Origin: Echinarachnius parma
Lineage: Eukaryota > Echinodermata > Echinoidea > Clypeasteroida > Echinarachniidae
Direction: 5' to 3'
Length of the DNA stretch: 64,000 nucleotides
NCBI GenBank assembly: GCA_037951105.1
Contig: JBAMJV010009766.1
Span: 1 to 64,000 of the forward strand
Shown here: piece by piece, positions 1 to 64,000 of the stretch
Numbering within the stretch: the stretch's first letter is position 1
Layout of the letters: each line of letters starts with the position of its first letter
Made by a program: the position numbers and the translations under genes
The notes under the pieces: model-generated
What the model was told of the DNA's origin: nothing
Database searches by the model: none
What the model saw: the letters and a program-made list of their open reading frames with translations, nothing else

Positions 1-222
1 TGAATGAACCCTAAGCAAGTAAGCTGAATTTTGAGACCCTAAACGAGTTATTCATCAGCCTAAACAAAATACCCTTTTTCCTGATTTTGGGTGATTTTGA
101 GACCATATTCGAGATACCCGAGTAACTCGCCTGATCGAAAAAACACCCTTTTTACTTGATTTCTTGGTCACGCATGATACCCCCCTTTCTATGAGGACAG
201 ACCCCCCCCCCCCCCCCCCGGG
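1..222. repeat. Unclassified repeat ending in a poly-C run
   Basis: No coding potential is seen. The stretch is built from short near-repeats (variants of 'gattttgagacc' and 'acccttttt') and ends in a run of about 17 C at 202-220. Poly-C or poly-G runs next to transposon ends are common throughout this window, so I read this as a transposon relic. The family is unknown. Confidence 0.35.
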
Positions 223-240
223 CTTTAAGGTTGACTATTT

Positions 241-375
241 AAGGTTGTCGCTAACATAAGACATTTTTAAAAGAAATTTGAAGACGTATTTATTTTGGTT
301 GGAGAGGTTGTTAAGCGCATCGATCAGTTTTTAATTGTAAATGTGCTGTATAAATATCAAATATTATTATTATTA

Positions 376-443
<68 letters not shown>

Positions 444-480
444 ATAATAATAATAATTATTATTATTATCATTATTATCA
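241..480 (+). mobile_element. 5'-truncated LINE 3' end with (ATT)n tail
   Basis: Frame 263-334 reads FKRNLKTYLF and then a stop. This is the terminal motif of CR1/L2-like LINE reverse transcriptase ORFs (F-K-x-x-L-K-T-x-L-F). About 25 bases later the 3' UTR runs into (ATT)n at 361-455, typical of the microsatellite tails of this LINE group. Only the last few dozen codons remain, so this is a dead 5'-truncated insertion. The family is inferred from the C-terminal motif alone. Confidence 0.6.
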
Positions 481-1140
481 TCAATAGATTTACATTTCTA
501 TTCTATCCTGCCTTTATACTTTTTCCTTTCCGTGGGTGTCATTCTGTTAAAAGGAGATTTGTGACATAATTTTGTCCAAACTGAGAACAATGGCTATTGC
601 TCAAGTCGAAATGTCGCCATCTGGCGGTAGCATAATGAACTAATGAAGGAAGTTAATGATATCATTTCGCAGTCATGAAAAATCGCCATAATTCATTAAT
701 TTGGAACACAATTTTCCCCACTCTTCACTGCAAGTTATAGCATTATCTTCCTCATCACACATTTATATTTAGACATCAAATCGTGTAATAATTAAAGATT
801 TATATTTTTGATAATTATCAAGTGCATCGGGCGACAAGTTATAAGACTTTTTCTCGTAGGAATATTACTGTAAATAGTGATTCTTAATGTTAAGACAATT
901 ATAATCTCCATTACATTCAGTGAAATAGCCCTGGTATACTGGACAACGATGTTGACTACAGTCCAAAAGTTTCGAGTTCAAATCCTGGCCCAGAATTTTT
1001 TTTTTCTTCTGTTATGAATAAACTTTGTTGTCACTCGTTAAATTATAAGTATCATGTAATTAAAGCTTGTTTTCTCTACATTTTTGTTTCATTCATTTTT
1101 CCTGATTTATTGAAATATCAATATATTGGCCTATCCCAAC
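481..1140. other. AT-rich sequence with one degenerate tRNA-like segment
   Basis: No exon is recognisable. At about 925-1005 a segment carries a B-box-like GAGTTCAAATCC followed by a T9 run, which could be a pol III terminator. The A-box region is poor and no cloverleaf with a paired acceptor stem can be drawn, so I treat it as a tRNA-like repeat relic, not a tRNA gene. Confidence 0.3.
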
Positions 1141-1557
1141 TAACAATTTGACGTTTTCTAAACGTTCTAAACAGGTTCAAAGTTGGTTATTTTGACGTTC
1201 TGTGAAAACGTTTTTAAAACGTGTATTTGTGGAAGGTTGAACACGTTTTTAGAACGTTCCAAATGGACGTTTTTAGAACGTTGTTTAAACGTTAGAAAAA
1301 CCAATAAAAAACCTTTCATGTATTTGCTTTCAAGTGCAAGGACCAGCAGAACGTTTTAAGAACGTTTTATAAACGTTCATTAAAGACGAAGACCTACGGG
1401 ACCTAATAAAAACGTTTTGTAAACGTTTTGTAAAGGTTCATTAAAGACGAAGACCTACGGGACGTAATAAAAACGTTTTGTAAACGTGTTGTAAAGGTTC
1501 ATTAAAGACGAAGACCTACGGGACCTAATAAAAACGTTTTGTAAACGTTTTGTGTTT
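1141..1557. repeat. AACGTT-rich region with a 61-bp tandem repeat
   Basis: The segment is dense in AACGTT and AACGTTTT motifs. From about 1376 to 1557 it holds three nearly identical units of about 61 bp, each containing 'gacgaagacctacgggac' and 'aaaacgttttgtaaacg'. It ends about 45 bp before the WSC exon of gene A, inside what should be intron 3 of that gene. No function is evident. Confidence 0.65.
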
Positions 1558-1602
1558 GCTGGGGATAACCTTCCTTTGTTTATGGAAATATTAAATTTTT
1601 AG

Positions 1603-1905
1603 ATGAGCGATACTTGGGCTGTTACCATGACAGTATAAATGATCGCGTCCTCCCTGACAAGCCATGTATTACCAGTCCATCAGTGTGTATCTACAATGAC
1701 TTGACGATTGACAAGTGCATCGATATCTGCAGAAACGCCAGCTATGATCTCGCTGGAGTCGAGCTTGGTGAAGAATGCTTCTGTGGAGCTGCTGGCACGG
1801 ACTACAGTCGAATTGGCAAACTGGGAGATGACCGATGTAATTACGCATGCTTTGGAGACAATCAACAGAGTTGCGGCGGAATTTGGGCCATCGCTGTTTT
1901 TAATC
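1603..1905 (+). CDS. Gene A exon: WSC domain
   Basis: Phase 1-1 exon of 101 codons, bounded by 'tttttag' and C|gtgagt. It reads DERYLGCY..., with ten cysteines including [10 protein letters not shown] and the closing SCGG. CRNAS holds an N-glycosylation sequon (NAS). WSC domains are small extracellular carbohydrate-binding or stress-sensing modules. Confidence 0.85.
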
Positions 1906-4690
1906 GTGAGTTTATATAGCTGTTCAGGTGTTAATTGTAAATTTGGGGGTCCGCTCGCTAGTCATAAGGACCGCTTATTGTTTGTTTGGTCGACATGGCA
2001 AACTGAGAGATAACAACTGTTATCATCTATGTACAGGAACCAATCAACAGAGTTGTGGTGGAGCAGGGACCATCGCAGTTTTTGATCGTGAGTTTATACA
2101 TGATTGTCTATAATTGTAAATTTGTAAGTAAGGCTTTTATTCGAATTACGAAAGCGTAATGCTAACCCTAACCCCAATCCTAACCCTAGACTTCAAAACT
2201 GGTCCTATCCCCCGCACTCGCTACGGAAAACGCGCCTTTTCAATTACTACACCAACTCTCTGGAATAACCTACCCGTCCACATCCGTGCCTCCACTACAC
2301 TAGATTCATTCAAGACTGAATTCAAGACCCACTTATTTAGATCGATTTAAGTACATGTTTACAATATAAACTATATCGTCTCATCAAAATTGAATGTCTT
2401 AATTGTATAATTATTATTATTTTTAAAAATTAAATATCAATATTTTGTAAAATTACTATTACTTGTAACAGCGCTTAGAAACCCTGTATTACGCGCTTTA
2501 TAAATGCAAGCTTTTATTATTATTATTATTTATTATAATGACATATTTTAAAAATTGAATTTGCTGTCATGTCTCCAGTTTCGTAAACAAGTTCTGTAAA
2601 GTTAGGGACAATACCCGTTACCAAGGGTGAATTTTAAAGACAGTTTTAGTTAGTGTTATGCGATATTCATATTATTTGAGTTCATATACAGGTATTATTC
2701 TATATTATTTAGCTGATTATAATTCATCTATTTATTTAATTGTTTATTTGTTCATGCCTTTTTTGGGTAAAATGCAAGGTAGGTTACCTCATATAAAATG
2801 CTTTAAATGTATGCGTCCTGTATTACACATACTAGAAAAAAAAAGCAATTGACATGATAAATATTAATATTTAGCACAAATAAAGATTACGGAATACATT
2901 TTATATACATTTCTTTTGAAAATAATTCAGTTTTGGAAAGTCATACAATGTTAAGAATGTAAATTGCCACAAAGTGGATTTCGTTGTACTACATACGACT
3001 GACAAACCCCATTGAGCTGAAATAACTGAATAGTAATCGGGAAGCCTGGTTTATGTCTTCTAAAGTGGAAATACAGGGTAGGTAAAATGCTTTACTATGC
3101 ACCCTCTATGCATATATTAGAATAAATTCAATTGACATAATAAATAATCATATTTAGCACAAATAATGATTATGCAATGCATTTTACATTATTTTGCTTT
3201 AAAAACAATTTAGCTTCGGAAAGTTCCTGTATTATTTCCTTTCCTTTTGAAACTGTTATAGTTCTTTCAACAACAACAACCAGCCCTGCTCCCCCAGCTC
3301 CCTCGACAAGTCCGATGCAGGAGACTACACTGATATACGGAACATCCGACAGTACGACCAGAGCATCACCAACGCCTGAAACAAAGACTACTCTAACCAC
3401 CTCGATTCCCTGTAAGTGACAATGCTTCTCAATGGCGGGTAAGAAGTGATCTTCGTTTCGACGTGCTTTCAAATGACAGGAGTAAATAATAATTACAAAA
3501 TACCAATAATGCGATGACTGCCAGAGTGGCTACATATTTCCACTCCCATGCAAATACATATTGTGTCATTATAACTCGTACTCTTTTGTAATCGAACACA
3601 ACGACAAAATCAAAACCAATAATGGTTCAGAAAAATATAAAAACGCAATCATGATAAAGGAGGAGGTAACATTATCAGAAGAAGTAGAAGAAAAAGAAGA
3701 ACAAAATCACGGTCGAACATGGCGAAGTAGAATTATAATGAGATATATTGCATTATAATACAATAACAATTTGTTTGTCTATATATTTTTAATTCCGTAA
3801 GTGGCAGTGGGGGCTGCATTTGGCGGAGCATTCTTCATGTTAGTTCTACTCCTCACCATTTATAGAATCGTCGTTTGTAAACGCAGGTGAGAGGTTCGTG
3901 TAATAGAAATATTACCTATCAGGCAATGTTGTACGTTTCACTGCCAACCCATTATGTTAATCTCCGTAGAACACCCCCTTCAGTAGAATGCATTGTAACC
4001 CCGACCATTCTTTCCATTTCACTCTTGTCCCTGGTATGTTTCGATCGTGCTAGCCCATCATACATGTCATATTTCGATCTTCCCCCATCCCTCTCTCTCT
4101 CCCTTCCCCTATCTCCCCTCCTCTCTGACCCTCATCAGCTGAAATTCACATTAATACAGTTAAATAAATCATACTAGGAATATACTTTATATATTGATAA
4201 TGGTTGTTTGTACATATATTAGGCATTCAGTTCATTGTTTTGTCATTATTTATACCCAAGTCAATTCTAAAAACAAATAACATTGCATACTTTAATTCTG
4301 TTAACTTTTTTTTCCTGTTTTAGAAGAAACGCCAAATCACCTGCCAAGGGTGACACTGAGTTTGAGATGGACAACGATGCATACACGCTTCCACAACATG
4401 GAAGCACTGACAAGGCGGACAACGATGGTCATACCTACATGACCGTCGCTGCAGGTGCGGCGAACCGGACAGAGGAGGTAACCGAGCCAGGGGTGATGTC
4501 TCATACATATCAAGACGTCGCTGCTACGGCTGAAGAGAGTTCTCCCGATGCTTATTATTTGACGCCGGATGTGCCCCAGCCCCAGTCAAGCAACGACGTC
4601 CAGGGTTATCTGAACCCGATTCAACAGACCTCGCAAGCCACACCACAAATCGATGATGACTATCAATATGCTTATTACGAGGGTATGTAG
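1603..4690 (+). CDS. Gene A (5'-partial): WSC-domain, transmembrane, tyrosine-tail receptor
   Basis: Four exons are visible: 1603-1905 (WSC), 3262-3411 or 3262-3438 (stalk), 3802-3886 (transmembrane) and 4324-4690 (tail, stop at 4688). By analogy with genes B-D the signal peptide and SRCR exons should lie left of position 1; none is present in 1-1602. The predicted product is a single-pass surface receptor whose tail could recruit SH2 proteins. Two oddities stand out. The stalk exon has an in-frame TGA at 3417-3419 if the family-standard donor at 3439 is used. A consensus donor GTAAGT at 3412-3417 ends the exon before that stop in the same phase. A partial WSC duplicate sits downstream in intron 4. 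Family membership is firm from the tail and WSC match; whether the gene makes a membrane or a soluble protein depends on donor choice. Confidence 0.82.
1987..2087 (+). pseudogene. Partial duplicate of the WSC exon 3' half
   Basis: Inside intron 4 of gene A, 1987-2087 repeats the 3' third of the WSC exon (the part from 'GKLGDDRC' on). It reads GKLRDNNCYHLCTGTNQQSC and ends at the same kind of donor, C|gtgagt at 2088. It has no obvious acceptor at its 5' side and lacks the first seven cysteines, so it cannot make a full domain. It is still open in frame, so the duplication may be fairly recent. Confidence 0.7.
2159..2540 (+). mobile_element. 5'-truncated LINE 3' end
   Basis: Positions 2196-2350 read RYGKRAFSITTPTLWNNLP, then FKTEFKTHLF and a stop. 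This is the conserved C-terminal end of CR1/L2-like LINE ORF2 proteins (AFS..P.LWN.LP...FK..LKTHLF). The 3' UTR ends with 'cgctttataaatgcaag' and an ATT repeat at about 2513-2532. It lies in intron 4 of gene A, sense orientation, and is inactive. Confidence 0.75.
3262..3438 (+). CDS. Gene A exon: Thr/Ser/Pro stalk with stop/new-donor conflict
   Basis: Acceptor 'gttatag' at 3261. The exon encodes a mucin-like stalk rich in T, S and P. The family donor GCG G|gtaag is at 3438/3439 (phase 1), but TGA at 3417-3419 interrupts that version. An alternative donor T|GTAAGT at 3411/3412 is also phase 1, gives a 50-codon exon without the stop, and deletes the short Cys motif that genes B and C encode as QCQC. 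Confidence 0.75.
3640..3725. repeat. Purine-rich (A/G) tract in gene A intron 5
   Basis: An almost pure A/G stretch (gaagaagtagaagaaaaaga and similar) lies upstream of the transmembrane exon. Genes B (25930-26040) and C (46438-46530) have (GAA)n in the same intron and D (55640-55680) a weaker version, so this is the interrupted form of a shared tract. Confidence 0.55.
3802..3886 (+). CDS. Gene A exon: transmembrane segment
   Basis: A phase 1-2 exon encoding VAVGAAFGGAFFMLVLLL and then a basic KRR stop-transfer. The glycine-rich start (GAAFGG) could support helix packing. Acceptor 'cgtaag', donor AG|gtgag. Confidence 0.85.
4324..4690 (+). CDS. Gene A exon: tyrosine-rich cytoplasmic tail
   Basis: Last exon (phase 2 start), 122 residues with the split R. 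Tyrosine motifs in order: AYTLP, TYMTV, TYQDV, AYYLTP, GYLNP, then YQYAYYEGM at the C-terminus. YLNP fits YxN (Grb2-type SH2 ligand) and YEGM fits YxxM (PI3K p85-type). These are motif matches only. Confidence 0.87.
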
Positions 4691-4710
4691 AAGTTTTGTG
4701 TCAATCTAGA

Positions 4711-4785
4711 AGCCACATGACACTTAGCGACTTATATCCATATTCACGTCAGAGGCGTCGATCATAAGGGCAGGAGGGGTAGTGC
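4711..4785 (+). promoter_or_regulatory. Conserved 3' UTR block after gene A
   Basis: The segment from 'cacatgacacttagcgact' to 'gggcaggagg' follows the stop codon by about 20 bases. It recurs after genes B (30234-30310) and D (57027-57100) with few changes, and is missing after C. It may be part of the 3' UTR or simply duplicated flank. Confidence 0.45.
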
Positions 4786-5812
4786 CACCATGAAAATGAA
4801 AGAGGGCAAACGCTTTGGTTTGACCCCCCCGCACAAAAAAAAAAAATTTAAATGAATAAATTAATACATTAATTAATTAAAAATATATATAATTATATAA
4901 AACCAAATAATTTGAAAAAACAAATTGAATTTTAAAAAATGAAAATAATAATAGTTACAATTCCGAAGGTGATGAAGAAAATTTGCGGATATAATACGAA
5001 AGGAATGTCACAGTAGAAAGTGAGAAACTAACATGTTTTCTTTTGGACAATGTACGTAACCGTTAGAAAGGTAGGCAGGCATAGCTATACGATCGCCCAA
5101 TAGTATAAATCAACATGTAAATGAATTTTGGTTTTTGTATAGCAACGGGATGTTTGTTGTTAATAATAATAATAATATTTGCATGTATATGGCGCTTTAT
5201 ACGGGCGTTCCTAAGCGCACTGGTAAATAAGAAAACTAGTAAACGCGATAGCAAAAACAATACAACACCAAAGTCAAAGTTACAAATAAGAAATAACAAA
5301 TACATTTATACATGTATATGTGATACTATGCTTAATAACTAACTGTGTGCGCCTCCAGAAAATGACAACTGCTTAAAAATGGGTTTTTGAGGAGGATTGT
5401 TACGTTATACGCTACGGGTGTCTATTATGTCATAATTAAGTTTGCGAGAGTAGCTATTTCGCATATTTATTTGGACCTAAATGTTTCGCAGCGTGGCCGA
5501 TGCTTTAATATCTATTAATCTGAGTAATGCTATTTTGTAGTGTTAGTCATGTACACAAGTGAACTATCGTATAAGAAGTAAATGAGTTAAAGTTATAATG
5601 TAGATATGTTGTGTACAATTGTGTTTTGTTTTGTGTACAATTTGTAATAAGCGCTTTTGTATATTTGTAGAATTTTTTTTTGTTAGTTAGTGGTGTCTCT
5701 CTTAGGGTGTGTTCCTTTTTAGCTGTATTTATTTCATTTTAAATGTTATTTTTGAAATGGATTTTATTTATTCACCGACTTATCAACTGTTTATTGTACG
5801 TTTATTTGTATA
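4786..5812. other. 3' flank of gene A, no gene seen
   Basis: AT-rich sequence. At 5160-5260 (AAT)n followed by 'gcgctttatac' and 'taagcgc' looks like the antisense 3' end of a CR1/L2-type LINE or related SINE. The part at 5500-5640 ('gttagtcatgtacacaagtg') is homologous to 31060-31145 after gene B and 58150-58210 after gene D. The duplicated unit therefore extends at least 1 kb past the stop codon. Confidence 0.5.
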
Positions 5813-6337
5813 TACCTCGCAGAAAAAGTTCCGCAATTGAGGTTTGCGCATTAATAACTTTTCTATTACGCTATTACCATTCATAAATTTGGTATCATTG
5901 GAAAGCGTGAATTCTCCCCTTTATATTGATATAACATTTGCTATGAATATTTTATCATCGAATGTGCATTGCATCCAAAAGTATGGGAAAGTCAAAAGTG
6001 AAATGTTGCAAAATGCACTGATTTTGTCAACAGTGTGCCTTCCTTGGCTTCAATGGGGGTGAGGTGGTCATGCATTCAAGCCACGTTTTAATCTTCAAAC
6101 AAAAGGAAGGCACACTATGTTGACAAAATTAGTGCATTTTGCAACATTTCACTTTTTACTTTGCACTAGATTTGGATGCAATGCACATTACATGATAAAA
6201 TACTCATAGCAAATGTTATATCAATGTAAGGGGGAGAATTCACGCTTTTTAATGATACCACATTTATGAATGGTAATAACTTAATAGAAAAGTTAGTACT
6301 GCGCAAACCTCGATTGCGGAACTTTTTGTGCGAAGTA
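5813..6337. mobile_element. Foldback MITE with TA target duplication
   Basis: Two arms of about 230 bp (5813-6046 and 6099-6337) are near-perfect reverse complements around a loop of about 50 bp. The ends read TACCTCGCAGAAAAAGTTCC and its complement with two changes, flanked by TA on both sides. The paralogous flank after gene D near 60395 ('ttttttagttacactttg') lacks the insert, which supports TA target duplication and a mariner-type origin. No transposase is encoded. Confidence 0.75.
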
Positions 6338-7120
6338 TAGTTACACTTTGTAATGTAATATGTTATCATGTACTTATGTTCTTTCATCGAGGTCACTCTG
6401 CATCCTCAGCCTTTGGCTTCCTTATATGTTGCTAAATTACACCTTGTTTATAATTTGTATATTTCTTTGGAATGCTTTTTCTTATCAGCTTATTATTACT
6501 AAATGCGAATTCAAATTAAAGTTACTATGTATAGGCCCCCACGCCCTGGTTCTTGTGACTCCCAAGGGCGGTAATTTTGTATACACGTATTCGTGCAGGG
6601 ACAGATTCCTAGCATGTAATTTCCGCTGAAACATTTCACTCCATATTATTGTTTCAAAGACTATCTCTTATAATTCGGGTTTGTGTCAGAATTTTAATAG
6701 TTTCTGACCATCACGGGCATTGAAACGAAGGGGTTTTATGGACAAGCACCAGCAATATCGTTTTCTTTTTTTTTTCTATAGTTTTCTAAAGCCCGTCTAA
6801 TAATCCTAAGTTCTCGGATATGTATCCCGGATTAACCTTATTTTCCATATTGTTGTGACACAAACTTTACGGCATAAGGAAGAACTAAGAGCTTTGTTTG
6901 GGCTTGCAACAATCTATCACGTTCAGGTTATCACGTTTTGAATACTTCCGTAGAACCACGCCCTTTAATCTACGAAATGTTGGGTTATTTGATACGAAAG
7001 TAAAACTTGAAATTTACTAATTTCACTTTAAACGATCTACAACCAAACTAGCTAATGAAAGAGCTACTATACCTTATACATATTACTGAATGTACTTTAC
7101 ATGTTGACGCTGATCTTATA
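6338..7120. other. 3' flank of gene A with a tRNA-like repeat head relic
   Basis: No gene. 6680-6770 ('gtttctgaccatcacgggc', then 'aaggggttttatgg') is a decayed copy of the leader of the tRNA-like repeat seen at 18860, 32030, 60725 and 62135. The segment 6340-6420 matches 60390-60470 downstream of gene D. Confidence 0.45.
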
Positions 7121-7649
7121 CAGGGTGGCCCAGAAATAACGGAACGGGGCACTTCCCAAAATAAAGTAACGAAATGACTGGGTCCATCGGATAGTGTGTC
7201 TTTTCTAATGAAAATTGATACCAAGAACATTAATTTTGGTCGTGTAGTTTTTGTTTTAGAGCGCTGTGAGTGACACCATGTCAGGGTTCATTTTTCTTCA
7301 ATTTTGACTGACCTATTGGCTAAAGAATGACCCGAACGGCTCGTCATAGAATTACGATGCACAATGATACGGACACCTTTGTTAGTGTGCATTCGACTGA
7401 ATAGCCACAGCACCGTAATTCTATGCCGAGCCGTTCGGGTCATTCTTTAGCCAATAGGTCAGTCAAAATTTAAGAAAAATGAACCCTGACATAGTGTCAC
7501 TCACAGCGCTCTAAAACAAAAACTACACGACCAAAATTAATGTTCTTGGTATCAATTTTCATTTGAAAAGACACACTATCCGATGGACCCAGTCATTTCG
7601 TTGCTTTATTTTGGGAAGTGCCCCGTTCCGTTATTTCTGGGCCACCCTG
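7121..7649. mobile_element. Mariner-like foldback MITE, copy 1
   Basis: Starts CAGGGTGGCCCAGAAATAAC and ends with the reverse complement, flanked by TA on both sides. The arms (about 240 bp each) pair over most of the element around a 50-bp loop. The sister copy at 16787-17317 shares the ends and subterminal sequence. TA target use and CAGGGTG-type ends fit Tc1/mariner-derived MITEs. Confidence 0.8.
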
Positions 7650-7814
7650 TATTTTGTTTACATTCATTTTCTGTACAGGTTCCATTATTAGCCGTCCCGA
7701 TAATGTCGTGCCGCAAGTTGACATTTCATGTGTTAGTAATGTGCACGTTCTGTGACGTCATGACTTATAACATATAATTGTACGAGTTTTAGTCCAAAAA
7801 TTTAAAAATGTTGT

Positions 7815-8700
7815 AGTTGTGGCGGCCATTTGGGATTTTGAAATTGACAACAACATAATAAATGTTGTGATTGAGCACTCTACAGTTTTAGAATCAGCAT
7901 AACAAAACAATTTCAAATCAATATAAATGTATATTTACTCCACAAAAGGGAGGCTTGGCCTATTTTTTGGTACTATTGATTCCATGTGTATTTTTGCTAC
8001 CAATAACCAATTCATACTGTACATAGAAATTGGTTTGGCGAAATGGGTTTAATGGCCATTTTGAATTTAAATTCTGCCCATTACAAACTAATAAACAGCT
8101 TTAAGCAAATATGCAGTTTCATTTCAATAATGATTAACTTAAGGAACAAAATCCAAATCAATATATTTGTATAAAATGTCCTTTGAATTGAGGTTATATC
8201 ATTCTTGGGGGCTAAAAGAGGGATATTTCCCTGTTTTGGGGGCAAATTTTGGATGTTTGCATTTTATATGAAAAACTGAAGGTTTTGTGATTGGCTCTCC
8301 TCAGATTTATAATCAGCATGACAAAATAATCTTAACTTAATTGAAAATACAAATTATTCCGCCATATGGGGAACATTGGGCTTACTTTTTTTTGTATAAC
8401 TGTTCCATTTGTACATTGAAATACCCATTCATATTGTACATAAAATGGATTTTGGAACCGTTTTTAATTTTAATTGTGCCCTAAACATAATAATGTGCAG
8501 TTTTTTAGCACATACTGTATATAGTTTCATTTTATTGTAAGTTAACTCAAGGAACACAATTTAATTAGATTTATTTGTGTAAAATGGCGTTTAAGTTGAG
8601 ATGTATCATTCTGGGGGGGCTAAAAGAGGCAAATGTCCATGTTTTGGAGGCCGTTTTGGATTTTCGCGTTAAAAAAAACCCTCAAGGTTTCGTGTCTTGC
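7815..8700. repeat. Diverged tandem duplication of about 440 bp
   Basis: Two consecutive units share the same order of landmarks: 'ggcttggcctattttttgg' / 'gggcttacttttttttg', 'attcatactgtacata' / 'attcatattgtacata', 'gtataaaatgtcctttgaat' / 'gtgtaaaatggcgtttaag', and 'ttgggggctaaaagaggga' / 'gggggggctaaaagaggc'. No coding frame spans them. The origin is unknown. Confidence 0.6.
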
Positions 8701-9593
8701 ACTCAGCAGATTTGTAATCATCACCCCCGAATTGACAAGAAATCATAAAAAACGTTGTGTATGTCAAAAAACAAGGTTCTGATGTGTATCTATGGACCCT
8801 AGCCTGGACTATGATCAATCATTCACTCAAGCTCCCTGCTTACTATTATGTTTGGTCTACTTCATTAATTTATTTGTATAATAATATGGATAAATTATTT
8901 ACGCATTTGTATATCATGATTGTATATCTATTCTAATTTACTTGTTTTCTTATTGTAATGTATGGAAACGAAAAAAAAAATTTCTTTTGCATATTTCATT
9001 GTAATTTTGCTAATAAATGCAGAAATAAATCTGGCTAAACAAAATGGTTCAAATAGTATACAAGATGGTTTATGTGGTTAAATCTGAACCATTACGTCGT
9101 AAAAGGCAGAAACATGAGGAAAGTTTCATGCGCGCCACAGAAATTGGGCCCAAAATTCGCAGCTTGTTCCGCCCGACTTCACCGGCCAAAGTATTTTGTA
9201 GCTAGCCGCTTTTATGCTCGTGTGGCGTGGTTTGAGTGTCGTTAGTACATAACGCGGATGTTTTTAATTTACCAAGTACCGACTGTGTCTGTGTTAGGAC
9301 CCAGACCCAGGCCATTTTGTCTTTAATCTGTGCTCATTCAGCCATAAAGTAATGAATATCTCTGATTTTCGCACATATTGAATCCGATTTGTCATTTCAT
9401 GGCAGAAGATGCTTAATAAATTAATTTTCGGATGGTGATCTATTAAAAAACATAACACTGGAATACAGCAAGCTTATCTTTTTTGAAATTAGTATGTGGA
9501 TTACGTATTTCTGTTCACTGCGAGACAAATAAGGATGATTATGATTGACACTCTATATGCCAAACAAGTGGGTACAAGTATGATGGATGCAAA
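8701..9593. other. Intergenic sequence, no gene seen
   Basis: 8810-9020 is homologous to 48315-48900 downstream of gene C ('attcaagctccctgctta' and 'ttattgtaatgtatg' landmarks), so it is duplicated 3' flank. From about 9480 the sequence begins to match the 5' flank of gene C (37200 onward). I see no exon. Confidence 0.45.
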
Positions 9594-9800
9594 CAGCGAG
9601 GCAGTTTTGGTTGGGGGGGGGGGGGGGGGGGTGGGGAGGTACATGCAGGGTAGGGGCACATGTCCCCAAATAACCTGGCAAAAACAATATGAAACATATT
9701 AAGGAGAACATCTGTGAATCTGTTCAAAAATACATAAATACTTAAGGTGTGCCCCAACTAATCGCGTGTCACTAATCAGTCCGACCACGCTACGTAACTG
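9594..9800. mobile_element. Short hAT-like MITE with a poly-G run
   Basis: Starts CAGCGAGGCAG and ends CTACGTAACTG, with GATGCAAA on the left and GATG on the right. The paralogous element at 37324-37492 has the same ends and similar 8-bp flanks. CAG...CTG ends with an 8-bp target duplication fit hAT. It was present before this flank was duplicated. It includes a run of about 17 G at 9615-9631. Confidence 0.55.
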
Positions 9801-9820
9801 GATGTGGTGTGGCAATATAA

Positions 9821-10117
9821 GTAGAGCGCGCGCTTTCTGATCTCGAGATCCCGAGTTCGAACCATGCCCACTCCGTTTGTCCTTCAGCAAGACAATTAAT
9901 CCACATTGCTGCTCTCTACCCAGGAGTATAAATAGGTACTTGGTCGGGTGTTAATTAGCCTTCAGCGCCCGTTGGGCAGCTTGAGCTAGTATGCTCCCCT
10001 GGGAGTTGAGATGGTGCACAATATAATTATGTGGGTTTGTACCTGATGACCAAGAGTAATAATGCGCCTCTGAATAGGGCACCTAGATACATGGCTCTAT
10101 AAATGCTATATACTATG
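9821..10117 (+). mobile_element. tRNA-derived SINE
   Basis: A tRNA-like head with a D-arm remnant 'gtagagcgcg' and B box GAGTTCGAACC (9852-9862) is followed by a non-tRNA body ending 'gctctataaatgctatata'. Approximate 9-bp direct repeats flank it (GCAATATAA at 9812-9820, GCAGTATAA at 10118-10126). The paralogous flank of gene C near 37493-37510 has the uninterrupted site. Confidence 0.65.
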
Positions 10118-10639
10118 CAGTATAAATGAATATAACCTTGACCCTAGCTCCGCCATCTTATCATTTCGGGTTCAATACCAGATCTATGTTTCTATATCAC
10201 TTCTTGCTGAATAAATGTGTTCGAGAATACATATTATCAGTGCTCGTTCGTTTTTGTTAAAACAAATAATAGATTCAGATATGTCTTGTGTGCATTGTTT
10301 AACACAAGGGATCGATAGTCAAAATTTACTTTACATAATCATCTTGGTTATAAGGAATGTTTGCGATATCTTACGAAATATAAGGACGTCATTTCCGGAG
10401 CAAAACAACCTCCTGATAATTACCAGTACTGTTGATTGGCATGCCTGTTTTACATAACTCGCTTTTGAATGCATATTTTTTGAAGATATCAAATTAAATT
10501 TTTGAACCAAATGTGTTAAATCGTACAAATCAGAGCCGTGTATCGGCTCTGTTCCAGGTACACCCTCTTGTGTTAATGAATGCTTTTTGAATGTGAACAC
10601 AACACACTTTCTTTATTTCCTTTTTTTTTTGCAGTTTAA
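10118..10639. other. Orphan 5' flank block (part), no gene
   Basis: Homologous along its length to 37510-38030 upstream of gene C. Shared landmarks include 'cacttcttgctgaataaat', 'gggatcgatagtcaaaat' and 'ccctcttgtgtt'. Here there is no downstream gene of its own; see the deleted-gene finding. Confidence 0.55.
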
Positions 10640-11292
10640 CAGTCAGGACCACTTGCGCTTTTCCACTATCGGCCAAAATAGCGGAAAAGCGCTATTCCGC
10701 GATTATCACGTGATACGCAGTATTGCGTCATGTTCGGTTCCACGTGATGTGACAATGGGGATATTTGTGCAACGACTACATTAAATTAAATTACATTTAT
10801 TTTCGCCCAATGTTCTGGACAGATCATATAAATAGTAAATGTGTAGCATCCTTGACCATTAAACTAATGGTGTGTAGTTTGTCTAAATGATCTGGCCAGA
10901 ACATTTAAAGCAAATCTTGCTCGATTATGCGGGTTCATTTATCAAATAAACGGTTGATTCGCGCATAGACTTACGTGACAGGTGTTTGATGTCGTACGAA
11001 CTGGTGCGTCGCGAAATAACGAGAGAAAAGGAGGGACCGTGTGAGAGAGGCGCATAGCTCGGCATGATAAGAGAACGGCAAGATACACTTAGCACGCAGA
11101 AGGCGAGAATGGCCAACACAAAGCTGCATATATGTAAAAACACGGCTGTACAAAATTCTATTTTGTTTCGATCACCGATAGTATCGCATGGCACTATCGC
11201 CACAATATATGCGCCATCTAGCGACATTGATTGGAGAATAGCGGGAAACCGCTATTTTCACGATAGTGGAAAAGCGAAAGTGGTCCTGACTG
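10640..11292. mobile_element. CAGTCAGG-ended DNA element, copy 1
   Basis: About 32 bp of terminal inverted repeat, starting CAGTCAGGACCACTTGCGCT, flanked by TTTAA on both sides (10635-10639, 11293-11297). The paralog at about 38018-38035 lacks the insert. It contains an inner inverted repeat around 10810-10905 ('atgttctggacagatcat' against 'atgatctggccagaacat'). Copy 2 is at 58548-59227. It is non-autonomous and I cannot assign a superfamily. Confidence 0.75.
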
Positions 11293-11429
11293 TTTAAGCA
11301 TGGTAGTTTTTAATGATAGCACACGAGTTGTTGCCACCCAAATAAAAATGTTAAAATGAAACGATAATCTGTTTTGTATAATAATTACATGGACATGATT
11401 GTGTCAATATTGGACCATCTACACGCCGA

Positions 11430-11755
11430 TTACAGCTCGTTATTCCGAAGGTTCGTTAGTCAGAATGTTCGTTAATCCGAAAATGAAATGGGGTTCGTTA
11501 ATCCGAAAATGAAATGAGGTTCGATAGTCCAAACCTTCGGAATATCGAACCATATTTAATTTTCGGATAAACGAACCTTCGGAATAACGAACATTCGGAT
11601 TATTGAACCTTCGGAAGAGCAAATCTTTGGGTTAATGCAACAAAAAAAAAATCGGATTAACGAACCCTATTTCATTTTCAGATTAACCAACCCTCAGGTA
11701 TACGAAATGTGTGTGTTCGGAATAACGAACCTTCGGAATAACGAACCGCACCCCT
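11430..11755. repeat. Self-complementary TTCGGAATAACGAA-type repeat cluster
   Basis: About a dozen variants of ttcgttattccgaa / ttcggaataacgaac and 'ttaatccgaaaatgaaat' occur in both orientations, so the cluster can fold back on itself. The same repeat appears inside the 26.5-29.6 kb foldback element. No protein is encoded; open frames here are repeat artefacts. Confidence 0.7.
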
Positions 11756-12480
11756 ACACGCCCACTGAATTTATCAAAAGTTAACTAGTGCAAGTACCTT
11801 TGATAAAAGTACTGTTGCAATTAAAACGTAAGCTTGCCGTAAAGTAAAGTGAGTTTGCATTTTATCAAAATACAAAATTTCGGTGTAGCAAAGTATGGAT
11901 TGTGGGGGGGGGGGGGGGGGGGGGCAAAGGGTCACCCTCACACCACTGTGATCAAGGCTCTGTGGAGTAAAAGCTCAGGAACATATAGAACACATTGTTC
12001 ACTTTAATTAGTAAGCTCATGTTGCCCACCGTGGGGTACATTGCACCCCCCTTCCCCTGACTTTGCCCCCTTCTGAGATGATACCTGCTCCGCCACTGAG
12101 TCACAACCCGGGAAGCCATTAATTTTGTTATCAGAAATCACATCCCCATAAAAATGCCAATAATATGCTTATGACATCTACTATAATGACCTACGCTCTG
12201 TTTCGTTTGTTTTGTCATGAATGCAGTTATATATAGTATATCACCTATTACATGCATGTAAACATTATGAACAAGCATTCATTAAAATGCACGTTACTTC
12301 CTCAAAATGTAGCTTAGAACTTACAAAATACAGATGCAGGCTGGATGTCAATAACAAAAACTTCTACCAGTAAAAGGATTATCAACATGTAAAATAAAAC
12401 TCCTAACAAGTTATAGTCGAAGCCCCATCACTCCTAGCAAAGCTAAAAAAAAACGGTTATCTGACTTAGGTTTTTGAAAT
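11756..12480. other. Orphan copy of receptor-gene 5' flank
   Basis: 12040-12400 aligns with the 5' flanks of genes C (39000-39370) and D (49350-49640). Shared landmarks: 'gagtca.aacccgggaa', 'aaatcacat.cccataa', 'ttcctcaaaatgtagctta', 'gatgcaggctggatgtca' and 'cttctaccagtaaa'. No receptor exon follows before 19386. A run of about 18 G lies at 11906-11923. Confidence 0.6.
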
Positions 12481-12485
12481 TGGCT

Positions 12486-12764
12486 TTAAAGTTCCCTCAT
12501 GTAAGAGCGATCTCTGATGTACAGTTTTGCTAAAGGCGATGATTCCATAGTGTTCTCTTCATAGACTGCGAAAGCTTCTCTTTGGCATTTCCGGTTTCTA
12601 CGGCACAAGTTAAGCAATTTGGGATAATTTATCATGGTGGTCAATCGTGGACTTCCTAAAGATTCCCGTAGCTTTAATTGACCCTCCTCTCGATGACGTC
12701 TGATGATTTTACAGACCGTAAACTGCGATGTTCCAACGAAATAGTGGACATTGCTTGCTGACAC
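12486..12764 (-). pseudogene. Fragment of a Tc1/mariner-like transposase (N-terminal HTH)
   Basis: The 92-codon minus-strand frame includes VHYFVGTSQFTVCKIIRRHR, then a GSPRLTT segment. This resembles the paired-type helix-turn-helix followed by a GRPRKTT-like linker of Tc1-family transposases. The DDE/D catalytic domain is absent. It interrupts the orphan 5' flank. Assignment is by motif resemblance only. Confidence 0.4.
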
Positions 12765-12993
12765 CCGTTACTGGTGGAGCACAAGAATCGTTTGGCATGT
12801 ATTCAATGGCGTTGGACGGAGTATGGCCTAGAGAGCCTCTGTGTCGATTTTGGCTGAAAATTGTACATTCAACTCTGAGAAATAACACACATAACGATGA
12901 CTTGTGGACATACGCTTTGGAGAGGGAAAAGGGCCAATCATCAAAGGTTCTGTCTTTCAGAGCTAAAACAAAAATACTAAATTAATTGATGCA

Positions 12994-14800
12994 AATTCTC
13001 ATTGCCTGAATGGTCAGAAGCTATTATGAACCTGACATAAACCACTGTAAACCCGAAGGATACAAATCAACTTGGGGATATATGCGAGGGATCACCGAAG
13101 CGATACATCTTTTTGTAATAATTAATTCAAACATATAAAGAAACTGACCAGAAATATATTGTGATTAAAAGAAGGCAAAGCAAATGGGATTCCAACGGGA
13201 TTCGAACCCGAGACCTCCAGATTACTAGACTGGTGCTCTTCCGACTGAGCTATAGAAAACCCTAGACGGTGCTCGTCCCTGAAACCCCTTAACCCTAATA
13301 AGGCTGGGGGGGGGCATAATGGCCCCCCTCCGCAATTTTTTGTATTGCTCCAAAACGCTGTAAGATGACGCGCCGCTGCTCGGTGACTTTTTTCTTTTGG
13401 GTCTTGCGCATATTTTAAAACAAAAATTTTGAAAATCGGGCCTACCGTTACGAAGTCACTTGACCTTTTGTCTATGCATGTCAGCCCGAAAATCGCTCAA
13501 TTTCGTGATTTGTGTACAAAACATATGGAAATATCAGTTTTCGTAAAAGGAAGTATATCATTGGTTATTTGGTCTTGTTTACATTTTATATGTTTGTTTT
13601 GGGGTTCAAAATAGATGAATTATAGTAAGAAATAAAATAAACAACAAAAACAATAAAATACATAAGTAAAAAAAAAGAAGAAATACATAAGAAATTATAA
13701 AAACAATAGAAAACATAAGGAAGAACCTGGCTCTTCCAAATTTTTTTGTCGCATTATTATTCCAAATGCTCTAAAGAATATATGTATTGAAAACCAATGT
13801 TTAATTATGAAGAATATATGATTTATGGGTAAAAATATGAATTTTATGACCTTATTTGCATAAATTACCATAAATATGCAAATTAATAAATTTTTCCAAA
13901 AAGTAAAATTACCATTGTATTCTATACACTTCACTCATCATGCGTGCACATTTTCACGGCGATCGGCCGCTTCGCGGCCGAGATCTTAGGGGGGGGGGGG
14001 GCCATAATGGCCCCCCGGCCTGCTGAAGACCTCAAATAGCCCGGCCTTTTTAGGGTTAATTCTCATTGCCTGAATGGTCAGAAGCTATTATGAACCTGAC
14101 ATAAACCCGAAGGATACAAATCAACTTGGGGATATATGCGAGGGATCACCGAAGCGATACAGCTTTTTGTAATAATTAATTCAAACATATAAAGAAACTG
14201 ACCAGAAATATATTGTGATTAAAAGAAGGCAAAGAAAATGGGATTCCAATGGGATTCGAACCCGAGACCTCCAGATTGCTAGACTGGTGCTCTTCCGACT
14301 GAGCTATAGAAAACCCTAGACGGTGCTCGTCCCTGAAACCCCTTAATTCTCATTGCCTGAATGGTCAGAAGCTATTACGAACCTGACATAAACCCGAAGG
14401 ATACAAATCAACTTGGGGATATATGCAAGGGATCACCGAAGCGATACAGCTTTTTGTAATAATTAATTCAAACATTAAAAATAAACTGACCAGAAATATA
14501 TTGTGATTAAAAGAAGGCAAAGAAAATGGGATTCCAACGGGATTCGAACCCGAGACCTTCAGATTGCTAGACTGGTGCTCTATATCAGGTTCATAATAGC
14601 TTCTGACCATTCAGGCAATGAGAATTAAGGGGTTTCAGGGACGAGCACCGTCTAGGGTTTTCTATAGCTCAGTCGGAAGAGCACCAGTCTAGCAATCTGG
14701 AGGTCTCGTGTTCGAATCCCGTTGGAATCACATTTTCTTTGCCTTCTTTTAGTCACAATATATTTCTGGTCAGTTTCTTTATATGTTTGAATTAATAATT
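12994..14800. repeat. Tandem and inverted array of a tRNA-like repeat (about 290 bp)
   Basis: Three minus-orientation units (12994-13292 interrupted on its right by the 13293-14055 insertion, 14056-14346, 14343-14582) are followed by a plus-orientation run from 14583 to about 14800, forming a palindromic turn at 14582/14583. Each unit has an A-box-like TAGCTCAGTCGG and a B-box GTTCGAATCCC. The anticodon-like loop and D and T arms can be drawn, but the acceptor stem does not pair, so these are tRNA-derived repeats and not tRNA genes. Confidence 0.75.
13293..14055. mobile_element. piggyBac-like non-autonomous element, copy 1
   Basis: Begins CCCTAATAAGGC and ends GCCTTTTTAGGG, flanked by TTAA at 13289-13292 and 14056-14059. 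The intact tandem junction of the tRNA-like repeat at 14337-14350 (cccTTAAttctc) is the empty site. TTAA target use with CCCTA-type ends fits piggyBac. Inside are poly-G runs and 'ccataatggccccc'; no transposase. Sister copy at 59532-60267. Confidence 0.75.
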
Positions 14801-15645
14801 AATTTTAGTCTAAAATGATTCATTAGGCGCACAAAACAGGAACAAGATTGAAGCTGGATCTAAACAAAAAATATTCCAACTTTATGACCAACGTTGTATG
14901 TCAAGGTATATAGTATTGGGTAAACCTCCCAAAAGTTACCTTATTTAAAATAAGACTCTTACAAGAATGTAGTAATTTGTCGACACATTTAGTATTTATG
15001 TGTATGACATGCCATAATGTGTGAACTTTCCATGGTAAATGAATTTCATATGAACTATTAATGAGCAAAAACAAAATTTTTGCAGTAACTTTGTACACAT
15101 TTGAAAGTCTCTGAACACTTAAAACACTTTCAGTGCTAATAATACAACGAGGCATGTAATAAGTGCTAGACTTATAACTTAATTTTGTTTTATTTCGACA
15201 ATGTTACTAGATCCCTTCAAATTTTTGATTTTTGATATCTTGCTAGGTAACAAATTGTATGGTTAAAGTTTACTAAACTGTAAATATAATTATGAGGCAT
15301 CACGTAAATAACGGTTTGTACATGTATAAAGAACAGTGCATGAACTTCAATTTACACGCGCCATTACAAGAAATAATCGCTTTTTTGAATATGTTATGCT
15401 GGTCCATATGTTATGACTTATGTATCATATTACAGTTTGTAGTGTACTATTTCAAGCTATGCAAAAAAGTCTCAACTCATTCTTGTCAACTTTTTGGAGG
15501 TTTGACGGTGGGCGGTCAGTTATTGAAAATTATGGTGTCGTTGTTTATTTGTTGACGGTGATCTTATATTCTTTTTACATTAATTTTCTTTACAGTTTCG
15601 AATAAAAGCCGTCGCGGGAATATTGTGCGGCACTTTGACATTTTG
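14801..15645. other. Orphan 5' flank continuing into 3'-flank sequence
   Basis: 14880-15400 continues the alignment to the 5' flank of gene C ('tatgtcaaggtat.tagtatt' near 39740; 'tttacacgcgcc' near 40240). 14955-15219 is a decayed TTAAAGGGAT-family MITE, also present upstream of gene D (49740-50225). From about 15540 the sequence matches 61150-61210 and 35270-35340, i.e. 3'-flank material. No exon is present at the switch. Confidence 0.5.
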
Positions 15646-17971
15646 TAAGAGTGGTTTAATTCTCTAAACTCATTAAGTCTATAAGGCCGCTTAGCCACCC
15701 AAATAATTACAGGGACACAAGTTATACACTTCAAAGTTAACTTTATTGCTTATCTTTCAATTCAGTGGAAAGCTTCAAACAATCAAAGCCAAATGAAGAC
15801 TATAATAGTTGAGTTAATGACCCACACAAGTGAGTGCCTATATCAGTATCTAAATTGGCTACTCCTGGTAGCTAACATTCGATAAACAAAACACATGATT
15901 AAATTGGCAATAACCAATGAGGAATAGCAAAAGAAGGGTCTTGAATAAAACAACAACAAGAAAGGATTAGTTTGAGTCTTTGTTTAAGTGTCCAAAAGAC
16001 ATTAACAGGAAAGGTCACCATACATTACTGATGTGAGCGATGACGCTAATTAATGGTGACTCTACTCAATGGTGTCCAACTAGTGGGGTGTTCACAACGC
16101 GACACAGGGTGAGACGTGAACTCTTCATTACGCGAGCTGTAGCAATCGACGAGTCGGTCCTGATGACCTTGCGTTGACCTTCAGGGCGAACGCGAGACGA
16201 TCAGAGGACGATGACCATACACCACGAAGGGAAGACGAAGTTCATGTCGAGATGACGATGACACTATGACGAAACTGGAAGATGACCCTAAGGGTAGTCA
16301 AAGATGACCCTATACGGAGTCGGGGACGACCGCCATCTATAAAGAACAAACAGCCAAAGAATGGATGGCCTACCTATGTCTAAACCATATCCACATACCT
16401 ACATGAAATATTTCCTTTAAGACACTCGCTTCTAATTCACTTGACAACATCTGGCTTGAATTCACATGCAATTCATTAACCCTAAAATAATCATAGATAA
16501 TCAAAGCTTCATTCAAGCCCTTTCTCAAGTGTAAACATCAAATTAGGGCTTTACAAAGTCCTATTATTCTTACAAGATTATCAAATAACACGAGGCATTT
16601 CTCCAATTAATATATATTAACAAGCTACAAAAGTTAGAGCAACATTTTATAATGAACTCACTTCTGTCCAATATTGTTATTTTATCCTTTCCAAAAGAGA
16701 AATTAGCACCACACTTTCACTCAGATTTCTACTAACGCTGCAGTGCTTAATGCAGTCGAATTAAATTAACAGATGCAGCACCTATACAGGGTGGCCCAAA
16801 AAAAACGGAACGGGGCACTTCCCAAAATATAATACCACAATGTTTATGTTCATCGGATAGGGTGTCCTTTCCAATGAAAAACGATACCAAGAACAGTAAT
16901 TTTGGTCAGGTCGTTTTTGTTTAAGGACGCAGTGAGTGAGACCATGTCAGGTGCCGATTTATGTCGATTTCGACCTAGTCAATGCCAGTTTAACCGCACT
17001 CCTTGCCCGTAATACCATTCAGCGACCAGGCCCATTCTCTCGGCACACGGCTGAGTGCACACTAACAATAGTGCGCAATGCTCAACGATATGAACGGCGG
17101 TTCGTGCAATTCATCAAGCGCTGGCTCAATACAAATTGACAAAAAAGAGAACCTGACATGGTGTCACTCACAGGGCCCTAAAACAAAAACTACACGACCA
17201 AATTGACTGTTCTTGGTATCGTTGTTCATTTGAAAAGACACTCTATCCGATGGACATAATACATGTGTTACTTTATTTTGGGAAGTGCCCCGTTCCGTTT
17301 TTTTTTGGGCCACCCTGTATATATCAAGGTATTAAACATTGAAATGCTTATAGAACAATAATATATAAAGCAAGTAGTACTTACAATTTGGCCTCAAGGG
17401 GAAGGGAATATCAGCTTGGCACTGTCACTGCTGTTGCCACGCCCAACGACTTCAATGGGCCGTATACTACGCACACAAGCCGCTGCATGCTGCAATAACT
17501 AAATACAGTAGCAGGCTGGTATTCTGGTGGGCATCTCTGGCTGGCTTAGCCGGTGCCACTCCCTACAAATTTGGCAGAGAGCGCGAGCTACTCTGCTTCG
17601 CAGTACTTTCACGACCAACAACAAAATTAAGACTGCACTGCAATTTCATTGCCTTGCTAACACACCCAGTCCAAGTATCCACAGAACAAAGGCTCTAGGC
17701 AATTAGGGTTGCTACGCTACAACAACAACTATTGTACCTGTTCACCATGCATGGCTTGCCTGCCATGCCTTAGCAGTATACACATATAATAGCACACACA
17801 CTATCCGCTATGCCATATGTTGGCCTATACGCAATCCACACTACAGTGCACATTCCATGCACACAATGCGCATACCAAAGTGCTATACAACCGACTGGTT
17901 TGCTTAACCCACCCCATGTTTATCTATATTCTAACTCACAGATAAAGGACCTGGGAAAATCCTTACACATT
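15646..17971. mobile_element. Insertion of unknown type in duplicated flank
   Basis: The sequence left of 15645 ('actttgacattttgt') and right of 17972 ('cgtgtgtgagttatgtgc') joins into one continuous block at 35350-35390 and, in part, at 61220-61240. About 2.3 kb between is therefore inserted. It has no clear terminal repeats, target duplication or coding frame. A mariner-like MITE is nested at 16787-17317. Confidence 0.45.
16787..17317. mobile_element. Mariner-like MITE, copy 2
   Basis: Ends CAGGGTGGCCCA and its complement, with TA flanks at 16785-16786 and 17318-17319. The outer 130-150 bp on each side match copy 1 (7121-7649). The middle differs and is less palindromic. A 67-codon open frame inside (16936-17139) has no recognisable transposase motif. 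Confidence 0.8.
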
Positions 17972-19150
17972 TCGTGTGTGAGTTATGTGCACGTTGTGTG
18001 ACGTCATGGCACATACTTTTATTTTAAAATAAATATAGTGTCAAATGTGATTTAGTGTGTACTGGTCGTAATCATTCACATGTCTTTTACTTGACATATT
18101 GTAATTCACGTCGTGTCAACCTTACACGTGGTAGATAACGTAACATATCGTTTCAAACCTCTTGTTTGTTTTGACGTCATGCCATATGATTATGTTATTG
18201 TCATGATAATATAGGTTTTCCCGGTCAAATTCGTCACAACAGCAGCCAAAGTGACGATTCAATCATTTAATTTATTCGACCATTCATCCATACCTTAGGA
18301 GCATGATAACTATCTTTATTAACGATAACACACGAGAGTTATTGATTAGCAAATACATTTTACGAGTATTTCTCGAGGTTTTCCCTTTGATATGAAATGG
18401 GTTAAACATCTGTAGAACTTGTTTTCTGTTTTTTCTTCACCAATAAAGTGAGAAATATCAGGAATTGCATTAATGACCTTAATGTTGATGCATCTGTTCT
18501 CGGGATGTAAATACAATGTGTAAATACGTCCACCTGTTCACTATACCGTAATAATGTGGGTCTCATACTGCACCCCTACTTCCTCTCTCAACCCCCCCCC
18601 CCCCTCCCCCCCCCCAAAAAAAAATAATAAAAAAATAAAAAAATAAAATTAAAACCGACAGGCGAACATGATTGTTCATTCAAGTATAGTGAATGAAGAA
18701 TTATTGTATGTGTTGGTAAATTGTTATGTCTTCGGTCTGAAGATGACAACTGTGGTTCCTTTTTTAGTTTAAAAAGAAAATGAAATGAACTATCCCGAAT
18801 CTATATTGGTATCAGATCCTTAGCATGTAAATACTACAATAACATTTTCAGTCCCATTCGGGTTCGTGTCAAGTTTAAATAGTTTCTGACAATCACGAGC
18901 TTTCAAACTAAGGGGTTTCAGGGACGAATACCAGCATAAGGGCCTTCTATAGCTCAGCTGGTAGAGCACCGGTCAAGCACGGTGTCCCCTCCCCTCACGG
19001 GGTCCTTTGTCCCCCTGCCCTCCCCTCTCTCAACGTTGCCCCCTTCTTGACCACTGACACCTGCCCCGCCGCCGAACCACATCCGGGAAGGAAATTATTA
19101 AAATGCACTTCATTTCCTCAAAATGTAGCTTAATTGGTATTGGGTATGTT
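17972..19150. repeat. Duplicated flank block with tRNA-like repeat head
   Basis: Homologous to 61220-62355. The order is the same: 'gtgtgacgtcatg' near 17997, a poly-C/poly-A patch at 18593-18645, 'gcgaacatgattgttcat', the tRNA-like leader with TAGCTCAGCTGGTAGAGCAC at about 18949-18968, then the 'cacggggtcctttgtcccc' segment. 19085-19150 then matches the 5' flank of the other genes ('ttcctcaaaatgtagctta'). Confidence 0.6.
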
Positions 19151-19249
19151 TTCACTAGAAGAGCAATCAACATTCAATGGCTCGCGTTTATTAACATATT
19201 ATATACGTTCACAAATATTGTTGACAAATATTACGAGGATCTTTTAAAA

Positions 19250-19300
19250 GTGGTTGCTCGTGCTCTAGCAGTATAATATCATCTCGCGTATCATTGTGGG
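19250..19300 (+). promoter_or_regulatory. Candidate core promoter of gene B
   Basis: 'agtggtt' then 'gcagtataatatc' and 'cgcgtat' at 19250-19292, about 114 bp before the ATG. Genes C (40512-40552) and D (50555-50602) share the motif order GTGGT(C/T), (C)AGTATA(A/T), CGCGT, TTGAGTGAG. Conservation among paralogs is the only evidence. Confidence 0.35.
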
Positions 19301-19385
19301 ATATATATCTCGTTTGTGAAACATTAACAAACGTCATTTGGTGGAGAAATATTTCGGAATCATCGCTTGGGTAACACAATTGACC

Positions 19386-19479
19386 ATGGCTGCAGCAGGA
19401 ATACGAGTTACGGTGGTATTTTGGGGAATTATGATCTTGCTTTCTCTACTTATTGGTTCGGTGCAACCTGAATTGATAG
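19386..19479 (+). CDS. Gene B exon 1: signal peptide
   Basis: MAAAGIRVTVVFWGIMILLS and onward to QPELI; a hydrophobic core then a short polar end. Donor ATAG|gtaagt, phase 1. The start is the ATG aligned with those of genes C and D. Confidence 0.85.
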
Positions 19480-22400
19480 GTAAGTCATCCTGAGATTAAT
19501 ATGTTTTGTATAAGCCTAGCTACCATTGTGTATATTTAAAACGCTCTTAATTGTACGGGTATTTATCAAAGTGATCTAACTTCGTTGACATGTGTAAAAA
19601 GTGATGAATGGTTAATACAATGTATATTGTTGTTATCCAATATATCCACTGGGTTTTTTGTGCAAATTTCAATTTAAAGTTCGTATAGGCCGAGTAATAA
19701 GCATCATGCAAAGCGATATTCTCTTACTCATTTCCACTGACTTTGTACATGGTTAAGACTATCCAGTGGATAGTTTAACATCTAAACATTTCAATCGTAA
19801 ATATCATTTTAACGGAAAGGAAATTACAAACAAAAAAACGAAACCTGCCCCATGCTTCTATTGTTTATTTGAAAGCAACAAGGTATGATGGAACCGGTAA
19901 ATTGGATTTTGAGGTTTGGACAATGTTAGTATATAGATTCCTTTTAAAGGAATATTGCAGTTTAAGTCAAATTTAATTGTAACAACTAAAACTTGTATGG
20001 TATCATAACTAAAAACAAATATGACTCAACGAAGCTCGAATGGTATAGAAAAAAATAAATAACTTGAGGCTTGTTTGTATTGTAAAAGGCAGCCGTCAAC
20101 ACATTAGGGCACCCTCTAGACACCTGACAGTTTCAACCATTAATTAAAACAATTGTTAGGGTGATGTTTGGCTAAGGTAATGATTCAATAAAGATATCGT
20201 TAAAACAAAATCATGATTCTTCTTTTGCAAATGTATATAGGCATTATATATATTATCTTAAATGATTTTTATAAATGTTGGGGCCCAAGATATATTCCAA
20301 TCGAAAATGTTAATGGATATTCCAGTCTTAAAAATCAATTGCCTCTTCAAAAAATACATTTAGTTCATTGTATTACCTCACAGATAAATCACTTATTGCA
20401 GCGTCCTCTCTACAACGAACTGTATTATCCATTTAATTCTTTATAAAAGTATGTATTAATTACATCAATCATCTTACATATTATAGAGTAAAAATATAAA
20501 TAAATGTACACATCTATATTTCAGATATTCGTCTGGTTGGAGGTACAACACGGTATGAAGGGACGGTGGAGGTAACAGAAGACGGGGTCACGTGGTACAC
20601 CACGTGTGGATCATCCATCAGCTTTCTGGACGCAGCCGTAATATGCTCCCATCTGGGGTTCACCGGCACTACTCGAGGTCTAACAAGCTCTCCGTTTGGA
20701 AATAGCCTTTTGGAAATAACCGAACGTGTAATACTCAAATGTGCTTCGGGTAAGTTATCTTTTTTATAGATCCGATGTTATTCCGTTGCAGCACTGGACA
20801 CAAGTTTGATAACGTAATATTTTCTTGTTTATAATCATATTTGTTTGGCCTTTTGTTTTTATAAATGTGACGTTCGCGGGGTCGATTCCGGAGGGAAGCC
20901 CGGCTATTATAGCCCGGCTATTATAGGCATATAATAGGCCTACTGCGTGTCGGAGTAGTTTAGATGTTGCCATGTAATTGCATATCATTATAATTAATAA
21001 AGGAAACAGTTACTATTGCTATGTGTGTGTATAAATTGATGTCAAAGCATTTCGCAAGAAAAGTTATGTTTTTCACATTTACACAATTTTATAGAATCAA
21101 TTCGATTAGGAATTATTGCATAATAACAATTTCCCCCAAACAATCAGTGCACTAGCGACTAAGGCGGCACGCGACGAGCCTCCCCCGATCATCAGGTCCG
21201 GCCTGTTCTTTGTTCTACTTGTGTTTTGACTTGAATAGCCGGTAATATAGGTTTTCCCGCTCAATGTTACACTTTTATCAATCGAATTCATTAAAGGGAT
21301 AGTTCAGTTTTGGTAGGGCGCTGCATGTCACAATTTTCTTGTGAGATAATGAACAACTCAGTGTCGAATTTTAGAGAACATGCAATTTTAATGGCAGAAT
21401 AAACTTTATTTGGTCAAAATCGACCCAGAAATGTTTGAAATATCAATAGATATATCTGAAATTATAATTATTTGGGGCCCAAATAACATAATTAGATAAT
21501 GCACCTTTTCAAACAATTTCAAAAGCGTTTTTTAATAGTTGTTGAAGATCTCTTTATGTAATCATTATTTCAATAAAACATCACATGCATAATTTTGTTT
21601 TAATGGCTCTTTTTTAAAATGATAACTGGCTTTTTACTTAGTCGTTTGTAATTTTGTATATACCTTTCGAGCATGGTGGAGTTATAACTATTAGTTCATA
21701 ATGTTACTGTCCAGGTTTGGTTACTTAAGTTTAGCATTACCAAAACTGTACTACCCATTTAAGGGTCTTGCAAATCACGCATTGCCGCGTAATCGTTGGT
21801 ATCGATCTTTCAAAGTCCAAAAATGTGCGAACAAATTCCTGTACAAGTACAAACACTTCCCACTTTTTTCGAAGTGAAATCTTTTAAAAATCTGAAAAAA
21901 ATGCATAATAACAATAATGACCATACTTCTAAAGTGATATTTTAAACATCAATTTCGAACATTTCTCCACGTGGGAAGGGGTAAACCCCCTTCCACAACC
22001 TCCCCCAAATAAGTATATGCACGGACAATGTGAGCGTATTTGAGTCTGGTGTTTGTGTAAGTTCGATTGTGTTTGTATACTACATATATAGCGGTCTAAT
22101 CACGATGATTTAAGTCATGATTTCTTTAATTTAGTATTATCAAATTTCTATCCAAGGTATGCACCAGATTGCATAATTTCGAGTGAAAATTTGCAAAAGC
22201 TCCCTACCGTGGGAGCCCCCTTCAGGGGCTTCGCGCCCTCGGGCTTGGTCGCTCCGCTCCCTCGCAGTTGTGCCCCCCCCCCCCCCCCCAATCCGTTGAC
22301 TCTCGCTACGCCACTGCTTGCAGAAGTGTTGGCTACGTCACTGCACCTCAAGAGTAAGCTTGTACAGACAGATATGTGTCAGAGTAATGTTTGGCGTACA

Positions 22401-25400
22401 TGGGCGTATACTGGAAATGTTAGATACATGTTATTAGTCTATATAATACATTGATTGTAGCAACACATTTATTTTACTCTTGTATTCAGAGGATCGAAAT
22501 ATTAATTCCTGCTCATATACCACTGGATGTTCGACAAGTTCTGCGGTGGGTGCAGTAGTATGTTATGGTAGGTTTATTTTTTTAAGGGATTTAGTAACTT
22601 TGTTGACATGTGCAAAAGGTGATGAATGGTTGATGCAATGACTGTTATCTGATATGTCCACAGGGCATTGTGTGAACATTGAGATATTCACTAACTCATT
22701 GCGCTCACTTTGTACACGGTTTGAAAAATCCAAGGGATAATTTATTATCTTAACACTTCAATCGTACATATCTTTGTAATGAAAGGCAGGGGTGTCGATC
22801 CTGGGGGGGGGGGGGGGGGGGGGGGCGAACATATCATTTCGCCCCCCAATAATTCCGAAAATGAGGAAGAACAAAATCGAGTGATATAATGCCAAAGAGG
22901 GGAAAGACACATTTATCAATAATCAATCTTCAAAATAGCCGTTTTTTAGTTTGAAAAGGACTGTAAATCTCTTTTTTTGCCGCGCGATTCGCGCGCATAC
23001 AGTTTCTCATATTGCAAGTTTCATTTGGGTTGCGGGAACTCACCGTTTGAAACGCACACTTCAAACGAAGTTTATTAAACCCTCATCTATAGATCGCACA
23101 CCGTCACAGAAAATAAAATAATCTCGGTACATATGCGCTGAACGCAAATCAAATTGGAATATCATGTCCCCCCACATTTGAAAAAGGAGCAGATTGTCCC
23201 CCTCCCTTTGTCATTATGTATGTTTGGTTCCATACCTATATACTTCATATTACGTGTGAAATTTCTGTCTCAGAATTTCACGCCCCAAAATACAAAAGCT
23301 CCCTACTGTGGAAGGGGGACCCCTTCCCACACTCTCCCCCGCTCGGTCGCTTCGCTTCCTCGCAATGTCTCCCCTACACTTTTGACAAATTGTTGACGCC
23401 CTTGCTTAGTTTCATGGGAGCCCAATGCCCTAGACTATATCGATGGTCTATAGTATACATGATCGCGTGGATCCATCTCATGCAAGGCTCAGTCTTTTCC
23501 TCGCTATGCCCTTTAAAAATACGTTATGAGTAGGTTCACTATTTTATACTATTTTAACACCCATGCTAGGAGCAAATGTCTGAAATTTAAAAGCATCCGG
23601 GGGCTCCGCCCCCTGGACCCCCATTATTGTCCCCAGATGTGGGTGCCCCCCAAAGTCAGGTCTTCGAGCCATCAATACACTTTCAATGAGCGCATAATAA
23701 AACTTCCGGGCATGCCAATGTGGGGCTTTTAGCTCTCTCAGTGGTCACTCTGGCAACATTTTCAAATTTCGCCCCCCCCCCCCCCGATCTAAAAAACGGA
23801 TCGACACTCCTGACGAAAGGGACATTTGAAAAACCGAAACCTGTCCCATGGTTTTATTGTTACAACAAGGAAGTGGGAACCGCTAGCATTCAAATTTGAT
23901 GTTTAGGATTTGGACAATGTTACTAAGTCCCTTTAAGTTAAGATGTTATGTAATGTTATCAAAATATAAATTCACTGTATAATTGTATTTATTAGCACAG
24001 AGCAGATGGGTTATAAAATAATGTACATATATCATTTGATCATGTTGTTTATTAGTACTAACTTTGATGGCACGTGCAGTTGTAAGGGCCGCGCCTTGTG
24101 TTGACTTGTTATGAATAATGTAGGTATTCAACAGATTATATAGGCTATTATGAAATTATATTTTATTAAAGTTTGGCATAAAAAACTGGACGGGGAATTC
24201 AAACATGCAATGTAGAAGATGTTTATCTTATTATAAATATGAGTCTAAAAAAAAACAAACTTTCAATTTCGAGCATGACGAGATGTAAATGACAATTAAC
24301 AGCTTTTGTGTTTGCGAATGGTTGTATACCTGACATGTAGTCAGGTAGTATGGGCTATTAATATGGTCTTGCCAGAACATGCACATTTATATCTCGAGAT
24401 GTGACAAGAAGATTTGATTAATGTAAATAATTTCATTTATACTGAAACATGATATTAATAATACGCAGATGAGAGATACTTGGGCTGCTACCTTGATAGT
24501 GGATTCGATCGCGTCCTGCCCGGCTTGCCATGTACGCCTACGAGTAGTTCAACGGTGTGTACGTACAGTGACTTGACGATCGACAAGTGCATCGATCTCT
24601 GCAGGAACGCCAGCTATGACCTCGCCGGTGTGGAGTTTGGTAAAGAATGCTACTGCGGAGTTGCTGGAACAGACTACGGTCGACTTGGCAAACTGGGAGA
24701 TGGGCAATGTTATAATGCATGCACGGGAAACAATCAACAGAGCTGTGGTGGATTAAGTGCCATTGCAGTTTTTAATTGTGAGTTTATACACGATTGGCTC
24801 CTCTATAACTGTAAATTTGTTAGTAAGATGTTCATTCGAATTACGAAAACGTTATGCTTATCATTAGATAATGACATATTTTACTATGTTCACAAATGGA
24901 ATTTACTGTTATGGTTCCAGTTCTGGAAAAAAGTTATAGAGAGTAAGGAACACACTACCCATTACTTGGCGTGAATTTTAAAAATAGTTTTGGTTAGTAC
25001 TATACAATATTCAAATGATTTGACTTCATGTACAGGTATTATTCTTTGGTTAGTACTATACAATATTCAAATGATTTGACTTCATGTACAGGTATTATTC
25101 TTTGGTTAGTACTATACAATATTCAAATGATTTGACTTCATGTACAGGTATTATTCTTTGGTTAGTACTCTACAATATTCAAATGATTTGACTTCATGTA
25201 CAGGTATTATTCTTTGTTATTAAACTTATAATGATGCATTTATTTATCTAATTGTTTATTTGTTCATGTCTTCTGAATTGGAAATACAGGGAGGTAAAGC
25301 ACGTATATACAACTGCTTTAAATGAGCGCCCTGTATACACAAACTAGAACCATGCAATTGACATGATAAATACTCATATTTAGCACAATTAAAGATTACG

Positions 25401-27114
25401 TATCACATTTTACATAAATAAAATTAAATAAAATAGAAAATAATTAAGTTTTGGAAAGTCATACAAATAATGTGAGGAATGTACATTGGCACAAAGTTGA
25501 TGTCGTTGTACCACCAACAATATATAACCTGTACCATGTTTTGAGACACACGGTTATGTAGGCATATTCCTGCTTGATTTCCTTTTAATATTTGAAACTG
25601 TTATAGTTGTTCCACCATCAACAACCAGCCTAGCTCCCTCGACTGGAAAGTCTACTATTGTTCATTCAACACCTGAAGATAAGACCTCGATCCCCTATCA
25701 GTGTCAATGCTCCTCAATGGCGGGTAAGATTGGACGTTCGGTACTTGTAAATATGACGGGTTTCGACGTGCTTCAACACTATATGATTAAGTTAAATAAT
25801 ACGGTGAATAATGTGATGCATGCAGTGGCTACTCGTCCATTATAATCCAACTGAACGACATAAACATATTAAATAGTGGTTAATAAAATAATGGTAAGAA
25901 AGGAAGTAGATTAATCGAAATAAGAGATTCAAGAGGAGGAGAAGAAGAAGAATAAGAAGAAGAAGAAGAACAAGAAGAACAAGAAGAACAAGAAGAACAA
26001 GAAGAAGAAGAAGAACAACAACAACAACAACAAAAAGAACATTTAAGCACTTCATGAAATGACAACTTCTATATTTATATTTCTCTGTATCTTTTAATTG
26101 CATTCGATGTAGCGGGGGCTGCATTTGGCGGAGCATTCTTCATGCTCATTCTACTCGTCACCATTCACGGAATCACCATCATTTGTAAACACAGGTAAGA
26201 GGTTTGTCTGATAGAAAATTACGTATCAATATTTTGTTAATGTTCCACTGCCTACCCATTTTATATCTCTCTACAAAAACATCCCCTTCATAATCAAGGG
26301 CGTCAACAGCTTCTCAAAGGGGGGGGGGGAGGGGGCATCAGCGAGGGAGGGTGTGGGTGTAGGGAGCTTTTGCACGTTTGGGCTTAAAATTGTGCGATTT
26401 GGTGCATATCTGAGACAGAAATGTAACCCCTGCACTCTCTCCCCTCTAACACTTTCCATTTCAATGATTTCATTATAAGTTTTCATTTCTCCTTCTCTTT
26501 CCTGATTCGTTTTCACCGAGCGGGCTAATTCATGGTTCTAGGACTACTACCCCCTGGACAACCACCCCCCGGACGATTACCCCCCGGACAACTACCCCCC
26601 TAGGACAATTACCCCCCGGACAACTACCACCCGGACAATTACCCCCCTAGGACAATTACCCCCCAAGACAATTACCACCCAAGACAATTACCCCCCAAGA
26701 CAACTACCCCCCAAGACAATTACCCCCAAGACAATTACCCCCCAAGACAATTACCCCCCGGACAACTACCCCCCGGACAATTACCCCCCGGACTATTACC
26801 CCCCGGACAACTACCCCCCGGACAACTACCCCCCGGACTATTACCCCCCGGACTACTACCCCCCGGACAATTACCCCCCGGACTATTACCCCCCGGACAA
26901 CTACCCCCCGGACAACTACCCCCCGGACTAGTACCCCCCGGACTACTACCCCCCAGACAATTACCCCCCCCCCCCCCTCCCCTAAAAAAATTACCCCCCA
27001 AGACAAAATATGTGACCGCTCAGGCCGGTGTCCTGGATTTTTCAAGGGGGTGGGTTTGGGCTTTTGGGGTGCGTATTTGCAAAAACGGGACCAAGACTAC
27101 TGGTTGAGTCGTGT

Positions 27115-27147
<33 letters not shown>

Positions 27148-30100
27148 GGGGGGGTGGCGGTCCGTCGCTGATTTGGGTGCGCTTCGTTATTCCGAAGGTT
27201 CGTTATTCCGAGGGTTCGTTATTCCGAAGGTTCGCTATTCCTAAAATGAAATCGGGTTCGTTAATCCGAAAATGAATTTGGGTTTGTTATAATGCTATAA
27301 TTTCATATAAAGAGATAAAATAAACTTAAATGTTTGATTGGTCTGGCCAAGGGAGGGAAAGGGGGAGGGGTATGCTTAGTGCAGGCTGTAAATTAAATAA
27401 ACAAAACACAAATTATAGTATTATAACAAACCCGATTTAATTTTCGGATTAACGAACCCTATTTTATTTTCGGACTAATGAACCTTCGGAATAACGAACC
27501 CGATTTTGTTTTCGGATAAACGAACCTTCGGAATAACGAACCCGATTTCGTTTTAGGAATAGAGAACCTTCGGAATAACGAACCTTCGGAATAACTGAAC
27601 CTTCGGAATAACAGACCTTCGGAATAACGGAGTGTAACCGCTGATTTAGACCACTGTTTTAGTTTTGTAAGCAGGGAGTTGGGGTCGTCAAATGTCAAAT
27701 GGATCGATCGCTGCCCGAGACCGAGAACGATGAAAAGTGGACCTTTCTGAATGTGGGGTGTACGCACCCAACGCACCCCCATGCATGCTATGGGACTGCC
27801 AATGCACGAATATATACTGCAGACATCGTACGATATCCGAATCCGAAATGTAGGTAAAAAGAATGTGCGACATCCGGTGCATTTGTGACCTAGGCATATC
27901 ACATGTTGATTGTGTTTGTATAGTTCCCACGCTCTAGTTTACCGTGTACCGAGCCTTCGCGCAGTTCCTGGAATTATGTTATTTATAACCGTTTTGTTGC
28001 ATAATGTTGTTTAATTATAATAAAGCTCACTTGCCACATTGACTCCAAGAACGAAAGTATTGTCTACCGTATTCCTTGCTCCCGAATCTCAAAATAAACA
28101 TTTTCTATATGTTTTTCGGCCAATTTCGTAAGCTTTTCATTCGTTTCAATAAGTGTGTCATTCAATTTCACGAAATTGAGCTGAAGGCTTGCAATTTTGG
28201 TTCAAAATTGCATTATGTTCATACGATTTAGCTCTTCGATCAAGTGATTTACCACTTTTAGCATTCAATTTTAAAAAACACGCTATTTGCATCCAATCGC
28301 GCCAACGGATTTCCTGGAGGGCGGTATTACGTTATCACGAATTTACTCGAAATCGAAATACGTTTTAAATCGAATGCAAACAAAATGTTTCCGAAATCCG
28401 AATGATCAATATATTGAATTCTAATGCTAAAAAACGATTTTGAACTACTAAATACAACTTCGGTAACAAAATTGGCGAAATTGAATGCACACAATGCACC
28501 CGAAGGACGGGAAGGGGGGGGGGGGGGGCATGCCTCCCCCCCCCCCCCCCATACATTTGAAAGTGGAGGTGATTGTCCCTCCCACTTTTTAATATGCATA
28601 CATTATGTATGTTTGATTCCAAAGCTTGAACTACGTATATAATATTACTGTCTAGGGTATGCACCAAATCGCTCCACTACCTCGCAGTTGTGCCCCCCCC
28701 CCCCCCCCATCTGTTGACCCTCGCTACGCCACTGGTCTTAAGGGAAGATGACTTGGGGTAATTGTCTTGGGGGTAATTGTCTTGGGAGTTTAATTGTCCA
28801 GGGGGTAATTGTCCTTCCTTCAAGCTTTTGCTTTGCCGACTTCCCATATTTCCAGTTTTATTGATCATTCTACAATATATATTTTTGATTTTACTCCGTC
28901 ATATCTATGTTACAATGCAATATTAATTTTGTACTCGAATACTTTGTAATTTTGATGTTTGTATATTATTGGAAATAAAATGAAATGAAATATTGTCCAG
29001 GGGGTAGTCGACCGGGGGGTAATTATCTTGGGGGTAATTTTCCGGGGGGGGGGGGGGGGGGGTAGTGTTTTGGGGGTAGTTGTCTTGGGGGATAGTTGTC
29101 CAGGGGGTAGTTGTCCGGGGGGTAATTGTCCGGGGGGTAGTTGTCTGGGGGGTAGTTGTCCGGGGGGTAATTGTCCGGGGGGTAGTAGTCCGGGGGGTAG
29201 TAGTCCGGGGGGTAGTAGTCCGGGGGGTAGTTGTCCGGGGGGTAGTTGTCCGGGGGGTAATAGTCCGGGGGGTAATTGTCCGGGGGGTAGTTGTCCGGGG
29301 GGTAGTTGTCCGGGGGGTAATTGTCCGGGGGGTAGTTGTCTTGGGGGGTAGTTGTCTTGGGGGGTAATTGTCTTGGGGGGTAATTGTCTTGGGGGGTAAT
29401 TGTCTTGGGGGGTAATTGTCTTGGGGGGTAGTTGTCTTGGGGGGTAATTGTCTTGGGGGGTAATTGTCCTAGGGGGGTAATTGTCCGGGTGGTAGTTGTC
29501 CGGGGGGTAATTGTCCTAGGGGGGTAGTTGTCCGGGGGGTAATCGTCCGGGGGGTGGTTGTCCAGGGGGTAGTAGTCCGGACACGCTAATTCATATATTC
29601 CGATCGTCCTCCTCCCCCCTCTTTCCCCTTCCATCTAACTCGATATGTAAATTTAAAATGTTAAGTATACTACATGTACTAGAAAAAGACGGTTAACATG
29701 ATTAAGCAAATATTAATCCGTAGCTTTTTATCAAATATAAAGCCTTCAGTTTATTATATTGCCATTTCTTTTATTCAAGCCAATATTCAAAACAGCCAAC
29801 AAAACATACTCTGATTCTGTCCTATTTCCTGATGTAGAAGAAACCCAAAACCGGTAGTGAAGGGTGACACTGAGTTGGAGATGGACAACGATGCATACAC
29901 ACTTCCACAAGTTGGAAGCACTGATAAGGGGGATAACGATGGTTATACCTACATGACCGTCACTGCGGATACTGCGAACCGAACAGAGGAGGCAACCGAG
30001 TCAGGGGTGATACATCATACCTATCACGACATCGCTAAGACGGCGAAAGAGAGTTCTCCCGACGCTTATTATTTAACGCTGGATGTGCGCCAACCCCAGT

Positions 30101-30204
30101 CAGGCAACGACGTCCAGGGTTATCTAAACCCGATTCAACAGAAGTCGCAAGCCACACCACAAATCGATGATGACTATCAATATGCTTACTACGAGGGTAT
30201 GTAG
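19386..30204 (+). CDS. Gene B: SRCR-WSC transmembrane receptor with tyrosine-rich tail, 423 aa
   Basis: Seven exons: 19386-19479, 20525-20749, 22490-22567, 24469-24777, 25607-25723, 26113-26194, 29838-30204 (1272 nt, frame closed throughout). Residues 1-31 are a signal peptide; 32-132 one SRCR domain with six cysteines in the group A pattern; 133-235 WSC; 236-274 a short stalk ending QCQCSSMAG; 275-301 the membrane segment with KHR stop-transfer; 302-423 the tail with YTLP, YMTV, YHDI, YYLTL, YLNP and C-terminal YYEGM. It has the shortest stalk of the array and the longest intron 6, owing to a 3-kb foldback insertion. A cell-surface receptor that signals through SH2 partners is inferred; the ligand is unknown. 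The ATG lies in a good context (gaccATGG). Confidence 0.87.
19571..19945. mobile_element. Decayed TTAAAGGGAT-family MITE (gene B intron 1)
   Basis: Contains the family landmarks 'gttgacatgtgtaaaaagtg', 'gaatggttaatacaatg', 'gaaacctgccccatgctt' and 'tttggacaatgtta', with eroded ends. Confidence 0.6.
20525..20749 (+). CDS. Gene B exon 2: SRCR domain, first half
   Basis: [17 protein letters not shown] opens as a classic SRCR (xRLVGG...GxVEV). Cysteines at WYTTC, AVICSHLGF and LKC. It is three codons longer than in C and D. Phase 1-1, donor G|gtaagt. Confidence 0.87.
21295..21758. mobile_element. TTAA-flanked MITE, AGGGxTAGTT family, copy 1
   Basis: Starts AGGGATAGTTCAGTTTTGGT, ends CCAAAACTGTACTACCCAT, flanked by TTAA (21291-21294, 21759-21762). 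Same family as 38062-38590. Lies in intron 2 of gene B. Confidence 0.7.
22150..22318. mobile_element. hAT-like element end with poly-C run
   Basis: The right end reads CTCTCGCTACGCCACTG, the complement of a CAGTGGCGTAG hAT-type terminus. The body (cttcgcgccctcgggcttgg, poly-C at about 22264-22279) matches parts of the full hAT-like elements at 22787-23812 and 50897-52054. The left end is not identified. Confidence 0.45.
22490..22567 (+). CDS. Gene B exon 3: SRCR domain, second half
   Basis: EDRNINSCSYTTGC, then VGAVVCY: the last three SRCR cysteines, matching the ...C...C...AGVIC end of SRCR domains. Two-exon coding and six cysteines are hallmarks of group A. Phase 1-1. Confidence 0.83.
22586..23932. 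mobile_element. TTAAAGGGAT-family MITE interrupted by a hAT-like element (intron 3)
   Basis: Outer ends GGGATTTAGTAACTTTG and CAATGTTACTAAGTCCCT with TTAA at 22582-22585 and 23933-23936. It is split at 22786/23813 by a nested insertion. Without the insert the element would be about 320 bp, close to its relatives. Confidence 0.75.
22787..23812. mobile_element. hAT-like non-autonomous element nested in a MITE
   Basis: Ends CAGGGGTGTCGATCC and GGATCGACACTCCTG, each next to a poly-G/poly-C run. The flanking 8 bp are ATGAAAGG (22779-22786) and ACGAAAGG (23813-23820), one mismatch. The empty site is visible in the uninterrupted MITE at 31690-31705 (aacgaaagggaaat). An 8-bp duplication with CAGGGGTG ends fits hAT. 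No transposase frame. Confidence 0.75.
24469..24777 (+). CDS. Gene B exon 4: WSC domain
   Basis: 103 codons, [19 protein letters not shown] and on, ten cysteines, NAS sequon in [10 protein letters not shown], closing QQSCGG. Phase 1-1; donor T|gtgagt. Confidence 0.86.
24991..25214. repeat. 56-bp tandem repeat, four copies (gene B intron 4)
   Basis: Units start at 24991, 25047, 25103 and 25159 ('tggttagtactatacaatat' to 'ggtattattctt'), almost identical. The paralogous intron of gene A has a single copy near 2648-2702, so the expansion is specific to gene B. Confidence 0.85.
25607..25723 (+). CDS. Gene B exon 5: short stalk
   Basis: 39 codons rich in S, T and P, ending SIPYQCQCSSMAG. Acceptor 'gttatag', donor GCGG|gtaag, phase 1-1. 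It is 26-27 codons shorter than in C and D. Confidence 0.8.
25930..26040. repeat. (GAA)n / polypurine tract (gene B intron 5)
   Basis: Nearly pure GAA and GAACAA repeats just upstream of the transmembrane exon. Open frames on the other strand (poly-Ser/Leu) are repeat artefacts. Confidence 0.85.
26113..26194 (+). CDS. Gene B exon 6: transmembrane segment
   Basis: AGAAFGGAFFMLILLVTIHG, then ITIICKHR; phase 1-2, donor AG|gtaag. One codon shorter at the start than in gene A. Confidence 0.84.
27181..27640. repeat. TTCGGAATAACGAA repeats inside the foldback element
   Basis: Left part in the orientation 'cgttattccgaaggttcg', right part (27425-27630) in the complement, with about 180 bp between: a nested inverted repeat of the same type as 11430-11755. 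Confidence 0.7.
28810..28988 (+). mobile_element. LINE 3' end nested in the right foldback arm
   Basis: 'ttcaagcttttgctttgcc' to 'aataaaatgaaatgaaa' interrupts the G-rich unit array. It resembles the 3' UTR of the LINE at 32333-34680 ('caagctttgctttcaacct', 'aataaaataaacttg'). No coding part remains. Confidence 0.5.
29838..30204 (+). CDS. Gene B exon 7: tyrosine-rich tail
   Basis: 122 residues with the split R; motifs [36 protein letters not shown]. Acceptor 'gatgtag'. [11 protein letters not shown] replaces the SPAKGDTE of A, C and D. Confidence 0.87.
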
Positions 30205-30233
30205 AAGTCTTGTGTCGTTCCAGAATCTATAAT

Positions 30234-30310
30234 CCACATGACACTTAGCGACTTCTATCCATATTTACGTCAAAGGCGTCGATCATAAGGGCAGGAGAGG
30301 CAGTGCCCCC
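30234..30310 (+). promoter_or_regulatory. Conserved 3' UTR block after gene B
   Basis: Same block as at 4711 and 57027; see gene A. After it the flank stays homologous to that of D ('caaacatat.gt.ctgc'). Confidence 0.45.
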
Positions 30311-31442
30311 ACCTCCCAATGCAAATATTCCGGGCAAACATATTGTTCTGCGTTCTCCCTAAAAAAAAACTAAACAAAAATAAAATAAATAAATCTGAAG
30401 ATGAAGAAGAGAATATGCAGATATTATATCAGAGGGGGAGTGTCCCAGGTGAAAGTGAGATATTTACATTTTTCTTTTGGACATTATTTGTGATATTTTA
30501 AGGTAAGTATACCCAGGGAGACAAACACCCCCTTTTTTAGGATATCAAACTGGACTGTTATAAAAGGTTGTGCACCAGAAATGTTTTCTAGGACCTTCTA
30601 GCATCACAACCAAGATGGACAATATCGCGATCTAGCTACTGGAACTCCAGAAAACGCGTACGAACGATTTAACCCATAATGTAAGTTAATAGCGCCTTAA
30701 ATCCCTAGGGTTCGTGAAGGTTTGTCTCTGCTATTTTCACAATTACACTAAAAAGCATTATATATCATCACATTGCTTCAGATTTATGATCTGTAGAGTC
30801 GTTTACATCTCTTGATACCAAATTTGACTGCATAATATCTTTGGTTAATGTGTCACGTGCCATTTTAAGTCGGGCGTTATACAAAGGACTTGAAATTGCA
30901 CGTCCAGTTATATTCAAAAACGCATTGAAATGTTCAATATATTTAATACGTTACACAATGTGTATTTCAAGTTCTTCAAATGACATTCAATGTTATTTTG
31001 AAAGTTTTTAAAATGATCTAAATTTTAATCTGTTTAATGCCGAAATTGTGTATTGTTAGTCATGCACACAAGTGAGTTATCGTATACGAAGTAAATGAGT
31101 TAATCTTGTAGATATGTTGTGTATAGTTGTGTATTGTTTTGTTTATACTAATCACACTGCGTGTTTTTTTATCATCGGCATAATTATAACGTATATTGTA
31201 GTGTTGAATAATTCATTGACTTATTAATAGTATATGAAGAGCTTAATTAAAAAATGCGCTAAATCCACTTTTTCAACTTTCGAGAAAAATAGGTTTCTTT
31301 GCCCAACTATGTACACATGCCTATCCTATGGGAATATGAAAATGGAACGTTTCATTTTTAAAATGTGATTATGTAATTTGTACTTAAATGTTGATTTCTA
31401 GGTAGCTACACCCCCTCCCCTTGGGCCTTTGCCGCAAGTTAA
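30311..31442. other. 3' flank of gene B, no gene seen
   Basis: AT-rich. 31060-31145 matches 5545-5630 and 58150-58215 in the other 3' flanks. No exon, RNA gene or clear terminal repeat was seen. Confidence 0.5.
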
Positions 31443-31821
31443 AGGGATCTAGTAACTTTGTTGACATGTGCAAACAGTGATGAATGGTTGATGCAATGTA
31501 TATTGTTGTTATCTCATATGTCCACAGGGTATTGTGTGAAAATTTCAAGTCAAATGGACATTGCATGGCCAAGTTATGAGCAAAATTGCAAAGTGATATA
31601 AACTTTCTCACTGCACTCACTTTGTACACGGTAAGAAAAACTCCGGGGCAGTTTTTCTTATCTGAATATTTTGATCGTACATATCTTTGTAACGAAAGGG
31701 AAATTTGAAAAACCGAAACCTGTCCCATGATTTTATTGTTAATACGAATACAACAAGCTATGAGGGAACCGCTAGAATGAAAATTTTATTTTGAGGATTT
31801 GGACAATGTTACTAAGTCCCT
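31443..31821. mobile_element. TTAAAGGGAT-family MITE, intact copy
   Basis: AGGGATCTAGTAACTTTG to CAATGTTACTAAGTCCCT, 379 bp, TTAA on both sides (31439-31442, 31822-31825). Terminal inverted repeat about 18 bp with a few mismatches. Non-coding. Confidence 0.8.
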
Positions 31822-32332
31822 TTAATGGCCGGGACGAGGGGGCACGATTTCGTTTAGGATAGAGGCATCCAGTCTACTTCTAATTAGGGCCAACCGTGTA
31901 TTTTTGGTTAACCTCCCAGATCCTGAATCTGAATCTGTATGATCCATATCCTAAGCATGTCAATCCCGCAGTATTACTTTCACTTCATATTATTGTTTCA
32001 AACACTATTTCTTATCATTTGTGTCAGGTTTGTCATAGTTCTGACCATCACGAACATTGAAAGTAAAGGGTTTCAGGGACGAACACAATCAATAGAGCTT
32101 TCGGATAAACATTATTTTCTTTACTCATTTTCCTTTCTTTATTGCTGCGACACCAACTCTACGTCATAATTAGGGGAATGCGATCACGCATGCGCGTCAC
32201 GTTGAAGTAATCACAGTATAAATACTTTCAATTTCAATTTTCAATTTCAATTTTATTTCACATCTCTAAAAACACAGAATATACAAATTTCAGCAAATTA
32301 CATACATACAAAAAACAAGTTATATATGTTCT
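31822..32332. other. Flank with tRNA-like repeat relic and an antisense repeat tail
   Basis: 31826-31905 is the empty-site counterpart of the piggyBac-like element at 59532 ('ggatagaggcatccagtct'). 32030-32110 is a tRNA-like repeat leader ('aagggtttcagggacgaac'). 32221-32260 is a (TTCAATT)n run that reads as an inverted LINE or SINE tail directly before the LINE ORF. Confidence 0.45.
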
Positions 32333-34153
32333 GTGGACAGTATTACAGTGGATGTGGGGGATCTGCAAATGATACATAATAATATTAAAGGGACATGGAA
32401 AGTGATAAGGAATGTTTTTAAGCCAAATCATAAAGCGTCTGGTGTAAGTAAAATAAATATTGATGGGAATGTAATTGATGATCCGGATGTTATTGTAGAC
32501 AAATTTAATGAATATTTTTGTAATATTGGCCATAATTTGTCACGTGTTATTCCTGAGTCTCAAAAAACATTTCAATCTTTTTTAGGAAACCCTAATCATA
32601 ATAGTTTGTTTGTAATGCCAGTAACTGTTGAAGAATTGCTTGATATTGTACATTCCTTGAAGAATAAGAAAAGTCCAGGTTGTGACCATGTAACAAATGA
32701 GTTGGTAAAAAATGTAATTGTTGGTATTGTACAACCTCTCATACATATATTTAATTTATCAATAACTACTGGTGTTGTACCCATGAGAATGAAAATTGCA
32801 AAGGTTGTGCCAATTTTTAAAAAGGGTGATGCCCTTATGTTAAATAATTATCGTCCTATTTCTTTGTTAACTTCATTTTCTAAAATTCTTGAAAAGTTAA
32901 TGTATACCCGGACAATAAAATTTTTGATGAACGCTAATATTTTGTCTAATTTTCAGTTTGGTTTTCGTGAAAAACACACAACAACTCATGCAATTTTACA
33001 TTTAGTGGAAAAGATATCCAGTGCCTTAGATAATCGCATGCATACTGTTGGTGTCTTTTTAGACTACTCTAAAGCTTTTGATACTGTTAATCATGATATT
33101 TTATTATATAAACTGGGCCATTACGGTGTAAGGGGAAGAGCATTAGATTGGTTTAGGAGCTACTTAATAGATAGGAAACAGTTTGTTTCTTTGAATGGAA
33201 TTGATTCAAGTATGCGGGTTGTCACCTGTGGGGTACCACAGGGATCCCTTCTAGGCCCGCTTTTGTTTATTGTGTATATAAACGACTTTCAGCTTTCCTC
33301 AAAGATGTTATCATTCATTTTATTTGCAGATGACTCAAGTGTATTTTTCTCTCACAAAAACCCTCAAACTCTTTTGCAGACTGTAAACTCTGAGTTGACT
33401 AATGTGACTTTGTGGATTCACGCAAATAAGTTGTCTTTAAATCTAAAAAAAACTAACTATATGCTTTTTAGTAATTCCCTGAGTATATTGCCTGGAAATG
33501 TAATGTTCAATGGTGTTGAAATTGAAAGGGTACCTACTTTTAAATTTCTTGGCTTGTATATCGATGAAGATTTAAATTGGAAGTACCATATTGGTCAACT
33601 TTGTAGATTGTTGTCAAGAAATACTGGTGTAATTTATAAATTGAAATCTGTGTTTCCTCAAAGTATTTTACCTATGTTGTATACAACTTTAATTCTGCCA
33701 TATCTAAACTATGGTGTACTAGCTTGGGGTAACTCGTTAAAATCCCAAGTGGAAAAATTACTATTAGTACAGAAAAGAGTAATAAGAATTGTTTGTAATA
33801 CTCACTATTTAGCACATACTGATGTCCTTTTTAATAATAGTAGTGTTTTGAAAGTTGAAGATATTTATTATTTACAATTAGGAGCTCTTATGTATGAATT
33901 AAATGCAGGTCTACTGCCAGTAGCCTTAGCCAGGATATTTAAGAAAAATAACCAAGTTCATAATTATTGTACACGACACGCAAAAGCATATCATTTACCT
34001 CTTGTTAGAACACAATTCGCCCTGACGACACTGGGGTCCACTGGACCTAGGTTTTGGAATTCCCTTGAACCAAGAATAGCACAATCAGTCAGTATTTATG
34101 TTTTTAAGCGCAAGTTGAAGTTACTTTTCTTGAGTCGATATTGCCTAGATTGA
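32333..34153 (+). mobile_element. LINE (CR1/jockey-like) reverse transcriptase, 5'-truncated, long ORF intact
   Basis: 606 codons open with no ATG at the first codon (the frame begins GTG), so the 5' part with the endonuclease domain is missing. RT motifs in order: NNYRPISLLTSFSKILEKL (about 175-193), FQFGFREKHTTTHAI, LDYSKAFDTVNHDIL (about 243), CGVPQGSLLGPLLFIVYIND (about 298) and the catalytic FADD (about 330), then KFLGLYID. The C-terminus has LGSTGPRFWNSL and FKRKLKLLFL, the usual ending of this LINE group. The absence of stops suggests a fairly young insertion, but without the endonuclease it is not autonomous. Confidence 0.85.
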
Positions 34154-34680
34154 TAGTTTTGATTCTTATTAGGTTAAAATGTCAGAAAATTATCTGCTAC
34201 AGTATATAGGTGTGCATACTTCTAATTCTACTCCTGTTTCTCAAATCATCTCCTGTCTTGTTTTGTTTTGTGTGTGTTTTCAGTCTAGTTTGTTTGCCCC
34301 TCTTTCTCGCTCTATCGTGTCTTTTGTCCTGTTACTCGTGGTATTTTCCTGCTTTTCCTGTAAATAGCCATTATTTAGTAGTCAGCAGTTTTTACTTTTA
34401 TCACACATATTTATGTTTATATATTTTTTTCTCAGTTCATTAGTTTAGCTTTATTTTTTGTAAGCATTTTAATGTATTCAGTGTTTCTATTTGACGAGTT
34501 TGTCTACCTTGACATACTCATAAGCAACTCACGAGGGACCTTAATTCCACAAGCTTTGCTTTCAACCTAGGTCACCTCATCTTTCTATTGTAACGCCATA
34601 TTCTGTCAATTTTGTTATGTTCATGTCATATTTGTAATGTGTGTTATATAAGAAAGATAAATAAAATAAACTTGAAACTT
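34154..34680 (+). mobile_element. 3' UTR of the LINE
   Basis: T-rich non-coding stretch after the stop. It carries 'caagctttgctttcaacct' near 34550 and ends with AATAAAATAAACTTGAAACT at about 34659. Related tails occur at 28810-28988 and, in antisense, at 39822-40230. Confidence 0.6.
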
Positions 34681-35260
34681 GATATAGATATCCTGTCGAG
34701 GCAGATCCCTTTGTTAACTGTAATAACTAGTACAATTGAACAAACAAATTATTTTAATATCTTTGTCGTAGTACCCCCGCCCCCTCATCCCGCCCGCCCA
34801 CCCTCTGCCATTATTGTGGATGAAAATTAAGGTATATTTTTACTGTAGTGTAATATATTCATGTAACTATATACAAAAATAAAAGTACACAATAAATAAG
34901 TACATCGATTATACAAGATATATACATGCACCTAATCGTAACACATAATTAAATACTTTTTAGTGAGGATTTAAATACACTTAATGAGGAGCATTGCGTA
35001 ATACTTTTCGGCAGGTAATTCCATACATCTGGACCTCTATGTTTAATGGATTTCTGTCTTTCGTAAAAAACACTTCTTCTAATCGACAAAATGATGGGAA
35101 ATACCAACAAAAGACTAAAGATTAACGGCGATGTATGCACCAATCATTATTGATCCCTCAGATACGAAATCAAAACCTGAAATGAGCTAATATCCCTTCA
35201 AACTATCTACAACCAAACTAGCTAATAAAAAGAGCTACTGTACCTCAGTATTATAACTGA
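34681..35260 (-). mobile_element. Antisense LINE C-terminal fragment (34949-35143) and surroundings
   Basis: Minus-strand frame 35143-34949 reads YERQKSIKHRGPDVWNYLPK and then FKSSLKSI, the R...G..VWN.LP...FK..LK ending of LINE ORF2. About 110 bp of AT-rich 3' UTR follow toward 34840. Only the tail remains. Confidence 0.6.
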
Positions 35261-37200
35261 ACGTTGTTTACTTGTTGACGATGATATGATCATATTGCAT
35301 AAACTATCTTTACTGATTCGAATATAAGCCGTCGCAAGAATTTCGAGCCCTTTGACATTTTGTGTATATGTAATATGCACGTTGTGTGACGTCATGACTT
35401 AATATTGTTTACATACACTTTTATTTTTAGATGAATGTAGCGTACAATGTACTTGTGTAAAAATCACAATGAACCACGTCTTTTATTTGACATACTGTAA
35501 TTCACGTCAACCTTCTTAGATAAGAAGGGGTACTTTCTACGTAAGTATGCAAAACGCGAACGTGAACGTGACAGATCTTTGTTAGCCCTTTCTTTGTTTT
35601 GATGTCATGCCATATGGTTATCTTATTTTCATGATAATACTTACGTGTACGATGAGTGCAAAATAATCATTGGGATGGGCGAATTTTGTTTGATTATGAA
35701 TATTACCAATTGTGTTTTAACTGTCATGTCTTTTTAAATATAAAACAATGTTTGTGTTGCCTAATTCGGTAGAGAAATGGCTTAAAATATATTTATACAT
35801 TTATAGTAGCTGCGCTATATGAAATTTCATGTTATTATTATTGTTATTAAATATATATACATTTAACAGACATGTTTGCCAGGATTACCAAAGGAGATTT
35901 GTACTACCCATGGTTCAAACCATGGTTTACATCTATGCCATTTGTAAACTGATGGAGAAAAAATGTAAACTCCTTACTTGTAAACAATGTTGGTGATACA
36001 CATTTACTAAATGCACCAAATACATGCTTGTCTTCTCCCATGGTGAAATTTGCTGGTTAGCAAGCACTATTAGTCATATCATTCTAAATTCTAAATTGTT
36101 TTACTCGTATATGAGCAGCACTCCATATATGTAGACCATGGTTTGTACAAACATTCTTTGTGAATCCGGACCCTTGTGTTTTGAATGAAATTCGTGGGCG
36201 TTGCCTTTTTTAAAAGCAATTTCACCAAAAGAAATTAAGTGGATATCACATCGATATAATAATTTTTCTATTCAATTTGTAGTCTTGAAAATGTTATTAT
36301 TAACACGTACATTTGTTTAGCAAAACAATTTGAATCTTCCTTGTGAATTAAATAAATAGTGCAAACTAGTTTGAAAGATTTCTTCGTCCTTTACTTTCGA
36401 CCATGGTAGTATGATTGCTATCGCTATTACTGATAATATAAGAAGAAAAAAAAGATCATCAACAAATACATTTAACAAGCGTTTCTATTTTCCATTTATA
36501 TTTAAATGATTTGTTTCTTATACAAGACAAAGATACATTGATATCGTTAGCTCAGCTGCCCCCTTTATTGGGGGCCTTTTATCACCCTCAAAGACCATGT
36601 GGATAATTTTTCTTCGTAACATATTATACCCTTTCCTTGCTATTCCCTAAAAAAGTAATCAAAGACTAGTTTCACTATTGTATGCCATTATTTAACACAA
36701 CATAGAAGTTCTAAATGTCTTAAAACCACAACATACACGATGTACTCGATTTCTGGGAATTTAAAAATTAGGGAAATAATCTAATTATCTTGAGAACAAT
36801 GTTGACATCATGTTCCTGACCGAAACACGCGGCAACTAAGTTGAAATATCTTAAATATATATTCGGAACATGATTTAGAAATAAAACACGGTACTCATTC
36901 CTACTTTCATTTCATTTCAATACTTTTTGTCCAAGTCTACCAAACATAGATCTGAAATTGATATCTTATACATATTACCATGATATGTAAAATCATTTTG
37001 GTGGCTTTTCGTGTGACTAATTTGGCACTCTAAACTACCAAACATGAGTCTGGCCTTCACGACTGTAGCATCAACCATGCAGTCACCGAGCTCTGCATCT
37101 GTGCATGGAGGATGGGTTGCGGGGAACAACATCCTACTGTAATTTGTATGAGTTCGATACGTCGTGGAAGAGAGAAGTGGTAACTTATTTCATCCCTATT
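35261..37200. other. Intergenic sequence, no gene seen
   Basis: 35270-35660 is a copy of the 3'-flank block at 61140-61500 ('gtcgcaagaatttcgagcc', 'gtgtgacgtcatgactt', 'tgacatactgtaattcacgt'). From 35660 to 37200 I see only AT-rich unique-looking DNA; short open frames have no recognisable motif. Confidence 0.5.
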
Positions 37201-37323
37201 CGATGGTTCATATTACCCTTTTGTCGAGATAAATACAAATAATATATCGATCTGCAATCCACGTGCTGAGCCTTGAAAAGGAGCACGTATAAATACTGAC
37301 AAGTGGGTACAATATGATGCGAA

Positions 37324-37492
37324 CAGTGACGCAGCTTCAGTGGGAGAGGGAGGGGTGGGGAGGGGGGGGGGGCACTTGCCCCCAAACTTGACAACTGCAA
37401 TGTGAAACATACGAAAATCTGTGCAAAAATACATGAGGTGTGCCCCAATAAATCGATTGTTCTCAAATCAGTCCGACCACGCTACACCACTG
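37324..37492. mobile_element. Short hAT-like MITE (paralog of 9594-9800)
   Basis: Starts CAGTGACGCAGC, ends GCTACACCACTG, with near-matching 8-bp flanks GATGCGAA and GATGCAAT. Contains a poly-G patch. Confidence 0.5.
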
Positions 37493-38061
37493 GATGCAAT
37501 ATGAATGAATATAGCATTACCTCTCTGCCATCTCATCATTTAGGATACAATAACGGATCTCTGTGTCAATATATCACTTCTTGCTGAATAAATATGTTCG
37601 AGAATTATTCTCAGTGTTCGTTCGTTTTTGTAAAACAAATAATATATTAAAAGATGTCTTGCGTGCATTGTTTCACACAAGGGATCGATAGTCAAAATAT
37701 ACCTATTTAAGTAGCATTATCTTGACTATAATGTTTGTGTCATCATACAAAATATTAGGACGTCCTTTCCGGCGCAAAATTATAATCTGATAATAACCAG
37801 TAATGTTTATTGGCATGCCATTTTGAATAGCCTACATAATATTGCTTTTCAATGTTTGTTTTTGTCAAATAAAGCATCATAATATTTTAACCAAGATTGT
37901 TAAATGCTACAGATCAAAGCCGTATATCGGCTTTGTTCCAGAGACACCCTCTTGTGTTCATGAATACTTGTTTTAAGGCAAACACAACACAACACGCTTT
38001 TTTTATTTCATTTTCTTTTAATTTACGAATGTATGGTAGAATGACAACTATCTGCTTTTAA
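37493..38061. other. 5' flank block of gene C (distal part)
   Basis: Matches 10118-10639 of the orphan flank over its length. It lacks the SINE and the CAGTCAGG element found there, so it serves as the empty-site reference. Confidence 0.5.
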
Positions 38062-38590
38062 AGGGGTAGTTTAGTTTTAGTAGAGAGGGCGCTGCACATC
38101 ACAATTTTGTTGTGAGATAATGCAAAACTGAGTGTCGAATTTGAGAGAACATGCAATTTTAATGGCAGAATAAACTTTATTTGGTCAAAATCGCTCCAGA
38201 AACGGCTGAAATATCAATAAATATATTTGATCTTATAATTATTTAGGGCCCAAATAATTAGATGATTTTTTCCAAAAAATTAAAAAATGCTTACACTTTT
38301 TCAAAAATTTTCAAAAGCGTTTTTTAAAATAGTTGTTCATGATCTACTTAATCATTATTTCAATAGAACATCACATGCATTATTTTGTATGAAAAATGGT
38401 TGAAACCAATGCCTTTTTAGAAAGCGCCCTCTTGTGTTTTAATGGCTCTTTTTGAATGATAACAGGCTTTTTACTTAGTCGTTTGTAATTTTGTATACCT
38501 TTCGAGCATGGTGGAGTAATAACTATGAGTTTATGTTACTGTCCAGGTTTGGTTACTAAAGTTCAGCCTTACCAAAACTGTACTACCCCT
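38062..38590. mobile_element. TTAA-flanked MITE, AGGGxTAGTT family, copy 2
   Basis: AGGGGTAGTTTAGTTTTAGT to ACCAAAACTGTACTACCCCT, TTAA on both sides (38058-38061, 38591-38594). The orphan flank at 11306-11320 (tttttaatgatagcacac) is the empty site with a single TTAA, so the target duplication is shown directly. Confidence 0.8.
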
Positions 38591-40510
38591 TTAATGATAG
38601 CACACAAGTTGTTGCCACCCAATTAAAAATGATAAAATAAAACAATAGTCTGTTTTGTATTATCACATGGATATTATTTTGTCTACATTGGCCCATCTAA
38701 AACGCCCACTGAACTATTATCACGACCTAGCAAGTACATGTTTAAAGCAATGTAGCAATTAAAACGTAAGCGTGCCCTCAAATAAAGTGAGCCTACATTT
38801 AACCAAAGTGCAGAATACTAATTGGTGTAGCAATGTATGAATGAGGCGCCACGGGTCACCCCACAACCCTGTGATCCAGCCCCTGTGGAGCAAAAGCTAA
38901 GGAACATAGAACAAATGATATGATGATAGAACAAATAACACCTTGCTCATTTAGTAAGCGCATGCTGCCCCCTCCCGGGGTACCTCTCCTCCCCCTCTCC
39001 CTACTCTGCCCCCCTCTGGACGAATACCTTCTTCTCCACTGAGTCAGGACCCGGGAGGCAGTCATCGATTTATATTTCAAATCGATGGAAGCCATTCATT
39101 CTTATTGAAAATCACAGCCCATAGCAAAAATAATAGTTTTCGAAATCTTCATGGACTGTATTAATAACCTACGCTTTGTGTCATACGCGGCATGAATGCA
39201 TTAATACATATTATATTCGCTAGTGCATGCATGTAAACATAAACACGCAGTTATTAAAATACTTCCTCAAAAAGTGTAACTGACATAAGTTAGATGCAGG
39301 CTGGATGTCAGGACAAACTTCAACCAGTAAAGAGATTGACAAGATATAAAACAAGCTCCAAACAAGTGCAGTTGTTGTTTGTTTGTTTTTTATTTCGAAA
39401 TCAATATTTAAAAATACATCAAAAGTCAAAACATAACATAGAACAAAATATACACAATTTGTACACAAAAGTAGTTACAAGTTCTTAATTAAAAATATTA
39501 TATTGTATGTTGCTATATATAAATAATAATAATTGGTAGGATGGCCCGTTTAAGATCCATCATTATGATAAATCTGTTCTTTCACGGGGTTCTATTGAAG
39601 CCCTATCAATCCTAACAACGTTTTAAGAACACTTATTTAACTTGGGTTTTTTGGAATGGCTTCAAAAGTTCCCCCTAAACCCTACCACGTCAAGCTGTCT
39701 ACTATCTCGATGAAGACAGTTATAACGTGAGGTATGTCAAGGTATGTAGTATTCGTTACCTACCAAACCTCGCCTTATTTAAGATAGGTAGAGCAACACT
39801 TGTACGATTAGAGTTCACTTCTTATAATTCAAGTTCAAGTTCAGTTTATTTTCTCAAGATAAAATAAACAATATAAAATACATAGAAATTGATAACAATA
39901 TAAAAGTATATTTCATTACAAATGCTAAAATGCAGATTGCATGTACAAATTACAAGTAATTATTTTTGAGGGGTAACAAACCACACATGTATCAAGACCT
40001 TATCGTGTGGTCGACCCATAGTTTTAAAACAAAACATTGTACATACAATTTAAACTGATATAAATATAATGAAAGTCATAATTCAAAATCAAAATTCAAC
40101 ATAATTATCAAAAAGCAGTACTACAAAACGAAACACCTAACAAACATATAAAACAACAACAACAACTACAAATTATACTAATACAAGGCTGTACATAAAT
40201 CATGGATATAAACAACACTGTGTAAACGTAAACTTTACACGCGCCCAAACAAGAATACATACAATAGGTCTACATTAGTTCAGCGTATACCGTAAACACG
40301 CTAGTGTATGGGCTCTATGTAAATGTCTAGTGGACATAATACATTGCTTGCGGATCACTACTGTGAACATAAGTTATAAGGATGTGGAGTTTCATACATT
40401 GAACATTTATCACACGATGTTAATTTTGGTTAGCAGCGTTACTACAACTTGAAGGCTGTCGAACTTGGTAAAACGTTGGGCTCAGTAATTACAAATATGA
40501 TGAACTTGTA
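38591..40510. other. 5' flank of gene C
   Basis: 38595-39370 is homologous to 11315-12400 and in part to 49350-49640. 39380-39520 and 39822-40230 are A/T-rich antisense LINE-like 3' tails ('caagttcaagttcagtttat' at 39829). 40230-40330 shares 'tttacacgcgcc' and 'acacgctagtgtatg'-type landmarks with 15350 and with the window end. No gene. Confidence 0.5.
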
Positions 40511-40511
40511 A

Positions 40512-40560
40512 TAGTGGTTTTGGCCTACATCTCAGTATATCGCGTATTGAGTGAGAGTTT
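40512..40560 (+). promoter_or_regulatory. Candidate core promoter of gene C
   Basis: 'atagtggttttggcc', 'cagtatatcgcgtattgagt' and 'gagag' at 40511-40556, about 165 bp before the ATG; the same motif order occurs at gene D and more loosely at B. Confidence 0.35.
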
Positions 40561-40700
40561 TAAAGGCTTAACATAATGTAACATTCTGTCATTCATAACG
40601 ATCTTGTTTGTTTTCATAACGCGCAAGAACAAACGTTATTAAGTGAAGAAATATATCGGAATTGTCGTTTGGATCACACACTTGACCAGGAATTATTGCC

Positions 40701-40791
40701 ATGGCGGTAGCAGGTAAAAATGATTTGAGACTTCTGGTGATTATGATTTTGCTTTCTTTACTCATTAGTTCCGTGCAACCGGAATTGATTG
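40701..40791 (+). CDS. Gene C exon 1: signal peptide
   Basis: MAVAGKNDLRLLVIMILLSL to QPELI; Kozak-like gccATGG; donor ATTG|gtaagt, phase 1. Confidence 0.84.
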
Positions 40792-43700
40792 GTAAGTAAA
40801 TAATATCATCATGAGATAATTTTTCAATTTCGAATATTTCATTTTGCTGTACATGCTTTCCATTGTGTATATCTAACATGGCTGTTATATTACAGCTATA
40901 CAGTCTAATATGCAATTCTGGATAATCACATCAATTATATTACACATTTAAATGGGATCTAGCAACATAATACAATTCCTCAAAACCTTCTTGGAAATCT
41001 AGCGGTTCTCAAATGCCTCATTGCATTAGAATTAGCGAGAGAAACAAAACACGTATTTCGGCTTTCCAATTTCTCTTCCGTTATAAAGATATGTACGATT
41101 GAAGGTTCAGATTTGTAATTATTTACTGGTTTATAATTGTGTACAAAGTCAGTATAATGACGCAGCTTACACTTTGAATTTGTGCTCATTACTCAGCCAT
41201 ATAACATCAATTTAATATAAATTCTAACATTACTTATGGAACATATCAGATCAAAAACAATTATTTTATCAACCATTCATCACTTTTTTGCATATGTCAA
41301 GAAAGTTATTTGATCTCTTTGATTATAATGAAGCATTATGGATAATTACATCATTCATCTAGCACAAGTTAAATTAAAAAACAATAAACATATATAGACA
41401 TCTAAATTTCAGACGTTCGTCTGATTGGGGGTCCAACAATCTATGAAGGGACACTGGAGGTGACAGAAGACGGGGTCACGTGGTACACTACGTGTGGATC
41501 ATCCATCGGCTTTCTGGACGCAGAAGTAGTATGCTCCCACCTTGGGTTCAGCGGCACTAATCGACATCTGGAAAACACTCCGTTTTGCAGTATCCGAGCC
41601 CAAAGTGTAACGCTCGGTTGTGCAACAGGTTATTTGTATAGTCTCCCATTAAGTTATAGTTTTTTTTCGGATTGTCTTAATTCATGTGAGGGTCGTGGAT
41701 TAAATTATTGAGGGTAGCTCTGCTACTGCATTGCCAGTCGGACTATAATATTTATATTTTGTCGCCATACAACTTCATCGCACTATTATTTATAAGCGAA
41801 CAACCGAAATAGCAAACAAAAAATTAAAAATTACCCTTGTAAAATCTCTTATTTTAGGCCACCGGAAAAGTCATGCTTCAAAATATAATCACTTAAAGTA
41901 CGACACATATAAAATAACGTTTCCAACTTACAGTGGTCCATTATAGTGATATATTAACTTCACATTGTTTCCAAAAGTGACCTCAATCTTACACCAGCAG
42001 GAAAACTGTTTACAACTGAAAGTTTTTGTTAGATATCCCCAATCATTCGCGCGATAATTCGGACACTTTTGACTAAAATCGAAATGCTTTTTGAAATTAG
42101 CAAAACCAAAGTTCATTTTTATTCTTCATAGCGGGAATGTGAAGTGTAAAAGGTCCAAGAGATTTTGGTTGAATTTAACTTCATAGATTTTTTCAAAAGT
42201 GGAAGTGGAGACTGTAATCATAATCCAATGTAATACTGTACCATTTTGATACCGCAATGATTTGGCATTCGTAGAGAAAATCGCTTATGTCGTTCAGATT
42301 CGTTGTATCGTATCTGTTTTGTCAAAAAAGTCGTTTCGCATCGTAATGAAACAGTGAAAGCGGAGCCAACACCGTTTTGTTTTGTTGTTGTAATAAGATA
42401 TCGTGTTAGCATGGGAAATAAACAAAAGAATCAATCTTAATATGTTAGCCCCTAGCTCTCTAGTGATGCATTATTCTCATATTTTGTGATTTTCAACGAA
42501 ATTCTACTTTAAGCTTGTCAAAAGAGTCGCCGCGCAAACACGATTTTATCAAACCCTTGATTAGTTGTCGTAGCGAATTCGTGTTAAGTCATTTTAACTT
42601 CTTTGCAATTCGATCTGACTCGTATCGCTTCATCGCAAATATCGTTGCTTTCCGTTCTGGTTCGTATAAAGCTACATTTATGTCGTTGAGATTTGAGGTG
42701 AACTGGAATGAATCAGTACGACGCAGAACGATGTAGGATGTCACAAAACGCGGCATATCATGACTGCGCGGAAAACATGAAGTAGACCGATAATTTATAT
42801 TCGATTCAAGTCAGGTCGTCCTGAAATCGTATGTTCTCCTTCGCCGATCAATAACCACTGCCAAAATCATGCCCCAGTCACACTTTCCCGAAAAGCATTC
42901 CTTCTAGGGCAACGTATTCTTATTTTGTGAATGAAATGGAGATATAATATACGGGGGGGTAATTTTGTGGCCATGGTATTAACGTGGCGATACGTGGAAC
43001 TACGAAAACAATAGCCATATCTTAGTAGAATTAAGAGATGTAGCTCTGCAATTCGCTGTAAAGAACGCCGCTATGGGACCGCAACCTTTTTTTTTTCTAT
43101 AACGGGTGTTCTACCGCGATTATTAAAAGAAGATCAAACTAACTAGTTGAGTAACGAGGAAGAACAACTATTCGTTCTGCGTCGCCGTCTTATTCTTTAA
43201 AATCCAGTGTTTAACCGTGACAAAATCGAGTTGATTCGTTCTCCTTACCCGTTGAGATTCGTTTCAGTTCGCCTTAAAAACCATGAGTAAGGGACCGGGG
43301 CTTAAGATCCTTTTAATCTTTTGAGGTGTAAAAGAATTGCACACACCTTAAAGGGCAATGCAACTCTAGAATTTATCCTTCTGTATACATCGTAATATGT
43401 TTGTTTATTGTGCGTAACATTACCCCGACTCAGCATTCTGCTTTAAAAGAAATATGTGAAAACACTATCGGGTACACCACTATTCACGCGAACGCTGGAA
43501 GCCGCCATTATTAGGTGTGTGCGGACTACGGTCAATGATATGCATTACTGCATTTCAATAACACCAATTCAAACCATTGTCTGAATACTTGTAGAGGCTT
43601 TGACGAGTCTCCAAATCGGTGAATAGCTTTTTGTTCGGCCCTAAGCAGATACGTCAGAGTTTGCAAAGCATGTCGGGTAATTACAAGAACATGGCCGCTC

Positions 43701-46700
43701 CCATCATCTTTTGCCGCCGTAAGAATTTGTAAAATGTGGGTATGTTCACATAAGGATTTCATGGAATCCAGTAGGCCAAAATTGCCAAGTATGTATACAA
43801 TTAAATGTCTGTTCACCCTCTAAATTATAATAATAGCCGAAAGCCATAGTTTCATTGTCCTTTAAGCCTTTAGAAAAAGGGCCTACTTCTTTACAAATTA
43901 TTTATTGTATCGACGTATTTATTTTACCCTTGCATCCCAGATGATCGCAACATTAGTTCCTGCTCATACAGCCATGGATGTTCGTCAGGATCCGCATTGG
44001 GTGCAGTAGTATGTCATGGTATACTTGTTTATCTTTTAAGCTTTTATTTGTATAAAATGTTATTTAATGTGTATTTTCTTATTGTTCATTAATGGGAGTA
44101 GACGAGCAAAACAATTTTACTTGCCCACTAGAACTGCAGCCATGACGGCAACATTTCTGCATATTGTATAACTTATACATTATGATAATAATAATAATGC
44201 ATTTATATAACGCATTTCCCATATCAAATGTTCAAAAGCGCTGTTCAGGCTCAAGTTTTAGAAAGAGGTGAGTTTTCAATTGTTCTTTAAAAAGATTGAA
44301 TGAAGCTTGGTTGCGGAGGATCAGAGGTAGTTTAATACAAAGGTTGGGTACTGCGGAAGCAAAGGCGTTATTCCTAAGTGTGGGAAGCATCTTGGCAGTT
44401 GGATGGTTCAGTAGGGTGCCTTGTGCGGGGTTATTGAATTCATTGTTTATGCCAACCATATTTATTATATGTTTTATGATAATAATACAATTGATTGCTA
44501 AGCCGGTACTGATGGCGCATTTTTGTGCTTTGTTATGAATAATAAAATTTAATTGTTAAATCAAGCTAGAAACTAATGATGATAAATAATAATTAAACTT
44601 TATATAATCCATAAACATGTATAAATATATTGTGTTTATTTACAAAGATACATTTACTAGAGAATAACTTTATGCTAATTAACCTATTTGTAATATAATA
44701 ATCATAATTTTGCAGAACATGATTTTATCTGGTACTTCTGTGATTTTCGCGTAAATTATTATATTCTCCAAAAATTGATCTAAAAATGGTGAATCATAAT
44801 AAAGATATTTTGTATTATAATGTCACAACATAATTTGCAGATGAGCGATACTTGGGCTGCTACAGTGACAGTAACCACGATCGCGTCCTTCCCGGCACGC
44901 CATGTCGTTCATCAACGTGCACGTACAGTGACTTGACGATCGACAAGTGCATCAATCTCTGCAGGGACGCCAACTATGATCTCGCTGGACTCGAAGTTGG
45001 TAACGAATGTTTCTGTGGTGCTGCTGGTACAGACTACAGTCGAATTGGCAAACTGGGAGATGACCGATGTTATTACCTATGCTTTGGAGACAATCAACAG
45101 AGTTGCGGCGGAATTGGGGCCATCGCTGTTTTTAATCGTGAGTTTCTATAGCTGTACAGGTGTTAATTGTAAATTTGGGGGTCCGCTCGCTAGTCATAAG
45201 GACCGCTATTCATAACGTGTAATTTCCTATACCTCATGCCTTTATGAATAGTGACCCCCTTTTCGTTTTATGAATAGCGGTCCTTCACGTATAGGAAGTT
45301 ACACGTTATGATTAGCGGTCCTTATGACTAGTGGTCATTATGACTAGCGGTCCTTATGACTAGCGGTCCTTATGACTAGCGAGGTTACCCCTACATTTGT
45401 TGGCAAGATTTTATCAAAAATAACGAATTTGTAATAGCCATCCTTATGATGAGAAATATTTTGGTTTGACAATAATATGGGCAATGTTTAAAAGGCAAGC
45501 ATAGTGCCTAACCATAGCCCTAACCATAACCCTAACCCTAACCCTATCTACGCCCAGAGAAGCTCTGGGGGAAATATTAACAGTGTAGGCATATTTCTAT
45601 TCAAATTCAAATTCAAATTTTTACTTAAAACTTGTGAAGTTCTTCCAACAACAACAACTACAACAACAACAACAGCAACAACCAGCTCAGCTCCCTCGAC
45701 AAATCCGATGCAGGAGACTACACAGAAGACGCACGCTTCATCTCACAGTGTGACTATTGTACCATCAACGACGGAAGCCGAGACTAGTCTCAGTACCGCG
45801 ATCCCCTTTCAGTGTCAATGTTATTCCATGGCGGGTAAGATTGCATGTTCTTTTTGTACATATGTCGAGTTTCAAGTGTATATAATATTTAAAGGGACTT
45901 AGTAACATTGTCCAAATCCTCAAAATTTAATTTTAATTCTAGCGGTTCCCTCATACTGTTGTATTCGTATTAACAATAAAATCATGGGACAGGTTTCGGT
46001 TTTTCAAATTTCCCTTTCGTTACAAAGATATGTACGATCAAAGCATTCAGATAAGAAAAACTCCGGGCGAGTTTTTCTTCCGTGTACAATGTGAGTGCAG
46101 TGAGTTAGTGTATATCACTTTGCATTTTCGCTCATTACTTCGCCATGCAACGTCCATTTGACTTGATATTTTCACACAATACCCTGTGGACATATTATGA
46201 GTTAACAACAATATACATTGCATCAACCATTCATCAGTTTTTGCATATGTCAACAAAATTACTAAGTCCCTTTAAGGACTGGAGTGGCAGCAATTTTCAA
46301 CTCAATACTTATTGTGTCAGTATTAATCATTCGTGCTTGATAATCCAACACAACGACAACATGAAATCATATTATGGTAAACCAAATAATAACACAATAA
46401 TGGTAAATAAAGAATAATGGAATAAAGAGGAGGATGAAAAGAAGAAGAAGAAGAAGAAGAAGAAGAAGAAGAAGAAGAAGAAGAAGAAGAAGAAGAAGAA
46501 CAAGAAGAACAAGAACAAGAAGAAGAAGGAATAGTGAAATATTTACAATCAGAATAATCAAATTCTTCATGAAATGGCAAAGTACATTATTATAATAACA
46601 TAATATTTAGTTTTGTCTATATTTTTCAATTTCGTAGGTGTAATAGTGGGGGCTGCCTTTGGCGGAGCATTCGTCATGCTAATTCTACTCCTCGTCATTC

Positions 46701-47486
46701 ATGGAATCATTATCGTTTGGAAACGCAGGTGAGAGGGCGTCTATAGTCGATAATAAACATATTGCGTATCACCTTTTTAAACCAAATTTCACTGCCTACT
46801 CATCGTTGTATCTCTCTTTAGATCATCCACTTTGGTACTGCAGGGGACGCATGTTAACCGGACACTCCCCATTTGAATATTTCAATTGCATTTAAAGATT
46901 TCATCAACCCTTCTTGTATGTTTTGGTGGTGCGGGCTATCCCATCATATTTCGATCTTTCTTACACCTCAAAGTTTAGCCTTACCCAAATATGTACTACC
47001 CCTTTAAGTATAATACTAGGACAAGACAATGAATCAAATATTCATCATGGCTGTTTTCATCCGTTTTTCATAAATCAGGACTTCATTAAATTGTAATGCC
47101 AGTATTTATGCACAAGTCATCTCTCAAAACATAACATACTTGAATTGCGTCTTATTTACCGATTTAGAATAAACCCCAAATCACCTGCTAAGGGTGACTC
47201 TCAGTTGGAGATGGACAATGACGCATACACACTTCCACAAGCTGGAAGGACTGATAAGGGGGATAGCGATGGCCATACCTACATGACCGTCACTGCGGGT
47301 GCGGGGAACCGGTCAGAGGAGGTAACCAAGCAAGGGGCGATGTCTCATACATATCAGGACGTCGCTTCGCCGGCGAAAGAGAGTGATACAAATGCGCTCT
47401 ATTTGACGCCGGATGTGCCCCAATCACAAACAGGGAGCGACGCCCACGCCTACGCGTGCCATGTGTATGCGACGCAACAGGAATAG
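40701..47486 (+). CDS. Gene C: SRCR-WSC transmembrane receptor with truncated tail, 428 aa
   Basis: Exons 40701-40791, 41413-41628, 43941-44018, 44841-45137, 45640-45834, 46638-46728, 47168-47486 (1287 nt, in frame). Residues 1-30 signal peptide, 31-128 SRCR, 129-227 WSC, 228-292 stalk with a (Thr)9 run, 293-322 membrane segment (VWKRR stop-transfer), 323-428 tail. The tail keeps YTLP, YMTV, YQDV and YLTP but ends with HVYATQQE, so the YLNP and YYEGM motifs are gone. After the stop, the same frame still holds eroded similarity (HFHEDDEQ, stop, HHVYED). Other divergences: an extra cysteine in SRCR (PFCS), loss of the WSC NAS sequon (CRDANYDL), a weak exon 2 donor (G|gttatt), and no conserved 3' UTR block. 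It is probably expressed with altered signalling, or is decaying. Confidence 0.82.
40951..41325. mobile_element. Decayed TTAAAGGGAT-family MITE, inverted (gene C intron 1)
   Basis: Inverted family landmarks: 'gggatctagcaaca', 'aatttctcttccgttataaa', 'caaccattcatcactttttt'. The orientation is opposite to that in gene B intron 1, so the two are independent insertions. Confidence 0.6.
41413..41628 (+). CDS. Gene C exon 2: SRCR domain, first half
   Basis: DVRLIGGPTIYEGTLEV, cysteines at [13 protein letters not shown] and LGC plus an extra one at PFCS. The donor is ACAG|gttatt, weaker than the gtaagt of B and D. Reading through adds about 27 codons and a stop at 41709-41711. Confidence 0.8.
41712..43530. 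other. Gene C intron 2, unclassified
   Basis: Mixed AT-rich DNA. 42230-42730 and 43100-43300 contain scattered 'gattcgtt' and 'tcgtatc' motifs, suggesting a decayed repeat, but no terminal repeats or coding frame could be supported. Confidence 0.35.
43532..43830 (-). pseudogene. Coding-like segment antisense in gene C intron 2
   Basis: The minus-strand 94-codon frame (43816-43532) is helix-rich and reads like globular protein, for example HTHILQILTAAKDDGSGHVL, ALQTLTYLLRAEQKAIHRFG and FRQWFELVLL. Just upstream on that strand is 'ttataatttag', a plausible splice acceptor. It may be a captured exon or a retrocopy of an armadillo/HEAT-like gene. I cannot name the family and no neighbouring exon is seen. 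Confidence 0.35.
43941..44018 (+). CDS. Gene C exon 3: SRCR domain, second half
   Basis: DDRNISSCSYSHGC, then LGAVVCH; acceptor 'catcccag', donor G|gtatac. Phase 1-1. Confidence 0.8.
44180..44570 (-). mobile_element. Antisense LINE 3' end (gene C intron 3)
   Basis: Minus-strand frame 44459-44232 contains LRNNAFASAVPNLCIKLPLI and FKEQLKTHLFLKL, a CR1/L2-like ORF2 terminus. The 3' UTR continues toward 44184 with 'gcgttatataaatgc' and ATT repeats on the minus strand. Truncated and inactive. Confidence 0.75.
44841..45137 (+). CDS. Gene C exon 4: WSC domain
   Basis: 99 codons, [19 protein letters not shown] and on; ten cysteines. CRDANYDLAG replaces [10 protein letters not shown], so the NAS sequon is lost. 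Acceptor 'tttgcag', donor C|gtgagt. Confidence 0.86.
45175..45395. repeat. Clustered inverted/direct repeat of TAGCGGTCCTTATGAC
   Basis: 'gctagtcataaggaccgcta' at about 45189 is the complement of 'tagcggtccttatgactagc', repeated three to four times at 45313-45382. An inner pair ('ataacgtgtaatttcctata' / 'tataggaagttacacgttat') makes a longer hairpin. Gene A intron 4 has a single half (1943-1974). A foldback origin is likely. Confidence 0.65.
45640..45834 (+). CDS. Gene C exon 5: Thr-rich stalk
   Basis: 65 codons, with PTTTTTTTTTATTSSAPS near the start (microsatellite ACA/ACT) and IPFQCQCYSMAG at the end. Acceptor 'tgtgaag', donor G|gtaag, phase 1-1. Confidence 0.8.
45893..46271. mobile_element. 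TTAAAGGGAT-family MITE, inverted, intact (gene C intron 5)
   Basis: 379 bp, TTAA at 45889-45892 and 46272-46275; reverse orientation of 31443-31821 with high identity. Confidence 0.8.
46438..46530. repeat. (GAA)n tract (gene C intron 5)
   Basis: About 20 near-perfect GAA units followed by GAACAA variants, about 110 bp upstream of the transmembrane exon; same intron position as in gene B. Confidence 0.88.
46638..46728 (+). CDS. Gene C exon 6: transmembrane segment
   Basis: GVIVGAAFGGAFVMLILLLV, then IVWKRR. Phase 1-2, acceptor 'cgtag', donor AG|gtgag. Confidence 0.84.
47168..47486 (+). CDS. Gene C exon 7: shortened tyrosine tail
   Basis: 106 residues with the split R. Motifs AYTLPQ, TYMTV, TYQDV, LYLTPDV, then a divergent end HAYACHVYATQQE. 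The tail is 16-17 residues shorter than in B and D and lacks YLNP and YEGM. Confidence 0.83.
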
Positions 47487-47682
47487 AAAACCGCCCAACA
47501 TTTTCATGAAGACGACGAACAATAACATCATGTATACGAAGATTTGTGGAAGGGAAATGTTGAACAGGTTGAAATGATAAATTTCAATTATTGAAACCTG
47601 AGAACAACTATTACAAATACTTCATGTAACAGCAAATGCGTATTAAAACATTTGATGTTGTCATGGTATAAATTACAATTGT

Positions 47683-47688
47683 AATAAA
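47683..47688 (+). terminator. Candidate polyadenylation signal of gene C
   Basis: AATAAA about 200 bp after the stop codon, followed by an A-rich stretch ('gaaacaaaataat') and a T-rich patch further on. It is the first canonical signal downstream of gene C. Confidence 0.45.
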
Positions 47689-47689
47689 G

Positions 47690-50550
47690 AAACAAAATAA
47701 TCTCTTGCTCACGGAGCAGGACACTGTGGATAGTTACTTTTTATCGGCAAAGAATTACGTGGTATGTACCGGATTGACAACCGATCCAAAATCGTCTTAC
47801 ATGTTGATAATTGCTGTACTCAGGTGCACAAGTATTCTAGTTTGAATCGAATCAAAAGGCAGAATGCTTCAACAAACAAATATGCAAATGTAACTCTCAC
47901 TTATCCTGATCATGTTGGTAAAGGAACAATTAAAACCGACATGTGAACATGAATGTTCATTCAAGGATAATACATGTAGAAATGTTGTATAATGTTGTAA
48001 GATTGTTAGCATATATTTTAGTATATGATTTCGATTATTCTGGTTACTTTGTCATTAAACTCTATACATCAGATTGTTGGCATTATCCCGGAGTAAAGTC
48101 TTTTTTTCATGTCATTGTGACTATACGTCATGAGGGAGAGTTGAGTAAATCTTTTATGTTGAGGTCAGGCCATCATGATTATCTTATTTGCATTATCATA
48201 CCTATGTACATTGTAGCTTTGCTGTCATGTGCAACAATAAGTTGGATGGGCGAATTATCTGTTTAAAGCCAACATTTGGGAAAGTTACGGGAATCAACGG
48301 TTTGAGCCAAAGTAATAGATCAACCAATCATTCAAGCTCCCTGCTTAGTATGATATTTGGATTACTACATGTATTTATTGTTTACAGTGGGTCTCAACAA
48401 GTAAGGTACAGTTGGAAAATAAATCTGTTTAGGTATGAAGGAAATACAAAAAATATACTTACTTGGTGCCATATTGAAGACAAATAATTTGCCTTTCTGA
48501 TGTTTTTGGTTTCTTTATATCTCAAATTAATTGGGTTGATCAGTCATAAGATAAGGTCCATTTTGTGTCAATTTCATGACTTACCAATACGTAAATTATT
48601 TTTAAATGTGGTGCCTAAATGTGTTGTTACTAATGTCTGATTAACATCTCAATAGATTTCACGCATTTTGTTGCAAAACTCTTTCTCTTTAAAAACATAC
48701 CAAATAACCTACCAAATTTTCATATTATCATACATGTATTTCAATCAAACAATTTCCTGAGTGTACCATTGCGTTGAGACTCGCTGTAATAAAGAAAAGT
48801 TATTCTCATAAATGTCCTTGTTTTTTTATTGTAATGTATGCAAACTGAATAAAATGTTCTTTGTATATTTCAGTTTACTTTCGTTAATAAATTGAGCGAC
48901 CGCTCAAGGGACCGGCGAAAAGTGGTCGCTATAGGCAGTTTGTCGCAATATACAATATGGCAGCTATTTTGAATGTCTGGTTGAATAAATTGTGCCTTTA
49001 TGCACAAAGTTGGGATCTGTGCACTCATGAATCCATAGTTTTAATTAGTATTGCATGCATAACCACGACAAAATTGAAATGATATATTGGCACTATATTT
49101 TGAATAATATTGAATGTTTTTATTATCTTTTGAAGGGAAATTTAAATGCAAAATGTGTCAATGAATAATTTATTTTCTCATCTTGAGACTTGAGAGAATC
49201 AGATGCGCATATGTATATTTTTTTATTATAGAATTCTAAAGTCAAGATGTATTGTTTTAATTTATCGTAACAAGCGCATGGATTATTATCGAAAAGAGTA
49301 ATAAACATGGCAGAAACACCCCGCCTCGGCGATTCATATATTTGATATTCAGGACCCGGGAAGCCATACATTCTTATTGAAAACCACAGCCCCATAACAA
49401 TGTCAATAATTGGCTTTTGAAATATGCTCTAATAATAACCCACGATTTGTGTTGTATCAGCCAGAAATACAATAATATATATTATTGTATGCATGCAAAC
49501 ATTATAAACACACAGTTATTAAAATGCCCTTTATTTCCTCAAAAAATGCAGCTTATAACTTATAACAAGATACAGCTGCAGCCTGGATGCTAGGAATAAC
49601 TTCTACCAGTAAAAAGGTTGTCAGCATAATGGAACAAACTAAAATAAAGTGCATTCGAATATTCAAGAAATCTTTAATGCATTCTGAAACATCAATTCTG
49701 GTTTAAACAAGTCTATTGAAACGTAAAAAAATAAGACTCTTACAGGAATCTAGTAATTTCTCGGAACAACTATCGAAGGGTTGTCAACATTTGTACTTCT
49801 GTGATCTGATATGTCCACCGAGTGAAAATTCCATGGTCAGATAATGCAATATCCATATACCATATCCACTCCAAAAAGGCCAAGAAAGCAAATTAACAAG
49901 TTCAGTCTGAAAGGTAAAGACACTTAAATATGTTGTTCGCCCTTTCTAGGTGGTAATTGCTAAGTTCCATGCATGGGGCTTTATTTGTATTAATGTAATA
50001 TGACCGCGTAATGAGCGAGATGCACTAACTTTGTACACAGTTGAAAGTCTCACAGGGAGACTTCTGATCAGCTCATGCACAAATATTTTTGTAACGCAAG
50101 ATAAATTCGGAAACCGAAACCCGTGCAATGCTTCTATCGGTCATAATAATACAACGAGGCATGTGAGAACTGCAAGAGTTCTATTTACGTTTTGTAGATT
50201 TTGACAATATTACTAGATCACTTTAAACCTTATTTTGCTGTCTGACTTGAAAGGTAGAGCGAAACTGTTATGATAATATTTCGCTACTTATAAAGCTGAT
50301 CTTATAGAGCAAAATTGTACCTATAAGTAGGCAGCTAAAAAAACATGGACATAAACAGCGCTGTATAACAGTTTACACGCGCCTCCAAAAAAAAAAAAAA
50401 CAACGTCAGCTCGGTGTGTACACACGGACATGATGTATTGACGGCGGATCACTATAGTGTGAGATATGGAACATTTTCCACGCGATGTTCATTTTGGTTA
50501 GCAGTGAAACTCGCTTTAAGGCTGTCTAAACATGTTAGGCTCACTCAGCG
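47690..50550. other. C-D intergenic region
   Basis: No gene. 48315-48900 is homologous to 8810-9020 downstream of gene A. 49350-49640 is the shared 5' flank block ('caggacccgggaagccatac', 'gcagcctggatgctaggaat'). 49735-50225 is a decayed TTAAAGGGAT-family MITE. 50340-50460 repeats the 'tttacacgcgcc' landmark. This is the shortest spacer of the array (about 3.2 kb). Confidence 0.5.
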
Positions 50551-50554
50551 TTTA

Positions 50555-50605
50555 ATAGTGGTCTCAGGCTATATTATAAGTATAATCCGCGTTTTGAGTG
50601 AGTTT
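50555..50605 (+). promoter_or_regulatory. Candidate core promoter of gene D
   Basis: 'atagtggtctcaggc', 'agtataatccgcgttttgag' and 'tgag' at 50555-50602, about 130 bp before the ATG; closest to the gene C version. Confidence 0.35.
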
Positions 50606-50709
50606 AAGAGGGCCATATTGGCGTAAATAATGATCTAATTGTTTAACATAGTAGGTAAACAAACTAAGCAAAGAAATCCGAATCATATCTTCAATAATAA
50701 GTTATTACC

Positions 50710-50803
50710 ATGGCGGTAGCAGGAACAAAATCTTTTGGACTGTCTGTGATTATGATCATCTTGATTTGTGTACTCATTAGTTCCGTTCAACCAGAATTGA
50801 TTG
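50710..50803 (+). CDS. Gene D exon 1: signal peptide
   Basis: [20 protein letters not shown] to QPELI; Kozak-like accATGG; donor ATTG|gtaagt. Confidence 0.85.
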
Positions 50804-53800
50804 GTAAGTAAGCATAAGATTATTCTGAAATTTCAATTTATTTCATTTTACTGTGCAGGCCATAGTGTTAATCTAACATACCCTCAATCCCCTCACCAGT
50901 GGCGTAGACAGGTTCTTACACCTGGGGGATGATTTGCCGTTCACCGGACCAAGAACAATGTTTCGAGACCAAGACAATTGCTTAAAAGTCCAATCAGTGG
51001 GGGGGGGGGGGGGGGGGGGGGTAGATGTGAAGATGGTCGTGACCAGGCGGGCCGAAAGCAGTTTTGGATTTTTTTGGGGGGTGGAGGGGGGGGGGCAAAA
51101 CCTATGGGGGCTCAGGATTGTGTGTGTGTATATAGGGGCTCATGCCCAACCACACTCACAGTGCTGCCAACTCTGAGCCAGATGTGAGAGTGAGACATTG
51201 CAAGGATCGAAGCGACCAAGCCCGAGGGAGCGAAGTGACTGAGCGGGGGGAGGGTGCGGGAGGGGGGTGTCCCCCTCCCACGCTAGGGAGATTTTGCATT
51301 TTTGGACTTGAAATTGTGCATTCTGGTGCTTACCTATATAGATAGGAAATTCGGGCTTAACATTGACAGTATCTGGGAAAGCGTGTCATGATTTGATCGA
51401 CCAGAAATTTTAAACATATTTTCACGAAGAAAACAAATAATTGAAACATATGCACCCCAACACAAATATTGTATTTAGCATCATACACAGTTCCAACATC
51501 ACCATATGCCACATTATGTATGATCCAACAACTTAGCCAAGAATGAGTCCCGAGGGGTGAAGCTACCGAGGGCTGGGGCAGGGCCAATTAGAGAGGGTTT
51601 GGGATGGGGTATCCCCCTCCCACGGAGAAGATTTTGCATTTATGTATATATACTTGAAATGGTGCAATTTGGTGCACATCACACAAGGAGCCAGAGCAAT
51701 GCCAGCCTACACTGGAACTACGTTGCCCGGTATACATAAAAAAATACTCACCCCTGACCATACGCAAGTTACACAACAAACTGAGATAATCTGTTCGCGC
51801 GCGAAGAGCGCAGCAAAAATTGAAAGTTGATGTATAAAATTACCTTTTTAAAGTTAGAATTAAAAAGTATTAGCTCATAAAAACTTTTTTCTTTTTCTTT
51901 CCCACTCGTATACAGCTACACACACACACAAAATATCCTTCCCTAAAACCTGGGGGGGGGGGGATGATTGTACATGTCATCCCCCCCACCTTGTGAGGTG
52001 GGGGGGATGCATCCCCCTCACCCCCCCCCCCCCCCCCCGTTGTCTACGCCCCTGCCCCTCACTATATATTGTGCATGTTTCAACTATAAATGTTCATGCT
52101 TTTCATCAGTATTTTGCATCACAACTCAACTATAAATTGATGCAGATTCTCAACTCAACTCAACTATACATTCATTCTAAATACCATTCTGGACAATACG
52201 CATCACGTATATTGCACATTTTAAAGTAAGAATAAAACATATCTATATTTCAGATGTTCGTCTGGTTGGAGGTTCAACACGCTATGAAGGGACTGTGGAG
52301 GTGACAGAAGACGGGGTCACGTGGTACACCGTGTGTGGATCATCCATCGGCTTTACGGACGCAGGAGTAGTATGCTCCCACCTTGGGTTCAGCGGCTTTA
52401 ATCGAGGTCTATCAAACTCCCCATTCGGGAGTAACCAGACCCAAAGTGTAACGCTCGGTTGTACTTCGGGTAAGTTGACTTTCCCAGTATTTGCCTTGTG
52501 ATTCCGTTGCAAATCTGGACAAAGATACGCCTTGTTACTCCTCTTACTCGTCTTACAAGATTTCAGCAATCATTTGTCCTAAATTAAATTCATGTATTCA
52601 ATTTAATAGTAAGGCGATAAGTAGAAAGTAAAAGAGTAAATGGGTTCTTGATTTGTCATAGTTTTGGGGATCCCTTTATACGTCTTTATGCTCTGACCGC
52701 AATTTTTTGCTGCTAATTGTTGTAATTTTCTAAGACATATTGTATTAATTTACATTCTGTTTGATTTTACATTTAATTATTAGATAGTAGTATAAAGATG
52801 ATGAGTGAAGAGTAAATAGGTTGTATTTCCTTCATAGTTTGTTTTTATCATTTACATGTTTTTTGAGCGCACTTGTGTGCTCATGTACAGCTAATTGTTG
52901 AAATCTTGGAAGACATTTTGTTTGAATTTACATTTTTTATGTCACATTTAATTATTATACACAAGTTTTTCTTTAGATACTATAAATTTATATTTGTATT
53001 TTGCGTTGTTATATATTAATGCATGTATGATTACATATGTATGTTGTGCACAAGGCACTTTAGTCCTCGGACTTTATTTTATGTTGTATGTGTCGTTAAA
53101 AGCCGATATATCTATCAATCTAACTATGGTACGATTCTTGTGAATGGTATTTGATATTTTCAACGATACTGAACAATATTTACCTATAAAAAAGAGTGGT
53201 AATTCATGTCAGATCGCGGCAAGTATGCAAATTCGGATACTATGGACGATGGACGTATCCGAATCAGACATTGTTATACTACAATCCGGTACGCTTTCAA
53301 TTCAATTATATACCTTCATGATACTAAGTGAGGGAGACATTTGGAAAATCAAAACCCACCCATTTTAGTATTCATAAGCCAAACAAAAGAAGTGTAAAAG
53401 CTCCAATTTACTTTGGTTCAATTTGACAAAGTTAATTGATCACTTTAATGCAAACCTTTTCTGGTTATATTTGTCTCATCAGATTAGTGTGTGATGTAGA
53501 TGAACGTATAGTACAAGTGAGGCATTTAGATGTATTACTTTATATAATGTATTTATATTTTATTCATATCTATTTTACCCTTGCAATTCAGGTGATAATT
53601 ATATTAGTTCATGCCCCTACACTCCTTGTTCGTCAGGATCGGCAGTTGGTGCAGTAGTATGTTATGGTATGTTTACACCATTTTATAAAACGTAAATAAA
53701 TATTAATTTAGTTCTGAAAACCATGGAGACATGAGTTAAAACATAATCTATGTTTCCTCCAGGTCTTCGGCGAATGTGTATCTCATTTTCCACATCATAG

Positions 53801-56245
53801 AACTCATAGTTCGGGCTTGAACTGTTTAGGCCTATCATGCATTTATGATAATAATACATTTTACTGCACAAACATATATAAAGGACTTCGTGTGTGCTAT
53901 GATATGAATAATGAAATAACATGTTCGCTTATCCTCCGTGAGTAAGGACTAAGGAAAACGATTCTAAATATGTGGGAAAAACATTCATAATTCTGCTCAG
54001 ATATTGGGGATTTCGCAGTGGTACTATACAAGAAAAACCTTTCGATTTTGAACATCCAAGTTACAAATTGCCATTAACAACTGTTGCGTGATATTTATCA
54101 TGATCTTTTATACATGACATATATTATGGGCTGTTAAAATGGTCTTGCCAAAACAGGCACATGTACTGTATATCTGGCGATGTAAGAAGAAGATGTGATT
54201 AATGTAAATAATTTCATTTATGCTGGAACATACTATTATGAATATGCAGATGAGAGATACTTGGGCTGCTACGTTGACGATGGGCATGGAAATCGTGTCC
54301 TCCCTTGCATGCCATGTACAACCAGTTTATCAGCGTGTACGTACAGTGACTTGACGATCGACAAGTGCATCGCTCTTTGCAGGAACGCCAGCTATGATCT
54401 CGCTGGAGTCCAGTATGGTGGGGAATGCTGGTGTGGAGCTGCAGACACGGACTACAGTCGACTTGGAAGACTGGGAGATGACCGATGTCACTTCCAATGT
54501 ACAGGAAACAAATACCAGAGTTGCGGCGGATCAGATGCCATTGCAGTTTTTAATCGTGAGTTTATACACGATTGTCTACAATTGTAAATGTGTTGCTAAA
54601 ATTGTATTACAATTGCAATAAGTTAATGCCCATCTTTCTAATGACAACTTCAACAAATTGATTTTTACTGTTATCAGGTCAAATTGCGATTTAGGCCAAG
54701 TTAATCTTGTTTTGGACATAATTTGTGGTGGACTAGCAACAATGGTTTTCAGTCGTTAGTTAAAAGAGAATTACGGTTGTAAGCATTACATAATAATATT
54801 CCAGTTATTCGGGTACATACTAATGTTACTCGTTGTAGTTTATCTGGTCATAATGCATGATATGTTTATCCGTTGCCATCGAGATTTTCTAATTATCAAA
54901 CTGAAAACTTGTCAGTATGGCACACGTTGCTTTCACAGGCAATATGTAAGTGTGTTCTATTTAGAATTCGGACGTTGTACATGTAACGTATAGGATGTAT
55001 CTACATCCAGCGAAATGGTGTTGGCAAACTGCTGTTTGATTTTATGTTCTTTTGTAATACTTGTATAGTTCTTCCATCACCAACAAAAACAACAACACCA
55101 CCACAAACAACATCAACCAGCGCATCTTCTTCGACATTTCAGATGCAGGAGACTACACTGACATATGGGTCATCCGAAAATACGACCGTTGCGTCATCAA
55201 CGCCAGCAACCAAAACTAGTTTTACCACTTCAATTCCTCGTCAGTTCCAATGCTCTTCAATGGCGGGTAAGAAAGGTTCTGTTTCTTTCAATAAATACAT
55301 CATTATCGCCGTTGTTAAAAACTACATGAATGCGAAAATGAATAATACCAACCAATTGCCTCCGCTAGGGCAACACTCCGGCAAGATTTAGTCCATGAAG
55401 ACATAATTAGTAAATGACCGAGTAGGCATTCAGGAAAAAACAGGTCAGTGTCCACACTTATCATCAGCAGCCAGGGTGTAGTTGACAATACAGTATAGAA
55501 GAACAGTTGACAATTAAACATTTACAGAAGAAAATATGTTTATTTATTCACATCATACATGATGAACTATGTCAAATAAAACCGTCATCAAACACAAAGA
55601 TGAACAAATTATGAAGACGCAATAATGGTTAAGTTTATTGAAGAACATGAAGAAGGAGATAAGAATAAAAATAAAGAATATAATTATTTGTGATTAACAA
55701 TAATTACCTTGTCAATTTTGCCGATCTATATTAAAACAAGATCCGATATTTGTTCCCATGTCCCAGTTGCGTACGTGGTGGGTGGAGTAGTGGGAGCATT
55801 CATCATGCTGATTATCCTCCTCACCATTCATGCCATAGTCATCATCTGTAAGCGCAGGTGAGACATCCAGACAGTATCAGTATTCCATAAAGTCAACAGG
55901 CTACCCCATTTTTCCCCCACGCTTGATCCCATCTTCCGTAGGAATCCTGGTCCCTATTTTGTTTAATATAAAGACAAATGCCCCGTTGCATGAAAAGATG
56001 TAATCGATATTTCAGTTTTATTTTTTATTTTAGTTTGCAGCTGTTCAATCTATGGTAACATATCTGCAAGATAAACCCTTTCTCTCTCGCTCTATCATTA
56101 TCGTTTATAGGAATCGTTGTCCCCCCTTTTTGTTTGCTAGTGGCTCATCTCTATCTTGCACCAGATATCTAAATATTATGTAAAAGACGCCTTACCCGAC
56201 CCCTTAGGCTCAGGCTAAGGCTTGGGCTCGGGCTCGGGTTCGGGT

Positions 56246-56335
<90 letters not shown>

Positions 56336-56996
56336 CTGGGCTCAGGCTCAGAACCCACCCATCAGAATTGACAGATGTGTTTCTTCCTTTAACTCTTCTT
56401 AATCTTCCCTCGTACACAGATCACCTCTATGTAAATTGCATAATGCAATAACAGAGATAAGCACAATGAAATATTAAACTGTAAAATGCAAATCGTTTTT
56501 TTCAACGTCATGACATACGTTAAATTGCAATTTTCTTATCTTTAATGTTTATAAATTATAAAATCAGTTTTCAAATTATATGAAATTACACACATAACAT
56601 TACTTCTTTTATTTGTATTGACATAGAAATACCGACAAATCCCCTGCCAAGGGTGACACTGAGTTGGAGATGGACAACGATGCATACACACTCCCACAGC
56701 ATGGAAGCAGTGACAAGGGGGTTAACGATGGGCATACCTACATGACCGTCGCTGCGGGTACGGGGAACCGGACAGAGGAGGTAACCAAGCCAGGGGTGAT
56801 GTCTCCTACATATCTCGACGGCGCGGCTACGACGGCGGAAGAGAGTTCTCCAGACGCTTATTATTTGACGCCGGATGTACGCCAGCCCCAGTCAGGCAAC
56901 GACGTCGGGAGTTATTTGAATCCGATTAAACAGACGTCGCAAGCCACACCACAAATCGATGAAGACTATCAATATGCTTATTACGAGGGTATGTAG
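50710..56996 (+). CDS. Gene D: SRCR-WSC transmembrane receptor with full tyrosine tail, 449 aa
   Basis: Exons 50710-50803, 52254-52469, 53592-53666, 54250-54555, 55069-55266, 55767-55857, 56627-56996 (1350 nt, in frame). Residues 1-31 signal peptide, 32-128 SRCR with six cysteines, 129-230 WSC with an extra cysteine (LPCMPC), 231-296 the longest Thr/Ser stalk (66 residues) ending [10 protein letters not shown] (first Cys of QCQC replaced by F), 297-326 the membrane segment ([19 protein letters not shown]), 327-449 the tail. Tail motifs: YTLP, YMTV, YLDG (changed third motif), YYLTP, YLNP, YYEGM. It is the most complete and least disturbed member. Role as for gene B: inferred surface recognition and SH2-mediated signalling. 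Confidence 0.88.
50897..52054. mobile_element. hAT-like non-autonomous element (gene D intron 1)
   Basis: Ends CAGTGGCGTAGACA and TGTCTACGCCCCTG, with a perfect 8-bp target duplication CCCCTCAC at 50889-50896 and 52055-52062. Long poly-G (50999-51020) and poly-C (52019-52038) runs lie inside the ends, and internal 'gaagcgaccaagcccgaggg' sequences match 22150-22318. No transposase. Confidence 0.85.
52254..52469 (+). CDS. Gene D exon 2: SRCR domain, first half
   Basis: [17 protein letters not shown]; cysteines at [13 protein letters not shown] and LGC. Acceptor 'tttcag', donor G|gtaagt. Confidence 0.87.
53592..53666 (+). CDS. Gene D exon 3: SRCR domain, second half
   Basis: [13 protein letters not shown], then VGAVVCY; one codon shorter than in B and C. 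Phase 1-1. Confidence 0.82.
54250..54555 (+). CDS. Gene D exon 4: WSC domain
   Basis: 102 codons, [20 protein letters not shown] and on; eleven cysteines; NAS sequon kept. Phase 1-1, donor C|gtgagt. Confidence 0.87.
55069..55266 (+). CDS. Gene D exon 5: long Thr/Ser/Pro stalk
   Basis: 66 codons, opening [20 protein letters not shown]; likely O-glycosylated by composition. Acceptor 'gtatag', donor GCGG|gtaag. Confidence 0.82.
55767..55857 (+). CDS. Gene D exon 6: transmembrane segment
   Basis: [20 protein letters not shown], then IICKRR. Phase 1-2, acceptor 'cccag', donor AG|gtgag. Confidence 0.85.
56217..56345. repeat. (CTCGGG)n hexamer repeat (gene D intron 6)
   Basis: About 18-20 units of GGGCTC, imperfect at both edges. 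It creates a poly(Ser-Pro) open frame on the minus strand that I do not call a gene. Confidence 0.9.
56627..56996 (+). CDS. Gene D exon 7: tyrosine-rich tail
   Basis: 123 residues with the split R; AYTLPQ, TYMTV, TYLDG, AYYLTP, SYLNP and YQYAYYEGM. Acceptor 'acatag'. Confidence 0.88.
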
Positions 56997-57026
56997 AAAT
57001 CTTGTGTCCTTCCTGAGTCTAGAATC

Positions 57027-57100
57027 CACATGACACCTAGCGACTTCTATCCATATTTACGTCATATAGGCGTCGATCACAAGGGCAGGAGGGGCAGTGT
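57027..57100 (+). promoter_or_regulatory. Conserved 3' UTR block after gene D
   Basis: Third copy of the block seen at 4711 and 30234, again about 30 bases past the stop codon. A candidate AATAAA lies far downstream at 58263, but MITE insertions now separate it from the gene. Confidence 0.45.
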
Positions 57101-57473
57101 CCCCACCTTCCAATGTATACTAGGGGACAAACATATCGTCCTGCATCCCCCCTCAAAAAAATCCGAAGATGGAAATGACAATTTGCGGATAATAGTAAAG
57201 GGGGAGTGTCACATGTACAAGTAAAAAATGTACAATTTTATGTTGGACATTGTACGTGATAGTTGTATAGGTAGCTGGGCATAGACACATGATCGGCCAC
57301 TAGCATATCCACATGTTGGTTATGTATAGTAACGGGATATGTGTTGCTAAGCTATAAGCTACGGGCGTATATTATGTCACAGTCGGTTTGTTTTTTCGAG
57401 GGTAACTATTTTGCATATTCATTCAGACCTAGATGTTTCGTAGCGTGACCAATAATTTGTATACAGCTATTAA

Positions 57474-57757
57474 AGGGACTTATAGTAACATTGTCCAAAT
57501 CCTCAAAATAAAATTTTAATTCTAGCGGTTCCCTTATACCTTGTTGTATTCGTATTAACAATAACATCATGGGACAGGTTTCGGTTTTTCAAATTTCCCT
57601 TTCGTTCTTTACATTTGCGCTCATTACTTGGCCATACAAAGTCCATTTGAGTTTAAATTTTCACACAATACCCTGTGGACATATGATATAACAACAATAT
57701 ACATTGCATCAACCATTCATCACCTTTTGCACATGTCAACAAAGTTACTAGATCCCT
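57474..57757. mobile_element. TTAAAGGGAT-family MITE, inverted, internally deleted
   Basis: AGGGACTTATAGTAACATTG to GATCCCT. TTAA at 57470-57473 and 57758-57761, the latter shared with the next copy. About 95 bp shorter than the 379-bp copies. Confidence 0.75.
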
Positions 57758-57761
57758 TTAA

Positions 57762-58106
57762 AGGATCTAGTAACTTTGAAAAAAAGTGATGAGTGGTTGA
57801 TACAGTATATATACTTGTTATCGGATATGTCCACTAGGTGTTGTGTCAAACTTTCAAGTTAAATGGACCTTATAAGGCCGAGTAATGAGCAAAAACGGAA
57901 AGTTACATTCACCAACTCATTGCACTCACTTTGTACACGGTTCTGACGATCCGTTGGATAATTTGACATTTGAACGCTTTAATCGTAAATTGAAAAAGCG
58001 AAACCTGTCCTATGCTTGTTTTGTTGATAAGAATACAACAAGGTATGAGGGAACCGCTAACATTTCAATTGGATTTTGAAGATTTGGACAATGTTACTAA
58101 GTCCCT
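57762..58106. mobile_element. TTAAAGGGAT-family MITE, head-to-head with the previous copy
   Basis: AGGATCTAGTAACTTTG to GTTACTAAGTCCCT, TTAA at 58107-58110. It abuts the inverted neighbour through one TTAA, giving a 630-bp quasi-palindrome. Confidence 0.75.
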
Positions 58107-58547
58107 TTAATCTGTTTAATGGTATGGTTATGTACTGTTATATTAGTGGTACACACAAGTGAGTTATTGTAAAACGAATGAATAGGTTACTCTTTTACAT
58201 ATATTGTGTATAGTTGTGTTTTTTTTTGTTTAATGATAATAATACAAAGTTTTTTAATCAGTAATAAAGTTTTCCTATAATTTTACTGTACAAATGGTCG
58301 TCTTTTTTATTGGCATATTTATCACGTATATATTTGTAGTGTAGATTTGTTGGTTAGTTTTGTCGGTCTCCCTGTGGTGTCTCCTTTTTAGCTGTATTTA
58401 TTTAATAATATTACATTTTATTTACATATTAACTGTATATATTGTGTGTTTACGTTTATATTTTTATTTTGTTATGTAATATATTACCATAATTTATCCA
58501 TGTTCTTACATTGGGGTACTCTGCTCACTGAAGTTCTTCCTTTTGAC
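58107..58547. other. 3' flank of gene D
   Basis: 58150-58215 and 58310-58460 match the flanks of genes A (5545-5820) and B ('tgtgtatagttgtg', 'cctttttagctgtatttat'). AATAAA at 58263. No gene. Confidence 0.45.
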
Positions 58548-59227
58548 CAGTCAGGCCCACTCTCGCTTTTCCACTATTTTGAAAATGTCGATATACCGCT
58601 ATTCTCTCCGCGACGTCGCTAGATGGCGCATACATCGCGGCGATCAGCTAGCGATAGTGACATGCGATAATATCGGTGATCGAACAAAAATATAACTTTG
58701 TACAGCCTATACGGTATACTACACGGATAGTTACGCGTACGGCATGCATAGAGCGCTAGTCCTATCTAGCTACCGGGGATGGGTCGGCATGGCCGCAGCT
58801 CTGGACGGGCCGAACGCTCGCTGCGCTAGCTAGCTGCCTCCGCGGGCTCGCTGTATCGATCGATTTAAAGTAAATTGCTGTCCTTAAAGACTATGTAAAA
58901 TTCAAACCGTCAACAATTTGAAATCTGAAATCAGAGTTACGATTTCCAACGCTATTTTCTTCGAATGTTCTGGATAGATCATTGAGAAAAATTGCAAATC
59001 TGCAGATCAATTATCATTGATGGTACGAATGAAATATTAGGATGATCTATCCAGAACATTGGCTAAAATTAATTTCACAAAATCAATTGTGATAGTAATG
59101 TGAATTCTCCCATTCACACAACACGCATAGCTAAGTATGACGTAATGATTCATAATAGTAGGGGTTCAGGAATAGCGTTTTTCCGCTATTTTCAAGAATA
59201 GTGGAAACGCGAGAGTGGGCCTGACTG
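58548..59227. mobile_element. CAGTCAGG-ended DNA element, copy 2
   Basis: CAGTCAGGCCCACTCTCGCT and its complement as ends; flanks TTGAC (58543-58547) and ATGAC (59228-59232), four of five matching. The inner inverted repeat 'ttctggatagatcat' / 'atgatctatccagaa' (58969-59057) is conserved with copy 1. Non-coding. Confidence 0.72.
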
Positions 59228-59531
59228 ATGACCCCTGTACACCTTGTTTATTATGTGTATATATTTCTTAGTAATGTCTTTTGAATCGGCAAGTTATTGA
59301 TAAATGTAAATTCAATTCAACTTACTATAGGCACCACGCCCTGAGCCGTGTGTCTCACAAGAGCGATTATGGTGTATACATGTATTTGTGCAGGGACAGC
59401 TAGGTGCTAGGTTAGGTAGTTGAACATGTACACTTTGATGTTATCCTTCAGAGAAACCAATTGATTTTGTTCACTGTTAGAGGTGGCTTAGCCGCAGGTT
59501 AATGACCGGGACGAGGAGACTCGTTAGTTAA

Positions 59532-60267
59532 CCCTAAAAAGACTGGGCTATTTTGAACCTTAAGAAAACTGGGGGGGGGGGGGGGGGGGGGCTAAAAGGC
59601 CCCCCCCCCCCCCCTAAGATCTCGGCAACCGAAACTCCAATCGACTCCAAATTTGGCATCGTGATAGATGTCCATAAGGTCTACAATATTGCGTAATTAA
59701 AAAAATAATAATTCGAATATGCTAATTAGAGCTAATTAATTATGCAAAAATGGTATTTTTTTGTATTTTTTGTAGTTTTCTCGGCAATCGAAACTCCAAT
59801 CGACTCCAAATTTGGCATGGTGATAGATTTTCATAAGCCATATAATATTGCATACCTAGTTATATTTTGTGTTTTAATTATAATATGCTTATTAGAGCTA
59901 ATTAATTATGCGAAAATTGCATTTGTTCGTATTTTTTGCATTTTTAAAATATTTGTTATATATTTTTTCGATGGAATGAAATATTAACCATTATTCAACC
60001 ATTTGTAGCCTAAAATTAAATAATTGCAGTGATCAGAATGAAAAATAATGAAGATTTTGTCTATTCTAGGAAAAAGTCAATTTCCATAGGATTTGTATAC
60101 AAATCACACAATTTAGCGATTTTCGGGCCGACGCTCACTTACAAAAGGTCGCGTAACTTTAGAACGGTACACCCGGTTATCGCAAATTTGGTATCAAAAG
60201 TTGAGCAAGACTCTAAGGAAAAAAGTCGTGAAGTGGCACCATAAAATATTTAAACGTCTTTTTAGAG
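59532..60267. mobile_element. piggyBac-like non-autonomous element, copy 2
   Basis: Starts CCCTAAAAAGACTGGGC, ends GTCTTTTTAGAG, TTAA at 59528-59531 and 60268-60271. The empty-site counterpart is near 31850 after gene B ('cgtttaggatagaggcatcc'). The inside has poly-G/poly-C and two 'ggcaa(c/t)cgaaactccaatcg' repeats; no transposase. Confidence 0.72.
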
Positions 60268-62608
60268 TTAAGGATGGAGGCATCCAGTCTCCTTATTAGG
60301 GCCAGCCATTGATTGATTCTTTAAACTTCGCGGGTGGTGGTAAGCACTTATGCTATCGTATTATTGAAGGTTTATTTTTTTAGTTACACTTTGTAATAGT
60401 GTTATAGTATACTTATGTTCTTACATCGAAGTCACTCTGCATCCTCAGCCTTCGGCTTACTACTATGTTACCCCGATACGTATGTGTTGGTGAACAAATA
60501 ATTCAAAACAAGCGAACATGATTGTTCATTTACAATTGTGAATAAACAAATAATGTATTTGTTGTAAGATTTGTCTTTAGCCTGATTGTGGCTAATGTTT
60601 TTACTTTATTAATTAAACAATGAAACTAAAATGAAATCTTCTGAATCTGACTCTGTATGCTGTTAATTCCGCGGTAACATTTCACTCCATAATTAATATT
60701 ATTTTAAACACAATTTCTTATGATTCAGGTTTGTGTCAGGTTTGTAATAGTTTCTAACCATCACGAACATGGGACGAACACCAGCAATAGAGCTTTCTAT
60801 AGCTCAGCTGAGCATCCCGGGAAACCCCTTTTTCTTTGCAAATTGTTTTATTTCATATACTTGTGACATGACCTATACTTATCACGTTCTTAATACTTCC
60901 GTAGAACCACGCCCCCTTATCTACGAAATGTTGGGTAATTTACTCACCTTTTACATACTTTCGAAGATCACACGCCCTCTTAACTACGAACTGTTGGGTG
61001 ATTCCTAACAATTAAAAACAAGTCATAATTGATCCCTCAGATACAAAATCAAACCATTGCATTACTAATTTCGCTTTAAATGATATACAGCAAACTTGCT
61101 AATAATTAAAGCTACATGTACTATTCTTTAATATACATTTTAATGTACATTGTTTATTTGTTGACGGTGATCTTATATTCTTTTTACATTAATCATCTTT
61201 ACAGTTTCGAATAAATTTCGTGTGTGAGTAATGCGCACGTTGTGTGACATCATGACATACACTTTTATTGTTAAATAAATATAGTGTCAAATGTGATTTA
61301 GTGCGTACATGTCGTAATCAGTCACATGTCTTTTACTTGACATATTGTAATTCACGTCGTGTCAACCTTACATGTGCTAGATTAGAGGAGATACATTTTA
61401 TCTACGTATGCAACACGTGAACATGAATGTAATATATCGTTTCAAACACCTTGTTTGTTTTAACGTCACACCATATGATTATGTTATGATCATGATTAAA
61501 ATAGGTTTTCCCGGTCAAATTCGTCTCAACAGCAGCCAAACTGACGATTCAATAATTCATATTTTGTCGACCATTCATCCATACCTTTTTAAGCTTAGGA
61601 GCATGATAACTATCTTTTTTAACGATAACACACGAGAGTTATCCATCATCAAATACATTTTACAAGTATTAAACCAGGTTTTCCCATATGAAAGGGGTTG
61701 AATATTTGGAGAACTTGTCTCTGCTTTCTGTTTTTTCTTCACCAATAAAGTGAGAATATCAGGAATTGCATTCATGATCTCAATGTTGATGCATCTGTTC
61801 TTGGACATGTATATACAGTTTGCAAATACGTTCACCTGTTCACTATACCATAATATTGTGGGTCTTATACTGCACCCCTACATATTCCCTCAACCCCCCC
61901 CCCCCCCCCCCCCCCGCCCAAAAAAATAAATAAATAAATAACACCGACAAGCAAACATGATTGTTTATTCCAAAATAGTGAATGAAGACTTATTGTATGT
62001 GTTGTTGAACTATTAATATGTCTTCGGTGGCAACTTTTCCGAATCTGTATAAGTTTTATTCAGATCCTTAGCATATAAATACTTACTTAACATTTTCAGT
62101 GTATTGCTTTAAAATCTATTTCCTATCTTTCGGGTTTGTGTCAAGTTTAAATAGTTTCTGACCATCACGATCTTTCAAACTAAGGGATTTCAGGGACGAA
62201 CACCAGCATAGGGGCTTTCTATAGCTCAGCTGGTAGAGCACCGGTCATGCACGGTGTCCCCTCACGGGGTCCTTTGTCCCCCTGCCCTCCCCTCCCAAAC
62301 GTTGCCTCCCTCTGGACCGCTGACACCTGCTCCGCCACTGAGCCACGACCCGGGGGTGATTTTTTTCCCCCAAACAGTTTTGCAAATCCTTGTGAATTAG
62401 CGACTTCGTCAGATACCATACGTATTAGAAATGTCCGACTTGTATAAATTCGAACATTTAGTCGCCGTAAAATTAGCAAATACCGAAAAGAATATACCAA
62501 GGTAAGATTCGAACCAGGGATCTCTAGCATATCAGTCAAGCTCTCTACCGACTAAGCTATCTCAGGTTCGCTTGATTCGTATTGGTTAGGGGTATATCCT
62601 AACATTAA
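60268..62608. repeat. Duplicated 3'-flank block with tRNA-like repeats
   Basis: 60390-60470 matches 6340-6420. 61140-62355 matches 17972-19085 and, in part, 15540-15640 and 35270-35660. tRNA-like leaders lie at 60725-60830 and 62135-62240, the latter with TAGCTCAGCTGGTAGAGCAC at 62222-62241. A separate minus-strand tRNA-like segment at 62496-62575 has TAGCTTAGTCGGTAGAGAGC and GGTTCGAATC but no paired acceptor stem. Poly-C run at 61895-61914. Confidence 0.55.
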
Positions 62609-62980
62609 AGGGATCTAGTAACTTTGTTGACATGTGCAAAAAGTGATGAATGGTTGATGCAATGTATTTTATTATTATCTCATATGTCCACAGGGTATTG
62701 TGTGAACATTTCAAGTCAAATGGACATTGCATGGGCAAGTAATGAGCGAAAATGCAAAGTGATATCACTAACTCACTGCACTCACTTTGTACACGGTTTC
62801 AAAACTCCCACGGAGTTTGTCTTATCTGAATACTTTGATCATACATATCTTTGTAACGAAAGGGAAATTTGAAAAACCGAAACCTGTCCCATGATTTTAT
62901 TGTTAATATGAATACAACGAGGTATAAGGGAACCGCTAGAATGAAAATTTGGAGGATTTGGACGATGTTACAAAGTCCCT
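62609..62980. mobile_element. TTAAAGGGAT-family MITE, copy near the right edge
   Basis: AGGGATCTAGTAACTTTG to ACAAAGTCCCT, TTAA at 62605-62608 and 62981-62984. Closely similar to 31443-31821. Confidence 0.8.
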
Positions 62981-62984
62981 TTAA

Positions 62985-63470
62985 CCCTTACCCTAACCCT
63001 AATGTTAGTGGTTATAGGTCAGATTTAGTGGCTATAGATCAGATTTAGTGGCTATACTCGCACTGGCCCGCTGGCTCGGGGACAGTGAAATTTCACTTGG
63101 GGCATGCAGATTTTCAAACCGACATTAACTAAATTAAAAAAATCTTGTTTTTGTATGTCGTGCTACATCGGTTATCACAGGTTTGATTAGGAAAGATTGA
63201 TATTTCTTATAGTAAAAAGCTGACTCGTGAAATACAATTTTGGGGCCAGTAAATTATGTTTTGGGCCACCAGAATAGGGGAAGATACTATTTTACTGGCC
63301 CGACCGGGCCACTGTCTAAAAAGGCGAGTGTGGAGCCCTGGCCATAGGTCAGATTTAGTGGCTATAAGTCTATTTATATCTCGAATTGAATACGCGCGCT
63401 TTGTTCTCCATTCAAGTCGCCCGATTCCAATTAAACGGGCGTATTTCATGCGTTAGTGCCATAGCAAACT
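62985..63470. other. Short-repeat region
   Basis: Starts with a few CCCTAA units, then four copies of 'gtcagatttagtggctata' or close variants at about 63017-63367, with unrelated GC-richer DNA between. No gene. Confidence 0.45.
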
Positions 63471-63479
63471 GTTTTGGGA

Positions 63480-64000
63480 AAAAAATCACAGCTCCATAAC
63501 AATGTCAATATTTCGCTATTGTAACATCCCTTACTAACAGCCCACGCGTTATCTAGTCATGTGTCGTATTATTAATACACACAATAATACGAATTGTATT
63601 CACTGCAGCACACAGGTAGACACACCAAACACGAAGTTATAAAAATGCACTTTCCTATCAGTATTGGGTATGTTTTTTTAGTTTTTTTACTAGGAATCAA
63701 TCAATATTTAATGGGTCACGTAAATGAGACGATGTATACATGACGTCTGAAAGTAAATGATAACATCTGGAAATGCATCCATGTAATCATTTCTTGGTAC
63801 AATAGATGGTAAAAAGGAAAAAAAAAGAAAGGAAAAGACATCTACAGAAAGTGTTCGGGAATACCCCTTTTCTCACCCAAGTGGCAAGAGGGAGAAAGAG
63901 CGAGGGTGTAGCGTGAGACCCACTGTAAATTTGTATAAACAGCAATGCATGCACTTCTAGTTTACACAATGCTTTATTAGCACACCGTTTGTACACGCTA
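63480..64000 (+). promoter_or_regulatory. 5' flank block of a further array member (gene outside window)
   Basis: 'aaaaatcacagctccataac', 'aatgtcaatatt', 'cagcccacgcgtt' and 'tttacacaatgctttattag' align in order with the 5' flanks of genes D (49380-50370) and C (39110-40320). In C and D the start codon lies about 1.3-1.6 kb after the start of this block. Confidence 0.5.

Follow-up and report, generated by a model that had tools for sequence, protein, structure and literature searches.

The stretch of DNA analysed here (the window, 64,000 nucleotides of Echinarachnius parma at the beginning of contig C9747) raises the question of what is made by an array of genes in which SRCR and WSC domains stand above a stalk, a transmembrane segment and a tyrosine-rich tail. 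We built exon models of these genes, compared them with their paralogues in genome-wide searches of the species' own assembly (1.2 Gb), and weighed what their architecture suggests about function. This led us to the view that the four window genes probably belong to a large sea urchin family of single-pass surface receptors, forming a mosaic repertoire, with tails that would signal via SH2 proteins. The COX1 gene of the assembly, on contig C14600, reads AAA as Asn, ATA as Ile, AGA as Ser and TGA as Trp at positions known for their conservation, which we interpret as the echinoderm code. Among the best 120 of 7773 matches, in a collection clustered at 90%, the top named sequences are those of the sea urchins Echinocrepis and Prionocidaris, with a cidarid cluster, at 95%, and named starfish and sea cucumbers reach at most 92%; a sponge origin was dropped on this evidence.

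The exon anatomy of the array is clear. Hand-built, checked models of g2, g3 and g4 contain seven exons each—signal peptide, SRCR a, SRCR b, WSC, Thr/Ser stalk, transmembrane and tyrosine-rich tail, in that order (Table 1)—which join in frame without internal stops into predicted proteins of 423, 428 and 449 residues, respectively. Every intron in these models is bordered AG...GT, and the phase is 1 throughout, except for phase 2 at the border preceding the tail; these junctions are the ones we predict to be spliced in the cell. All four genes are on the plus strand (g1, 1603-4690, cut at its 5' end; g2, 19386-30204; g3, 40701-47486; g4, 50710-56996). In g1, only the WSC, stalk, transmembrane and tail exons are visible, because the contig begins at window base 1, which leaves the SRCR and signal-peptide exons out of sight. 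The preliminary description, in which four plus-strand paralogs joined in frame into the full set of domains, is thus accurate for g2, g3 and g4 and, at this contig edge, from WSC to tail for g1. The domain search that it had proposed gave the expected families, the Pfam cut-off for WSC being passed by all four joined proteins and that for SRCR (26.1 bits) by all three that reach that far (g2-g4, 34.8-42.1 bits). Hydropathy profiles, used in place of a dedicated signal-peptide or transmembrane predictor, have two peaks in g2-g4, the first N-terminal and the second just ahead of the tail, and a single peak in g1, consistent with a predicted type I topology. The stalks consist of 35-46% Thr+Ser in the four genes, and the tail of g3 has a changed, shorter C terminus that lacks the last tyrosine motifs.

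Table 1. Exons of the array in the window and the evidence for each.
Feature	Position	Strand	Evidence
g1 WSC exon	1603..1905	+	model; Pfam WSC 58.3 bits
g1 second, partial WSC copy (C-terminal part), most like g2	1985..2089	+	tblastn; self-BLAST
g1 Thr/Ser stalk exon, ending at new donor T|gtaagtg before TGA	3262..3411	+	model
g1 transmembrane exon	3802..3886	+	model; KD peak 2.3
g1 tyrosine-tail exon + stop	4324..4690	+	model; 86% to g4 tail
g2 signal-peptide exon	19386..19479	+	model; KD peak 2.43 at residue 8; relatives in g3, g4
g2 SRCR exon a	20525..20749	+	model; Pfam SRCR 38.3 bits
g2 SRCR exon b	22490..22567	+	model; tblastn
g2 WSC exon	24469..24777	+	model; Pfam 49.9 bits
g2 stalk exon	25607..25723	+	model
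g2 transmembrane exon	26113..26194	+	model; tblastn
g2 tyrosine-tail exon + stop	29838..30204	+	model; tblastn
g3 signal-peptide exon	40701..40791	+	model; self-BLAST
g3 SRCR exon a	41413..41628	+	model; Pfam SRCR 34.8 bits
g3 SRCR exon b	43941..44018	+	model; tblastn
g3 WSC exon	44841..45137	+	model; Pfam 52.5 bits
g3 stalk exon	45640..45834	+	model
g3 transmembrane exon	46638..46728	+	model; KD 2.79
g3 tail exon, C terminus altered, shorter	47168..47486	+	model; tail alignment
g4 signal-peptide exon	50710..50803	+	model; self-BLAST
g4 SRCR exon a	52254..52469	+	model; Pfam SRCR 42.1 bits
g4 SRCR exon b	53592..53666	+	model; tblastn
g4 WSC exon	54250..54555	+	model; Pfam 53.5 bits; predicted fold matches Kremen WSC
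g4 stalk exon, Thr+Ser 46%	55069..55266	+	model; composition
g4 transmembrane exon	55767..55857	+	model; hydropathy
g4 tyrosine-tail exon + stop, 10 Tyr	56627..56996	+	model

Several repeats accompany the array. A 61-bp tandem repeat (1350-1553) lies just upstream of the g1 WSC exon, and two mutually inverted 15-bp minisatellites (26548-26969 and 28993-29580) lie within the last g2 intron. Between g2 and g3, a reverse-transcriptase frame (32270-34150, plus strand; Pfam RVT_1, 117.7 bits) marks a probable non-LTR element. Self-BLAST also revealed a dispersed short repeat inside and beside the array (31439-31825, 45889-46275, 57466-57761 and 62605-62984), its copies ~88-95% alike and in both orientations. 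The two copies of a 1.1 kb repeat (17969-19087 and 61215-62354) are 78% alike, one of them ~300 bases 5' of the g2 signal-peptide exon. Just past the window, a further copy of the receptor genes (C9747:66967-67850; L030) is represented by a transmembrane and a tail exon, with a TAA inside the tail.

Domain identity is equally firm. The SRCR domain, spread over exons a and b, has six near-invariant cysteines (32, 33 and 32 of 33 rows in exon a; 11, 10 and 11 of 11 in exon b), which is the pattern of group A rather than the eight-cysteine pattern of group B, the group of CD5 and CD6. The phase-1 intron that divides it in g2, g3 and g4 is in keeping with group A domains, which are typically split over exons. 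In the WSC domain, a CGG is conserved in 14 of 14 aligned rows, and the nearest solved relative by sequence is Kremen (E 3.2e-17). An AlphaFold model of the WSC exon matches the fold of Kremen and Wsc1, its middling pLDDT (69.9) restricting its use to fold identity. Because two extra WSC cysteines (columns 24 and 34) are present or absent together—both present in 30 of 33 copies, both absent in three—they suggest an added disulfide. Variation among the WSC copies falls in columns 10-14, 22 and 32-35. A Pfam scan of the four window proteins found no LRR family and no kinase.

Genome-wide, the four genes belong to a much larger set. Searched against its own genome, the g4 SRCR exon yields 64 rows at or above 63 bits, a line that we chose ourselves, followed by other SRCR genes (best 150 of 1629 candidates scored). 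Of these 64 SRCR exons, 45 are followed on their own strand by a WSC exon no more than 15 kb away, against 0.06 predicted by random scatter at the same density; 14 have a WSC upstream on the same strand, and for five the downstream WSC is on the opposite strand. This count used 103 of the 150 scored WSC rows, the other 47, compared by eye, being on contigs with no family SRCR row, except for C8183:27071, which is upstream of the SRCR exon there; a second check covered most of those contigs. The seven weakest of the 64 rows (47-51% identity), none of which has a WSC downstream within 15 kb, may fall outside the family. Tail-exon matches number 59, of which 54 were used and five are second copies or tail fragments; for 33 of the 54, the first listed exon met within 15 kb on the upstream side is WSC, and for 19 none of the listed exons is present there. 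Totals are lower bounds for both domains, since the WSC matches are the best 150 of 276 candidates scored and the SRCR matches the best 150 of 1629, and exon counts exceed gene counts because near-identical contigs (C8731/C13224, C2015/C892) are probably alleles. As a separate observation, the at least 150 WSC matches and 1629 SRCR candidates amount to a very large SRCR/WSC load beyond the tyrosine-tailed family.

The complete series of seven exons is found again, in the same order, in two copies on C8731 and on C10456 and C8898. Six of the seven are in order on C3263, with no signal-peptide exon found in the stretch read, and the stretches read on C1473, C7181 and C3810 contain partial sets. 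Among paralogues, the acceptor is AG in 34 of 34 SRCR a exons and 33 of 33 WSC exons, and the donor is GT in 28 of 28 testable SRCR a exons (six more were not testable) and 32 of 33 WSC exons. For sets that exclude rows with stops or below coverage limits, as do those for column conservation, mean dN over mean dS is 0.41-0.60 in the seven exon types. The family exons are therefore coding and under constraint, which we call mild because the ratio climbs to 0.49-0.87, by exon type, when only close pairs are considered. These genome-wide copies bear out the earlier proposal of an expanded tandem family of surface SRCR-WSC proteins, for which hydropathy suggests type I topology. Outside the species, the SRCR-WSC part found no relatives among 658 candidates in the protein collection searched, a result that we do not take as absence in other animals. 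A search not confined to this part gave two fungal WSC proteins, and Thr/Ser-rich words from the stalk probably dominated it.

A dN/dS below 1 in every exon type would also be expected of receptors that serve adhesion or self-recognition, on coelomocytes or gametes for instance, and that bind a host polymer and use the tail to signal contact. This alternative draws further on the closeness of the WSC to that of Kremen, a developmental co-receptor, and on the fact that SRCR proteins have also been implicated in adhesion, according to the accessible text of PMC13409769. We consider it rather unlikely, since dozens of tandem mosaic copies, together with truncated members, would be more typical of repertoires for variable ligands.

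The same constraint bears on a second alternative, namely that the array is made up of decaying, functionless copies. With the usual stalk donor, the g1 stalk would run into an in-frame TGA; immediately 5' of this TGA is a GTAAGTG donor that keeps phase 1. Among the seven copies that fit our search pattern, to which this comparison is limited, donor and stop are found together in three (g1, L011 and L018), the donor is found in L015 with the stop absent, and neither is found in L016, L020 and L024. An order in which the donor came first and the stop later fits with the new donor being used, and the reading of g1 as a pseudogene was dropped because the stop sits behind an in-phase donor common to three copies. 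Decay would account for the TGA in the old g1 stalk frame, the changed C terminus of g3 and the TAA in the tail after g4 (C9747:67494-67850), yet it is opposed by the dN/dS values, by the conservation of cysteines, tyrosines and splice sites, and by that shared g1 donor, making it a very improbable explanation.

A further finding is that exons of the same genes can diverge unevenly, by several-fold in some pairs. Between C10456a and C8898, the synonymous difference falls from 0.39 in SRCR a to 0.06 in the tail (p=3.9e-6); between C2170a and C8183b, it rises from 0.08 in SRCR a to 0.37 in WSC (p=1.7e-4); and between g1 and C8731a, it falls from 0.29 in WSC to 0.06 in the tail (p=4.5e-4). These pairs were selected for having one close exon, 32 of ~517 possible exon comparisons were tested, and one of the genes combines exons from a near-identical contig pair that are probable alleles. 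With full correction for ~517 comparisons, only C10456a-C8898 survives at synonymous sites; when all sites are used, 15 of the 32 tested comparisons survive. In several close pairs the exons do not differ (e.g., g4-C8183b, synonymous p=1). SRCR a and WSC distances correlate over 29 genes (Mantel r 0.53) and the nearest neighbour agrees in six of these, a disagreement on which we do not rely because short exons are noisy. Self-BLAST provides a complementary picture, the g1 WSC exon and its flank being 87% like g3, whereas the WSC fragment that comes next is closest to g2. Such a g1-type partial fragment recurs in C7181, where a whole WSC exon is flanked by two WSC fragments. The simplest reading of these patterns is exon exchange or gene conversion between paralogues. 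Uneven exon divergence and an alternative donor that removes a stop indicate how the repertoire may change.

Within the tails, conservation is greatest at the tyrosines. In the 34 tails that were read or lie in the window (of the 59 rows), the majority residue has a mean share of 0.87 at Tyr columns and 0.74 at other columns. Tails are ~100-124 residues long, contain six to eleven Tyr each, and have conserved motifs AYTLP, HTYxxV/I/L, YLxP, YLN and, in part, YEGM. YxxP occurs 70 times in the 34 tails, where 1000 shuffles gave 23 on average and never more than 39, and HxYxx[VIL] is present in 32 tails, YxN in 23 and YxxM in 14, these counts being inflated because paralogues are not independent. 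YxxP is an SH2 docking setting for CRK or PLC-gamma and YxN for GRB2. The canonical ITIM ([ILVS]xYxx[ILV]) and ITSM (TxYxx[VI]) are found in none of the 34 tails and ITAM-like spacing in just one, and a standard immunoreceptor route through classical ITIM/ITAM signalling was dropped on this motif scan. Elsewhere in the genome, a tandemly repeated tyrosine block occurs within one open frame of 235-256 residues (C581:3672-4283, C2170:69682-70293 and C3810:125672-126283).

Motif number also bears on whether these proteins are scavengers or decoys, in which the tail would direct endocytosis or degradation and would signal only secondarily. Polyanion uptake is frequent among SRCR proteins, and some tails, such as that of g3, are short; six to eleven Tyr in YxxP, YxN and YxxM settings are, however, more than a single endocytic motif needs, and we regard this alternative as improbable.

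A new aspect of these tails is that related ones appear under different heads. For five tails on contigs with no WSC row, we read 4-8 kb upstream, and none of these stretches has an SRCR or WSC match of note. Two of them (C5228, L093; C9511, L096) have an fn3 domain over the Pfam cut-off, a stalk, and a transmembrane exon nearly identical to that of the SRCR-WSC genes. A third (C400, L094) has Ig-like and EGF exons, a stalk and a transmembrane segment; its EGF_2 is over the Pfam cut-off, its Ig is recognised by eye and by a Tie2 match, and the Ig-EGF part matches Tie2 in PDB (E 3.3e-12). The last two are weaker: in C2697, there is an Ig-like frame by eye and an fn3 just under the cut-off (22.9 vs 25), and in C4657, an FN3-like half was recognised by eye but has no match in Pfam; no transmembrane exon was found upstream in either. 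A tree of 34 tails, with head labels assigned by hand and seven heads unknown, has three groups (supports 100/100, 100/100 and 84/95). The first unites C5228 and C9511 with three WSC-headed tails; the second unites C2697 and C4657, its sole FN3/Ig heads, with two WSC-headed tails; and the third contains 13 SRCR-WSC tails and C400. WSC heads in the first two groups were assigned by coordinates only (a WSC 2-8 kb upstream on the same strand).

The tail clades thus appear to mix SRCR-WSC with FN3/Ig/EGF heads, the latter firm in two clades of three. It is quite possible, to our mind a little short of an even prospect, that one stalk-transmembrane-tail phosphotyrosine cassette serves two unrelated heads in at least two, and probably three, clades, heads and tails reassorting to give matched receptors with a common output and different ligands. 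An extension of our preferred explanation, not exclusive of it, is that SRCR-WSC and Tie-like Ig/EGF/FN3 receptors sharing this cassette form a paired or complementary set—one recognising, for example, a microbial ligand and the other a self or damage ligand. We see the case for such a set as evenly balanced. Three clear heads (fn3 in C5228 and C9511; EGF_2 and the Tie2 match in C400) and the presence of both kinds of head within tail clades argue for it, but C2697 and C4657 are weak where they alone represent FN3/Ig heads, the WSC heads of both divergent clades are placed by coordinates, and Ig was called partly by eye.

Taken together, these results point to a family of surface receptors that would most likely work as follows. 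An ectodomain of one six-cysteine SRCR and one WSC, atop a Thr/Ser-rich stalk, a predicted transmembrane helix and a tail, would bind surface polymers through both domains jointly, the putative ligands being microbial or host glycans or proteins. The yeast Wsc1 domain has no apparent glycan pocket, in the accessible text of PMC9024836, and we count this against a glycan-binding reading. Clustering of the receptor would lead to phosphorylation of the tail by a Src-family kinase, and the phosphorylated tail would dock SH2 proteins that switch a cellular response, of either possible sign, for instance phagocytosis or the restraint of it. Diversity would arise in the repertoire by tandem duplication and by exon exchange or gene conversion among paralogues, exchange being eased because phase-1 introns are common. 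A putative immune role of the tyrosine-tailed SRCR-WSC family is plausible. The conserved tyrosine tail offers a handle, through phosphotyrosine and SH2 partners, on how the hundreds of sea urchin SRCR genes, whose signalling is mostly uncharacterised, could act. A shared tail under two heads, if true, would give invertebrates a counterpart of the paired receptors of leukocytes.

Comparison with known systems highlights both similarities and differences. In the accessible text of PMC10855680, Strongylocentrotus purpuratus has 357-359 SRCR genes, tandem, expanded and mostly six-cysteine, with 36 occurrences of WSC (8.96%) in the tally of their domains. The window genes are alike in all these respects, and the preliminary statement that SRCR and WSC come together in no described family was thus too strong. 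PMC10855680 does not use the words tyrosine, ITAM or ITIM, and its accessible part gives domain counts and shows neither a stalk-transmembrane-tail cassette nor a Tie-like partner. The accessible parts of the literature found on SRCR with WSC, in a search that left most subscription journals outside its scope, contain no tyrosine-tailed SRCR-WSC family. What appears new here is this tyrosine-tailed family, with FN3 or Ig/EGF heads over related tails; the co-occurrence of SRCR and WSC is already published.

With CD5 and CD6, the window genes share an SRCR ectodomain and a tyrosine-bearing tail, and we know of no WSC in either. The preliminary description had put CD5 and CD6 in group A; the accessible texts of PMC10855680 and PMC2906472 place them in group B, whereas the window genes have one six-cysteine domain on two exons. 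Homology to CD5/CD6 was dropped, the window SRCR being six-cysteine and not group B. Likeness to Tie1/Tie2 is confined to the Ig-EGF head of C400; there is no kinase here, the tail exon ending in a stop, and the window genes carry SRCR-WSC heads. Kremen 1/2 are nearest for the WSC by sequence and modelled fold, and their accessible description gives Kringle, WSC and CUB domains where the window genes have SRCR and WSC. To our knowledge, Kremen has neither an SRCR nor a repeated tyrosine tail. Fungal Wsc sensors resemble the window genes in their Ser/Thr-rich stalk and, as far as we know, lack an SRCR and a tyrosine-motif tail. They are also alike in carrying WSC on a membrane-spanning protein, a sensor in the accessible text of PMC9024836.

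The nearest tested precedent that we found for the SRCR-WSC tail is, by analogy, amphioxus BbLcLRR, described in the accessible part of PMC8211107. It has an LRR head in place of SRCR, and is otherwise alike in having WSC, one transmembrane segment and tail tyrosines, found there in DDYATV, HDYSEV and HDYDDP, the second of which resembles HTYMTV here and has the HxYxx[VIL] form present in 32 of the 34 tails. These motifs were read as ITIMs, the tail was linked to the Src-family kinase Lck, and in Jurkat cells NF-kB was inhibited by the wild-type receptor but not by the 3YF mutant (PMC8211107). Binding of SHP1, SHP2 and SHIP1 on stimulation was seen for BbLcLRR (PMC8211107).
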